Positions 1-64,000 of a stretch of DNA of 64,000 bases are shown here, one piece after another. The translations under genes and the position numbers were made by a program. Position 1 is the stretch's first letter. The number at the start of each line of letters is the position of its first letter. The DNA is from Exophiala sp. HKRS030 (lineage: Eukaryota; Ascomycota; Eurotiomycetes; Chaetothyriales; Herpotrichiellaceae), in the NCBI GenBank assembly GCA_023897205.1, contig JAHWDD010000003.1, positions 2,421,665-2,485,664 of the forward strand. Reading direction: 5' to 3'. Under the pieces are notes generated by a model, which worked only from the letters and a program-made list of their open reading frames with translations, was not told where the DNA came from and searched no databases.

Positions 1-1701
1 CAGGGGTTGCTTCTGCGGGACCACCGCCCGCCATCGTCAACGGAACAAAGAATGGCTATGATGTTGTTGGTCCTGCGACTCAAGAGGTGAGCTCTAGGAG
101 GTGGCCCGTTAGACATAGAACACTGACACGCGATTCTCTAGAACTCAACATCAACCAAAACCCGTCCGTCCGGTCTGCGCCAGAATTCTAATGGCTCTGC
201 ACGGACGCCGCTCTCAAGTCTCGCACCGAATCGCAAGGACAGCGGCAGCATAGGTCGCACTTCTCATAACAGGGTAGAGGAACTGGGACAGTCTGGAGGC
301 TCGTTAGTACGGAGTGGGAGTGAGTCGGACAGCTTGCTCGATCTCTACAACCAGAGCAGTGGAAACGTTAGTCGACAAAACGTCAGTCGGCAGAACAACC
401 AGGGTGATAATGACATCCCCGAAAACATGTACCGACCGCGGGAAGATGACCCTGAGGGCTGGATTCACCGGGACAAACTTGCTAAAATCGAGAGCGAAGA
501 ATTGCAGGCTGCCGGAATAAATCTGGCAAATGCACGACGCACCGGAAACAAGAACACGAGGAGAGAGACAAGTCGGGGTCGGCGAAGCGAGGAGCGTGGA
601 CATTCGGGCAAAGGTGAGCCGGATGAGACAAGACCTCAGCCACAAGACGAAGAGGACGAACGAAACAATTGGGATTTCCGCACCCCGGAGGAGATAGCCG
701 CAGACCAAACACCCTCTCCCATATATTCCAATCCCATCTTGAAAAAGTCGGGCTCGAAAATCCCGGTTCTCACGTCAAGCCCTCTGCCGATCCCACACGA
801 GAGAATTGAGCGAGATACACCTTTGAACAGGAAACGCACTATCAGTAATAGTATGAGCCCTGAAGATGGCATACCTGTGTTGAAGACACGCATGCGAAGA
901 GGGAGCGCGGGGAGCGCGGGTATGCAAGACGAAAGCGAATCACTTGCAACAACGCCCGTATTTGCCAACGGTACCAAACTGTCTAGTGCAAAACAATCAT
1001 CACCAACGAAGGCGAAGGCGAAGACAGGCCAGTCATCTCCGCCAGAAACATCTGCCGGAAAGAAGGCGACTGGTTCAGCAGCGACGCGAAAGACGTCTGC
1101 AAATGCAAAGAATGGCGCAACACCTTCACCCAACCAAAGACCGGGGACGAGATCAGGAGAGTTAGACAGACCTCGGACTGCGATAAACAGACCTGAAGGA
1201 GACCCTCCTTGGTTGGCCACCATGTACAAACCAGACCCGATGTTACCACCAGATCAGCAGATCATTCCTACTCATGCTCGAAGGCAACAGCAGGCTCAAT
1301 GGCAAGATTCTGGGGCCATTCCTAGCACATATGATCGAAACTTCTCACCGTTGGCGATCCACAGCCCTTCGATCTCCAAAGGAGCATCTCCAATTTTACA
1401 GTCGGCTCCATCGCCCGTCGATGAGCGGGATGCTGAACGGGACGGCGCGTCTTGGCCCCTTAAACCTGTCGCCAGTCCAAATATGAGACATGCGACAAGT
1501 CCTAGGCCTGGCACGAGCGGAAGTACGAATGGTGGTTACAGCACGATGCCCAGAGTGGCAAGTCCCGCAATCATGCACAGCCCAAGGATGGGCAATATTT
1601 CGACTGTGCCAGGCCAGCCGACCACAGTGCAACGGATAGAGCACCAAGACGAGGACGCGATGGTGAAGGATAAGAGCTGCGGGTGTTGTGTTGTCATGTA
1701 G
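1..1701 (+). CDS. teaR: TeaR-like prenylated cell-end marker receptor (5' partial)
   Basis: Exons <1-86 and 142-1701, with a 55-nt intron 87-141 (gtgagc..ctctag). The 5' end lies outside the window. The protein is Ser/Pro/Arg-rich, low in complexity and without an enzymatic domain. It ends in CGCCVVM, a CaaX box (CVVM) expected to be farnesylated, with upstream cysteines that could be palmitoylated. A conserved patch reads REDDPEGWIHRDKLAKIESE. In Aspergillus, TeaR is a prenylated membrane anchor that receives the microtubule-delivered Kelch protein TeaA at hyphal tips and so sets growth direction. The CaaX end, the composition and the patch match my memory of that family. No catalytic residue can confirm it, so the name is tentative and the prenylated C-terminus is the firm part. 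Confidence 0.62.
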
Positions 1702-2714
1702 GATTCACGATTTGAAGGGTCTGGCGGTGATCTTCGCAGCCCAAGCGGTTGATTTTCATTTGTTCATGGACGGAGATACCTTTTTTTTTGCTATTGATTC
1801 TTGATGCAATTTTAGCGGGAGTGACCTTGGGAGTGACCCGACTGGGAAGCGCAAGGCTTGGGAGTTAGTCATAAGTCCTCTTTCTTCTTCTTGTCTATCA
1901 ATATCATTACTGGATTAGTTGTTGGAGAACATAGGTGCGTGTGCGACACGAGTACCAAGGAAAGCAGAAGAACCAGATTGATGAAAACCCATGAGAGGAG
2001 AGTGGTAAGATTTGTGTAGGGATGATATCATCAAATTATGGAATGGGGAATCTTTTCTCTGTGACTTTGTGATATACAGATGTTCTTGGATCTTCTCGAG
2101 TGTAGAGAACGCATAGTTGTTGTCGAGAGTTTCAAAAATTCCATATGTAGTTGGAATTTCTCATGCCTCCGGCTCGAGAAAGTTGGCCAAAATGACCGTT
2201 TTGAATACAAATAGATGTCATGTCGCCACTTTAAGCGGACTCTCAGGTTTCCAGGCATCCTCATGGATCAAAAGGTCCGGCTGGCTGAGTAAAACGTTCT
2301 AGTGTCGCTCAAAGAGGAAAGTCATGTTACTGCATCCGGTAGGAATTCAATCTTGTAACCCTAATCCTGGCGGTCCCAACCCCAAGGGAAAACCGTCAGG
2401 ATGGGTTAGTAATCACTCAGCTCTTGTAGCGGCGAGATTGATCACATCATCGGGCAGTGCCCCTTCGTAGCCGCAGCCGACATCGTCATCGCAAGGATTT
2501 GTCACTCTCACATCTGGCCCTCGATAACTCAAATACCGGTCGGTCGTTGTCGTATAACTACCGAAGTCCTGCACTCCTTTCGAAGACTCCAAGTCACAGT
2601 AACACTCATCAAACCACCGCAACCATAGCTTCCTCAATTTTCTCTCCACTACGCCCTTTGCGCAACATCACTAGGTCATTCTTTGCCTCGGCACGATCAA
2701 CGTCTCCAGCCAGT
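1702..2714. other. Intergenic, 3' region and glutaredoxin 5' region
   Basis: No gene is supportable between the TeaR-like stop and the glutaredoxin ATG at 2715. The last 270 nt (from about 2442) form a frame open into glutaredoxin but without any ATG; see the glutaredoxin entry. Confidence 0.6.
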
Positions 2715-3086
2715 ATGTCTGCCGCAAAGCAAAAGGCGCAGCAGATCATCGAAGACAATTCCGTCGTGGTCTTTAGCAAGAGCTATTGCCCGTATTGCAG
2801 AGCCACCAAGTCTTTGTTGAACGACAAACATGCAAAGTATTTCTTGATGGAATTGGATCAAGTTGGTACGTCAATTCTGTTGTGAAATCATCAGTAGTCT
2901 AGAGCGTGTACTGACAAGATCATGACAGACGACGGTGCAGCGCTTCAAGACGCCCTCGAAGAAATCACTGGCCAGCGCAGCGTTCCCAACATCTTCATCG
3001 CCCAGAAGCATATCGGTGGAAACTCAGACATTCAGGCAAAGAAGGCACAGCTTGACGATATGCTGAGGAGCGCGGGTGCCATTTGA
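2715..3086 (+). CDS. Dithiol glutaredoxin
   Basis: Exons 2715-2865 and 2929-3086, with a 63-nt intron (gtacgt..gacag). The product is 102 aa, the usual size of a classical glutaredoxin. It has the CPYC redox active site (SYCPYC), the cis-proline strand SVPNIFI and the glutathione-binding GGNSDI loop. It reduces protein disulfides and protein-glutathione mixed disulfides using glutathione. The ATG at 2715 is the only ATG in frame near the domain. The frame stays open upstream to about 2442 and encodes an Arg/Ser-rich stretch (for example LRPLRNITRSFFASAR) resembling a mitochondrial presequence, but no ATG precedes it. A non-AUG start or an unseen upstream exon could give a mitochondrial form, as known for yeast Grx2, which uses two in-frame starts. 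No frame break is seen. Confidence 0.9.
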
Positions 3087-3645
3087 AGGTGGACGCACAA
3101 CGAGCATGATACAACCTGATGTACAAAGATGAGACTAGACATAGATGTCTGAGAAATTTGGTTGAGAGGGAAATGCCGTTTTTGACGCAGATCAGACCAA
3201 AGTGCGTCCGGGCAGTGCTCTAGATATTAATGATACAGACACAGTGCAATTCTGATGCAGCTACCAAACCCCCCTAACAAAGTGTATAATGCGACCGTAC
3301 TGGATCTTTCAGGTCATTTCTGCAAAGTTGAGGCTATTTTAGGAAGGGGAAATATTATACCACTCAGAGCCGGCCATAGAGTGAGTGATTGCTTCAATGT
3401 CGACCACCGGTCGCGACAAAAGGCCACTCGCATCACCTTTCAGCTTCTGCCTCAGCAAAGTAACTTGACTTCCATTCACTTCACATTCCATGGCACTTCC
3501 CTTCGCATGACTTCGCTTGGCGAACTGAAGGCAGTGAGCGCATCGCGGCTTTCGAATCTGTTCCTGGCGAGACCTTTTTTCCTCCTGCCATTTTCGATTC
3601 TTGTCACCCGTCTTGATCTTCGCTTATCCATCTCAATCACAAATC
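3087..3645. other. Intergenic between glutaredoxin and BTB gene
   Basis: Parallel genes. I see no third gene; a CT-rich stretch just before 3646 is promoter-like. Confidence 0.5.
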
Positions 3646-4647
3646 ATGGCAGACACCGTCATGGTAGAACCGACTGAGCCGGTAGGATCACCTGCCAGGT
3701 ATATTATTGAGCTCTTCTTCCATAGAGCGACCGCTCTCAATCTGACGTATTTTACAGTATTGTCTCCGATTTCGCGCCCGACGATCAGTTTGAGGACCAA
3801 GATATGTCCAGCGACGAGGAACCACAGAGGTATGGACACATCACGACTGCTGAACTCGTGTGCTGCGTTACCTGGATACATGAATGCTGACGGGAAGAGC
3901 CTTCACAGCTTTACCATCTCACCTCTCATCACCATCATTGTCGGCAAACGCCGCAAAGAGTACAAACTGCACAGAGCCCAACTCATGAGCAAGAGCCCGT
4001 TCTTCGAGGCCTGTCTGTCAGCGGGGATGGTCGAACAGCAAAAGAATGAAATCGTCTTGCCGGAGGACTCTTGCCGGGGCTTCGACATCGTGGCGGACTG
4101 GGTGTACAACAAGACCGACTGGGACACGGCCACGATGGAAGGGTCCATGCTCAGAGCGTACGTTCTGGCGGACAAGTACGGCATGTCCGACCTCCAGAAT
4201 TCCCTGATCGACAACCTCGGCCACTTCTGGACGTACAAGACCTGCATCAGACCCGCCCGTGTCCTGTGGCTCGCGCGCAACGCCATGACCGACTGCCCCT
4301 TGTACCGGCTCGCCACGGACCAACTGGCCTACGAGATCAAGAAGGAGGGCAAACACTACGGGGACAAGCAGGATACCACTCCGGCCTCGGTGATCAAGAC
4401 CGAACCGAACGCGGAACCCCGGCCCGACCGTGAAGTCGGCGTCGGAGTCGACCGTGCAAAGGAACTCACAAAGGCACTCGCTCACCCGGACCTGTCGACC
4501 AAGTTGCTCTGGGGCGCCATCCACGCGTCCAGATCGACCAGACCACCGGCCAGGGCTGCCCACTATTACCGGGTCCCAAAGGAGAAACCCAAGAAGAGGA
4601 CGGCGAAAGAGATGGACACTCCTGATGCGAAGAAGCGCGCAGTTTGA
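3646..4647 (+). CDS. BTB/POZ domain protein
   Basis: Exons 3646-3698, 3758-3829 and 3900-4647 (acceptor at 3909 also keeps frame); about 290 aa. After an acidic N-terminus (DDQFEDQDMSSDEEPQ) comes a BTB fold: FTISPLITIIVGKRRKEYKLH, the hallmark HRAQLMSKSPFFEACLSAGM segment, a Leu/Pro strand (EIVLPED) and ADWVYNKTDW followed by LRAYVLADKYGMSDLQN. The C-terminus is basic (KEKPKKRTAKE, AKKRAV), a possible nuclear localisation signal. Fungal proteins of this kind carry one BTB domain and no Kelch repeats; some act as Cul3 adaptors, but the partner here is unknown. The frame is intact. It lies outside the catabolic cluster and ends before a long gene-free stretch. Confidence 0.8.
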   Translation: MADTVMVEPTEPVGSPARYIIELFFHRATALNLTYFTVLSPISRPTISLRTKICPATRNHRGMDTSRLLNSCAALPGYMNADGKSLHSFTISPLITIIVGKRRKEYKLHRAQLMSKSPFFEACLSAGMVEQQKNEIVLPEDSCRGFDIVADWVYNKTDWDTATMEGSMLRAYVLADKYGMSDLQNSLIDNLGHFWTYKTCIRPARVLWLARNAMTDCPLYRLATDQLAYEIKKEGKHYGDKQDTTPASVIKTEPNAEPRPDREVGVGVDRAKELTKALAHPDLSTKLLWGAIHASRSTRPPARAAHYYRVPKEKPKKRTAKEMDTPDAKKRAV

Positions 4648-5966
4648 TCTCTCGAAGAGGTATCAGTGTCACGTCTTTTGTCAAGTGGCATCCTCACGAT
4701 TATGCCTCTTACTACTTGGTCTGCCTGGCCTGCCGGTGGGGATCTGCATCCTGTGGGAGAGAGATTGGTTGACATTCATCCATCCATCCATTCAGCTGTG
4801 GCGGGCTTGTTGTGCTTTTCGGGTTGAGGATTGAATGAGGCTGAGCTGGGACTTTTTTTTGATGGGAGTTTTGTCTTCCAACTTTAGCGCTGGGGAAATT
4901 TCGATGCGCGTGTGGTGGGTTTGAGAGAGCGCGCATTTGGAACACAGAAGTCACACACAGAAGGAAAAAACCGAAAACTGAAAAAAGTGAAACAGAGCCA
5001 GACCGGAGAATTCCTTCTTTTTTTGTCATATGTTGAGAGCGCCAGTGTGAACCTCGAAAGAGTCACGAGGGATTCCTCCTTTTCTTTCCTCGTTTCCTTT
5101 TTCTGCCTCAGTGTCATTGATTACCTAGATACCAACTGGCAAACGGAGGGGAGGAGGAACGAGGTAGACTCTTTTTATTAGATGTGACAGATTCTCCATT
5201 GCATTGGTATACAGTCTCTTTGGTTTTGTATTTGTTTTGCCTGTTTTGTCTGTCTTTTGGAATTGACGTGGACGTCGGTCGCCAGGGGACTGCACAGTGG
5301 TCAAGGGTCAATATCAGCAATTAGCAATGCCCGCCGCCCCCCTTTGATCTTTTGGTTACTCACGTACAGTCCACGATGATTGTGATATCACATACGACAA
5401 TAGTACGGAGTTAAAATCTTGTACAAGTTTTTGGAAGGAAGGTATTGACAAAATCGTGGAGTGGAGTTTGGTGGTGGTGGTGGTGGTGGTTTCTTCCACA
5501 TTTACTCCGTATTATTCAACAGTCACGACGGGGATACGAAAACAAAGGCTTGCCAAACTTGGGGGAGAAAAAAAAAGGGGGGGGGGGGTTGTCATCGTTT
5601 TCGGTCAACTTTGTGTGCCGGGGTTCATCAAACCTGACTTATTCATTCACAATTGACAAACCATCATTTTTATAATACTGTACTCGAGGGTGCCAAATAA
5701 CAAAGGTACGGAGTACCTACCTATAACCAACCTGCTCGGTATAACCAACCAACCAACCTACTGGGTACCCACCCCACCCCTCCGTAACATACAGTACCTG
5801 ACCCATTCCTCACCGTACTAACTCCGTACTTGTGATGATACTCTTACCATGATATTTACGGAGTATAACCTACCTAGGTAGGTATATATTCTCACCCACC
5901 TTTCACATTTTTTTTTCTTTTTTTTCTTTTTTTTCTTCTTCTCTCTCTTCCCAAAAAGGAAAAACA
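4648..5966. other. Gene-free low-complexity region
   Basis: Contains a GGT microsatellite (about 5468-5490), an A-run followed by a G-run (about 5570-5589), CCAACC/ACCTACCT repeats (about 5710-5780) and a pyrimidine tract (about 5908-5951). No coding frame with family similarity is seen. Confidence 0.6.
5402..5870. repeat. Dispersed TACGGAGT / ACTCCGTA motif cluster
   Basis: The short word TACGGAGT or its complement ACTCCGTA recurs near 5404, 5502, 5706, 5820 and 5858, with a related CTCCGTA near 5780, in both orientations. The word is nearly self-complementary. It may be debris of a short repeat family; no function can be read from it. Confidence 0.5.
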
Positions 5967-6039
5967 ATGGCAAAACACTGGAACTGTACTGTACTGTGTC
6001 ATGCTGTTTTTTCAAAACTTTGTCCCGTCATTCTACAGA

Positions 6040-6176
6040 GTATGTCACAAGAGTATGCCACAGAGTATGCCACAGAGTATGCCACAGAGTATGCCACAGA
6101 GTATGCCACAGAGTATGCCACAGAGTATGCCACAGAGTATGCCACAGAGTATGCCACAGAGTATGCCACAGAGTAT
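6040..6176. repeat. 12-bp tandem repeat (GAGTATGCCACA), truncated by gap
   Basis: About ten and a half near-perfect copies of a 12-bp unit run from 6051 to 6176, preceded by one diverged copy. The array stops exactly at the run of N, so its true length is unknown and the assembly probably broke in it. It reads open in all three forward frames as 4-residue repeats because the unit is a multiple of three with no stop; this is not evidence of coding. Confidence 0.9.
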
Positions 6177-6276
6177 NNNNNNNNNNNNNNNNNNNNNNNN
6201 NNNNNNNNNNNNNNNNNNNNNNNNNNNNNNNNNNNNNNNNNNNNNNNNNNNNNNNNNNNNNNNNNNNNNNNNNNNN
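6177..6276. other. Assembly gap (100 N)
   Basis: Exactly 100 N, the usual placeholder for a gap of unknown size. Sequence on either side differs sharply: normal DNA with a tandem array to the left, RIP-saturated DNA to the right. Confidence 0.98.
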
Positions 6277-7360
6277 AGGCTAGCTAGTAGTATATACTTA
6301 ATAATATCTAGAGGGCTCTTCGAGAGGATTTAATAGGTATCTTATAGATATTATAAAGGGCGAGTATACGATAGGAATTTAATACTAATATTACGGATAT
6401 ATTTACGAGATATACTTTATAGTATCTTAGGGTTAATTTATAGTTAAAGAAAGGAGGTAGTAATTTAATAGTTAATTTTATTACTTATATCTTATTTAAA
6501 TTAGTCTAGTAGTAGAAGGAGATTAGTAAGCTAGGTATTAAGGTAAAGATTTAGCGTAACCTCGGTAGTAATTAACTAAAAATATTCCTTAAAACGTTCG
6601 CCTTAACTTAGGGATTTAGGGTTAATAGCCTAGGTATAGAAGTTAAATAGCTTTATTTAATATATTAAGATAATTAGGATTATAATAAAAGAATTATTTA
6701 TTAAGTACCGCTTCGAATCTTCTCGCGACTATATTTCTTTTATAGTATACTTATAGCCTTATATTTCTCTTCTATAGTATACTTACTTAGTCTACCTTTC
6801 TTAGGTACTATTTAAACTTATATAAGTTAAGAAAGAATAGTATATAGTTTCTACTAAATACTATTAAGGAGGAGAGGATAATATATCTATAGCTCTCTAG
6901 ATAGGTTAAGTAGCGGTAAACTACTTACTATTAGGGTAGCTATAGTTAATAAGCTCTTTACTAAGTTTAGTAATAAAGGGGACGTCCCTTCGTCGTCCCT
7001 TAATATTACTAACTTATACGAGAGCTTTTAACTATAGGAAGACGAAAATAATTAGGTATATAGAGGTATAAAAATAATTCGAAAGCGGTTAGTAGATATT
7101 TTAGCCTTTAGTAGAGGGTACGAAGAAAATATAAATATAGTTTAGTATTAAGGAATTAAGAGTATATATTATACCCCATTAAAATTTAAGACCTCACTAA
7201 ATATATAGGGATTCCTAATATAACTCGATACTACGCCTCTAGTTTATAAGATATAGTATTATAATTAAAACTATAGGTAGATTAGTATCTAATAAAGATT
7301 TCTATTATTTAAAAAAAATTTATTTAGGACGGTGAAGGAACCCTAACCCCTCCCTTAGAA
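6277..7360. repeat. RIP-saturated AT-rich segment (decayed repeat)
   Basis: Very AT-rich, TpA-rich sequence. From 6277 to about 7170 I find no CpA and no TpG dinucleotide at all, while CpG still occurs. That is the expected end state of repeat-induced point mutation, which turns CpA into TpA on both strands. All frames are full of stops, so the original element cannot be named. Composition returns to normal between about 7170 and 7380. The left end is cut by the gap. Confidence 0.85.
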
Positions 7361-10300
7361 AGCTATAGAGCTATATAGCTTTGTACGAAAGTCCAGATAA
7401 ATAACGAACACTTTCATACCTTAGTTGTGGTCACGTAGTAAGCCTTGTGCCAAAATACCTAAATTATTTACTGTACACTTCTCATCGCACTCCTGCTACT
7501 GATGAATTAAAATTGCCTGATCTTCACTCCACGCCCAACTTTGGTTTAGTTGTTACTAAATTTCTAAAGAGTGATTGTCACACTAATTCTAGTTAAGTCT
7601 GCATCTATTGGTCACAAGATTTCTTATCCCTCGCATGTACCGTCAAACTCCCAAAGCCCCCTGCAGAATAGCAAGAGGTTCTCGGTCCAGAAGAAGGTTC
7701 TGAGGGCCGTGTTAACCTCTTCCCACCTTATTGACCTTAAGGGAATAAGCCTTTGAATGTGGGAAAATAACATCGGACCCTCCTTATCTAGATGACTAGA
7801 ACTTATCTGCCAGGCGTGAACCGTAACCAAAGCTATCCAAATCACGCGGGTAGTCCACAGTTGCCTAAACATCAAGCACTTACAGCGAACGGAAATGAGC
7901 TGTTAATTTTAGCTTAGAGCTCTCCGCTAAGGACTTACATCGCCTCAAGGGGATGACTATAGCAGAACAATACTGTAGGAGGGTCAACTGCAGCTGCTCT
8001 TGAAAGCCGAGTTGTCGTGCGTGACTTAACAGCAAGGACGGGAAAGCCTCCCAATAATGAGGATATCGTCTTTTCTTAGATCGTAGGTCTATTGGTAAGG
8101 ATTGAGTCTGCTGTGATAGCCTTTTTAAACTATGGATACGAGAAACATGCTGGACAGTATGGAAACTGGTCTTGCTCAGTCGACATGCGCGGTCAAGGTC
8201 CAAGAACCCTGGGGGAATAAGTAAGCTATGACCTTGTCTCGGCTGCAGATGAATTGCCGGCGGAATTGGAGTCCAGTGATGCGAATTATATGGAGAAGGC
8301 TCGTATGCGATAACGGTATATTCAGTTTAGAGAGCCCAAACCATTTTAAAGCTAGACAACAGGATTGTTGGTCGCGTGACATAGAGATGAAGAGTGAGCT
8401 TACTCGCAAACGGTATGTTGTGTGTCGTAATCGAGACTATCAAACCCCTCAGCTGCTGTGACCACGTATCCCAGATTTCGTCTATGTATTTCGTGCTGTG
8501 AAGCGTCACCGAAAAAATGCTGTCATAATTAGGAATGCACGAAAAGGCGCGAATGCAGACTTGCCTCAGCAGCAGCTTGAAATTTGACCGCCATAACTGC
8601 CATATTTGTTATTCTGTTAGGTTCGTCTAGAATACTTTCAGGTATCATTAACAATGCTCTTCCACAATTTTCTAGGAGCTTTAATGATTCCGAGACTGAA
8701 ATACTGGGAAGCCGATCCATTGACCCCTATATAAACGTAATGATGAGATGAAATACTTGGTTTTCTGATAGAATCTGAACGAAGTCGCTTCCAAAAACGC
8801 TGGATACGTTGAATGGTTCGTAGAGGTGAACTCTAATTGGTACAACGTTCTGCAAGTCTGAGAAAGGTAAATGTCAATCTCTTAAAGGATTATCTTACTT
8901 GAGATTTATAAAATTGGAAATACTCATACCCAAAATATGCTTCTCGGGCCGTATTTAAGGGCAGAGAGAGAGGCAGTCGTAGCTGCGTCATTAGTATTGA
9001 TCCTATATGATTCGCGGCTCTTTTGACTCTAGTACGCTCTAGACTAAGTATTTCTTGTTGGGTTGCTGTGGTGGGAGACGGCTTTCTTCCTGGCAGTCCT
9101 GTAACTCGAGGTAGCCTCTCGTACTCACAGAAGAACTATTTTCTGTGCTCGGCGTCTTGGAGACGTGCAACGCGCCGTCGGTAGTGACTGACGGGTGCAG
9201 CATAACTTAGAATACGTTGTTTTACCAGCCTTTCCCTTGGTAATCGCTGGTAAAGAAAAGCTCTGCCTTCTGTGGCAGTCTTGGATGGGAGAGAGTTATA
9301 GCTATCTTGCAATCTTTCTGTTAGTCGTTTAGCCAAGCCACTGACAGAGCGGATCTTTTTGTGTATTGATGGTGCTTTCCGACCCACAGATTCTTGTTAT
9401 TCTCTGGACTCAAGGAGCTGAAAGAAATCATCTGCCCCAGACGATGGAGAACTATGCGTAGACGATCGGTGGTAGTGACCGATAGAATGTCCTTCTTAAG
9501 AGCATCATTGACCTTGGGCTTGCCGCCTCATTGTCAGTTTGTTACGCGCAGTGTCAGAGCTCTCGCTGAGTGCGGATCACCTGATGTGTTGCGGTCGCTA
9601 GATGTCGCTGAATAGTCTATGCTCAGAATAGTAACACGTCGGCAAGTCGTTCTAGATGCTGACTAGGGGCTGAGCATACTCAAATTCTCACGCGGATCTG
9701 TCCTAGGCTACCTATTGTGGACCTGCCGGATGCGGGGACCTCTCTTTGTCTCTCCACGCAACCGGCGGTTCCTTGAAGGGCTAGCGAGTCCTTTTGAGAT
9801 AGTAAGAACCTAGGCATAGAATCGCTATCGTGCCAGCAACTTACGTACATACAGGATGACAGACCCAAACTTTATGGGAAGATATCTGAATATTACGCTC
9901 CAGAGTATGACATTTGTCAGAAATCTAAGGAACCCACATTCTAATTAGAGGGTTGCCTGAGCCTTCCGCCAAGGGCTCCGCACAGTATATTTGCCTTTGT
10001 GGGTGAGGTGAAAAGTATACCAAGACGTAATGAGAGAAGTCGCGATCGTGTTGTAGGAGGCAAAAGACTTTGATTCTTCGAACAAAAGGGTCTGAATTAG
10101 TGTAGCTAGCTTCGGGTACTATTTCCGCAGAAACGATTGGGCTGAGAGGGTCTTGGCACCATGTCACGTGATCGGAATTGAACAAACGTTGCCTCCGAGA
10201 CGCTGCAAACATCGACACCCTGATCTCGGCTGTTGAGAACACATGAAACGATATGAAATAGCCGAGAAAGGACATCGTTGATACATAAGATCGGCCGAGC

Positions 10301-12923
10301 TTGACCAGTCGGAACCAAGGACTATATTCGCGGATCTAGCTTTCGAGCTTCGGGCGTTCGACTGCTCTAAAGCCCCCAAGTGCCGCCTGATCTGATCACA
10401 AAATCTGAGAGGTACAAAATCTGACAGGCACACTCCACTCGGTGCAGGCAAAGCAATGGCATTTTTATTTGCAGTTGCATGAGGACATTGGCTTTTTTGG
10501 GTATTATTGTTCGCGGAGTTAGAGAAGCCCACAAATCACATGTCTGGATCATACTGGCTGCAGTTAGGACCCACCACACATGTTACCAAGTACGTGAGTC
10601 AGCCTTATCTCCCTTATCACGCTCTCTTCGCATTGTTCCAAGTTTGCCATGCGCCGTTGTGTCATCAGTACACGCACAAGTACCTCCAACGCCATACCGG
10701 AGAGCTCAGACCAGTCGCCATGCAGCCGACGTCATCTCCACATCTCCACGACGCCAAATCATTGCCATCCCATAAGCAACTTCGAAACAGCCTTCTCGAC
10801 TGTAAGCCTGTGCGCCGGTGCTTTCTACAACCCTTACCTTTCTGCCCGGGTTAAACTCGAACCAATTTGTTCTCATATCACTGACTTCCAAGGAATTCTA
10901 TCCCTCCTTTTTTCACACCTCGCCATGGATGTTGCTGAACGACACAGTATGACTTGAGGCATATTACGCCGGCCCAAGTGTCGTCGTTTGCCAACACGCA
11001 TGCGCGTCGCGGACTCTACAGGTCTGTATACGGACCACGGTCGCATGACCGGCAGTTTGGCGACTCGATTGCCTGCCCTGCCTCTACCGAGCCTGGCGGT
11101 CGACGACCTGACAACAATCTAGTTCTCTTCCACATTTGGCGCCAACAACAGACACGTGACCAAATGCCGAAATTGACAATTCAACGACCCAAGACTCGCA
11201 ATGATACATATCACTCCAATTGTCTCAGCATGTATCGCGAAAAAGGTTAGATCCGGGATTAAATGGCTGCAATCCATTCCTGAATAAATGCTGACCGCAT
11301 GTGCGCGAGGATGTGCTACTTGTAAGACTTAACGGATCAAGTGTGACGAGGGCAAGTCGAGGTGTTAACAATGTAGTCGGCTGGAGGTCTCTTGTGGTGG
11401 TTATCCCACAACTTTCAGGTGGAAGGCCATGAAACAAGAAGATGGATGCTTTGTCTGAATCACATGGTGCCAGGTGAAATTCAAGGCTGACGACCAGCAC
11501 AACCCAGTTATACCTCTTACTAGATATTCGGGTGGATTCGCACACGTCTCCCTACTGTCGCGACACGCACGCCATTTGGCAGACCAAAGACGACTTTTCT
11601 GCAGCACCTGGCTTGGTGCCGTGGACTCTGAACAACTTGATGTGGCGGACGTGAGATAAAGTCCACTGTCGTCTACAAATGAATCATCAATCATAGGTCA
11701 CCTGCAGTGTATTCTGGAAAACTCAGCAGGTCTGGCTATGCTGGATGTCACTGTGGTGGATGCCGTCTTGAGCTTTGGGGACTTGATTGGGGTAACTTTG
11801 AACTTACCACTGAATGTTGATCACCAGGATTGTAATCCAAACCCTAAGTGGTCAGATTGTCAAGACGTTTCAAGTCATCATATATTATCTGACACCGGTC
11901 ACCTTACTAACTCTTCCAGTGCATATGGGCCAGGATGTTCAGAAACAATTCCCTTAGTAGCTTGGAATGATCAGGGCTCTAATTTTGGGCCATCGAAGAC
12001 ATTTGGGCAACCCATCATGCATGCGCAACAAATGAAAGCGTGTCTTGACGTGACTTCCAACGATAATCATATCAATTAAACCACCAATGTTGAGAGCATC
12101 AAATTTTTTCTCTAACAACAAGGAGAATAGATTCTTTACACAAACGAAGAGATTGCCATGGCTTAAACGTCAGTCTTGAGCCAATATGACGCGGTTAAGG
12201 CGCTGTTCATCGACTTAAGGCGAAGATTGTGGAGAGGCCGAGTTCTGTTGAAAGCTAGAGTATCTGTGATATTCCGGAACGTAAATACTTAAATGATAAC
12301 TGGGAGCACTGCGAGCTGTTCATAATAAATCAGCACTGCCGTTGACGTAGATCAATGATTCAAAGCAGCCAACAAGCCGAATGACATGAATTTTTTCTAG
12401 ATTACTAGCATCATTTGCAATAAATCTACCTGAAGACGCCCCACTAAGGTTGAAGACTACTTTTTTGTTATCCTAATCACGGGAGCAAGTTAATTTGCCC
12501 GGACATCCCTAAGCGCATACACACTTTGTCGGCTTGTTCTCTAACATGCCCAAGTCATCTCTCAATGGCTTCTCGGGCGCCAGCGAACTCCAAAACCGCG
12601 CTGATGTAGTACAACATCCTGATCTGCAAAATTATGAGTTCTCAAGTTTCGTGGACAAGGAAGGCCAATAGCACACTATCCGGTTTGATTCAAAGAGTAC
12701 CGTTCTTGCAGAGATTTTGGTTTCCTCCTAAGGCCGCACCAAAATCTTACTCACTGCTTGCGGCAGATTTACCAAAGGATCGAGCGGAGGATGCATTAAT
12801 CTCAGCGAGCCAAGGCTTTCGGCTGGTTACTGATTTGATGTTGAATGCAGCATTCTTAGTAGTTGCTTAGGGTGGCCTCAGCCTTGGCCGAGACATCGCC
12901 ACTAGGCGGCCACAAGCGGCCGC
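7361..12923. other. Long gene-free region of normal composition
   Basis: About 5.5 kb without a coding frame I can assign to any family or splice into a plausible gene. Open frames are short (at most 122 codons), lie on both strands and look random. CpA and TpG are present, so this part is not strongly RIPed. It may be old degenerated DNA. I see no tRNA, intact transposase or terminal repeats. Confidence 0.5.
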
Positions 12924-12931
12924 CGGTGCCG
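12924..12931. promoter_or_regulatory. CGGYRCCG palindrome, CoA ligase 1 promoter
   Basis: CGGTGCCG, 212 bp before the ATG at 13143. One of eight such sites in the cluster; inverted CGG half-sites are typical Zn2Cys6 factor targets. Confidence 0.6.
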
Positions 12932-13142
12932 AAGCAGGAGTGGTACCCGATTGTTACTTGTTTTGATCGCCTTTGACGCTGTTACAATTTAGGCGGCAAA
13001 GTGCCTTCGTGTGAAAATACTTCCGTTCTGTCCCAAGATTGTCGATGTTTTATTTCAATATACCTTATGCCCAGCGTTGTTGAACAAAGAAGGTTCTAGC
13101 ATCTCAACCGGTTCGCCTCGGAATCAACCTGAGAGCAACAAA

Positions 13143-15058
13143 ATGCCCCAAGCCTTCAACCATGGGACTGAAATCTTTTCCCGGGGATTCCCAGAAGTGT
13201 CGCTTCCGACTCAAGACATACTCTCGTGGATCTTTGATGAACCAAGATACCCAGGCGATCAAGACGTACCTAATCTATGCTGTGCGAGCGACTACAGCTG
13301 ACATTTTCAGGTATATATTGACCCCTACATTCCAACGAACTCCCTCAGCCGTGTGGAAGCAAAGACCCTGATCCGTCGCCTCATTGCTGGCCTACGATCT
13401 ACTTCGCTGAAGCCAGGTGACTGCGTTTGTGTCCATTCCTTCAACAACGTAAGAATAGCCAACACCATCCAATAATGTTTTTACTTGACACAGTGATAGC
13501 TTTACTATTCTTGCGTATTCCTGGCCGTTATTGGGGCGGGATTCGTTTGGGCTGGCACAAACCCTGGTTATACCGATTTTGAGCTTCACCATCACTTGCG
13601 AATTTCCAAAACAAAGCTCATTCTGGTCGAACCAGATTTGCATCGCAATATTATTTCAGTTGCGGAGAAACATGAAATACCAAAGAAAAACGTTATGATA
13701 CTCGATTGGTCAAATTATGGATCACTGAATGCGGCACGACCCGGATCATGGATAGAGTTGACTCAGAGAGGCGAACAAGACTGGATTCGTTTCAATGACA
13801 AGGATCTTGCACAATCTACTCCTGCTTGTCTCTTATTCAGTTCGGGAACTACCGGATTACCGAAAGCAGCATTACTTTCACACCACAATCTCGTCGCCCA
13901 GCATACCCTGCTCCAAGAACAGGTGAAGAAACCGTATCAGGTATAATCGTATCATAGCTTGTCGGTAAAAAATGTGCTGACAATTCTTCTAGATCAAACG
14001 CATTCTGTGTTTGCCGTTTTTCCATGCTGCAATGGTCGCCTTAGCACATATCACTCCCTTAGGTCTGGACATATTTCTTATGTGATGAGGAGATTTGATA
14101 TTGAAGATTTCCTACACTTTACAGAGAAATATCAGGTTACAGAGTTATTTGTCGTGCCACCAATTATCGTTTCAATTCTCCAATCGCCCTTAGTCGAGAA
14201 GTTTTCGCTCCGAAGCTTAAGATGTGGCATGACCGGTGGCGCAAAAGTAGATCTACTTTCACAAAAGGCATTCTCGATGCTCATGCATCCCGACGGCTGT
14301 CTGAACCCCTGTTATGGTATGACAGAGATTAGTTGCATCGGAGCATATTACCCCTGGCCGGAGAGAGACGTCGACGGTAGTATCGGGTACTTCCTTCCGA
14401 ATCTGGATGTCAGGTTAGCGAAAGAACTACCCGAGAGGGAAAATGTTATACTGATTTCTTAAAGGCTCTTGGGTGATGATGACCGAGAAATCCGGGATTT
14501 CAATGTTCCCGGGGAGATTTGCATCCGTGGACCAACTGTTATCAAGAGGTATCTTGACAATGACAAAGCGAATGCAGACTCGTTCATAGGGGAATGGTTT
14601 CGGACTGGTGATGTAGCTTACTGCGAGGCGGCATCCCGAAAGTGGTATATAGTTGATAGAAAGAAGGTATACGCAGGCCCCATCAAGTATCATGATATCT
14701 TGCTGATGTGGTATTACAGGAATTGATCAAAGTTCGCGGCTTCCAAGTGGCGCCAGCTGAGCTCGAAGGTGTTCTGATGTCCCATCCAGATGTGATTGAC
14801 GCTGCGGTAATCGGGATTCCAGCTCAGAACGCGGTCGATGGTGAAGTTCCGCAAGCCTATGTGGTTCCGAAAGTCGGGTCAAGCTTGGACGAGAAGATTG
14901 TTATGAAATATATCGCCGGACATCTTGCCAAATACAAGCAGTTGACTGGAGGAGTAGTGTTCCTGGAAAGTCTCCCCAAGACTGCAAGCGGAAAGTATCT
15001 GAAAACACACTTGCGTGAGCTTTGGAAGAAGCAAAGGGTTTCCAATATGAAGTTGTAG
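13143..15058 (+). CDS. AMP-dependent acyl/aryl-CoA ligase 1 (4CL-like), one frame break
   Basis: Exons 13143-13265, 13311-13448, 13500-13940, 13993-14413, 14465-14666 and 14720-15058. A one-base loss near 14058-14062 shifts the frame between HITPL and RSGHISYVM; with it the product would be 554 aa, normal for the family. It shows the ATP/AMP motif SSGTTGLPKAALLSHHN, PFFHAA, GGAKVD, CYGMTE, GEWFRTGD, the hinge IVDRKKELIKVRGFQVAPAELE and the C-terminal PKTASGKYL with the catalytic lysine. It would activate a carboxylic acid (aryl, terpenoid or fatty) to its CoA thioester via an acyl-AMP. The C-terminus is MKL, not a standard peroxisomal tag. CoA ligase 2 in the same cluster has the same architecture. 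Substrate cannot be read from sequence. Confidence 0.85.
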
Positions 15059-15829
15059 ATTTGCTCCTTGGTATTTTCAGGATCTAAAGCACTATGATTG
15101 TTATTGCCTAGCACGTATAACTCGGTCAGAATGCAGTGGCCATTTGAGGCAATTCAAGCTCAAAATGGTCAACACCGTCCACGGTAGCACTAACACGGCA
15201 CCACTTGCTACGTCGACGGTAAACTTCAATCGCTTCCCCGTCAGAAGACCAGTTTCATTGTCATGTCCTCTCAACACTTTAGCCTATTACTTGCGAGTGG
15301 ACATATGGAAGATTATAGGGTATGCTGTTGACTTTGAGCTGTGAATCAGCGGCAACAGTTGATTTACAAATCTTACTAGATTATATTAACATGCTGCCCA
15401 CAATCAAACCTGAAGGGAAGGTTTGCGGAGGTCGCTATTACTCTGTGGAAGCCATTACTAATTGTCAACTACTCATAGGCTTTAGAGCACTGTCTTTCGC
15501 ATGACAAGGGATATGTTAGAAGGCATAAATATCGGACCAGAATTTGCCATGTAGAGTGCCCCATTATCCTAAGATGAGCACCAAGACCGAAGAGTACCTG
15601 TGCCCCGGTACTTTTTCATCTAAAGGCGGTACCGAGCGCAATTTCTCGGTTCATTATCTGTGGTCTGGGCATTCCCAACCCGAGTTCGGCGTTATTCAGT
15701 AGGCAAGAGAGGACTACTTGAAGGACCGGGCAGACCACTCAGAAGTACGGAGGAGAAGTGAAAATCTCATCAGCAGGTTTCATTTGATATAGTGTTACTC
15801 AATCTGTTGGCGACGAAGGTTCAATTCTC
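15059..15829. other. Intergenic, promoter of MFS transporter 1
   Basis: No gene seen; contains the CGGYRCCG site at 15627. Confidence 0.5.
15627..15634. promoter_or_regulatory. CGGYRCCG palindrome, MFS 1 promoter
   Basis: CGGTACCG, 196 bp before the ATG at 15830. Same core as the other seven sites. Confidence 0.6.
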
Positions 15830-17514
15830 ATGGCGCAACAAGATCATCAAAGCGAAACCAAATCGGCAGTCTCACATCATCTTGAAGATGTAATTACGAC
15901 CCAGTCGGAAATCAAAGATGCCCAAGCTCTACGGGGCCTGCAAATAGATGCAGCCGCGGAAAAGCGTTTACTTTGGAAGATAGATTTGTATCTTATGCCA
16001 GCGCTCTGGGTTTTGATGATTATGAGTTACATTGTACTTGTACCACGAAGAATCACCGATGCACACTGACCTTTACCAGGATCGGTCAAACCTCGGCAAT
16101 GCACGAGTTGCAGGAATGTACAAAGACTTGGGCCTTAGCGATCAAGACTATTACCACGCCGTCGTAACATTTCAAGTTGGCTATCTTATTGCTGGCACGC
16201 CTTCGAAGTGGGTTGTATCATTTCGCCTCAGCTTCATGCGCTAATGGCCCCACTTAGCATGATTTTGGTCCGGGTCCGGCCGTCTATCTATCTTCCAGTC
16301 CTGATGTTCTTATGGGGCACATGTGCCACCTGTTTAGGATCAGTTCACACAAAGGGTCAGCTTTGGGCGATAAGGTTCTTGTTGGGAGTGACTGAAGCCG
16401 GATTTGCGGTAAGTTGTGGGCATGATTCGTCGGATATATGCGGCTATCTAATGTCGATCAGCCTGGAGTTTTCTTTCTGATTAGCTCCTGGTACAAAAAG
16501 GCCGAGCAGTAAGTGATTCCTTGAGATGTTAATATCATTAAACTGACTCCTGCCAGATCGAAACGCTTTATAATCTTCCTTAGTGCCTCTATTCTCTCAG
16601 GCGCCTTTGGGGGATCATAGCCGGAGTCATCGCAGGTAATCTTGATGGTGCCCACGGCATACGGGGCTGGCGATGGCTTTTCATCGTGGAAGGTGTTCTC
16701 ACTGTTGGCATCAGCCTCATTGTACCATTCTTCCTCTTGGATTTCCCGGCCATATCGAAGAAGCTTGATGATGATGAGAAACGTCTAGCCGTTGCAAGAC
16801 TCGCTCAGGAAAGCATCACGTCCAGGGACAACGCCAATGCAACACGATTAAGTCATTGGAAGGCATTTGTTTCGGCCATAACAAATTGGCGGTTATATTT
16901 TCTTTCCGTGCCTTATATGCAACTGGTTGGAGCAAGTGCACTATCTTATTTCTACCCTTACCTGGTACAAGGACTTGGATACACAGCTGTAAATGCTCAG
17001 TGAGTAACAAGCCTATGTCAGAAATTCTATCGTCTCACATTCCAGCAGATTCATGACTGCACCCATCTGGGCTGTTGCACTGGTAATCTCAGTGCCTATG
17101 TCATTAATTGCCGACAGATTCCACAACATACGGGCGCTCCTTGTCACAGGAATTATGCTTGGTGGGGCACTTTTTTGTGGGCTTGCAACTGGTATCCTTG
17201 CCTACGTGCCTCGCTACGTGTTTCTCTGTTTCATAAACTCGGCGATATGGACAGGCGCACCTATTGCGCTATCATACGCCACTAGCTGCCTCGGACCAGT
17301 GGACACAGAGACTAGAGCAATCAGTCTCGGAATTGTTAATGGTCTGTCTCAACTTGCACAGGTCTACGGGTCAGCCCTATTTCCGAGCGCTGATGCACCA
17401 GAGTACTACAAGGGTTTTGGTACATATACTGGCTTATTCTTCGTAGGAGCATGTATCATGGGCTGTGGCCATTTTTTGATCAAAAGATATCCATATCGAG
17501 CGGACTTTGAATAG
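15830..17514 (+). CDS. MFS transporter 1 (Dal5/Tna1 anion-cation symporter type), one frame break
   Basis: Exons 15830-16033, 16080-16207, 16258-16408, 16462-16508, 16557-16999 and 17049-17514. A one-base loss at the G run 16610-16614 shifts the frame inside GAFGGIIAGVIAG; restored length is 479 aa. The first helix has LYLMPALWVLMIMSYIDRSNLGNARVAG, split by intron 1, with DRSNLGNAR typical of the fungal allantoate/nicotinate permease branch of the major facilitator superfamily. Then come RFLLGVTEAGFAPGVFFLIS and a central loop followed by six more helices. Members carry organic anions such as carboxylates and vitamins across the plasma membrane. Its place between CoA ligase 1 and the SDRs, with the shared promoter motif, suggests uptake of the substrate or an intermediate; this is inference. 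Confidence 0.85.
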
Positions 17515-17999
17515 TCCTCACAAGGCGCTAGATACCTGGCTTGGCGGAAATGGTCGGGTTTGTGTCGCCTTCCTGGGTGAAGGAATAGATGCACTCTGGG
17601 AAGCTCTCTTCCGTGGTCAACTCTCATGTGAGAGCTTCATATGAGGCAAACCCACCGCCAAGCATTGATATGGAGGAAGATACTGGCGACTTGTATTTCG
17701 CCAGGTTTCACCGAATCAATGCTGGATAAAGCTTTTTGTTCAAGTATCGATCTCGCCTTGGATAGGCCCATCATTCGGCTCTACTTACCAGTCGTCGAGG
17801 TAAATCGTAAGATAGATGCGGAATCATAGACTAGTGGTGGAGCTGGTCGTGTTCCAAGCTGAGGCCCACAGGCTTTCTGGCATCATGTTCGGGCACGTCT
17901 TGTAACTGAACTATCCAAAAGCATGATTTCGACATGGAATCACCTCTTTGCACTAATACAGAAGCTGTTTTCGCTGTGTGGCATCGACGACATGCGTCC
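17515..17999. other. Intergenic between convergent MFS 1 and SDR 1
   Basis: Convergent 3' ends; nothing else recognised. Confidence 0.5.
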
Positions 18000-18924
18000 T
18001 CAATGATGATACAGAGACCACCCATAATCCACAGGTAATTCTACCCCTGTAATAGCTGATGCTTTATCAGACAGCAAGAATACTACTGCAGACGCGACTT
18101 CCTCGGAAGATACGAATTTCCCGGATGGAGAGGTAGGCAAAGAGGGCGCGAGCGCCGTCGCACTGTGACGAGCTGAAGGGAGACAGCGCAGATTTTCTGA
18201 TGCTCCTGGGCAGACGCAATTGATTCGAAACCCTTTACCAAGATAGTCCATGGCAGTCGCTCTTGTCATGCCTACAATGCCATGTGCTGCGGCACAGTAA
18301 CCTGGAAATTCACGATCGCTGGCGAAACCTTGCGCTGCGGCGATATTGACTATGCTGCAGCCCCTGCCTTCACCGCCACGCTTTGTGCGCTCAGCGAGGA
18401 CAGTGCGGATAACTGCCCTCATGGCCAGCCAAATCTGTAAAATTCAACCAGCATATTAGCTTACACTTTTGCCGGAAGGTATAAACTTGAGATTTACCGT
18501 CTTCTGCCAGGTTTCAATAGCATGCAGAAATGCTGTGCTTGCCACATCACCAGTCTTCCCTCTTTCTCCATCAATCCTCTCGCAATTTGCACAATAGTCA
18601 ATACTTTGAAACTTCCGCATACCCTGTTCGACAAGTCGATCAATGTCCGCCGGGATCCCGTATCCGTAGACACTTGAACTAATGTCGACTTTACTGTTGC
18701 TCAAATTCAAGCACCAATCCATAGTTTCCTTCAATTTCCTTTCACATTGGTCACCAAGAATAAGTTTGGAGCAGCCCGCTTTCACCAGTTGACGAACAAC
18801 TGCTTTGCCATCTCCTGCGCAAAGAGGATCAATCCCATTCTCACTTTGAACCAACAATCGAGAAGGGAAGGAACATACCTGAGCCTGCACCGAGCACCAA
18901 AGCAACTCCTTCAAAGGACGACAT
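18000..18924 (-). CDS. SDR-fold protein 1 with degenerate active site
   Basis: Minus-strand exons 18924-18879, 18814-18498 and 18434-18000; 265 aa, frame intact. Start chosen as the ATG giving MSSFEGVALVLGAGSGDG. It has the short-chain dehydrogenase/reductase fold: the glycine-rich cofactor loop GAGSGDG near residue 15, and C-terminally FRINCVCPGA and ITGVELPVDYGW. Catalytic parts differ from the family. The NNAG strand reads ANCER, the serine position reads IVNIAAAQ, and YxxxK reads YCAAAH, so Tyr stays but Ser and Lys are both Ala. Classical SDRs need that Ser and Lys for hydride transfer, so this is likely a non-catalytic or altered homologue. Divergent neighbour SDR 2 keeps the full triad, and the two share one promoter region. 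Confidence 0.8.
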
Positions 18925-19091
18925 TTGGGTTCGTGTTGGAAGGATTCGGCCTCTGCTACAAGATGGTTTGGCCCGCGTCGATCAGCGTGGATGGAATAAG
19001 TCACACAGCCAGATATTTCCATGGCGAAAGCAACCCTGTAAGTGCTAGTTCCTTAGTTATCGGTATCCGCTCGCCGTGCTTGGCACGATCG

Positions 19092-19099
19092 CCGCGCCG
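19092..19099. promoter_or_regulatory. One-mismatch variant of CGGYRCCG between the SDR genes
   Basis: CCGCGCCG differs from the consensus only at position 2. It lies 168 bp from the SDR 1 start and 129 or 177 bp from the SDR 2 start, within the spacing range of the perfect sites. Confidence 0.3.
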
Positions 19100-19275
19100 A
19101 GGTGTGCTCTCCTTGTGTCTCGGTCGCCAGCTCGGCAGAATGTTGCTCAATTCGGTGGACCTGCCTCCAACCCCACACCAAGATTGTCCTGCTCATATCT
19201 AAGAGGGTGGTCCAGTTGAGGACCTTAATGTTGGCTAGAAGACAGCTCGACTGGTCACAACCTGTAGATCAGAAA

Positions 19276-20200
19276 ATGCTTGAGCTTCCAGGAGTTTGTT
19301 TAATTACTGGAGCAGCGTCAGGTAAATAAATCCTGCTTTTCATTGGGACAAATACTAATTTGCAAAGGAATCGGGCGGGGTGCTGCCATCACGCTCGCTC
19401 GAGAAGGATGCGAGAGACTCTTCCTGGCAGATATCGATCTGCCGGGTCTTGAAGAAACTAGCAACCTCATCAAGGAGTCTGGCTACCCTGCTACTGTCGA
19501 GATATCCCGGACAAACATTAGCCGTGAAGATGAAGTTGTAAAGATGGTTGAAAGTTGTGTATCATTGTTCGGTCGATTGGACTATGCGCTCAATATCGCC
19601 GGGGTTGTTCCACAGCGGAAAGGAATCGCCGACGTCGAAGTTGAAAGCTACGAAAAAGTTATCGACGTTAATGTTCATGGTGTACGTATTGCCGGACCCT
19701 GTGGAGTTCTATACATCTATCACAATCCGCTTCACACTGTCGAGTACTGAGAAATAATACCAATAGACCTGGCTATGCCACCGAGCAGAGATCGCGCAGA
19801 TGGTCAAACAAGAGCCTCTCAGCGGCCATAGTTCGACGCGGGGTAGCATTGTCACAGTCTCGTCGCTTGCAGGCATGAATGCATCGAGTGGCATGTCGAG
19901 TTACTGCGCATCGAAGCATGCAGTGATCGGGCTTGCGAAAACAGATGCACAGGACTATGGTCCCGCTGGAATCCGGATCAACGTTGTATGCCCGGGAATG
20001 ATAGATACTGATCTTTTCCGACAAACCAGCCCCCAGACGCGCCACCAAAACTCGCGGCCATTACACCCGTACGAAGGTTGGGACAACCAGAAGATGTAGC
20101 ATGCCTTATGGCATTTCTTTGCACCGCCAAGGCTGGTTTTGTTCATGGGGCAGTGATCCCATGTGATGGCGGATTAGTCCTGCAGCGCGGGGTTATATGA
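19276..20200 (+). CDS. Short-chain dehydrogenase/reductase 2, one frame break
   Basis: Exons 19276-19321, 19368-19681 and 19767-20200. A one-base loss in the A run 20047-20050 shifts the last 50 codons; restored length is 264 aa, the usual SDR size. An in-frame ATG at 19228 would add 16 residues. It has the cofactor loop TGAASGIGRG near the N-terminus, ADID after strand 2 (acidic, favouring NAD), NIAG, VSSLAG with the catalytic Ser, YCASKH with Tyr and Lys, and INVVCPGMIDTD. After the break the expected PVRRLGQPEDVA and PCDGGLVL are readable in the next frame. It would oxidise an alcohol to a ketone or reverse. It is divergent from SDR 1 and sits next to the P450, fitting an oxidation series; substrate unknown. 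Confidence 0.88.
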
Positions 20201-20446
20201 GGAACGTCATATTCACGCGTTTAGTTGGTGCTAATATGTAAGGTAGAGTTCCGCACACCGCCGAAGCACTTGCCCCAAAAGCCTTGTGATTCTGCGAGAA
20301 CACGCAAGTAAATTTTGCCATGATCTGACTCCTGCCTATGCTCAGCACCCAGATCTCAACTGGGTTTACATATTGGCGCCGCGATGGAAAGCACTAGAAT
20401 GTCGTGCTCCAATGCCTCACTTTCGTTCAGAACTGAGCATGCATTG

Positions 20447-22441
20447 CTAATTGAGAACATTGTGCTTATAGTTGCCGGAATCATCAAGTAGTGTCCCTGC
20501 CTCCTTCCATTCTGCCTGCGCAATTGCTACGTGATTTGCGGTCCTGGGCATGAAATCGCACCTGGCCAGCTCCGTTAGCCGTGCTACTTGCACCGTTCCA
20601 AGGGGAAGACGTCAACTTACCGAAAAGGAAGTGGTCGAGCCGCGATGGACTGAGTCACCTCGTCTGGATCGATGTGAATTTCAATTCCATGCTCGTCTCT
20701 AGGTCTCCGCAGTTCAAAAGTCCACAAAATTCTGGCAGCACCTAAGAACAGAGTTCTTTCAGCAATGTGGATCCCTGGGCAGATTCTTCTGCCGGCCCCA
20801 AAGGTCCAGTTATCGCGGTTTCGAAAATCCGCCGCCAACGCTGCTTCGGAGAAAGAAAGATCTGGATTATGTCTGCTTGGATCGAAGTTGCGAGGATTAG
20901 GAAACAGTTTTGGATCATTGTTTGCGGACCACACAGCAAGAACAACGGTGGCACCTTTCGGTATACGATAGCCGTCTACGATGTCGTCGGACAGTGCAGC
21001 ATGTGGTATCGCACCACTTATGGCGGTCGGTAGCCCTGTTATTTGCTTCTAATTAGCTCGTGGTTATGAAGAGATGGTGCAAGGTATCTAGCCTACACCT
21101 TAGAGCCTCCTTTATAGTCTGTCGTATGTAGGGCAGCCTCTCGAAATCATCGATTGTCGGGAGCCTCCCAGAACCGACAATATTATCCAGCTCGTCATGA
21201 CATTTCTTCTGGACTTCGGGAAACAACATCATTGCCTGGAAATCAAATTGTTAGTGGTCGAACGACCTATAGGTTGTGTTGTTGGTAGTCGGAGAGGCTT
21301 GCGCACCTTTATCAGGCCCGCAAGTGTGTTGCTAGTTGTGTCTGCCGCACCTTCCATGGCAATGCCAGCAATGTATGACGCGGCATGGCTGGTCAGAAGA
21401 TCACCATTTTCGCTACCCTTCCAAGTCTCTCTAGCATGGTTAATATCCGCAGAAAAGCCTGTTGATAGATTGTCAGTAGGAATAGTAAATCCTAAGCGAT
21501 GATTCATACTTGGCAAGGAGCCGTCCATCTGAGCGGTACGATTAGCTTCATCGTACAGTTCTCTGAACTGTGCCCTCTCTCGATAAAATACTTGCTTAGC
21601 CTTTCTTGCCATGGGGTACAAAAATGATGGCATCCACTTTACAACTGGCCGTAGTTGAGGATACCAGTCTAGAAGTTTACTGCTGTTTACCATGACAAAG
21701 AATCCATGGGTATTTTTCAGCAATTCCTGCATAACGGGGCTCGTCCTGTCGAGGACTCTGAATCCGTATGCCATACTGGTGGCAATGCTTAGAGTTGACC
21801 TAGTGATAAGCTCTTCAAAACCAACGGGGTTTTCCAGAAGATCACGAATGAGCTGTTTGGTCTCCAGGTCTTGATAGGGAATGTATCGCCCGGCCTTATT
21901 GATATTCAGGAATTGATGATAGAGCTTCCGCTCTACTTTCCAGAGCGAGTCATAACCACGCATGATGATTCTTGAACCTTCCCATATATCCTGCATGTAA
22001 AGTTTTGGCCGATCTGAATAGTTCCCGCTTTTCTTGTCGACCACTTTTTTGATAAATTCGCCATTTGCTAGGACGACAACACTTTGGGAACCCAGCTTCA
22101 AGGAGAATATGGGCCCGTCTGCGAGTGGATGAGGTTCCAAGGTCTCAAAATTCCAACAACCTTTGACTTACATTGTTCTCCCCATTTTTGATATTGGAGA
22201 TGCAGGTCGTGCGTGGGTATCTGATGCAGATTTCCCACTATTGGTAGAGTCGGCGGACCTGGCAAGGATTAGTAAAGCAATCTCGGACTATTTAACCTTG
22301 ACAAACCTGGGGAGCATTTTTCCACCGAGTTGTTGATTGCACGAGCTGAAAAAGTGCTACGATAAGAACTAGGAATAAGGCAAAGATGAAAATAACCCAT
22401 GACTGGTTGGATATCGATAACATTTCGATACTGGCTTTCAT
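20447..22441 (-). CDS. Cytochrome P450 monooxygenase, one frame break
   Basis: Minus-strand exons 22441-22307, 22258-22172, 22118-21510, 21458-21307, 21235-21097, 21035-20621 and 20561-20447; about 550 aa. The N-terminal membrane anchor is [18 protein letters not shown] one-base loss in the G run 22309-22312 breaks the proline hinge that reads [12 protein letters not shown] once allowed for. Other landmarks are the I-helix GAADTTSN, the K-helix KEALR followed by the WLPTA turn, and the haem loop [10 protein letters not shown] (Cys near residue 457). Segment 21459-21509 is open in frame but has splice signals and interrupts the family alignment, so I treat it as an intron. As a class II ER enzyme it would hydroxylate the pathway substrate with electrons from P450 reductase. 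Subfamily not assigned. Confidence 0.9.
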
Positions 22442-23436
22442 GTCCTAACGTCTGATGGGGATCTGGCCGTATGTATGAATGCTTCCCAAATGTCTGCAAA
22501 GTGATCGTCGTCGAGAGAAATATTTGGCGAGATTGACATTTGCAGAGTATGATTCCAAGTTATTGAACACCCGAGGCATGAGATGGGTTGGTCTCTCATG
22601 GTGTTCGCGTTTCGGTGTGTATTTTAGCACGACTCACGCGAACAGGTTGTCTTCCAGCGAGGTGGGTGCCAGTTTCACGGTGCCGTGACACGTGATGCCG
22701 TCCACCTGGCGGGGTTGACTTCGGCGCCGAGCCAACTCGTAGTAAGTACTGGGTATATTCTAATCATGGACAAAACAACCACCTACTCGGATGTTGACAA
22801 AGAGTGATTACTTGAGCTATATTTGTTGCAGCCTATAGTAAAACGGCGACTGATACCTCCAAACGAAGGGCAGACCCTTGCCTTGTCTCAATTATAGAGC
22901 CAGAGGCACGTCACGGGGTCTTGTAGGCAGTAACGCAGAGATGGTTAAGCCTTAATTATACACAACAACTTCCCATAGAGCTCCTGTACCAACGCGAAAA
23001 ACAAAATGTTTACCATTTCGACTACAGTTGAGAAAGTTCCGTGGACCTTCGCCAAGGTTGTAAAGTTTGACCATTGCCGATGTGGAGTTACGCGGTGCTT
23101 CAATGACATGTCCTCGCTGACAATTGTCATCGCACGGCTCTCTATTTGTACCAGCGATGGTTCGGACTTTGAAAGTGAATCAGCACTTACCAACGTCAAA
23201 GTTTAAGCCAAGGTTCTCACGTGACCATTGTGCCTCGGCGAGTGTCGTTGTGGCTTCCCCGGATTCTCCGCATCCGTTTTCTGTTTCGCCCCGCAACTCA
23301 ACTTTTGCACTTCCTCGGTCGATCCGGTGCGTAGAGTTGAGATGGTACCTCTCCTCATCCACAAAAAAAACGATGATATTCAATCTCTCGTCGTCATCAT
23401 AGATGTTCGTCAGCATCATCCACAATCGTCGTGAAA
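22442..23436. other. Divergent promoter region, P450 and Zn2Cys6 regulator
   Basis: About 1 kb between two start codons. Contains the CGGYRCCG site at 22722 and a CGG-N5-CCG pair near 23265. No gene seen. Confidence 0.5.
22722..22729. promoter_or_regulatory. CGGYRCCG palindrome, P450/regulator promoter
   Basis: CGGCGCCG, 281 bp before the P450 ATG and 708 bp before the regulator ATG. If bound by the regulator it could also autoregulate. Confidence 0.6.
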
Positions 23437-26036
23437 ATGTCCGGCCATCAAATGGAAGGACTTGTTAGTCTCGACTTCCGTCCCGCAAAGAAGCCACGAG
23501 CATGCCTTCATTGCCATGTCCGTAAAGTGAGATGTAACGCCTGGGAGGTTGGTATTCCATGCACAAGGTGCAAACGCCGCAATCAAGCAGCTACATGTGT
23601 ATTGGTCAATGCATCTCATAGGCGTATCGGGAGGTAAGTCTAGTTTGTTTCCTAGGGAAGGCAGTCCAGATCAACCACGCAGCTAATACATGTTCAGCCC
23701 TACAACGTACAAAAGACCAAGAACCTCAAACGTCGGCACGGATGCACAGGTTCAGCCCTCTTCCAACGCCCGAAGTGATGGTTCGCGTCCCTCTTTGGTC
23801 AGTCAACTTGTCCAACAAGCTTGCATTTTTTGACGTGCTTTTCGTTACAGTTACCCGAACAAGGCGCCGAAAATCCAGCACAGCAACGGGACTCTGAGCC
23901 TCAAGACGTGGTTTCAACGTTATCAAGATTCCCTGCAGACGAGGTCATGATGTCGCCGGGCCAAGGGAGGCATAGTCTGAATGCTTCGGGCCTCGGCGCC
24001 CCTTGCCAGAGTTCCAGTTGACTCCCATCCAGCTTAATGAGACGAGATCAACAATTGATGGTCCAGTTGAGAAAGACGATGTGCATCTACGAATCTGCCA
24101 GGAAATGTCTCGTACGAGAGGAACAGCCATGTCCCCATCGCCTGAGCTTCAGAAATATAATCGGCGAGAAGTCATCGAGTTTCACGAAGGTGTCAATTCT
24201 ATGACCATCCTTGGTGAAGCACTGGGTCATCAACGACCGAACCGGCTTGTTCGAGTTTTGGTCGCAGAGGAACCAAACTCCAATCCACAGCATAGATTTC
24301 CTGGTCTTGACGAGGCAGACCTAGCATACATAGCTGCAAAAGGCGCCTTAGACGTTCCTCCTCCACAAATTTGGTACCTCTGTCCTCTGACTTGTCTCAA
24401 GATGTGATCTGACTCCATCTAGTGATACACTACTCAAAATCTACTTTTCCACCATTTACCCTTATGCGCCAATTGTGGATCGTGTCAAATTTATGGAAGA
24501 CTATCGCATTGATCGGCACTCAATATTCCTTTTGCAGTCGATCCTCGCGAACACTGTACCCCATGCCCCAAGACGCTGCTCCATGAAGCTGGCTACAAGG
24601 ATAGAATTACTGCTCAACGGTCACTCTTTTCGAAAGCTAGACTGCTCTATGACATTGGTTGCGAAAAGAGTCAGCTATATCTCCTACAGGGATCCATCAT
24701 GCTGAGCTCTCTTTCATTTTCCTATGCCATGGACAAAGATTACCGGTATTGGCTCACAAATGCTTGTCGCCTCGCTACGCAGATGGGTCTTCACCGTAAC
24801 TATGTCTCCGAAGCATTGGAGCCGAGGATGAAGAGATTGTTTCGTCGCATATGGTGGGTGTTATATAACCGGGACACCCTGCTCACGATCTCTGGGATCG
24901 ACAATTTACGTAGATTTCAGGACAGATATTGCGATACCACACCACTCACGGAATCGGATTGGTTTGAAGATACACCCATACCAGGAGACTTTAGATCTAT
25001 CATAAGTCCCATTCCTACTCTACAAAAGTTATTTATGGTCGAGCTCAGCAAGTTATCCATCATAAGTGAGTCTCCCGGCCCCCATATTCTCCGCTCCACT
25101 AACGTATGCATACACCAAGGTGGACACTTTTTGCGTGATTTCAAGGCCCCAGGAGCCAATCCGACGTCTGAAAACATTGAAAAAATGAGCGATGAGCTAT
25201 TCGCTTGGAGAAAGCAACTACCAATCGAAATGCAAATCGGCACCTTGCAGGAATGGTCGTCACATAACATCTGGATTCTTGTATTGCTTGCCATGTACTT
25301 CCGTCTTGAAGCAGTCTTTTGCCGAGCAACGAAGGAAGTTTATCGGTCACGCAACGACGAAATTCTAGCACTACGCACTGCGCAAAGACAAGAAAATGCC
25401 ATGTTTGAACTGTCCACCATCATTCAACGCGCTTCGATGCACGACGTGTTGCATCTTTGCCCACTCTCATTGTAAGATATTTTTTTGGCCATCTGGCTTT
25501 GAGATCCTCCCATCCCAGTTTTCGTCAGTTCCCTCTGACTTTAATCCACCAGTATGACCTGTGCCTCCACCATTCTCGCAATGCGGATCGAAATTGCACT
25601 GGGCCCGAATCTAAGCCCTCGAAAACGACTCGCGTTCAAGACTCAGATTTTTGTTGAACTTGGATACATCCGTGAGAGCTGCGAGTACTGGAGCAGTCTT
25701 ATATGGACTCTTCGTATGTTTGAGGCGGTGATCTCTCGGACTCGGCTTGGACTTACGCCGTGTTCACCGGAGGAGGGGACTGCCGAGAGCGAAGTCTCCC
25801 CACCGATGGATACTCGAGGATTGGCAGATGATTCCACAATAAACGCATCGGCGACCCAGACTGATTCTTGGGATGCGAATATTTTCGCCTCGGGCAGCAC
25901 TGCAGACGTGGGCATGAATGTGTCAGACGATGTCTTTGGTATCTTGCCGATGACGGACAATTATGACTGGCTACAGCAACTATTTGCGTCAGAAGGTCTA
26001 GGTGACTCTTTTGACCTCTTGGATAATGTACTATGA
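23437..26036 (+). CDS. Zn2Cys6 transcription factor of the cluster, two frame breaks
   Basis: Exons 23437-23633, 23698-23797, 23851-24373, 24423-25065, 25120-25471 and 25553-26036; about 766 aa. Single-base losses in C runs at 23999-24002 and 24566-24569 shift the frame; restoring both keeps one frame to the stop. The zinc cluster is at residues 23-54 with spacing CX2CX6CX8CX2CX8C (ACLHCHVRKVRC then CTRCKRR), followed by a variable linker. The fungal-specific regulatory domain shows STIYPYAPIVD, LLQGSIMLSS, YWLTNACRLATQMGLHRN and LFRRIWWVLYNRD. The C-terminus is acidic. It is a nuclear activator or repressor in the middle of the cluster, divergent from the P450 and tail to tail with the BVMO. 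It is the likely reader of the CGGYRCCG sites; this is inference from motif type and position. Confidence 0.88.
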
Positions 26037-26193
26037 TAATTGATTCCCATGGAGAAGTCCTTGATCCTTTCTTCAGGCTTTATTATGTTGTCAACTTGGA
26101 CCTAACACAAAGCGAATTGCGATCAGAATATACCGGAGCTAGACCAAAGATGGCTTCTTGAAAACTATCCCCTTTCCCTTGCTACTCTACCGC

Positions 26194-28056
26194 TCAATAC
26201 ACTGGCTTTGGGAAGGACGATGGTTGTTTGTCTTCTCCGTTTAATAGACCGTAATACCAAGTGATGTCTCTGCCGTCGAATTCTCGAACATCGAACCCAT
26301 TGCCGAGGAAATTGAACCTGTTCTCTGATATGTATTGCAAGTCAAAGTCTTCGAAACGTGGCTTTTGTAGCATCGTCAAATAGTGTACTCTGGATCCAGG
26401 CCAACAAAGAGGCTTGTGTGATGAGACACCATTCTTGAACCAGGAGCTACACGGCCCAGACCAAGCTGTTCGTTTGAGGTATAAGTCCGCATGGCGTGTG
26501 AATGCTTGAGCGACTGCTTGATTGACCTTAACGCTTTTGATATCCTCCACTTGCACTTTTTGCAAGATCTGAATGATATAGTTAGTGTAAGCTTCGACCA
26601 TTGGTATGACTGAGCCATGCCCCAAAGGACCGTAGGCCCCAATGAACACAAAATAGTTCGGTGCCTGGGGGATCGATAAGCCTAAATAGCCTGTGATATT
26701 TCCGTCAGTTGCTAACTCTTCTTGCAGATTCTTTCCATTGACAATCATAGGGAATGCTGGACGAAAGCTAGTGTCAAACCCTGTGGCGCATATAATCACG
26801 TCGACTTCATATTGATGACCTCTTGCGTCGATAAACCCTGAGTAGTTGATCTCCTGAATTTCCTCTGTAAGAACGTTTGTCTTGTCTAAAGTAAGCGCCT
26901 CGAGAAAACCATTGCCTGGGGTTGGCCGGCGACATCCAACACCGAAATCTGCTGGAATAAGTTTGTCCATAAGCTCGGGTTTCTTTGCTAGTTTTCGTCG
27001 CATCTCTTGAATTGAATATTCCTTTGCCTCTGCTGCATCTTGGGAACCATTTATGTAGAACTTGAAGCGGACGTTTAGCTCAGACTCAATAGCTTTGCAA
27101 TAGGACAAGTAGAACTCTGGGTTGTCCTTGAATCTTTGCTGGGTTTCTTTGCTGTAGTAGAAATTCTCTCCCTGCGTTCCAGCATAGGTCGGTGCAAACC
27201 CGGCGGTTACCCAGATGGGAGACCGAGCGACTATATGGAGCTGATCAACTGCGTCAATGATTGTTGGCACTACCTGCACGCTCGAGCTTCCGGCGCCAAT
27301 AATGAGCACTCGCTTCCCTTTGAGGTCAACGTTGTCATCCCACCGAGCAGTGTGGAGTAATGGTCCTCGGAAGTCATTCAATCCACCGATCTGAGGCCAG
27401 CGCCAGTTGTTAAGTACTCCTCCACCATTCAGAAAGAAGTCGGCATCATCAACGAAAGTATCAGTAGGATCGTTATTGCGCATTACAGTCACCCTCCACT
27501 TGCCAGTATCGTCAGACCAGTCGGCTCTGATGACTTTGTGGTTTAATTGCGCCAGCTTCAGGACATCGCATTCTTCAGCAACTCCTCGGAAGTATTCGAA
27601 GATCTGTTTTGATCCGGAGTAGTACCGTTCCCAGTCCGGCTTTTTCTTCCAACTGTACTGATAGCAGACACTTGGAATGTCGCATGCGCAACCAGGATAT
27701 CTGTTTTCCAGCCAGGTGCCTCCAATGTCGCTATTCTTTTCGTATATCACAAGTTCAATGTTGTCCATAGATTTCAAGACCTGATGCGCGAAGTTGATTC
27801 CACTACAACCCATGCCCATAAAAATAACTTTCAGTCTGCGTTTGGAACCCATTGGACTCTCGCGGATTTTGTAGCTGTGCAGATTTCTGGTAGAATACCC
27901 GTCGCCTGCCTCGACGCCATTGATAGCCGCAAGCGAAGGGTGAGTCCCTAGACCGCCATTCGATGCTGGTTCCTCTGATGAGTGGTTCACCCCATTCGTG
28001 GAGGGGCGCTCTTCTGGCATAACGATTTCCTGCGACGGTTTGACTATGGCTGTCAT
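26194..28056 (-). CDS. Baeyer-Villiger-type flavin monooxygenase
   Basis: Single exon, 620 aa, frame intact. The start is the first ATG (MTAIVKPSQE). The FAD Rossmann motif GMGCSG lies at residues 81-86, followed by YEKNSDIGGTW and the ENRYPGCACDIPS loop. The BVMO fingerprint FxGxxxHxxxW reads FRGPLLHTARW at about 229-239, with D instead of the common P after W. The NADPH Rossmann motif GAGSSS is at about 254-259, and ATG(F)D near CATGFD is also seen. Such enzymes insert oxygen next to a ketone, giving an ester or lactone, using NADPH and O2. Together with the cluster's alpha/beta hydrolase this is the classic way to open a ring or remove a side chain. N-oxygenation cannot be excluded. The last residues (KPVY) carry no peroxisomal tag. 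Confidence 0.9.
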   Translation of the reverse strand: MTAIVKPSQEIVMPEERPSTNGVNHSSEEPASNGGLGTHPSLAAINGVEAGDGYSTRNLHSYKIRESPMGSKRRLKVIFMGMGCSGINFAHQVLKSMDNIELVIYEKNSDIGGTWLENRYPGCACDIPSVCYQYSWKKKPDWERYYSGSKQIFEYFRGVAEECDVLKLAQLNHKVIRADWSDDTGKWRVTVMRNNDPTDTFVDDADFFLNGGGVLNNWRWPQIGGLNDFRGPLLHTARWDDNVDLKGKRVLIIGAGSSSVQVVPTIIDAVDQLHIVARSPIWVTAGFAPTYAGTQGENFYYSKETQQRFKDNPEFYLSYCKAIESELNVRFKFYINGSQDAAEAKEYSIQEMRRKLAKKPELMDKLIPADFGVGCRRPTPGNGFLEALTLDKTNVLTEEIQEINYSGFIDARGHQYEVDVIICATGFDTSFRPAFPMIVNGKNLQEELATDGNITGYLGLSIPQAPNYFVFIGAYGPLGHGSVIPMVEAYTNYIIQILQKVQVEDIKSVKVNQAVAQAFTRHADLYLKRTAWSGPCSSWFKNGVSSHKPLCWPGSRVHYLTMLQKPRFEDFDLQYISENRFNFLGNGFDVREFDGRDITWYYGLLNGEDKQPSSFPKPVY

Positions 28057-28676
28057 TTTGGTTTTCTTTGTCTGAAAAGTGATAAAATCGGCAAAGTGGC
28101 TCACCTCTGTAACTATTAAGAAGACCCGGAAGAGCAATCTATACGGATGCTACCGGCGGCCCCAATATTTGGCTCCCTCGGCATTTCTACTCGTCCATCA
28201 ATCTCGAATTTTTGTGGAGATATTTGGCGAAAGGCACCGAAATCCAGCACAGAGAGTCACTTCCCACAGTCACATGGGCTCGACAGCCATTCTCGGCACC
28301 GCATCCCGACACGGGGAGCGTGCGGGAAGTAGTTGCACAAGGAAGTTCCACTTCCTGTACTTGGAGTGCATGATATTGATAGTCCAGGCTTCGTGGATAC
28401 GAGACGCATCACAAGCTTACCAAATCTCAGACCATGTAGCATTGCATCGTATGCCATTCTGAATTGGTAGAATGAATACACAGTCCTGTCCGTGAACAAA
28501 AAGTTCATGCACGGATCCATATGTATATATGTCTATACTATTGATCGAAGTCCTTTTTCGCGACATATCTAAAATTTTCCATTGTGCTTACCTTCACCAC
28601 ATGTTATATGGTTCTGGCTCTTTTGGCGAGTGCTTGAATTCTCTCGCCTTCTAGTCAACCTTCACACGATCAACCC
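28057..28676. other. Intergenic, BVMO promoter
   Basis: Between the BVMO start and the 3' end of CoA ligase 2. Holds the CGGYRCCG site at 28294; no gene seen. Confidence 0.5.
28294..28301. promoter_or_regulatory. CGGYRCCG palindrome, BVMO promoter
   Basis: CGGCACCG, 238 bp before the BVMO ATG. Confidence 0.6.
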
Positions 28677-30651
28677 TCAAATTTTTGAAGAGTTTTGATT
28701 CATCTTATGTAGAATCCGCCGCATGACTTTCCCACTTGGTGTTCGAGGTATACTTTCGATAAGTTCAACCCCACCTGTTAGCCATTTATGCCTCGACATC
28801 TTTGACTGGACAAATGCCTGGATGTCTCGCGGTTCTATCTTTTGATTAGAGAGTGGCACAACGAACGCTTTAGGGTATTCTCCATCAAATCTAGTGTCCT
28901 TTTAGCCTCTCTTTTGATAGAGCGACATGGATTTACTAACCTCTTCTCTCCAATGACAGCAGCGTCTGCAACTGCAGGGTGAGTCAATAGCATTTGCTCG
29001 ATCTCTGCAGGCGCGACTTGCAGCCCTTTCACCTTTATGAGTTCCTGGGAGAATAATGAGCTTACCATCCTCACTTCTTGAGATTACATTCAATGTTACC
29101 TTCATTCGATCCACGATGTAGAAGCACCCTCGGTTATCAACATAACCAATATCTCCTGTTCGTAGCCATCTCTGACCATCTTCTTCTACAATAGTCTCGG
29201 CAGTTTCTCTCGGCCTCTTGTAGTATCCTTGCATAATATTTGGTCCAGAGACCCAAATCTCTCCAATCATGTGGGCAATGTCGTCCTTTTGTTCAAAACC
29301 TTGGTCGTGCATAGGCACAATTTTCGCACTTAGGTTGGGATTTAGCCAGCCAATGGATCTCCCATCATCTTCATCATCCTGGGCAAAGCCGGTAGCAGAG
29401 CACGTTGTCTCTGTCAGGCCCCATCCTTGCTTGACGCGTACCCCCGGCCGAAGATGGGCTCTTCTGACCATTTCTCCGATCTCTGGATTGAGCGGCGCCG
29501 AACCAGTGACGACCGACTCAATTGCTTTTAGATTGTAACACTTGGCCTGGGGATGCTTCGATAACGCTACCAAAAGCGTGGGAACCCCCGTCAAAAAGGT
29601 AATTCTGTAAATATCAAGGAACAACAGGTACCTTGAAACACTGTACTCCATCATTATGTAGACCTTGACGCCCATGCGTGCCGCGGTAAGACAATAATAC
29701 ATTTGTCCCTGTTGAAGGTATTAGTCTCCTCTACACAATTGCGAATTCGGAAGACCAACATAGGCATGAAACATGGGAAGAGGAGCCAACCATCGCTCCC
29801 CTGAGAGTTCTACTCTAGCTTTTCGTTCGCGCCCCTGCTGCGTATCTGCAACCATCTCTCGCTTGAAAATGACTTGCATTGAGTTCGAAACAATATTGTA
29901 ATGTGAGATTTGTACTCCTTTTGGGATTCCTGTGGTCCTGTCAAGATATTAGTCTCTTCATTCATGAGCAAGAATGAATATGGCCAAGGGAAGTCATGTA
30001 CCCGCTTGAGTAGTTTATTACGGCAGTTGTAGTCTCAGCCTGCTTTCGGCTCGAGAATTTCTGCCAGGTCCATGCTACGCTCTCATCTACCGATGCCCAC
30101 AAATCTGTCCATGCAGCCAAACCAGACTGAGATGGACTCTCCCCTGGAGTCAAAAACTCGAAGATACGTGACGATGATATGCCTGCATGACTTGCTGCCC
30201 TGACTGCTCTGCTTGCGCCAGCGGAACTCGTTATGATCAGTGAGGCATCAGAGTCCTTTAGTTGATAAGCAAGCTCTACAAAAGTCAAAAGCATTATTCG
30301 AGGGCGCGGAAAGAACGACATACCGGTTTCAGACGCGCTTGGTGAACAGCCTGTGAACACACAGCCGGCGGCGACTACGCCCCAGAAGAGAATAGGAAAG
30401 TATAAAGAGTTTCCAGAGTACAACAATACTTTGTCATTTGGATTGAGACCAAAATCCTGAAGTCCTTTTCCTAACCTCCTTACCATAACTTCTGCCTGTA
30501 GAAGACTAAAACAGCGCTCTGGTCGATCCGCGTCAAAGTATTGAGGTTGTGAGCGCTCTTCTGAACTGCGGGAGGAAAAAACATAGGATAGGAGGTCTAT
30601 GGGTGGAATTTCCACCTTGTATGGTGACTCGTGGCGTTGAGCGGCAGCCAT
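28677..30651 (-). CDS. AMP-dependent acyl/aryl-CoA ligase 2 (4CL-like), PTS1-like SKI end
   Basis: Minus-strand exons 30651-30324, 30275-30002, 29937-29760, 29708-29100, 29044-28941 and 28890-28677; 568 aa with no frame break. Motifs are [17 protein letters not shown] (split by an intron), [55 protein letters not shown] and [11 protein letters not shown] with the catalytic Lys. It forms acyl-AMP, then the acyl-CoA. The C-terminus is SKI, close to the peroxisomal tag SKL and plausible for import. It shares a 496-bp divergent promoter with the peroxisomal thioesterase gene. It differs clearly from ligase 1, which lacks this tag, so the two may act on different intermediates or in different compartments. 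Confidence 0.9.
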
Positions 30652-31147
30652 CTTGTCTCAATGACTTTGTGTTCGATGGCAAAGTAAGAAATGGCTATTT
30701 TTCAACAGCAGAGGGTTCAGACCACAGAAAGCTCGCGCCGCTCGATGGATCTCGATCGTGTGATTTGGCAACTCACAGATAGTACCAAGTCGACACATTC
30801 ACGCGTTGGTGTTAAAGCGCGTATGCCAGGTTAGCTACCCTCCGCCTTCACGGCGTGGCACTGCATGTTTCGAATGGTCTGTCACATGCGGAGTCGCCGC
30901 TCATCCCAGGCACCTCAGGCCGAGCTTCGGTACCGACATGCCCAATTTTCACCACACCAGGTCTACGCTAAGGCAGACTAACCTTTCAACTTTCCGGGCC
31001 AAATCCATTGCTGCTTGAATAATCTCGGAAATGTAGCTCTGCAAAAACTGTGTAGGCACAACGAGACGCGAAACCATCGCGTTTACACAGTCGAACATCA
31101 TATTTGTATTACATATCAGCAGACCAGAACCTCCCTGCCGGTCGAAG
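30652..31147. other. Divergent promoter rich in CGG/CCG half-sites
   Basis: Besides the CGGYRCCG site it holds CCG-N6-CGG at 30842-30853, CGG-N5-CCG at 30889-30899 and CCG-N5-CGG at 30920-30930, the densest group of zinc-cluster half-sites in the cluster. Confidence 0.5.
30928..30935. promoter_or_regulatory. CGGYRCCG palindrome, ligase 2 / thioesterase promoter
   Basis: CGGTACCG, 277 bp from the ligase 2 ATG and 213 bp from the thioesterase ATG. Confidence 0.6.
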
Positions 31148-31776
31148 ATGGCTGACGCCAAAGTCAAAGCAGCAGATCGCTATCATACGGACCTCTTAAG
31201 GATACCTGGAATGGCATTCGATGTAGATATACCTGATGCTAGGGACAGAGTACAGGCATATATTGACACGTATCGAAACACAGAAGCACCCAATCACCAG
31301 GTAGTTAACTCCGATGCTACTGGGCAAGAATTCTATTGATCCTTACTCGAATTTAGGGATTTGATGAAGAGTTCATGCGAAAACACATATCTGTCGTCAG
31401 TGCTTCGAGTACGCCTCAAAAGACGACGGCAGTTTTCGAGATGAAAGCGTCTCCAATATTCACCAATCGTATGGGCAATATGCACGGAGGCGCTATAGCA
31501 ATGATCCATGATATGTGCACAACCATGACCGCTGCACCATTAGCAAGAAAAGACTTCTGGTGGTTTGGTGGAGTTTCGAGAAACTTGCTGATAACTTACC
31601 TCCGACCCGTCCGAAAAGATATGGAACTCTTGATAGAGTGTCAAGTCCTTCAACAAGGTGCGCGGCTCTCAACAATTCGCGGCGAGATGAGAGACAAAAG
31701 CACAGGGCAGTTACTCTCGGTATGTGAGCACAACAAGGCTAGCATCGATTTCATAGACGCTCCTTCAAAGTTATAA
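31148..31776 (+). CDS. Peroxisomal hotdog thioesterase (PaaI/ACOT13 type), SKL end
   Basis: Exons 31148-31300 and 31357-31776; 190 aa, frame intact. The single-domain hotdog fold has the family signature NRMGNMHGGAIAMIHDMC (HGG loop, roughly residues 88-106), then YLRPVRKDMELLIECQVLQQGARLS-type strands and a final TGQLLSVCEHNKAS strand. It ends in APSKL, a canonical PTS1, so it should act inside peroxisomes. It would release CoA from a thioester, freeing either a dead-end product or CoA itself. It is divergent from ligase 2 and convergent with the CoA-transferase gene, which ends about 105 bp away. The PTS1 is the clearest sign that part of this pathway is peroxisomal. Confidence 0.9.
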
Positions 31777-31880
31777 AACTCAGCTTTTATGAAGCCATCT
31801 CGTAAAGCTAGCCGAATTACATCCGTAAGCTGCGGTAGGAAGACGTAATATAAGGTCATCGTCATTGAACATTCGGCGGA

Positions 31881-33598
31881 CTATCTGATCACTCCAGTCA
31901 TAAGATCATCCGGCCATCTTGCTTCGTCTACACCATTGCCTCTTGTTCCAACATTATAGCCCAACTTCACAGTGTTCTGAGGAAACCTGAGTACTGGTTT
32001 TGGTACTCTGAAAGTTAAGCCCTCCAAAGCAGCCGATGTCCGAATCTCGAAGAACTCGGGTTCAGCAGAGTCCCTTGCCTCCGTATCATATCAAGGTAGC
32101 GAGGAATCGTGTAGTTCATGCTGTGGTAATGCCGGAATACTTGCTTGCCATTCTGCGTCCAGAGCTCGTTCCAGACATCCGCAGGGTACTCTCCAACTGT
32201 ACCGGCAAGCCACTGATTGTAGTAATTGAGTGAAGTATCCACTAGGAAGGAGCCTCCATCATTGGCTCGCTCCATCAATGCCTCGAGAACTCCACACGTC
32301 CCTGCAATCCCTGTACAATAGTCCGAATTCGGGAACACTGGGGTGACGGCTTCATCATTGCCCATAGCCCGACCGTATCCCATCGATATTCCCGAGTGTG
32401 CATCACTTATTGGTTGCCAACCACTTCTATGGGAGAGAGGCCCATCCCACCCAAAGCAGTTCTCTCGCACATATATGATGCCACGATCTCGATTCTTGAC
32501 TAGGTCGAAAACTTGATCCTGACCAAATCCATACTTGACGAGAACATCTGGCCTGTATCCATTTATGATGACATCGGCATCCAGGATGAGCTTCTGCAGT
32601 TTTTCTCTGTCCTGTAGCTGGCGGAGGTCCAAGTTGCAATTCCATTTGCCCCAGTTAAGGTCTGGCTGCAGGCCTGAGAAATCCGGAAGGTGGCTGGCAG
32701 TGACCCTCATAACACTAGCACCAAGCTCGGCTAGACCTCGTCCAATGGCTGGACCTGCAATCACTCGAGTCAAGTCGACAATCTTTAAGCCTGCGAGAGG
32801 GCGGCGAGCGCCATCAGCTCCTGCTGGTGGCCACCAAGAACGGGGTTGTTCACTTCTTGGATGCTTGACAACACGATACAGGTTAACACCAGAATTTATC
32901 TGCCCCTGTGGACTATTTTTGTAATCGTCGTAACTTAAGCAAATCGTTGCTGCTTGTTTGAAACGCTCTCCTAGGATCTCATCCCACTCTTGCGCTGTTT
33001 TTTGGCTGAGACGATCGATAAATGGAGCCCAGGAATCTTCTAAAGTCGTCAGATGAGGCATATCTTTTGGTAGCCCCACTCCTTCCAGTGACGGATTGGG
33101 GTCCAGGCTTCCGTGGATGTGAAACCAACGGTCATCTTGTGTTTTATAAATATTATAAGCGGCTCGACGATACAAGGACGATGCCATGTTGTGCAGATCT
33201 CCATTTGGAAAATACTTCGCGTACTTCTCTGTCAAGTCGCGTATTGGCGTGGGACTGACTGGTGCATCCAAGGCAGGATCTATCTCCAGCATTAATGATG
33301 ACATAAAGAATAACTGTGCATGATCTGTATTGATATGAACGTCCTTCGGACCTTCATTGTACTTCCGGCCGATGAAAATGTTGATTAGGACCGCCTCGAG
33401 CCCCTTAAGCGTTGCCACACTTTCCGCCAGCCTCCAGTTGATTGGAATACTGGGATTTGCTGACCCTTCAAAGGTAATATGCTCGATTGATGCGTGACTC
33501 TCTGCTGAAAATTTAGTAGAAAGTTTACGTTTGATTTCCCGATCTAGAAGGGCTCTGCACTCTTCAGGCACGGAATACGCTTCTCGTCGTTCGATCAT
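31881..33598 (-). CDS. Family III CoA-transferase (CaiB/BaiF), one frame break
   Basis: Single exon; a one-base loss at 32058-32060 shifts the last about 58 codons, and the restored product is 572 aa. The N-terminal half (IPINWRLAESVATLKGLEA, DVHINTDHAQLFFMSSL) and the C-terminal half starting PLAGLKIVDLTRVIAGPAIGRGLAELGASV are the two-part arrangement of fungal members. PDVLVKYGFG, AVTPVFPNSDYCTGIAG and GGSFLVDTSLNYY follow. Family III enzymes move CoA between carboxylates via an aspartyl-CoA thioester. In this cluster it could activate an acid at the expense of another acyl-CoA (inference). The C-terminal residues after the break are LMTGVIR, with no peroxisomal tag. Many fungal paralogues of this family have no known substrate. 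Confidence 0.85.
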
Positions 33599-33999
33599 GA
33601 TGGCGCAGAGGTGTATGGTGTTGATTTCAACGCAAGCAGTGTCAACTTGATCGAAATTGTCTTTTCAAGGAAGTTTTTCAATGCTGGGCGTCGGTGCCGA
33701 CCACCTAGGGTGTGGGGTAAACAACTCACCAAACTCCCGTCGTGTACGGGATTCACTGGTGTAATCTGATTCAAGAGGGAATCCCCGAACTGTTCTATAA
33801 GTTTTCATAACTAATGTACTCTCCGAACACCGAGAAGTCCAAATTGATAGACGAATCAAACATTCAAAATGGGATATACTGTTGGCTCTACCTCGATTTT
33901 GAATTAATCACTGAGCTACCCAGCTCTATATATCTTCTACTAAATGAAGTACTAAATCAAATCAAATCGACATACCATGCACTACGTATCTATCTTCAC
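33599..33999. other. Intergenic, CoA-transferase promoter
   Basis: Short region between the CoA-transferase start and the AtuA 3' end; carries the CGGYRCCG site at 33692. Confidence 0.5.
33692..33699. promoter_or_regulatory. CGGYRCCG palindrome, CoA-transferase promoter
   Basis: CGGTGCCG inside the longer dyad GTCGGTGCCGAC, 94 bp before the CoA-transferase ATG. It is the most symmetric of the eight. Confidence 0.65.
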
Positions 34000-36310
34000 T
34001 CAAATGTGAGACTTCTTAGTGATGAACTTCTGCGGGATATCTACATGCTTCGCTCGAAGGTACTCGGCCAAATTCTGGCAATGGGAGTTAGTCTTGACGA
34101 AGTAGCAACGGTGCATGGAGAGTGACTCATACCTTTCCCAACGAATCCATTTTGACGGAGCTACTTACTCCCGCGCCCAGAATCCCATGGATGACAAAAT
34201 GAACGGCATGAATACCGGGAAATTCGCAACGCTCTATCAAGGTATCTGGGGTGGCCTCTTTCGCGAGAAGATCTGCAGTTATTGTTAGCTCTCATATTTC
34301 CGGCCTGTACGGTTTCGCGATTCACCACGCAGTCTTGCCGTTGTAAGAAAACTTCTTAGCCATTCGTACTTCTCGCGTTGTAAAGCACCACACGGAAAGA
34401 AGAATCCAACATTCACATTTGCTCCTTTATCGCCACTACGGGCGTACACGGCATGGCCAAGTGGCATTCGAAACGTAGGACCGAAAGACTCCAACGCAGT
34501 AGGTTTACGTGGCTGATAATCTTGTTGGACTGGCAACTTATCACGCCGCGCCCATTTTGTTTGGTGTTGCACGGCCGAAGCAGCTGGATTGGATTTTCCG
34601 CTTACAAATTTGACCTTCTGCTGGACATGGCTTTGATGGATAAGGCCTGGAAAGTAGTTACAGAACACCCTAGGCTCGGCAGTTCTGTAGTCGAAGTTTG
34701 CTGTTAGCCCCGGATATCCGGAAAGTTGATTGCTCATGAGCGGTCCCAGGAATTTCCCTGGCGTGAGGGCTTTCGCATTTCTTGATTGAGCGAGAACTCG
34801 AAGTTGAAGTGTCGCTTCCAGTTGGCTTTGAGGATTCTCTTTCGGTGTTCCGTAGAGCTGGAAATCTAAAATATCAAGTTCACCTTGGTCTACCATTCGG
34901 CGCGACATTGCTTCAAAACTCTCTGCTTTCTCTTTAGTGTCGAGTCCTGTAACATAGACCGAGAACTCGGCCTGGTATCCTCCAACTGCCATGATGGCGA
35001 TTTTCAGAGTTTCTGGTGCCATAGACCCTATTTTCATGATGCCTCATTAGAGTTGAAAGCCTAGGCTAGGATAGCTGACATACCCTTGATACCAGAGATT
35101 TGGACTTGATCTTGGCCTGTCTGTTCCATCTTCACATTTGACAGGTCTGCAATGACGTCTGGGTTATAGTAAAAATTGCCTTGTAGCTCGTAGAGCAACT
35201 GCCCACGTAGTGTATCCGTGTTTACTCTGCAATTTCGAGTCAACATCCATTTAGAGACATAAGTCCCAGCAAGAGAACAGATGGGTCCAGTGGGAACACT
35301 TGCATTCCATTTTGGTTGCCATGTTTTTGCACAAGGCTCGTGGCATCCTTTGTGATGGTCACAATAGGGTAGGATAAATCAAAGTAATTCGGAGCGAGAT
35401 CCTTGAATCCGCCGAAATTCCCACCAGTCTAGACAACGTTAATGGCCACAATGTTGTGAGAAAATGGAAGAGAAATTGCGCACCGCATAGCAACCACACT
35501 CAATTAGATGGCCTGCCACCAGGGATCCCGCCAGACTGTCCCAGTCATCCATTTTCCAATTATGCCACCAAGCAGCAACCCCATGACCTAAAGGAGGTTG
35601 AGCCTGAGATATAACATGTCGCACTGGCGCTTACCGTGCTGGCATCTGTGCATCTGCCACAAATCACTATGTCCGCACCTCTTTCGAGGGCTTGCACAAT
35701 GCCCCAGCAACCGATATAGGCGTTTGCTAGAAGAATTTCAGGGTATCTTTTTTTCCAGCTTGCAAAGTCTCCCGTAGCCAAAGTAAGTGGCTCTATCTGC
35801 ATTTTGTCCAATTTACACAGCAGGTTGTCACCGGTCACGTAAGCAACCTTCTTGCAGCCTCCTCGAGAGGCAATCAATTCGTCTACCATTTGGGCGAGCC
35901 CTTCAGGATCCAGACCACCAGCGTTAACGACTATTCGTAGATTTGGATTTCGATAATGGAGATATTCTTGGATTGCCAGTTTTAAGGAATAAAGAAACCC
36001 GGGCTCATAGCCGCCTTTCCTTCTTTCTTTCTGTTGCAAGGCTCGAGAAGCTAAGTTGACCTCGAAAAGATGGAATGTTAGCAAATTGTCAAAGCCGCAT
36101 TGAGGGTGATACCTCTGATAGCCAATCTCCAATAATGGCGTCAACTGTGACATCGCCAGCCAGCATCGACTTCAAGGCTAAATTATCATTAGCGAAAGCA
36201 ACAAACTATGTTGAACAAGACCACCAACCGTCGAGCCGATCACCAGTTGACCCAGATACATTACCTATGACTACAGGTCGTGAGCCCTCGACCGCTGCAA
36301 TTCGCTCCAT
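34000..36310 (-). CDS. AtuA-family (DUF1446) acyclic terpene utilisation protein
   Basis: Minus-strand exons 36310-36229, 36177-36113, 36060-35635, 35587-35484, 35428-35304, 35226-35084, 35027-34326, 34272-34133 and 34074-34000; about 620 aa. Conserved blocks are PVVIGNVSGSTGDR, GDWLSE, YEPGF, NAGGLDPEGLA, ICGRCTDAST, AAWWHNW, HLIECG, TGGNFGGF, LLYELQG and YYNPDV. The C-terminal AtuA-like domain shows ARSGDKGANVNVGF and CEFPGIHAVHFVIHGILG. The intron 35227-35303 has a GC donor (GCAAGT). The junction of exons 3 and 4 is one base out of phase: either a base is lost near 35587-35635 or an implausibly short 31-nt intron is used. Bacterial atu genes serve citronellol/geraniol breakdown, but the AtuA reaction itself is not established. 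Its presence suggests a terpenoid-derived branched substrate. Confidence 0.85.
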
Positions 36311-36865
36311 CAGAGCTGTCTTCTTTCTCTGTTGTGTCCAGATGTCAATATAGAGTCTGAGGATAGTATAAATTCGAAGCTTGCTATTGGCCAGAATCAG
36401 GCTCAGCTTTGTGTTGAGATTTGGCAGAAATCTTTTATGTCTACTTTTGGAAAGCAACCAGCCATGATGGATTTGGGGTGAGGCGTGAAGTCTGAAATAT
36501 CTTGGCTGTATGCTTGTTAGCCCGAGTTGCCTAGGTAAGCTAAGTAGTAAGTCCGGCGCCGAGCATGTTCATTCCAGGCCCAGATGGCCGCCTTGTTAGG
36601 GTGCATTTCCATCGAATTATGCGTAGCATAGTTTGCATGCGCCTGGGTTGTCATATTAACGATATCAGCAGTGGTCTCTGACCCCTTGACGAGAGCAATA
36701 AGTGATCCATTCAAGTCCACTGCGGGTTTAGTATACCGCATTGTACAGGCTTTGATGCCTAACTGCAATTTCGCCTCCATCTTTGGTTTACAACACTAAA
36801 TTACGAACACACGTATGTGCTCAATCACTAAAGGTCAGTATTTGACGACCTACGTACAAGGGCTT
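36311..36865. other. Intergenic, AtuA promoter
   Basis: Holds the CGGYRCCG site at 36554. An 88-codon open frame on the minus strand (36780-36517) overlaps the site. It matches no family I know, so I do not call it a gene. Confidence 0.4.
36554..36561. promoter_or_regulatory. CGGYRCCG palindrome, AtuA promoter
   Basis: CGGCGCCG, 244 bp before the AtuA ATG. Confidence 0.55.
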
Positions 36866-38014
36866 TCATGGTGCCGCATGGTCTTTGATCCAATTCAAGA
36901 TCAAGTTATCAGTTTTCGTACGCACAGCCGGGTCGAGGAATTTCGACCCGACTGCATAGATATGCATCTGACCCCATTCTATTGTCAACTTGCATGGTAC
37001 TCCTGCTGAGCGACACAATTCAGCCCATTTGACTGAATCATATCGCGCAAACTCTGCCCCTCCAGCGAAGATCAGCTGAGGACTCAAACTTCCAATCTCG
37101 CCCGCGCTCGAGTGAAGAGGGTTGACTTCTGGCGATTCAGGTGAAAGGTCGCCTATGAAAAGCTTGACCAAATTCGGTACGGCAATGTTCGCCATGAGGA
37201 AGTAGTCGCTCTCTACTGCAGCGTTCCCTCCTTTGTAGGCCGTCAAGGTCATGTCAATCCAGGGGAGATCAAGACCGTTGCTGCTGGTTGCGGCAAATCT
37301 AGTCTTTTGAGGTCCAAGCCGGCCAATATGCTCAGGCCACCTCAAAATTCAGTTAGCATAATGCCTTTGGCTCCCGCGGGCAAATCTTACCACCAGCTGA
37401 ATCTCCCATAAAAACTATTCTTTCATGCTCTATACCCTGGTCGAGCAGAAATTTATAGACTTGCAGGAATGCATTTTTTTGGGCTGGATGTGGTGCATCG
37501 ATAGATAGTGCTGCGACACATGTGAGGCGCCGACAGACTGGACCTAAGCAAAGGACTTACGATACTCCACGGTCACAAAAGCTAAGTCGAGACCAACCTG
37601 GGCACCCTTTGTGATCCACCGCTCCATATAGTTGACATACATTCTCGCTTCCCCGCGTGCGTAGCCACCGCCGTGTGCGAAAAGCACAACACATTTCTGG
37701 ATATCATTTTGTGACTGCCGAAATTCGGCAAGATGCCTAGAGCCAGGGATCAAATATGCTGGAATGTCCTCTTGCAACTTTCTTGCACGTCTGGAAGCAA
37801 GATTACCCACAGGAAGTCTATGTGTCAAGTCTGGAAACGTCAAAGATGCGGATGATAGATAAGCTCGCTGAATCTGTAGACGAAGAGATTGATAGGCGGG
37901 GAAGTGAGGAAGTAGAAGACGGCGCAACAGTGCCAGTAGCACTTGTGACAGAAACGAGTGCGAGAAAACCAATGTGCGCCACGGATGCTTCAAGAGCAGC
38001 AATAAAAGATTCAT
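36866..38014 (-). CDS. Alpha/beta hydrolase, hormone-sensitive-lipase type, one frame break
   Basis: Minus-strand exons 38014-37561, 37510-37391 and 37340-36866; about 349 aa. A one-base loss in the G run 37262-37265 breaks the frame at the ISPW segment. A hydrophobic N-terminus (MNLLLLLLKHPW, then FLSQVLLALLRRLLL) suggests a membrane anchor. The oxyanion-hole motif HGGG lies at about 114-117, the nucleophile elbow GDSAG has Ser near 189, and a late His (WGQMHIYAVG) completes the triad. This matches the HSL/steryl-acetyl-hydrolase branch (Say1-like), often ER-anchored with a lumenal or cytosolic esterase domain. In this cluster it is the natural partner for a BVMO, cleaving the ester or lactone. 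The assignment of substrate is inference. Confidence 0.85.
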
Positions 38015-38135
38015 GATGTGTATGGATTTCCAAGTCCTAATCAGACTGTGACACAAAAGGGTTGACCATTCAAATGTCCATTCTGGTGGCTTGTATTGGC
38101 ACTCTAAGAGCTGACCAAGACTGTCTTTCGGGTTT

Positions 38136-38143
38136 CGGCACCG
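38136..38143. promoter_or_regulatory. CGGYRCCG palindrome, esterase promoter
   Basis: CGGCACCG, 122 bp before the alpha/beta hydrolase ATG; the rightmost perfect site I found. Confidence 0.6.
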
Positions 38144-38356
38144 GGCCCTAGATAGCTCGGCATGTGGCTTTTGCAGACACGGTCCCCATTTCTACACGGG
38201 GCTAGCGAACTGACTCACTACTCCGTCGTCTTACGATCCATCACAAGGCTAGATAAGCTGAGGTTAGGCATACATTTTAGCGTTCCAAGTAGAACCGAGG
38301 GGTCTTATTGCTTTTCAGACTATTTTAACACAGTATTATGTAAATATTGTACAGAT

Positions 38357-40166
38357 CTATAGCTTTGGCTTTTCCTTCGCCGGTGAAATATTCTGCTTGC
38401 AAATGGAATCAGTTAGAGCCTGCAGCTCAGGCAAATGTGCTTTGTATATGCCACTCGGCGTTGTCCTGTATTTTATACACAGGTGGGCCGCGGTCGCAGT
38501 TGCAATTGCGTGCTGAGCTCCATTGCCCATAAACTTTGTGTTCGAGCCTGCTATATGGGTTACACTGATGTGCTTTCCAGCCATCATCAGATTTGAAATG
38601 TTGCTTGAGTATAGACATCGAAATGGAATATCATAAGGTAAACCGTCACGCTCGTCCCAATCCCAATGTTTGAGGCGAAAGTCATATTCCTTGTTTCCAG
38701 GGTAGTGCAAGCAGAATGCGCCGCCATTTTGAACAACCGCATCGTGGAATTGTTTGTGCGTCCGAATATCCGTCTCAGTCAAGACGTATGCACCCTTATA
38801 TCTCTTGAACTCGCCCTGTGCAGCGACAAATGCCACCCACTCAAACTCCAGATTGGCATAAGCCGACGCCTCCATGGTCTTGACATTGGCAAATGTACCA
38901 TAAATTGCGCGGAGGAGATGATCTCTGATCTGTTCAGCGTTCACGTAGGGGTCAAGCCATTGACCATACTCCCAAAAATGAGTCATTGGCCTTTGCATCC
39001 GACGGGCAATCGTTGGATCTGGGATTCGATCTGGTGCGACTACAGATGGACCTGGGGCATTCTCAATCCCTGGTTCCCTTAGCTGGCCACCTAAATTTGC
39101 AAAGTTCTTTGCAATCTCCGTGGCCCACGGTACAGGCGGGAATGTAACAGGTACTTCCGCCATACGTGTTCGGAAGAAGACAGTGTTTCCATGGTGCATT
39201 TCCGCTCGCTGGTCGGGAGCCAGATTCTCTCCGAATTCTGCTTTCGACTCTTGTCCAAAGAGAGTTTCCGCGCCAGAGAAGATCCCGAGAATAGCTTTTC
39301 CAGAGCAATCGATAAAAATAGGTGCTGACAGTCGAGTTTCTTTGCCACTGCAGGCATCACGGGCATCAACAGAAATAATCCTTGAGCCGTGAATAACCGT
39401 GCTAAAGACAGTATGTCCCATAAATATTGCAACTTTTCTTTCCGCTTTGAGTAGACGCATTGCCTGAAGATCACCGTCCGCAGTTCGCTCCGATATCTCT
39501 TCCACAAGTGGTCCTCTCATTCCACGAGGGTTTAGGCCAATTTCGACACTCGCATTTCCACCGAGGTATGGACGATCCTGCACGAGGGCAACGTGTTCGC
39601 CCAACCTGGCAGCTGTCAAAGCGGCGGCAATCCCAGGAACTCCACCACCAACAACCACCACGTCGTACTCTCGAACGTCGACCACGCGATCGGGTAAGCC
39701 TCGCATGCGACGACGCCAGGCGCGTGAGTTTTCGCTAACACTGTTTGGTGGAGGTATCTTGTCGAGAGAAAGAAATATTGCGTCGCACCGCCCACAGAAA
39801 CCAGTAAGATCGTGCAAGGCCAGTCTGGTGCTTGTTGTGAGGAGCGCCTTGCCCCGGTTTGCCACATCCAATCTTGATCATTTGAACCAAACTCAGCGTC
39901 TAGAGCTTGACCATTGATTTTCAAGCTGAATCTCCCGGGTGATGATGAGGAACCCAATCTTTGGTTCGCACCCAGACATTGTAATCACCAGGAATAGGCA
40001 CCGAAATTGTGGTTGTTGCATCTGTGACTGGATTGCCATTCCCATGGGCTAAGAGGTACGGGGAGCCCATTTGCATCTCAAATTGGGAATCCAGAGTCCA
40101 GCCACCGAAGTCATCAAATTCCTCGGCCTCCACCAAAATACCACTTCGAGGAAAGTAGTCCATCAT
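38357..40166 (-). CDS. FAD-dependent oxidoreductase with N-terminal golvesin/xly-like domain, PKL end, two frame breaks
   Basis: No intron is seen. One-base losses near 39933-39939 and in the C run 39852-39855 shift the frame; with both the product is 603 aa. The first about 130 residues are a beta-rich golvesin/Xly-CBD-like domain (LVEAEEFDDFGGW, YNVWVRTKDWVP, RFSLKINGQ, LALHDLTGFCGRCDAIFLS). The FAD part follows: EYDVVVVGGGVPGIAAALTA (dinucleotide-binding GxGxxG variant), YLGGNAS and IFIDCSGKAILG, with late AGKHISVTHIAGS. It ends KPKL, a PTS1-type tag. This two-domain layout is one I associate mainly with Bacteroidetes and Planctomycetes proteins. The substrate is unknown and could be an acyl or ring intermediate. 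Whether it is regulated with the cluster is unclear, since only half-sites lie upstream. Confidence 0.82.
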
Positions 40167-40877
40167 TGAGCATTACAGCAGGGGGGAGAATATCTGAATG
40201 GCCAAGACTACCTATCAAGGACGATGGAAAGCAGAGGTCATACAATGCATATCTTGTGCGTATCGGGGAAAATTGTGATTCAGGTCACTTTATACCCAGA
40301 TCACATACAATGATTACTCAACTGGTTTTGAGTCCATTTCAGAGGGAGAAAAATGCCGAGGTCGGTGGTCGGCACTTTTGGAATATCAGCGTGTATCGAG
40401 TCAAAGAAATTTTCGCTTGATGGCTGAAGATAACAGTTATCTCAAGCCCATGTTGAAATGGCACTTTCAATTATGTGAATGCACTGAAATGAAATGCGAA
40501 TGCCTTGTCATAAGAAGGGTGAAGGAACATCTCAGATGCACGGTGACGTCATTTTCACGCCAACAATAAAGAGCATCAATTGTACTGTGACTACAGTTAG
40601 GCAAAATGCTCATTTCGTCTACTTAGACCAGAAAAAATCGAAGAAAACTCATCATTTGACCAACTTTTTATGGCCGAAAAGCGTCTGTTGCTTGCAAGAG
40701 ACGTATCATGTGGCGAGCATCTAGCTAGACACCCACAAGAAGAAAGTAAAGCATGAAGACCGAAGGCGGTCAAATACAATATGTAATCAGGAACATGATG
40801 TCAAGCCCGTGTCTGTAGGCGCGAGGAGACTCATTATCTGTAAAGCATCTCTCGGTTTTGTACTCTCCACAAGAAAA
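40167..40877. other. Intergenic between FAD oxidoreductase and LPMO
   Basis: No gene seen. Has three CGG/CCG half-sites at about 40356-40374, including CCGAGG at 40356-40361. Confidence 0.5.
40356..40361. promoter_or_regulatory. CCGAGG (FarA/FarB-type fatty-acid element), FAD oxidoreductase promoter
   Basis: CCGAGG is the complement of CCTCGG, the core bound by FarA/FarB in Aspergillus. It lies 190 bp before the FAD oxidoreductase ATG and is followed by two TCGG half-sites. A six-base word can occur by chance. Confidence 0.35.
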
Positions 40878-41974
40878 TTAGGAGAGATAGCAGGAGTATT
40901 TCTTGCCTTGGAACAAGAGTTCCTCTGGCGTGAGTTCTGCTGATGTTGAAGTGGCTGGCAAGGCGGGCACAGTGCTTGACGCGGAGTCTGGTGGTGTGAA
41001 AGTCGTCGTGATGGCCGCGCTCTCGCTGGGAATGGAAGCTAAAGTGGTAGACGTGGTTGTTGTGGTAGAAGTGAGATCGGTAGGAATGACAGACGACGTG
41101 GTTGTCGTTATCGTTGAACTAGTTGTAACGACCTTGATCACTGTGTTGAGAGTTGTCGTGACAGAGGGAACAGTCAAGGATATGGTACCGGAAGGCAGGT
41201 CTGAAGTCGGAGCCGAGCTTGCAGCAGGAGGCGAACCCGAATCAACTTGACCTTGCCACACTATTGGACCAACATGATATGGATAATCTTTAGCTCCCAG
41301 ATGTTGAAGTGGATTGCTGGATCGTCGGCAACGTACGCGCCAGGGAACTTGACCAAAGGACCAGGAATACCGGAGCCATTTCCAGTCACCTTGACTTGAG
41401 CACAGCTGTAGTAAAACTCAGCATCACCTGCGTGCGCTCCGTGCAGACCGATGTGCTCAGCACGAACTAGATATTCGCCAGGGGGTGTTCCCGGAGGGAT
41501 GACGAATGAAATGCGATCCTTGTCCCATGTGCACCAATCTGTATCCTGAAGCTTGTCTGCTGTGCTTCCACAAACAGTTTCATCATGGATCTTGAACCAG
41601 TCCCCAGAACCATCGTATTCCACCACCTTGCCAGGGGCCTTGGACATGTACACCTGGGCCGGGCCAGGATGTCGCATTGTCGCCCCAGCACCTAACTTGA
41701 TGGCCAATTTTGTGCCCGGCGCCACTTCAGCAACCTTGGTTTTTGCTGCATTGCCAAAAGTGCCCTCGTTGCAGCGGAAGTCGTTATCCAAGGGAGTGAT
41801 ACCAGGGGAATCTTTGAATTTGGTTGGCATATACGTTTCTTTCCTCGTGTTTTGGCGGACGTATTCCCATGCTTTAGTCTCGACACCGTCAATCACCAGG
41901 AATGTCAATGAGTAATGAGCGGAGGCGACACTTGCGGCCCCAAGGAGAGAAGCAACAATGTTTTGGACCTTCAT
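40878..41974 (-). CDS. AA9 lytic polysaccharide monooxygenase with Ser/Thr-rich tail, one frame break
   Basis: Signal peptide MKVQNIVASLLGAASVASA, then the mature N-terminal His (HYSLTFLVIDGV) that forms half of the copper histidine brace. The second copper His is in ATMRHPGPAQVYM, and the axial Tyr region is YYSCAQVKV with the preceding EHIGLHGAHAGDAEF. These are AA9 (former GH61) marks: secreted copper enzymes that cut cellulose or related beta-glucans oxidatively. A one-base loss near 41288 shifts the frame just before GPIVWQGQ. Beyond it runs an about 110-residue Ser/Thr/Pro-rich tail, likely O-glycosylated, without a CBM1; restored length is 365 aa. It has no CGGYRCCG site and no link to the peroxisomal genes, so it is probably not part of the cluster. 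Confidence 0.88.
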
Positions 41975-44900
41975 GCTTGTGACCGTACCAGCGGGCGTAA
42001 TGAAGAAATGGTACAAAGTGAGACAAAAAGAACGGCAGGGGAAAGTAGATGCAAACGAGTGACTGTAACGAGTGACTTGAAGAAGTGAATTTCCACCTGG
42101 GAGAGGTTCAGCTCCAATTTATACTTCTGTTGGTGAAATTATTGTAATTCTCTCCTGGGTGACAAGTTGTCGTCCACATCGGGACGGTGTAATCTATTTT
42201 TCGCTTAGACCGTTGAAATGATGAAACGTGAAGAAAGCCTACAGCAACAGGGTAGTGGCGCTGATGCCAGGTGGATTCAGAAAACAGAGCTCCTGCGTTC
42301 ATCAGAGTCGGATCAGGTTGATGTTGCTCGATACTAGCTTCTGTGATCGATCAAGGGTGGTCGTAGCCTTGAGATACTATCAATGCCCCGCCGGGAGGTA
42401 CTTAGTCGCTGAAAAATATGCTTGTCTCCTGATTTCTTGGCCTCGCCAGATCCTAGAACTGGGGTGAGTTTCAGGACAACTGGAAGCTAGATTTGAGGGC
42501 TAAGAGCCAATTAGAATCGCCATAGCTGAGAAACACGAAAATTCGATTCAAGTCTTCAATTTCCATAAAATACATCAGGCTTGACAGTACCAAGTCAGCT
42601 CTGCGGCGTGCATAGAATCGAAAACAGTCAAGTATACTATCTGCATGCAATTGTCGTCTGTAAGGGTGCGCAGACGACTGAAAGGGTCGATAAGTATGAA
42701 GTACATGCTAACTTCCGGAGAATAAAGAGGGCTAAACAAATGCCCCGGTCCTGGTCAGCTTAGCCAAAAGCATGGCGTCTTGAAAGGCAAAATAACAACG
42801 GAGTATTCTGTCCATACTGAGGCCCGATTAGGTACGCTGTGGAGAAGAATTGCTCCGCCGGGCATTTACCAGATGTACATAATCTGGAAGACTGGAAGGA
42901 CAAGTCCGCGAGATCCACTCGTGCCACTGTAGCATGCAATTCGAAGAGGAGTGCTTGGCAGTCCTGATGCATCTCCACCCCATGCCTGTGGGCAACATCC
43001 ACGACATTGATCATTGGCGACTTGAGCAGCGAATTGGCCCTATGTCAGCACTGAAGTGTTTCAACTTCGTGAGTCTCCATGTGGTAGGTCCTCGAGATTC
43101 TGCACAGCAAGACCTCTACGAGTTGCTGCTTGCTGCCACCTAGGTGGCACCTTGTCTACTGGGAATTTCGTTGATCTTTTCCGTCTCATCGTTAAGGTGC
43201 TCGAACACCAACTACAGGAATTTATTAGGGCTTATAGGAAGATACACAACCTTTGCCCGACGCTCAGAGCCCATCACTGCATGTAATATATGGCCAACTT
43301 CCATTCTATCTGGGTCTTTCTGCGGAGATCATATAGCACCCTGTGCACTTGTCAATGCTGTATTCGAATGAATCCACAACACTAACAACTGCTGCATGCC
43401 CCAGTCACTTCAGGGCCGTCGAAAAATCTATGCTTTTCAACCAGCCCAGCTCTTACAAAAAAGCTCCAAGAATGGCTACTCCCTGTCTGCGGTGGCTGTG
43501 CAGACGTCTTCGACCACGTTCTGGTTATGATCCTTGCAGCGGGCTTCACATCCGGAGCATAAAATTGCCTTGCTGCTTGCCTGATCCGTTTCTCTTCTGC
43601 ATAAACGTTCTCGGCGTTGTTGTCGCTCTGCTCGAGGCATTGACGTAACCTCGCTTAGTGTTCCGCGCAGCTAGCATGTGGATACTGGGCTCTAACGTAG
43701 TGCCTCCTGTTCTTGGGTTCCCGCCATGTAAGATGGATGGATTTCATCCACTCTCAACACAAACATCCTCTTACGCACTTGACCGCAAAGAACGGCAGAA
43801 CAAATGAAGAGAGAAGGAATGGAACCAAGCCTCACACCGAGCAGCGTCTGACACCTTGATCAACCACGCCTGGCTTGCATTTTTAACAATATTTGCTTCG
43901 CTGCGTTTAGGATTAATGACTTTTCGTACGAAGTGGGGACCATACAAACAGGAAACAATAACCAATTTAGATCAAGTTACAGGTCAAGCACATACATGTG
44001 CTCTCGTTTTTCAATCACCCAGTGGAAGTTGAGCATAGTCTCCACTTTGGGGAAGGCTCCAGAAGCTATAGGTATCGCATCTGCTACCACAGCCGAACAT
44101 CCCGGGCTTAGATGCTAGCAGATTTTGCATCATTCTCTCTGCACCTTACAGATTATTGTCAACTTATCAGATTGAGGTGATCCCTCTGACAAGTTCAAAC
44201 TAGCAACTGTAGTACCAATTCAGATTGTCTTCCCGGGTCCATGGGCTTGCTTGAGGCTGCAGTGGATGCCTTCAGATAAAGGTTCAATAAATGCTAGAAA
44301 CTCCGGTCTGCACCGCCATTCTCGTTTCAATTACTTAATTGACGACGCTATCGATGTGATATACGGTTTGCCTTCCAGGGTACCTACACAGCCCCTTTTG
44401 TCCTACATAGCCAATGGGCCCTTGCTACTTGTCCAAGTTGAAATTTCAGTGGGCACACTATCTGGGCGACTTGGTTTCTATCAAGGTTCGCAGGATGTGT
44501 AAAAGGAAGACGAAGCCCAAAGCAGAACAGCCTTATCTTCTTAGGCGGCGACTGTTTTAAGCACCTGTTACGATAATATAGGCTCTCAAGCATGTCACAA
44601 AGCTCTCCAGAAGAAGTTGGGTTCGGCTGTATACAGAATCAAGCCTCAAAGGCGAGTCTAATCGTTTCTTGGGCAGGTGTTGACGAGAGCTATGGGGTTG
44701 GGGGCGAGCTAAGCAACACGAAACAGCGCCATTGAAAACGTGTCGCTCGCCATCTTAGTCGAACTGAAGAACCTTATCGGCTTCCCCACTATTGCCCCTG
44801 GAACTGGATTCGAGCCCACACTTTTGGGATCCGAGTCTTGGCCATCGACTTCTTAAAGTCATCCTAACTTGCCAAGCTCTTTAGCGAGAAACAGTGACCC

Positions 44901-45317
44901 TGAATCATGCGACGAGCAGGAAGAGGAATCGGTGAGCGCTGGCATCATACCACTTCAACCGCAAGAGAACCCATCGCAAGGAGGAGCGGACCACTGATCA
45001 TTGATCCCACCCTCTGCAGTATCCCGTCGCAATTTCACATGGATCACAGATCCGTCAAGTTTGAAATGTGTAGATCTTGTGGTATTACTGCAACGGTGAG
45101 ACAATGAGGGATCGTTGGTCATGATCTCAACGCCTATGACCCAAGCACACTGGCTCGCGCGTTCTACCAATGAGTTTGTCTCAAGGTTAGCGATCTATGA
45201 CCAAGGTTTGAATAGATCTGACAGAGGAAATGTTTACCATGACTCTTTAGGCCTGATGAATACTGGGGCATGAGAAGTACACAAACTATTCTTCGATTTC
45301 ACCTCTGCAGCAGTCGC
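41975..45317. other. Gene-free region, 3.3 kb
   Basis: No frame can be assigned to a family on either strand; open frames are under 105 codons. A weak tRNA-like stretch near 44790-44876 is discussed under rejected items. Confidence 0.45.
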
Positions 45318-48194
45318 TCAAAGCATGGTCTTCCCACCTAGGAGTTCTACAGCAGCATTGCTAATGCACGCTTTATTAGTCTCTTTGACCATTGACCGGA
45401 AGATAACTCTTCCCTTGTCCTTCCACATTTCGGTCCTTATTGTTTGCCCAGGTAACACTGTTCCACTGAATCTCACCTTGATGTTTTTGAACATGCCGTA
45501 CTCTTGGAAAATATGCTTGCCACTGATACCAAAGGTAGCCAGGCCGTGAAGGATAGGCACTTCAAACCCACCTGCTGAGGAAAAACTTGGATCGATATGT
45601 AGTGGATTGCGGTCTCCCATTAACCTGTAAAGCGCTGCTATATCCTCCGAAGTTTTCTCCTCCACCACCTTGTCCGGCAGACGTGCAGGAGGATTGTTCG
45701 GTGCCGTTGCTGCGCCCCTATCTGATGGCTTGCTCTCTCCTCCAAAGCCTCCAGAGCCTCGAATGAAGGCCACATTCTCATTATAAAAGACTGGCTTGCC
45801 GGATGCATCATAACTCATTGAGCCTCGCTTGACCAATGCGGCATTCCCTTTATCCAAGACCTCGATTAACTTGGTTTCCGTCCTCAGGACTCCGGAAGTT
45901 GGTATCGGGAACTGTTTGATTTCAAGATACTGTTCTCCATGAAGAAGCATGCGTTGATCATATTTAGGTACGATGTCTTTCAGCTTGAAGGGAACCTCTG
46001 CAAAGTACGTGGGCACTATACCAAAGGTTGGGAGTACTTGAAAGTCTTTGGCGTTCTCATACACCAGGTGCAAATCAGTACGCCGAGCGCCGAGCGATAG
46101 GTTGTACAGAATAGCATCGCGGTTGCTATAGCTATATGTCGAGGATAATGGTTCAAGGGCTATGGCAGCTTCGATCTTCGAAATATACCTTCGGTTTCCT
46201 CGGTCTTCCTGGGAAAGCGTTCCATTCTACAAATAGCGTCAGTCATTTCAATTTCGATTAGCAAAGAACAACGTACCAGCCTTGGATTCTTCAACGCATT
46301 TCCCATAGTGTACCTACTGCCCTCTTGCGGAGTGTCCGGGTTGTCTGCTCTACCATTGTCAAAGTTGCATATTTCAGCAAATACCTGTGAGCAATCAGCC
46401 ACGTCTAAACGAGTCTTCGCCCGCATGAAACCTACCTTCGCTACTTGCTCTACTGTCGGTACGCCGTCTTCATGCTCAAAGTCGTATCCTCGAGCTCTTT
46501 GCCACCTGGTCGCTGCGAACCACCCGCCTGCGGCTTCGTATAATTGTCCTGATTCTGGAGGCTTGTCGCTACACAAAGCAGCGACAAGGGGAGCAACGTA
46601 TTCTGGCTTCATGGCTTGGACATCATCTTCCGACCACACCGTCCTGGTCATGTTTGTTCCAGCAGAAGGAGCAACAGAATTGACCACAATGTTGTACTTT
46701 GCCCCTTCACGAGCTGTCGTCTTCGTGAAGCCAATTATCCCACATTTCTGCATGAATATCAGCGACGTGATCTTCGAAGTAAATTATGAGGACACCTACA
46801 GCAGCAGCATAATTCGCCTGTCCAAAGTTTCCATAGATGCCACTTGTGCTGGTGATGTTCACAATTCTCCCATAGCGCTGTTTTCGCATCTGAGGCCAGG
46901 CCGCTTTCGTGATTGAATACGTCGAACGTAGGTGGACGCTCAGTACTGTGTACCATTGGTCATCCGACATATTGACGAAGGCTTTGTCTCCCAATACTCC
47001 GGCATTGTTGATAACTACATCAATTCTGCCATATTCGTTGATCACTTTACGCACCACTAAGTCGCCATTCTCGGCCGACATTGAGATTGCGATTGCTTCT
47101 CCACCAGTAGACTTGATGTCATTGGCAACCTTTTCTGCGTTTTTGATATCGTTCACAGCCACTTTCGCGCCCAATCTGGCAAATTGTATGCAGTAGGACT
47201 TGCCCAAACCGTCGGCTCCACCAGTGACAAGAACGACTTTACCTTTAAAGCTAACAGGAGTCGAAGCCTTCACATCTGCGTGGGGCAGGTTCCTGGCGCT
47301 TTGTAGGAGGGTCATCAAATTTGCTGGTTCTTTTGGAAACTCGGAGGAACGCCAATCTACAATCTTCGTGAAATTCTCCAGGATCAAGTCAGGACTGAGA
47401 TTATCCGGTCGAGCAAGATAACCCCGACTCCGCTCCCACCGAATCTTGCTGTAATGACCAGCAGCAGCCTCAAATATACTCCCGCTTTCCTTGCATTCTT
47501 GACTGACAAGAACTCCTACCAGAGGGACAACCCAGTCTGGTTTCATGACGTCCATAAGATCTGAAGTCCACACTGTTTGAGTCAAACGACTCGCAGCACC
47601 TGGGGCGAGCACGTTGCAGGTGATATTATATTTTGCACCTTCTTTTGCCAGAGTTTCACTGAATCCGACCAGGGCCATCTTCGCCGCCGCATAGTTGCTC
47701 TGGCCAAAATTGCCGAACAAGCCTGAAGCAGAAGAAGTGTTGATGATCCTACCATACTTTTGCTTGCGCATAAAGGCCCAGGCTGCACGGGCAGTTTTCA
47801 TGGCTCCGTGCACATGAACATCCATGATCAAGTCCCAGTCTTCGTCTTTCATGTTCAACAAAGAGACGTCGCGCAGGATTCCAGCATTGTTGATCAAGAT
47901 ATCCACTCTTCCAAATGCATCAATTGCAGTCTTCACGATCCTTTCCCCATTTTGTACCGGATCAAAGCTTGGAACTGCAATTCCCCCAGCATCAGTGATT
48001 TCTTTGACCACGGCATCAGCAATCCGAGCATTCCCTTTGCCCAGGGGATCGTTGCCATTGAAAGAACCGCCCAAATCATTGACCACCACCTTCGCGCCAC
48101 GGGAGGCAAGAAACCTCGCGTACTGTCTTCCAAGTCCGTTTCCGGCTCCTGTCACGATCGCCACCTGGTTGTCGTATCGAATTGGGTGCTCCAT
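45318..48194 (-). CDS. foxA: Peroxisomal multifunctional beta-oxidation enzyme (Fox2/MFE-2 type)
   Basis: Minus-strand exons 48194-46800, 46747-46436, 46384-46277 and 46226-45318; 907 aa, no frame break. There are three domains: SDR A (TGAGNGLG at about 15-22, NNAGIL, NYAAAKMALVG), SDR B (TGGADGLGKS, NNAGVL, NYAAAKCGIIGF spanning intron 1), and a C-terminal double hotdog hydratase 2 with GDRNPLHIDPSF and VPILHGLATFGISGK. It hydrates trans-2-enoyl-CoA to the (3R)-hydroxyacyl-CoA and oxidises it to 3-ketoacyl-CoA. The last three residues are TML instead of an AKL/SKL-like PTS1. Either import uses another signal or this is a paralogue beside the housekeeping Fox2. The promoter has CCGAGG, a fatty-acid response word. 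It is the natural end station for acyl-CoAs made by the cluster. Confidence 0.93.
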
Positions 48195-49724
48195 TGTTTT
48201 CTTCGAAATTCAATGATATTACAACAACGAATTGATAGACACATGACGTGAGAGACATGTCTACCGCAAGAGCTGATCAACCGAGGCAAAAGTCGGCCTC
48301 ATCGGGTATACTGGAGAAGGCCTTTCCCCGCAAAATCAAAAATTTCCCCGCAAAGACATCGGGCTGATTTCGAATCGAAATGACAACAGAGGGTAGACCG
48401 TGAGTGACCGTGATTGTACCGAGCTCACACAAGTCCCCTGTCGATACACTTGATTTTAATGCTCCGAGGCAGAAGAATTTCCAGTCCATTGCGGAGCGTT
48501 CCTCAAGTGCATTTCGATGAATCTTGTAAAACCTATGATAGGGGATACGTTGATGAGTTCCGCTTTAGAGTCACATCTTACAAATGGCCTCCCTTTCCCA
48601 ATAGAGACGAATATAATTAGGGAGCTGGTCCAGCAAACGGGATAGGCAAAACAATAAACCAGGTGAGAGTCTACCCCAGCGTGCCCCTCGTCAAGGTATC
48701 GGGTATTGGAGTGCAGTCACGTGATTGAGCGCCAAGACGCTCTCCGGCAGGCCACTTCGACGGAAGTAATATCCGGAGTAGGCTACTCTCACTTAGATTC
48801 TATAGACAGATAGGTGATAATTAAGTCTCGTTCTCCTACACCGGGTGAGGCTTAGCTCGATTGATGTCCGATGGACCGTTCGACGGTTGGTGCTCCTTGG
48901 ACAACGCAAGCCATTGCTTGTAACAACTTCTTTCCAATCTAGTCAAAGTTCAAGCTGACATTTGATAGTGCAAAGTTTGTTGTTTAACATTTGAAATGGT
49001 CAAGTAAAGAGTCATTACCGGTTTTGGATCAAAAGGTCCATAGACCTGTTCGCGAACAAACATATGGACAATATGTCGGTTGAGACATCGTTGCACATGG
49101 GTACTTTGGTACAGAGTAGGACTGACTGTTCGATTTATCGACGTCCTTGTTGAAGCTTGGGATCACCGCAGACACTCGAGCGGGCAAGAACGCGAAGATT
49201 GCCCATCACTCCGATATTTGCAGGGTATCCGGTTTGTTCACCCGTCCACCAACGGAAACGAGATATTCACTCATAGCTGTAATTAATGAGCCATTGCGCT
49301 ATGTGGAACGCTGCTGTCGACAGCCCCGCAACCTATCCTCATGCTGTCACACGTCCTTGAAACCACCAAACGTCCATTGCAACACGTGCGGAGAAGTCTA
49401 GCCTTCAATGCAGATCAGCACCTCGTCACCGGCAACAAGTATCCTTTACCCCCGCAGATCGGCTGTGGTCTTGACTGCGACAACCTCCCGTTCTGGAATA
49501 ATGGCGCTTTGTCCTACTTATCTTCCCTCGGTATATGATCATACGCTCATGCCTGGCGCATGTTGACTCCAAATCCACGGCGAAGCTTAGCCCAGAGATT
49601 TGATGACGAAGGACAATGTCCCAGGCATATAACAAGCTCGTGCCCAGCATGCTTGAGATTCTTCCCAAGAGACTCGGCAAACCACTGACCTACGGATCCC
49701 GGTCAACTCATTCATTCTTTCACC
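48195..49724. other. Divergent promoter region, Fox2 and MFS transporter 2
   Basis: About 1.5 kb, no gene seen. CGG/CCG half-sites lie at 48281-48305; a CGG-N3-CCG pair lies near 49695, about 25 bp before the MFS 2 ATG. Confidence 0.5.
48281..48286. promoter_or_regulatory. CCGAGG (FarA/FarB-type fatty-acid element), Fox2 promoter
   Basis: CCGAGG is the complement of CCTCGG, the core recognised by fatty-acid regulators FarA/FarB of Aspergillus. It lies 87 bp before the Fox2 ATG and is followed by GTCGGCC and ATCGG. Position and gene function agree, but the word is short. Confidence 0.4.
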
Positions 49725-51508
49725 ATGGTTGACCAGGAGAAACCCCAAGAAATCCAAACCGAGGCCAATAGGCCGCCGGAGACCATCGAGGAGTTGAAGA
49801 AGACGATTACTGTGGATACTTTACACAATGACGAAGCTCTTCGTGTCTTGGCAAATTATCAAGGCGAGGAGCATTGGACGGAGGAAGAAGAGAAGAAACT
49901 TGTTCGCAAGATCGATCGTAGGCTGCTTTCCATACTTTGTTTGACGTACGGATTGCAATACTACGACAAGGGTAAGCAACGCAGGTCATCGAGCAATATA
50001 TCTGCTAACGCTTTATGCTAGCAATGCTGGCACAAGCGGTAAGTCGCAAATCTTCTAGTACAGAACTTTTCTTGACGTGTGTAGGCACTCTTTGGCTTAA
50101 GGACGGATCTTGAACTCAATATCGGCATACGGTATTCAATGTCGTCGTCAATTTTCTATCTAGGTTTCATTGTCGGGGCGTATCCTGCTATTGTCCTTGC
50201 ACAAAGATATCCCATTGAGCGTGTTATTTTTGGAATAGTTCTACTCTGGGGCATTTGTCTTACCTGCACCGCAGCGTGTCATAACTATCAAAGTCTGTAT
50301 GCTCAAAGGTTCTTTCTCGGTGCCCTTGAATCGGGCGTGTCACCAGCTTGGATGCTGGTGGTTGGAGGGTAAATTCCATCTCACATTGACAACCTACAAC
50401 AGGGCTAATGGCGACAGGTGGTACAAAAAGCAAGAGCAAGCCCTTCGTATGGGGTAAGTTTCCTCTTCTGCGCTGTATCACAATTAGTGAGCTGACAGAT
50501 TTCGTAGCGCATGGTACAGTAGTACTGGTTACGTCTCTATGGTCTCTCCTCTCATCAACTACGGCCTCGGACATATCAGTGGATCTCTCTCGCCATGGCG
50601 ATATATGTACCTTGTCGCTGGATGCATCACAATTCTTTGGTCTGTTATCATCCTTTTCCTGATGCCACCAGATCCAATTCGTGCCAAGAGATTCACCGAT
50701 AGAGAGCGATACATTGCAGTTGCACGTATGCGAATGAACAACTCAGGCGTCCGAAACACCCACTTCAAAAAGGAGCAGGTGTGGGAACTGCTACTGGACC
50801 TTAAATTCTGGCTGGTATTCGTCATGGCCTTTTGTATGCTCGTTGCAAACGGCCCAGTGTCAACCTTTATCCCGATCATTATCAATCAACTAGGCTTCAG
50901 TGGTCTCAACTCTCTCCTTCTTATCATGCCCGCCGGATTCGTGATTGGGACCATTGAACTGGGCGCACCATATATCGCTTACAAATTTCCGGGGTGGAGA
51001 GCTTACCTGGTGACAATCACGGTCTGCGGCACCATTGTGGGGTCGTTCCTATTGTGGCTCCTTCCACAGAGCCAAACAGGCGCAAGGCTTTTCGGGGTGT
51101 ACATATTGGCTTCGTATGGAGGTGGATACGCTATTCTAATGAGTATGCAAATCGTTAACACGGCTGGCTATACCAAGAGATCTGTTGGGTCTTCTGGGAT
51201 GTTTGTTGGTTACTGTCTTGGTGAGCAACATCAGAGCCTCTCGAGTAGTGTCTCGACTAATCAAGTTGTCAGGTAACTTTTTAGGACCTCTTGTTTTCAA
51301 AACCAAGGAGGCACCCAAGTATAACACAGGATGGATCACAACTGTTGTTACTTCGATCGTCACCGCAGTTGTTGCCTTGATCTATAGAGCAGTCTGTGTC
51401 TATGAGAACAAAAGGCGCGACAAGACAGGGGTACTCGAGGCATACGAGCACGCCTATGAGGATGATCTGACAGACAAGAAGAACCCTCAATTCAGATACA
51501 CTCTCTAA
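49725..51508 (+). CDS. MFS transporter 2 (Dal5/allantoate permease family)
   Basis: Exons 49725-49971, 50022-50038 (17 nt), 50085-50368, 50418-50453 (36 nt), 50508-51220 and 51273-51508; 510 aa with no break. A long charged N-terminal tail precedes LVRKIDRRLLSILCLTYGLQYYDKAMLAQAALFGLRTDL-type helix 1. GIRYSMSSSIFYLGFIVGAYPA, RFFLGALESGVSPAWMLVVGGWYKKQEQ and a central loop with RAKRFTDRERYIAVARM follow, then GYTKRSVGSSGMFVGYCLGN in the second half. These match fungal allantoate/ureidosuccinate-type permeases for organic anions in the plasma membrane. It is divergent from Fox2. Unlike MFS 1 its promoter has no perfect CGGYRCCG, so membership in the cluster is open. Confidence 0.9.
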
Positions 51509-51857
51509 CCATTTGAGGGTTGTGGATTTGTGACAGACCTGGACGCAGAGAATATTCGTTCCTTTCAATCATATAGATATCAGGTTAGAACATTGCCATC
51601 TGAAATCTTTGCTAGGCCTTATATTTCTTAAGTATCCTGGGCCGTCTGTAACTATCAACGCCGCTGTACTACAGGCGTAGATATGTAGTATAATACGTAT
51701 TTGGAGGACGCATAAACCACAAACTCCGCCGCTGAGCTTGATCTTTTTCAATCCAGGACTCCTTTATGTAACGTGAGGGGATAGATGCTGGGATGGCCCA
51801 AAGGAATTAGTCAGTCGCATGATATCCGACTATCATATCTATGTAATCTAACAAAAA
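51509..51857. other. Intergenic
   Basis: Between MFS 2 and the dehydrogenase relic; nothing recognised. Confidence 0.4.
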
Positions 51858-51889
51858 ATGCTTTCGATAGCCACAAAGAACTCGGTTCA

Positions 51890-52800
51890 TACTGTACCAG
51901 AGTGTACATACGTAAATATTAGGCTGGGAAACATGAAATATGGCATGGCTCTCAATATGAGGGCAAAGATGCCCGAGTCTTCAATCCTTGTAGATTTCGA
52001 CATCAACACCGAGGAAAGAGACAAGTCCATTTCTGGAGAGGGGTGTGCAAACGGGCAGAGCGGCAACGTCGAGAGAAGTTGCGATGCGATTTGTAAGGTT
52101 AGCAAAGCAATACTATTTGCAGACGACGTTTGACAATTTCCCTACTCAGAATATCATCATCACAAGTATTCCGAACGGGGCAGCAGTGGACAAGGTATTT
52201 AATGACGCAAACGACGGGCTCCTATCAGCAAAAAGATCTGTGACGTCCCCCAAGCTGCTTCTTGAGACATCTACAATCGAGGTTGGAACCTCGAACCAGG
52301 CGGCCCAGGATGTCAAAGCTTCGGCACTGGGAAACATAACCGACTGTTTCGCATCTGGAGGGATTCCAGCGGTAGGAAACAAGAAAGCATCGATCCGATC
52401 TCACGGGGACTAGGAATAACACCGGGGTCCGTTACGGGCTTGATCCTAGCCTTCTAGCAAGCATGTTCCTTGGAATTTGCGTTTTGGAGATTCAGGTGCG
52501 GTACTAACCGACTGCATAGATGCCATCAATGCGAGCGATGGATTGTGCTAGGATTCCCTGAATATGAATCCTATCAAGGGTGTTCAAGCTGGTTCATCGG
52601 TGCGGCGCGCCGTTGAAGGTGGGTTCAAAACAGAGTTTGCGAAAGAGATAGCAGTTGGCCTTCTGGTTGAGGTAGGAGCAAGGCACGTCATCGCCAAATT
52701 GTTACAACACGTTTTAAGATAGAGCTGTGCAACATTCAAAGTGCAAGGACAAAGAGTGCCGCAGTATCTATAAATTGATTGCTGTGAACAATGCAGATGA
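51890..52800 (+). pseudogene. 3-hydroxyisobutyrate dehydrogenase-like relic
   Basis: Pieces of a beta-hydroxyacid dehydrogenase follow one another in the right order but in different frames with stops. They are IRLGNMKYGMALNMRAKMPES (cofactor-binding start, with LGNM in place of GxGxMG), TGRAATSREVA, IIITSIPNGAAVDKVF, LLLETSTIEVGTSNQ (the DxSTxxP-type block) and DCFASGGIPA (DAPVSGG block, degraded). RYGLDPSLLASM, GGFKTEFAKEIAVGLLVEVGAR and CKDKECRSIYKL come near the C-terminus. The catalytic Lys region is damaged. A possible intron lies at about 52093-52148. In fungi such enzymes act in valine breakdown or on similar hydroxy acids. Several separate lesions, unlike the single-base breaks in neighbouring genes, show true decay. 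Confidence 0.7.
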
Positions 52801-53206
52801 TCTGGGGATTACCATGATTTCGTAAGCCTCTCAAACTCGACGAGTCCACGAGAGAAGAAGATACGAAGAGCGAGCGTCGCAGGGTAACCCGGCTATGGAA
52901 ATTCTGGGACCAGAGTTACGGATCACCTTTCGAGTGTCAATTTCAAGAGATCGGTGCGAGTGAAGGGCCAGCTATTCTTGATGTCTGGCAGTCACCAGGT
53001 CTTCCAAATACATGATAACTTGCATTCTGATAAATAGAATTTATTCAAGGCCATTCTCTTCAAGGGCCCCACCGTGTCTACCAGATTATGCGCTCGCCTT
53101 CCCCACGCGTATCCCTCTCCAGTCCTTATTTTCCAACGTGTTGAGCCTTTTTGATGGAATTATGTATAGCCTTGCTATCTCCCTCTAATTCTGGCAGTTT
53201 CATCAC
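52801..53206. other. Intergenic
   Basis: Between the relic and the symporter 3' end; no gene seen. Confidence 0.4.
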
Positions 53207-54797
53207 TCAGACTCTCTTCGAGTTGTCAATATCAACTTGTTCGTCTCTGAAGTCACCCTGATCGTGGGTGTAGACTGCGGGATCATCCTTATCAACAATA
53301 CCAGTGACCTTTTCAAGAATCTTGGCCGCAAAAAGGTCACCGCTTACGTTGGTAGCAGTTCGGAATCGGTCGATGAACCAATCGATTGCAACTACTACCG
53401 CGTACATACCTGTGATAGGGACATCCACAGCGTTTGCAATCATCACAGTCAAAACAAGAGACGAACTTGGAATTGGTGTGGCAGCAATTGATGACAACGT
53501 CGAGAGCAGTGCGATAATGGTGTATTCGCCCGCATTTAACCTTATTCCTTGAGTGGTCGCGAGGAAGGTGACTACCATAGGGAAGTATATGGCAGTTCTG
53601 TTGCGGTCAGCAACGATACAAAGGCTTCCAGGAAAGACAAGACTTACCCATCCATATTGATCAAGCAACCCAAAGGAACGGCAAATTTGTTGATAGTCTC
53701 CGGAACCCCTCTTTCGCGAACACATCTGATCGTTACGGGAAGTGTTGCCGCCGAAGAAGCAGTGCCCCATGCTGTAACCCACGCAGGAGAAGACTTCAAC
53801 CAATAGGTATATGCGTTCATCTTGGTGAAGACCCAAAAGATGATGGGAAGGAGGATGAACAGGTGAATCACCATGCCGCAGATTGATCCACCGATGAGAA
53901 CTCCCAGATTCTGTCCGATATCTGCGATATTCAAAGTGAGTATGTTCGACAAGATCAGGAAGAATACACCGATAGGCGCCACATTGATCAAGAACGTTAT
54001 GATGACGGTGATAATTCTCTCGACCTCCCTGGTCGCCCTCAGAAGAGATGAGTCCGGGCCACGAATGAGGCAGCCTAGAACAATGGCAGATACCAAAACA
54101 GCGAGGAGGCTGTCCTGGGCAAGAGCTGCAACGACATTATTGGGGATGAAAGATCGGAAGACTTGCACGACGATGTCATGAACGGCGTTGCTGGACCTTT
54201 CGTCGATGGTGTCTTGGTCATCTGGATCCACTCCAAGGCTATCTGCGCCAACTTCTACCATCAGCCTTCGCCAGACCAAATCAACCATGATCAAACTGTG
54301 GACAATAGCAATTATGGTCGTAATGACATAGTATCCGACGGTCCATCGAGCAAGTTTCGCGCCTTCTTTTGCCATCTGCTTCAAGTTCTGGACGGCTAGG
54401 ATCATGGCAGTGACAATGAGAGGGAGTACTGCCAAACGTCAGAAAAAAGTATCTTTCATTTTTTGCGACCAAGTATGCTCTTACCTGTTGCCCTAAGTGC
54501 CCGAAGCCATAGATCTCCTGGAATCCCAAGCAGAACCGGTGCCGCCTCTGGGATGTCGTCCACAGTGGCAGTTACTGCCAAACCTATTGCAAGGGCTACT
54601 ACTGCAGCGGCAACAATCTGTAGAGCAGATCCGGGAGTCTTGAAAGTTCTCCATGTCGATTGAAGAAATGACTCTTTACGCTGCTCTGTGGTATGCTGAA
54701 GTGTTTCGCCAGACCTCGTCGGGCTTTCTGTAGACCTCGAAGCGCTGAGCTCTCGTTGCTGTTCCACTTCTGGTGGTGTATCAATGCCTTCCTTCAT
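53207..54797 (-). CDS. Dicarboxylate/amino acid:cation symporter (DAACS, SLC1-like)
   Basis: Minus-strand exons 54797-54485, 54428-53648 and 53597-53207; 494 aa, no break. After a polar tail comes the first helix (ALQIVAAAVVALAIGLAV). Family marks are VLPLIVTAMILAVQNL in helix 3, WGTASSAATLPVTIRCV (the serine-rich re-entrant loop 1), NMDGTAIYFP (the substrate/Na+ site helix 7, split by intron 2) and SSIAATPIPSSSLVL (re-entrant loop 2). AIDWFIDRFRTATNVSGD in helix 8 carries the Asp and Arg that select acidic substrates. It should import C4 dicarboxylates or glutamate/aspartate with cations at the plasma membrane. Members are sporadic in fungi. It may supply or remove small acids linked to the pathway, but nothing in its promoter ties it to the cluster. 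Confidence 0.92.
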
Positions 54798-57417
54798 TGT
54801 GGCAGTCCTCCAAGTAGTCTGTTCAATTGTGTATAGGAGTTTCGAACAAGCACAAGTAGAAGTAGATTAGGAGTTGCACTCTTCCCACCCCCCTCCACCC
54901 GTCTAATGATGCCCTCTTATACCAATGTCACATTGCGACAAGATCGTCACTCTCCAGGATTTATGCCAAGATTCAGATATCATGAATGTTCCTCACCAAT
55001 GAAGTTGCACACACTTCTAGAACGCCGAGATATGTCGAGTTTCGATGCCAAGTATACCCAGCCTTGGGGCGGCGGGGGAAAGTGCAAGAAATTGTCCACA
55101 AACCTGCATGATCCCGCCAAGATCTCCACTCCGCCAAACCTTCCAAGCCATCACCTTTCTTGACAATGACGAAGTCCCAGCGTTGTCAAGACATGAAGAT
55201 CGCTGGGCAGTGACACTGTCTCCCGCTACTATGTCTTGACCATAAGTTCGAGTAAAATCGTTTGCTTGGTATGCTCGCCTGTTGGGCATGTCACACGACA
55301 CAAAGACAAGCTGTGCCCTCATTGGTGGCTTCCGGCTTATCAGTAGCTCTCGATGGAAGTCTTGTCACCTTCTTCTAGCTGGTTGCGTGTCGACTCTCTG
55401 CCGTCCATGTTGCTGCTTATCACCCCCGAGCTTGAGGCCTCCAGAGAGTATCTAGAATGTGCCCTTGCTAATAGGAACGTGGGTCTGGTATCCTGTTGGC
55501 ATGGGATAACTTTTCTCGGCAAAGCTCTGATGCAACATCAGTTATCATAATATGATCGCCGAGGTCTTGCGTGGGAATGCTCCGCTCATAACTCATCACC
55601 GCGACATCTCCCACCAAAGTCAGCATTTGATGCATTCCTCGGCCTAAGGTAGCGTGGCTAGGTGGATTTGAAACCCACTTCCCAAGCCTTTGCGGGCCTG
55701 CGGAATGCAACCTTGAGTTACGGCAAGAAACATAGCTCACACATGGAGGACAAAGATCAGTCTCAGTTCGCCTTGGTGAATCATGTCGTTGGCCAATTGC
55801 GGCTTTGGCAACGATAAGTAACATGCCCGTGACCATTCGAAGCTTGCTGCCGATGAGCATTCACCAAGTCATCCTGCCAAGGTCCTATTATCTGGCATTA
55901 TAGCCACTGGAGTCAACTACGCATGGCAAAATATGGGCCAATAGTTTCAACCACCCCTAAGCATCGTATCAAGCATACCGCAGCCACATGTTTTTGAACT
56001 CTACCCAAGCATGCCGAGCCTCGGACTTACATTGTATAGGTAGAGGAAGGTATGGCATCGCCCGCCCGTCACCGCGTCAAAACAGATATGAAAACTCCGA
56101 TCCAGGTTGCATCGGAAATCCTCCAGGCACTGATAAGAGTGGATTCAATGCTCGATTGTGGTTAGCACTTTGAGCATGGTTGGCTAATTCGAGGCAGGAA
56201 AGAACCCCCTTGGACGACGTTGTTGATGGCGATTACTCTCTCCTCCGTATGTGGTGGCGAATTATTCCACATTCGTTGCCCTTGCCTCTCATCCAGAGAA
56301 GTACACAACCAACGACAGATTTTCCTATTGACATAGATCCCTTTGGCAATATGGTTCGATGGGATTTCTCACTGAGGCTCCTCATTGTCGATGAAAAGAA
56401 AATTTTGGTGTTGAATTGGTAAAATAATATACTGGAATGTCTGCCACCTGGCCTCGCTGAATGAATACATGCATGTCGAGTCTAGTTTTTGCTCCTACTC
56501 CTTACTTTGAAGTCCGTCGGCCTATTCGATTGCGTGACTGCGGCGCGAGTTGACGGGCAGTATCATCCTTCATGAAATAACATATTCTCTCCAGCCAGAG
56601 CCACCACTAGAATTGACCGAAGGGTTCGAATGGTAGTCAACGATAGCACCCTCCAGAAATGGCGATTCACGCCAACACAAGCTGCAGCTGGTTGTTCTTA
56701 GTCGTCTGACCAGCAGGCTTCTAGAATCTGAATGCTAGTTAAGTACTTGTGCATGTTTGAAATTGCAGCCACGCTCGCATTTGCACCGACACGCCCTACT
56801 AAAGGTTGCGCACACATAGCACGTCCCAGTTGACATTCGGCTCCAAAAGTGGTGGAGTGGTATCGACCGAGTTGCTGCAGTCATTCATCCATGAACTGGC
56901 GTGTATAGGTCCTCAGGCTAATGTGGGCGTGGTTGAACCAATTTTGTGTTAGGACCCAGGTGGGCCCACCCTCAACAACCAGAATCGCTGGAATTACAGT
57001 TGACTCTCATAGTGAGAACTATGGTCGACCTATCAGAAGCCGATCCTTTCACAGCCTTGTTTCTGGACGCGGTGTTGGTAGGAATTCCCACTTCAACTCA
57101 TTTCTCTATGATCTACGGCAAAGGCAAACCGAGAGCCTCATGGCGGTTGGTGTGGTGAGGTCCTCAAATTTCTGTCCTCGCGACTCTGCAGACTTTAGAG
57201 GTATAAAGCCGCGTCACATCTCGTTGAGACTTGAGTTGTATCCTTCGCTTTTCCCCTTCATCAGTCATACTTCCGAAGTTCGAAAAGGCTCATGACAAGC
57301 ACAGCATACTCAACTCTCCCAGGAGGCTCTTCAAGACTACCATTACCACCTCGACTACCACCACCCACTATGTATACTCAACGCTATGCTCACAGCTGCT
57401 CCCGCCCTGCGAGTACT
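54798..57417. other. Gene-free region, 2.6 kb
   Basis: Separates the symporter from the secreted Cys-rich gene. Only short frames without family similarity; no RNA gene recognised. Confidence 0.45.
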
Positions 57418-58341
57418 ATGGCTCGATCAAAGTCACGTGGCACATCACGCCTCTGGAGCAAACCATTATATGGCTCCGTGATGTTCTTCTTATGGTTCTT
57501 TACTCTTCTTACCACGACCCACGCCAAAGATCTTTTGCCAACTCTCCAGCCTGCTGATGGTGTGATTCCATTGCCAACTATCACGGCCACTCCCAACGTC
57601 ACACTCACCATGGCATACCCTGGTGACATGACTGGCTACTACACCACGATCATCCCCGGTCAAGCAACACAAGTCAACCCTGGAGACGAAAATGTCATGG
57701 TTACAGTGGCACTACCTGGTGTCCTCACAGGCGTGGTCACTGTCCTTCTCACGCAGGAGCAGCCGGATCCCACCACCTTATACGCCACACATACCGCGAC
57801 GGTCAACAACCAGCCAGTCACCATCACAGTTGGGTTTCCATATCCCAGTGCCGCACCAGGCAAACCCGACGCCGAAACATTTGACTGCAAAAAGCCAATC
57901 CGCGTCGGATGGAAAGACTTCTTTACCATGAGCCGGACCGTGAATCGCTGCTATCCTGTCCTGTCACCGACTTGCGAACGTGAAGCCAAAGCATCCTTCT
58001 GCAAGTGGCGCGATTTCTGCTATACCTGGAATAACACCATGCAAGGCAAGGTGCATGAGTCATGCAACAACGACGGTTACGAGCCCGATGACCCTGTCAC
58101 TCAGTATATGATGAACGCAATAAAGCATCGTATGGTCGTCAAGACATGTTGTCCTACCACTTGGGAGAGCTGGAATAACGACATCGAGTGGTGTCGGATC
58201 TTTCGTGTGGAAGATGGTGATGAATGGGAGTACTACACACAGAATTTCGGTGCATACGGTATCGTCGATGAGGAATTCATCTATCATTTGTCCGAGGAGA
58301 ATTATGATAGGGACACAGGTGCAAAGGGGATCTGGTATTGA
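57418..58341 (+). CDS. Secreted Cys-rich protein of unknown function
   Basis: Single exon. I chose the third in-frame ATG (57418) because it gives a clear signal peptide: MARSKSRGTSRLWSK, then a hydrophobic core YGSVMFFLWFFTLLT and a TTHA cut site. The ATG at 57292 would bury it 42 residues deeper as a signal anchor. The product is 307 aa. The first half is Thr/Pro/Val-rich and beta-like (TITATPNVTLTMAYPGDMTG, VMVTVALPGVLTGVVTVLLT). The second half has nine cysteines within about 110 residues (DCKKP, NRCYP, TCERE, FCKWRDFCYTW, ESCNNDG, KTCCPTTW, EWCRIF), probably disulfide-bonded, and N-glycosylation sites such as NNTM. I do not recognise the family. It lies outside the cluster. Confidence 0.7.
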   Translation: MARSKSRGTSRLWSKPLYGSVMFFLWFFTLLTTTHAKDLLPTLQPADGVIPLPTITATPNVTLTMAYPGDMTGYYTTIIPGQATQVNPGDENVMVTVALPGVLTGVVTVLLTQEQPDPTTLYATHTATVNNQPVTITVGFPYPSAAPGKPDAETFDCKKPIRVGWKDFFTMSRTVNRCYPVLSPTCEREAKASFCKWRDFCYTWNNTMQGKVHESCNNDGYEPDDPVTQYMMNAIKHRMVVKTCCPTTWESWNNDIEWCRIFRVEDGDEWEYYTQNFGAYGIVDEEFIYHLSEENYDRDTGAKGIWY

Positions 58342-58602
58342 TTGTTCCAACCGAGCCGGGTGGTTGTTGATTTGTCGTCAGAAATTGGAAGTTTGGATTT
58401 TAAAGCTTTTGCATGGCGAGTGCCGTGTCCAGCTCTTTGCATTGTAGAACTAGTCTTTACCATCCCATATTCGAAGTTGTCAAGTTCATAGTCACCTGAC
58501 TACAAAATTTCAACTGCTGTGATTCTTATTTCGTCCAAGTTCTTGTGAGACGCATGTAGCGCGTCAGAACAAGCGGGAAACAATGTTCTCTCGACAAAAC
58601 CC

Positions 58603-61086
58603 TCATGATGAGATCCTATCGCCTCTAGAGGTATCATCAGCTTGTCTACTGACAGTGCCCTGTCTTGTTGGCGTGGGAGTAGGACTCCCATCCCGGTCGA
58701 GACCTCTTATAGTCGAGCCAATACTGGCCGTCGGTCTAACTCTACTTCCAACAAATCCCTTCCGGTTGCGACCAGTACGGCCTCTGCCTAGCCAGTTCAA
58801 CTTGAGCTGTTTGTTGAGCTCTTCCATCTTGGTCTGTGCGTCGTCTGCAGACTGAATGGAGCAGAGTACGGACAGACACTGCAACATCCTTCCCACCGTT
58901 TCTGTGACTTGGGCAGATGAACTGTCCGAGGGTCTGGCGGCCGGGGAGAACTGAACGACTGGAAAGCGACATCTTGAGCAGGGTTGCTTGAGATTGATAG
59001 ATTTGAAGTCGCTCGGGACCTGCCACCACCTGAGGTACTTCCCAGAAGCGTGCTGCTCTGAGAATTGTAGCTAGCGTACATTGGTTCAAGTCCTGTTGCT
59101 GTCCCAGGTCTGTCACTTGTGCCACTGTTGCCACGATTTCTGCCTATCTCAAAATGGGATAAGGAAACATTGATGGATTCGAGACTCAGGCGGGAGAACG
59201 TGGCCTTGAGTACCTCAAACCGAGGCAGAATCAGCACATCGCGGTACGCAATCAACAAGATGCGTCGGACCTCAAGTTCCTCGCCGGCAGCTACCACAAA
59301 GTCACCGCCCTCTCCACTTGCTGGGGAGGAAGACAGCTTACTCCCGCTCTCCGAACTGGGCAGAGCACCCCAAAATTCCGCGGCCATCTTTGGACTGGTG
59401 AGAATTGTACCTCGACCTTTGAATTCTTGATCCAAGGGAAGGAAAACCGCTTGCATGAAGGGTAAAACAGAACCAAAAACTTGCATCCACATATTGACGA
59501 GATGTGGAACAAGTCTATCATCAGAAACACTACGTAGTGTGTGATTGAGACTGAAGAAGCCCGTTTTAAGGAGATCCTCAAGATCCCCAATGATGATACT
59601 AGGATCTCGTTTTTGGACGCATCGTTGTACATGGATGGTGACCAGCCGGTTAAGATTTTCCACAGCGATGCGAACGTCCTCTCCTTCGAAACATACCAGG
59701 ATCTTGGCCCTTAGCAAATCCCAAGCATCATCGGCAGACATGTTGTTCAAACCGAAATTTGCAGAAGCGTCCTTGACTTCGGCGTATGGGTTGAAACTGC
59801 TTCCTGATTGATTGGTGTAGGTAGTGCCAAGGGCAGGCCATTCCGAGGTCTCACTATCAGCACGACTGTAGACAGGCTCAAGATTGGCCAAAGCCTTTTC
59901 TTCTTTTTTCTTCTCTCTCAGTGCTCGACCGCCATGACGCAAGTCAAGTCCAGAAACCGACTTAGCGAAGGAGGATGTCGGAGCAGGAGAGGAAGGGGCA
60001 AAAGAATAAAGTGACTGTGGATTGTTGATGTCGACAGGCCGTGAATTCGAGTTCGCAGAGGATAGTGACAAGGCATATGTATCATCTTTATCCTTGAGCT
60101 TTAGCTTCTGACGAAGCCCGTGATGCTTGTGAGGTTTATCTTTGAGCTCAGGTATCGGAACAATGGTGGAGGAGGACGGATTCGTAAGCTGATACAAAGA
60201 GGAATTTGTAGAGGACAGAGAGTCAGCGAGGCTGGTGGTAGAGGCATTCATAACTTTGGACAAGCCACTTGGGCAATCCTGTCCATTCTGATCGGGGACG
60301 GAAGTGGTTTTTCTTTGACTTCCTTGTCCTTTTCTCGTGACAAAACCATGTTCTTGGGACGGAACCGCTTGAGACCTTTCTTCGGTTTTTCCTCCTCAAG
60401 ATGCGTGACCTGAGGAGTGACTGCGTTCCGAGGGAAAACAACGCTGGCAGCCGTAGCGGCAGCATTGTTGCCGATTAAGCCATTTCTGTACTGCTGTTCA
60501 GGCTGATGTCCAGAATTGACGGGTCCATCGTGAGAACCATTTGAGCCCCGACTATTCCGACGACTCTCTTGATGGCCTTGATCTTGTGGGAAAGGGACCG
60601 TTTGGGAGCGTTTCCGGTTGTGGTTGGCTGCGTTCAGATGCTGCATGGCGGCCTGCGCGGCGATCTGAGACGGAGTGAGACCATGCATTGCCGCATGATC
60701 ATGAAGGTTCGACTGGCTGGCAAGAGACGCTGAAGGCATGGATGGCTCAAAGTAGCCCTGGGAGTGCTGTCTCGGTCGATGTTTCTGTAGCTCGGGGGTG
60801 GTGGCCCAACAGTCGATTTGCCATCTCGGGGCATATATTGAGCGGAAGGTCTGGAGTGAGATGGAATTGATACATTGCTGGAGTTCGTATGGGATGTGAA
60901 AGTAGGAAGTTGTTGGTTGTAGGGTGACCTCTTCACAACCGAGAGATTCGACGACGCTGAGGTATCGCTCCCACTCGACCCCGGGCGATGGCTTTGTTTA
61001 GAACCTGCCCGAGAGGATGGATTCGGAGACACTGCTGGCGGTATTGGTGACCGGAATCCGGGTCGTCTCTGAGCAGGCGGTTCCAT
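58603..61086 (-). CDS. hbrB: HbrB-like TORC2 subunit (Bit61/Protor family), three frame breaks
   Basis: An apparently intronless frame, interrupted by three one-base losses near 60769-60776, 60262-60268 and in the G run 58943-58946. Restored length is 828 aa. The N-terminal third is Ser/Pro/Gln-rich. The HbrB domain sits in the middle: VQKRDPSIIIGDLEDLLKTG, FFSLNHTL, VPHLVNMWMQVFGSVLPFMQ, VFLPLDQEF, RRILLIAYRDVLILPRFEVL and FSRLSLESIN. A conserved C-terminal block VTETVGRMLQCLSVL then WLGRGRTGRNRKGFVGSR is readable only after the last break. The family (yeast Bit61/Bit2, human PRR5/Protor) is a TORC2 component; in Aspergillus nidulans loss gives hyperbranching. Breaks in so conserved a gene suggest sequence errors. 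It is divergent from the GON7 gene. Confidence 0.85.
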
Positions 61087-61785
61087 GTCTTCGAAGGGGA
61101 GAGACTTGAGGACTTCGGGAGCCTGTGAGAACGGACAGTGGGACGAGGTGCGTTGGGTACTTTATTGATACATGACTTGGGATGTGTTCTGACTTGTTTT
61201 CATGGTTCTGAAAACGCGGCTGAGGTCTTGCATAACGAGTACGAAGAAATGGAGCAGTTGTCGCTGAATTAACGGTCTCAAAGATGCGACTGTGGTGGAT
61301 GCCTCTCATGGATACGGTGGAAGTGGTGCAGGGTGCGCACGCATACAGATGTCGTGTCGGGGTTTGGGGAAGGCAACGGAGTTTCTGGGAACTTTGTAAT
61401 GACTCAAATTTCAGACGGGGAAGCGCTTCGCGCCCGACTTGTGGCTAACAGGTAAGGGGGCCAGGGGCACCTAAGGGGAGCCACCCAGAAGACAGATGGT
61501 TACATTGCTGCCGGCATAGACAATTCAGGCTCTGCTAGCGCTCTTTTGTAGGTAACTAAGACATACCGTGCATACCCTATGACAATCGAGCAAATTGAAA
61601 AGTAATGACAAAATATTTACCCCTCCTTCGCCTGAGGTAGAATAACTACTCATCTTACTCGTTCACTTAACACTAGGATCTTTCAGCGATGAACTTCGCA
61701 TCCCAATCCATAGGGAGACTCCGGTTTTCCACCCTTCAAGTTCTGAATCCCAACTGAAGAACAAACTCCCAGTAGCTTCTTCAAC
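61087..61785. other. Divergent promoter region, HbrB and Gon7
   Basis: About 700 bp between start codons; no gene seen. Confidence 0.5.
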
Positions 61786-62112
61786 ATGCCTAGCTCGACG
61801 GACAACTCTCACGCCTCCCTCAACGCCAACTACACCTCCCCCACAGACGCCAACAATTTTCAATATTTGATTGCCTACCCACCAACCAACCCGAATGGCG
61901 ATATCGAAACGAAAGCGAAGACCGTCTATCTCCACGAGCTACGCGTATCAACCAAGAAGTTACAGGAAGACATCAACATCTTTTTGACCAACAAGATGGA
62001 AGCCGACAAGAAGGCTGGGGCAGACACCACCAAGGGAAAGACCCAGGAAGAACTCGACGAGGAAAATTACGGGGATGCGCCAGCAGGAGAAGATGACGAC
62101 GATATTGGTTGA
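61786..62112 (+). CDS. GON7: EKC/KEOPS complex subunit Gon7
   Basis: Single exon, 108 aa. The sequence FQYLIAYPPTNPNGDIETK, KTVYLHELRVSTKKLQEDIN and FLTNKMEADK, with an acidic tail ENYGDAPAGEDDDDIG, matches the small fungal Gon7 family. Gon7 is an extra subunit of KEOPS (Kae1, Bud32, Cgi121, Pcc1), which makes the t6A modification at position 37 of ANN-decoding tRNAs and affects telomeres; it contacts Pcc1. Much of Gon7 is disordered alone, in line with this composition. It is convergent with VPS39, whose stop lies 65 bp away. The frame is intact and the first ATG is used. Confidence 0.8.
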   Translation: MPSSTDNSHASLNANYTSPTDANNFQYLIAYPPTNPNGDIETKAKTVYLHELRVSTKKLQEDINIFLTNKMEADKKAGADTTKGKTQEELDEENYGDAPAGEDDDDIG

Positions 62113-62177
62113 GATCCTTTAGTAACGCCTTTCTCTATCGCGGATATGGGTATCATGAAATCAAGGTCCTGCGCCGT

Positions 62178-64000
62178 CTAAGCTCGCGCGGCAATCTCGT
62201 TCTGTTTACGAACTGCACAACCAAGATGCACGACCGAGTTGCTATTGCGACAGTTAACTCTCCACGCTTGTCAAAGGCACAGCCGGAAATTGGACTTACT
62301 CTGGGAAAACGCTGATGACACTGCTGCCAAGCCTCTTGTAGCAGACACCGCAGACTCGATCCTCATCTACACGGACTTTGCGCTGTCGTCCAGCAGTATT
62401 CGTGCCCTCGCCCAGAAGCAGCCCTGCTTGAACTCGCACAGCTTCAACTTTCCTCAAACCTGCACTTATCATTGACTCGTTCATGATACTGTTGGCATTC
62501 CTCATTCGACCTCGGAAATAGAATTCAAGTTCTCTGACCAACAGTTCCTCTGGGATCATGTCCAAGGTCGAGCTAGCCGGTAGTCTAGCTCCGTGACGGG
62601 CCATCAACTCAATGGCCGGTCCAAATTTGGCCTTTTCACCTTTTGGCGGATTGAGATATAGGTTGAGCAGGATGTGATAGATTGATGGTTGTTCATCCAC
62701 AGGATCAACTGTCGACTTTCGGCGGGTGGCTACTCTGGTACCTATGCCACCACTTTGTACCGTCTCCTCCAAATGAGTTTGGTTGCAATACTCTTCCGCC
62801 TTGGCTGGGTCATCCAGTTTGAATACGTAGATTTCGAGCGCTTGTCTATGATTGCCCATCTTACTGAATACAATGGCTCGTGCCTCATAGAATGTAGGAT
62901 CATCACGTGGCAGGAGGCTAAGCGTTTTGGCTGCTGAGTACTGCTCGGACGTACGCAGCAACGTCAGGAACCTGTCCAATGTCTCGTCGCGATGTGCCGT
63001 GTCGAGCTCTTTCAATCGTTCCAGGTAGATGGTCACCAGTTTCTGGTGCAATTCTGGTGTATGGTCGTCCAACTCATCGACAACGTGCTCGAGATATCTT
63101 TGCGCCAAGCCTCTATCGAGAGACTCCAAGAATGTCAATACTTGCTCCCGAGGAAGCGATTCTGCAATTTCTGTGTCGCCTAGAAATATCTCCATGGCCT
63201 CGTCGGGCTTTGCCCTCAGCGGCCAGCGCGCAAACTCCAGGATCAAGTCAATCAATTCGGGTCCCAAGTTTCGCAGGTATGATATAGTACGCTCTGGACC
63301 GTGCAGTTGCGGCTCGATGTCTTCAGTCTGGTCCGCTTGCCCAAACTTCTGCAGTCTCTCAAGTGCTTGTCGGTGGAGTCTTTTCCCATACAGAAACTCA
63401 ATTAGATCGTTATAACGCTCACTTTCTTCGAGCTTGGTCATAACTACTTCTGGGTCGCAAAAATTCGAGATTCGGAACAGGGACCCAGCGAGGGAGGGGG
63501 TTGCGTACATGTGAGCTCGAAATAGCGTCGTATCCACGAGACGTGCCACAGCTTGGAGCTTTTCTGGAAGGTCAATATCGTCAAGCGATGGGATACCCAA
63601 CAAATGTTCGGTGATCTGTCGTATGTCTTCTGTCTGGGAGTGGATTTCGACATCAGACAGTGGCCTCACCGTCTGGTCTGCATTGAAGAACCGTTGAAGC
63701 CGGCGTCGTACATCAGCCAGGAATGCTTGTAATTCGCGCACTGCCATCTTGAGCTCTTTCTCCGTCAGTGCCTGGGGGCTTGTGTTGTCCGTCGTTGCGA
63801 CGCCCTTAATACTGCCCACTTCCGCGTCTGGGGTTGCGTCTTGGGATTTGTTGATCGAATCTGTGATCGACTCTGATTTCTTGTGACTCCTCGTATTGCC
63901 TACTGACGTTTTAACAGTCTCCGTAGTTTCCGAGCCATCCTTGCGAGACATATCTGCCAAATCGCCCGCAATGACTTCAGGGTAGAGCCTAATGACACGT
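62178..64000 (-). CDS. VPS39: Vam6/Vps39 HOPS subunit (5' part outside window)
   Basis: Minus-strand exons >64000-62300 and 62241-62178, with a 58-nt intron (gtaagt..caatag). The frame continues past the window edge (RVIRLYPEVIAGDLAD), so only the C-terminal about 588 residues are here. Helical-repeat (clathrin-like) segments include SLAGSLFRISNFCDPEVVMTK-type repeats, YNDLIEFLYGKRLHRQALE, LTFLESLDRGLAQRYLEHV, LLPRDDPTFYEARAIVFSKM and GNHRQALEIYVFKL. The C-terminal zinc finger reads RVCGVCYKRLGSSVISVFP, then DNSVVHLGC in the last exon. Stopping at the apparent stop after VFPE would lose the final zinc ligands, which supports the splice. Vps39 is the Ypt7/Rab7-binding subunit of HOPS in vacuole fusion (AvaB in Aspergillus). 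No frame break. Confidence 0.93.

Follow-up and report, generated by a model that had tools for sequence, protein, structure and literature searches.

To our knowledge, few operators of fungal catabolic gene clusters are known, and a 10-bp site tied to a subfamily of regulators would offer a handle for predicting both regulons and inducers. Several described systems resemble the element reported here, TCGGYRCCGA with its core CGGYRCCG. For instance, the GliZ site TCGGN3CCGA, a predicted one in the accessible text of PMC4006717, occurs in the promoters of all but two gliotoxin cluster genes. The likeness lies in an inverted TCGG pair spread across the promoters of a single cluster with a Zn2Cys6 regulator gene of its own, but the GliZ spacer is 3 bp and its cluster biosynthetic, whereas here the spacer is 2 bp and the cluster catabolic; TCGG-N3-CCGA does not occur in the promoters of the clusters A, B and D introduced below. 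The PDR-1/RhaR site TCGG-N11-CCGA likewise has inverted TCGG halves and belongs to a catabolic regulon including the regulator gene, yet with a Gal4-like spacer of 11 bp (available sections of PMC5469009). The published Ctf1/Far motif, CCTCGG, is a single hexamer (PMC5068947, in its accessible part) that shares the TCGG core and is tied to Zn2Cys6 plus Fungal_trans proteins controlling fatty-acid catabolism, and one homologue of our regulator bears the name cutinase transcription factor 1 beta. However, CCTCGG is without clear enrichment in A (8 observed vs 4.5 expected, rank 143 of 2080) or D (2 vs 1.9), with 10 vs 3.2 in B. PMC3680317, PMC10512302 and PMC8929692, in their accessible portions, provide context on the pathway and the Far family only.

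A 2-bp spacer had been called unusual in a preliminary description of this locus, and is less so than claimed: CGGnnCCG sits in published Sef1 and Leu3 sites. In the Sef1 motif CGGnnCCGnnnnCGG, CGG and CCG stand 2 bp apart (PMC8557406, accessible text), but the motif also has a third CGG, four bases beyond CGGnnCCG, that is absent from all 17 cluster sites here. The Leu3 site GCCGGNNCCGGC contains the CGGNNCCG core, as do sites here (accessible parts of PMC2930855, PMC1698483 and PMC4227134). According to the same portions, Leu3, which serves a leucine biosynthesis regulon, reads RCCGGnnCCGGY as an everted CCG-N4-CGG with the outer C..G required, whereas 0 of the 17 sites here carry this outer pair (CCGG-NN-CCGG) and T is their usual flank (24 of 34 half-sites). 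A stand-alone TCGG-N2-CCGA site of a Zn2Cys6 protein was not found in a partial search of the open-licence literature, which leaves its absence unproven.

Sites in the promoters of cluster A

The window, that is the whole stretch of 64,000 nucleotides analysed, contains a catabolic gene cluster (cluster A; its coordinates are window positions) composed of the following genes:

13143..15055, plus strand, acyl-CoA ligase 1 (AMP-binding, intron-split)
15830..17514, plus strand, MFS transporter
18000..19052, minus strand, SDR 1 (approximate region)
19278..20196, plus strand, SDR 2 (region)
20617..22441, minus strand, cytochrome P450
23437..26036, plus strand, Zn2Cys6 regulator gene (six exons in the model; Zn_clus exon 23437-23633, Fungal_trans downstream)
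26194..28056, minus strand, Baeyer-Villiger-type flavin monooxygenase (BVMO; FMO-like, single exon)
28725..30651, minus strand, acyl-CoA ligase 2
31148..31776, plus strand, 4HBT thioesterase
32015..33598, minus strand, family III CoA-transferase
34285..36310, minus strand, AtuA-family protein
36866..38014, minus strand, alpha/beta-hydrolase (esterase)

The intergenic copies of the palindrome, together with one imperfect copy, are:

12924..12931, CGGTGCCG, 212 bp upstream of the CoA ligase 1 start (13143)
15627..15634, CGGTACCG, 196 bp upstream of the MFS start (15830)
19092..19099, one-mismatch CCGCGCCG, in the SDR 1/SDR 2 interval, where a perfect site is absent
22678..22685, CGGTGCCG within the 14-bp palindrome TCACGGTGCCGTGA, divergent promoter of P450 and regulator
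22722..22729, CGGCGCCG (TCGGCGCCGA), 281 bp upstream of the P450 start (22441, minus) and ~710 bp upstream of the regulator start
28294..28301, CGGCACCG, 238 bp upstream of the BVMO start (28056, minus)
30928..30935, CGGTACCG (TCGGTACCGA), in the interval from the ligase 2 start (30651, minus) to the thioesterase start (31148, plus)
33692..33699, CGGTGCCG (TCGGTGCCGA), 94 bp upstream of the CoA-transferase start (33598, minus)
36554..36561, CGGCGCCG, 244 bp upstream of the AtuA start (36310, minus)
38136..38143, CGGCACCG, 122 bp upstream of the esterase start (38014, minus)

The eight perfect sites of the preliminary description are all exact at their positions, their distances of 94-281 bp match the start codons read from the ORF translations of the named genes, and both the YR centre (8/8) and the T or C on the left flank (7/8) are as described, as is the one-mismatch copy at 19092. 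Its list lacked four copies, namely a ninth promoter copy at 22678, one at 29493 within ligase 2, and two outside cluster A, at 45699 and 54537. With regard to the centre, however, one CGGGTCCG is present, at 16271 in the MFS coding region. A perfect site with spacing 2 is present in 8 of 10 promoter intervals; none was found in the SDR1/2 and FAD promoters of the cluster, for the neighbouring FAD oxidoreductase within an assumed promoter of 600 bp, and this lack counts against the operator reading. The suggestion that the sites mark the borders of the cluster also agrees with the data: the sites extend over 12924-38136, and colinearity with the paralogous cluster B over 13306-37966.

Enrichment and genomic background

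The window holds 12 copies of CGGYRCCG; dinucleotide shuffles hold 1.80 +/- 1.37, and none of the 100 made reaches 12. Nine of the ten copies of cluster A lie in promoter intervals (5,894 bp) and one in the remaining 22,327 bp, these intervals, like those of loci C and D, having been drawn by hand from gene models with the sites known beforehand. With 4,196 copies in the 59.8-Mb genome, the genome-wide rate predicts 0.41 copies for the cluster A promoters, so that the proposed promoter enrichment is borne out (Poisson 7e-10, or 6e-6 if all genomic copies sat in the noncoding third); these Poisson values are optimistic, since the background is mildly overdispersed. A mechanical proxy, in which noncoding means outside any ORF of at least 100 codons, places 6 of the 10 cluster A copies in noncoding DNA vs 0.34 expected (P 1.6e-6), the expectation coming from a 187 kb background with 2 of 15 copies noncoding. 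An equal density in random promoters, named beforehand as the outcome that would speak against an operator, is not what this background displays, as its noncoding part by the proxy holds just 2 copies per 47.7 kb. By the same proxy, 4/10 sites of A, 4/7 of D and 1/1 of C fall within ORFs of at least 100 codons.

Raw density was considered as proof and is too weak alone. For at least ten copies, P is ~1e-3 under a negative-binomial model fitted to 39 tiles, and among the 100 copies listed of 4,196, which cover contig C1 up to 1.13 Mb, one 28.2-kb stretch holds 8, compared with 10 in cluster A. Raw clustering is weaker evidence because the background is somewhat overdispersed, and it is promoter placement that carries the case. 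Among 39,907 spaced trinucleotide pairs scanned against a mostly coding background, CGG-N2-CCG ranks second in the cluster A promoters, after an AT-rich pair, and eleven control palindromes of related composition occur there 0 or 1 times each. A dense control stretch, C1:626-645 kb, has 7 copies in 17.7 kb, of which 4 lie in ORFs of at least 150 codons and 0 carry both T/A flanks. Finally, among the 50 listed of the 362 genomic TCGGYRCCGA 10-mers, no 28-kb stretch contains more than 2.

Regulators related to that of cluster A

The gene at 23437 had been described as a Zn2Cys6 gene, and rightly so: it encodes a Zn_clus domain (PF00172, 33.9 bits, cut-off 21) as well as a Fungal_trans domain (PF04082, 37.6 bits, cut-off 23). 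The best solved-structure match to its zinc cluster is Leu3, a weak one (E 0.033). The locus tags of regulator and BVMO differ by 1-3 in Rhinocladiella mackenziei, Fonsecaea monophora, Fusarium nematophilum and Cladophialophora immunda; a search of viral contigs with one homologue (P0003) found no related DNA. An apparent frame break lies near 24,560-24,580, upstream of or within Fungal_trans. As to an intron as its cause, 47 GT/GC-AG pairs of 38-170 bp join the frames, but none was accepted because each drops part of a block kept in homologues (judged by eye). The disruption appears to be either genuine or an assembly fault; if genuine, it would leave a truncated regulator with the zinc cluster and an incomplete regulatory domain, and it counts against reading the palindrome as this protein's operator. 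In the regulator of cluster B, the same region is read through with the frame intact.

Locus D was picked by regulator homology, independently of the motif. It encodes, at C3:1.947 Mb, a relative of the cluster A regulator (47% identical over the best 163 residues) within an aromatic-type catabolic cluster containing 7 copies of CGGYRCCG, all intergenic in the gene models, with 0 in the 9.1 kb remainder. One is placed at a dioxygenase gene, two between MFS and CoA-transferase genes, three just upstream of the regulator and one at NmrA, and five are full TCGGYRCCGA vs 0.07 expected (P 1e-8). We regard this recurrence as the decisive addition, independent of cluster A. At locus C, which encodes a third relative, one TCGGCACCGA lies between an SDR gene and the regulator, upstream of the latter, where 0.004 sites of this type are expected. 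No site was found within ~1.5 kb of the match for four remoter relatives (L008, L009, L010, L012).

Cluster B, at C3:7.29-7.31 Mb, is the closest, colinear paralogue of A; tblastn over 30 kb around it yields no MFS counterpart. The zinc-cluster cores of the two regulators are identical in 31 of 35 residues (counted by eye), yet the 4.3 kb of cluster B promoters contain 0 perfect palindromes, which counts against a simple story, and CGG-N2-CCG ranks 16,879 of 36,799 pairs there. Conserved one-mismatch palindromes in B (11 vs 21 in the remainder) did no better than control palindromes.

What may read the palindrome

We consider it rather probable that TCGGYRCCGA is a dimer operator, putatively recognised by a small group of related Zn2Cys6 proteins encoded inside catabolic clusters. 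Its presence in most cluster A promoters, and its recurrence in the intergenic DNA of a second cluster that encodes a related regulator, make the palindrome the probable means by which this family switches such clusters on. The earlier idea of a cluster-specific operator thus gains from the promoter enrichment and the link to a regulator family, but "cluster-specific" is too narrow because the second cluster has the same element. In cluster A, where most pathway genes have one or two copies 94-281 bp before their start and copies also lie between regulator and P450, the mechanism would be as follows. The inducer would be a substrate of the pathway, for which the combination of P450, SDR, BVMO, esterase, CoA ligases, CoA-transferase and AtuA suggests a cyclic or terpenoid ketone or acid as the probable compound. 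With it, two zinc clusters might occupy both halves symmetrically, facing either inward on CGG-N2-CCG or outward on the same core, Leu3-like, and the bound regulator would co-activate the cluster genes, its own included.

Alternatively, the working unit could be a CTCGG/TCGG half-site, Ctf1/Far-like, with the palindrome as its strongest arrangement and other spacings possible. Cluster B speaks for this: of 512 pentamers, none is as enriched there as CTCGG (26 vs 10.1 expected, in 8/8 promoters), albeit against a mostly coding background, TCGGYRCC occurs 4 times vs 0.62 expected, and the five TCGG-Nk-CCGA pairs have k = 2, 4, 4, 6 and 8 (two have one half in common). The name of the Ctf1-beta homologue, together with the Ctf1/Far hexamer of PMC5068947 as far as its accessible text goes, points the same way. 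We nevertheless hold this to be unlikely, since among inverted TCGG pairs with spacings of 0-12 the 2-bp spacing accounts for 3/4 in A and 5/5 in D, and the hexamer lacks clear enrichment in both. That the palindrome is bound by another regulator, e.g. one serving several catabolic clusters or the B or D paralogue acting in trans, would accommodate the apparent break in the A regulator, the unbroken B regulator, and the lack of perfect sites in B despite its near-identical zinc cluster; yet sites lie upstream of the family regulators themselves at three loci and were not found within ~1.5 kb of the match at the four remoter relatives, which renders this distinctly improbable. Least of all do we expect chance, or the base composition of a CpG-containing 8-mer selected post hoc: the overdispersed fit and the C1 stretch with 8 copies would allow for it, but promoter placement, the control palindromes and the independent cluster D make it very improbable.

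Although speculative, and in our view rather doubtful as a whole, a scenario can be drawn in which A and B are ancient duplicates with near-identical zinc clusters, A using compact TCGG-YR-CCGA dimer sites and B arrays of CTCGG half-sites, while the chemically different D, whose regulator is more diverged, would follow the grammar of A; should the A regulator truly be broken, that of B or D may drive A in trans. The pair of clusters A and B lends itself as a natural experiment for following the shift of Zn2Cys6 sites between palindrome and half-site.

Promoter sites in the catabolic cluster

Pfam matches on ORF pieces gave the gene content of the window, read from left to right:

CoA ligase 1, MFS, SDR, SDR, P450, Zn2Cys6 regulator and BVMO-type monooxygenase
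CoA ligase 2, thioesterase, CoA-transferase III, AtuA and alpha/beta-hydrolase
FAD oxidoreductase and then an AA9 enzyme, to the right of the alpha/beta-hydrolase

The window covers C3:2,421,665-2,485,664. The nearest named protein homologues come from black yeasts (Cladophialophora, Exophiala, Fonsecaea and Rhinocladiella), with Fusarium and Aspergillus lower in the list, which makes an ascomycete close to Chaetothyriales the probable source. AtuA-family matches are many for one genome (46 at about 25 places, several per gene), and 100 N at 6177-6276 represent a scaffold gap.

All eight CGGYRCCG palindromes listed in the preliminary description proved exact, and the window contains 12 copies against 1.80 expected from shuffling. 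Within cluster A, the catabolic cluster extending from ligase 1 to the esterase, nine copies occupy 8 of ten hand-set promoter intervals (5,894 bp in total), those of SDR1/2 and the FAD oxidoreductase holding none, while the remaining 22,327 bp carries a single copy, at 29493 in ligase 2. Given 4,196 copies in the 59.8-Mb genome, 0.41 would be expected per 5,894 bp, and nine correspond to a Poisson probability of 7e-10, which rises to 6e-6 under the extreme assumption that every genomic copy falls in a noncoding third. These Poisson values are optimistic, since one 28.2-kb stretch of contig C1 holds eight among the first 100 copies listed, which cover 1.13 Mb, and fitting a negative binomial to 39 tiles yields P of about 1e-3 for at least ten copies per stretch; the raw clustering is less striking than the promoter placement statistics. 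When noncoding DNA is defined mechanically, as whatever no ORF of at least 100 codons covers, cluster A has 6 of its 10 copies there against 0.34 expected from a 187-kb background, in which this annotation-free proxy classed 2 of 15 copies as noncoding. CGG-N2-CCG ranked second, after an AT-rich pair, among 39,907 spaced trinucleotide pairs in these promoters, as scanned against a background of mostly coding DNA, and eleven control palindromes occurred there 0 or 1 times each. The site at 22678 is included in a 14-bp perfect palindrome, TCACGGTGCCGTGA (22675-22688), which adjoins ACACGTGA.

Related clusters and regulators in the same genome

Paralogous clusters were sought genome-wide using the regulator homologue, the AtuA family and the BVMO as queries. 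Cluster B (contig C3:7,291-7,313 kb) is colinear with cluster A from ligase 1 through the esterase, in 16 blocks inside 13306-37966 of the window with 64-78% DNA identity, one block of 48 bp exceeding this range (87.5%); the MFS and the FAD oxidoreductase have no match in the 30 kb read there (C3:7286001-7316000, L037-L039). The span of the sites in cluster A matches this colinear block, which backs the earlier proposal that they mark the cluster borders. The eight promoter intervals of cluster B (4,254 bp) contain no CGGYRCCG and one copy of CGGGCCCG, and CGG-N2-CCG ranks only 16,879th of 36,799 pairs. CTCGG is the first of 512 pentamers there (26 against 10.1 expected, in 8/8 promoters), TCGGYRCC occurs four times against 0.62 expected (P 0.004), and one-mismatch palindromes are not distinctive, with 11 in promoters versus 21 in the remainder. 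Three TCGGCGC words with a 13-bp period lie in the P450/regulator promoter (L038:2036-2068).

Cluster D (C3:1,939-1,951 kb) was found solely through regulator homology. In its best stretches, the D regulator shares 49% identity with the Cladophialophora psammophila homologue and 47% with the regulator of the window, and the D CoA-transferase is 56% identical to that of cluster A; the other genes encode an intradiol dioxygenase, an MFS transporter, an RraA-like protein and an NmrA-like protein. Seven CGGYRCCG lie in the 20 kb read, at these positions of that stretch:

1522, upstream of the dioxygenase gene, which starts at 1223
4002 and 4081, between MFS and CoA-transferase
7400, 7497 and 7610, ahead of the regulator gene, which starts at 7639
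10607, ahead of the NmrA gene

All seven are intergenic in our gene models, with intervals drawn after the sites had been seen, and under the mechanical 100-codon proxy 3 of 7 count as noncoding (P 8e-5); no copy precedes the RraA-like gene. CGG-N2-CCG ranked fourth of 28,422 pairs, behind three overlapping fragments of that palindrome. The full form, TCGGYRCCGA, occurs five times in 11.5 kb, where 0.07 would be expected (P 1e-8), with 362 copies in the genome and at most two per 28-kb stretch among the 50 sites listed (all on C1).

At locus C (C1:304-308 kb), the 20 kb read contain a single CGGYRCCG, in the form of TCGGCACCGA, which separates an SDR gene from the locus's regulator. Such 10-mers are expected 0.004 times in the 636-bp interval, which was drawn with the site known, and the mechanical proxy places the site inside an ORF. 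In regulator C (L040:8171-8344), downstream of TCGGCACCGA, serine replaces the third cysteine of the zinc cluster, and Pfam returned no Zn_clus match. Four more distant regulator relatives (L008, L009, L010 and L012) showed no site within about 1.5 kb of the match.

The element as a predicted operator

Across 17 sites (nine from A, seven from D, one from C), T precedes CGG in 24 of 34 half-sites, both TCGG..CCGA flanks fit in nine sites and at least one in 15, and the centres are CG (8), TG (4), CA (3) and TA (2); the element is best written as TCGGYRCCGA. Related published sites include TCGGN3CCGA for GliZ (PMC4006717), TCGG-N11-CCGA for PDR-1 (PMC5469009), the Ctf1/Far motif CCTCGG (PMC5068947), CGGnnCCGnnnnCGG for Sef1 (PMC8557406) and GCCGGNNCCGGC for Leu3 (PMC2930855), the last read as everted CCG-N4-CGG. 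Thus, the core CGGNNCCG is already known within the published Leu3 and Sef1 sites, but neither Leu3's outer C..G nor Sef1's third triplet occurs in any of the 17 sites, and the part of the literature searched yielded no stand-alone TCGG-N2-CCGA site of a Zn2Cys6 regulator.

The best reading is that TCGGYRCCGA is a predicted operator of this regulator family, because the palindrome recurs with related regulators, upstream of them, in different pathways. Its weak points are cluster B and a frame break in the cluster A regulator. In cluster B, either degenerate half-sites suffice, or regulators act across clusters, or such control was lost. The regulator gene of cluster A (start 23437) encodes Zn_clus and Fungal_trans domains, and a homologue from C. 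psammophila shares 67% identity across 81% of the query. At about 24,560-24,580, at or before the Fungal_trans match, the frame apparently changes; no intron preserving the conserved block explains this, and the homologues and the B paralogue continue in frame across the region. The change reflects either an error in the assembly or a genuine break; the latter would end the regulator beyond its zinc cluster, partway through the regulatory domain. Among solved structures, Leu3 comes closest to the zinc cluster of the window's regulator, but only at E 0.033.
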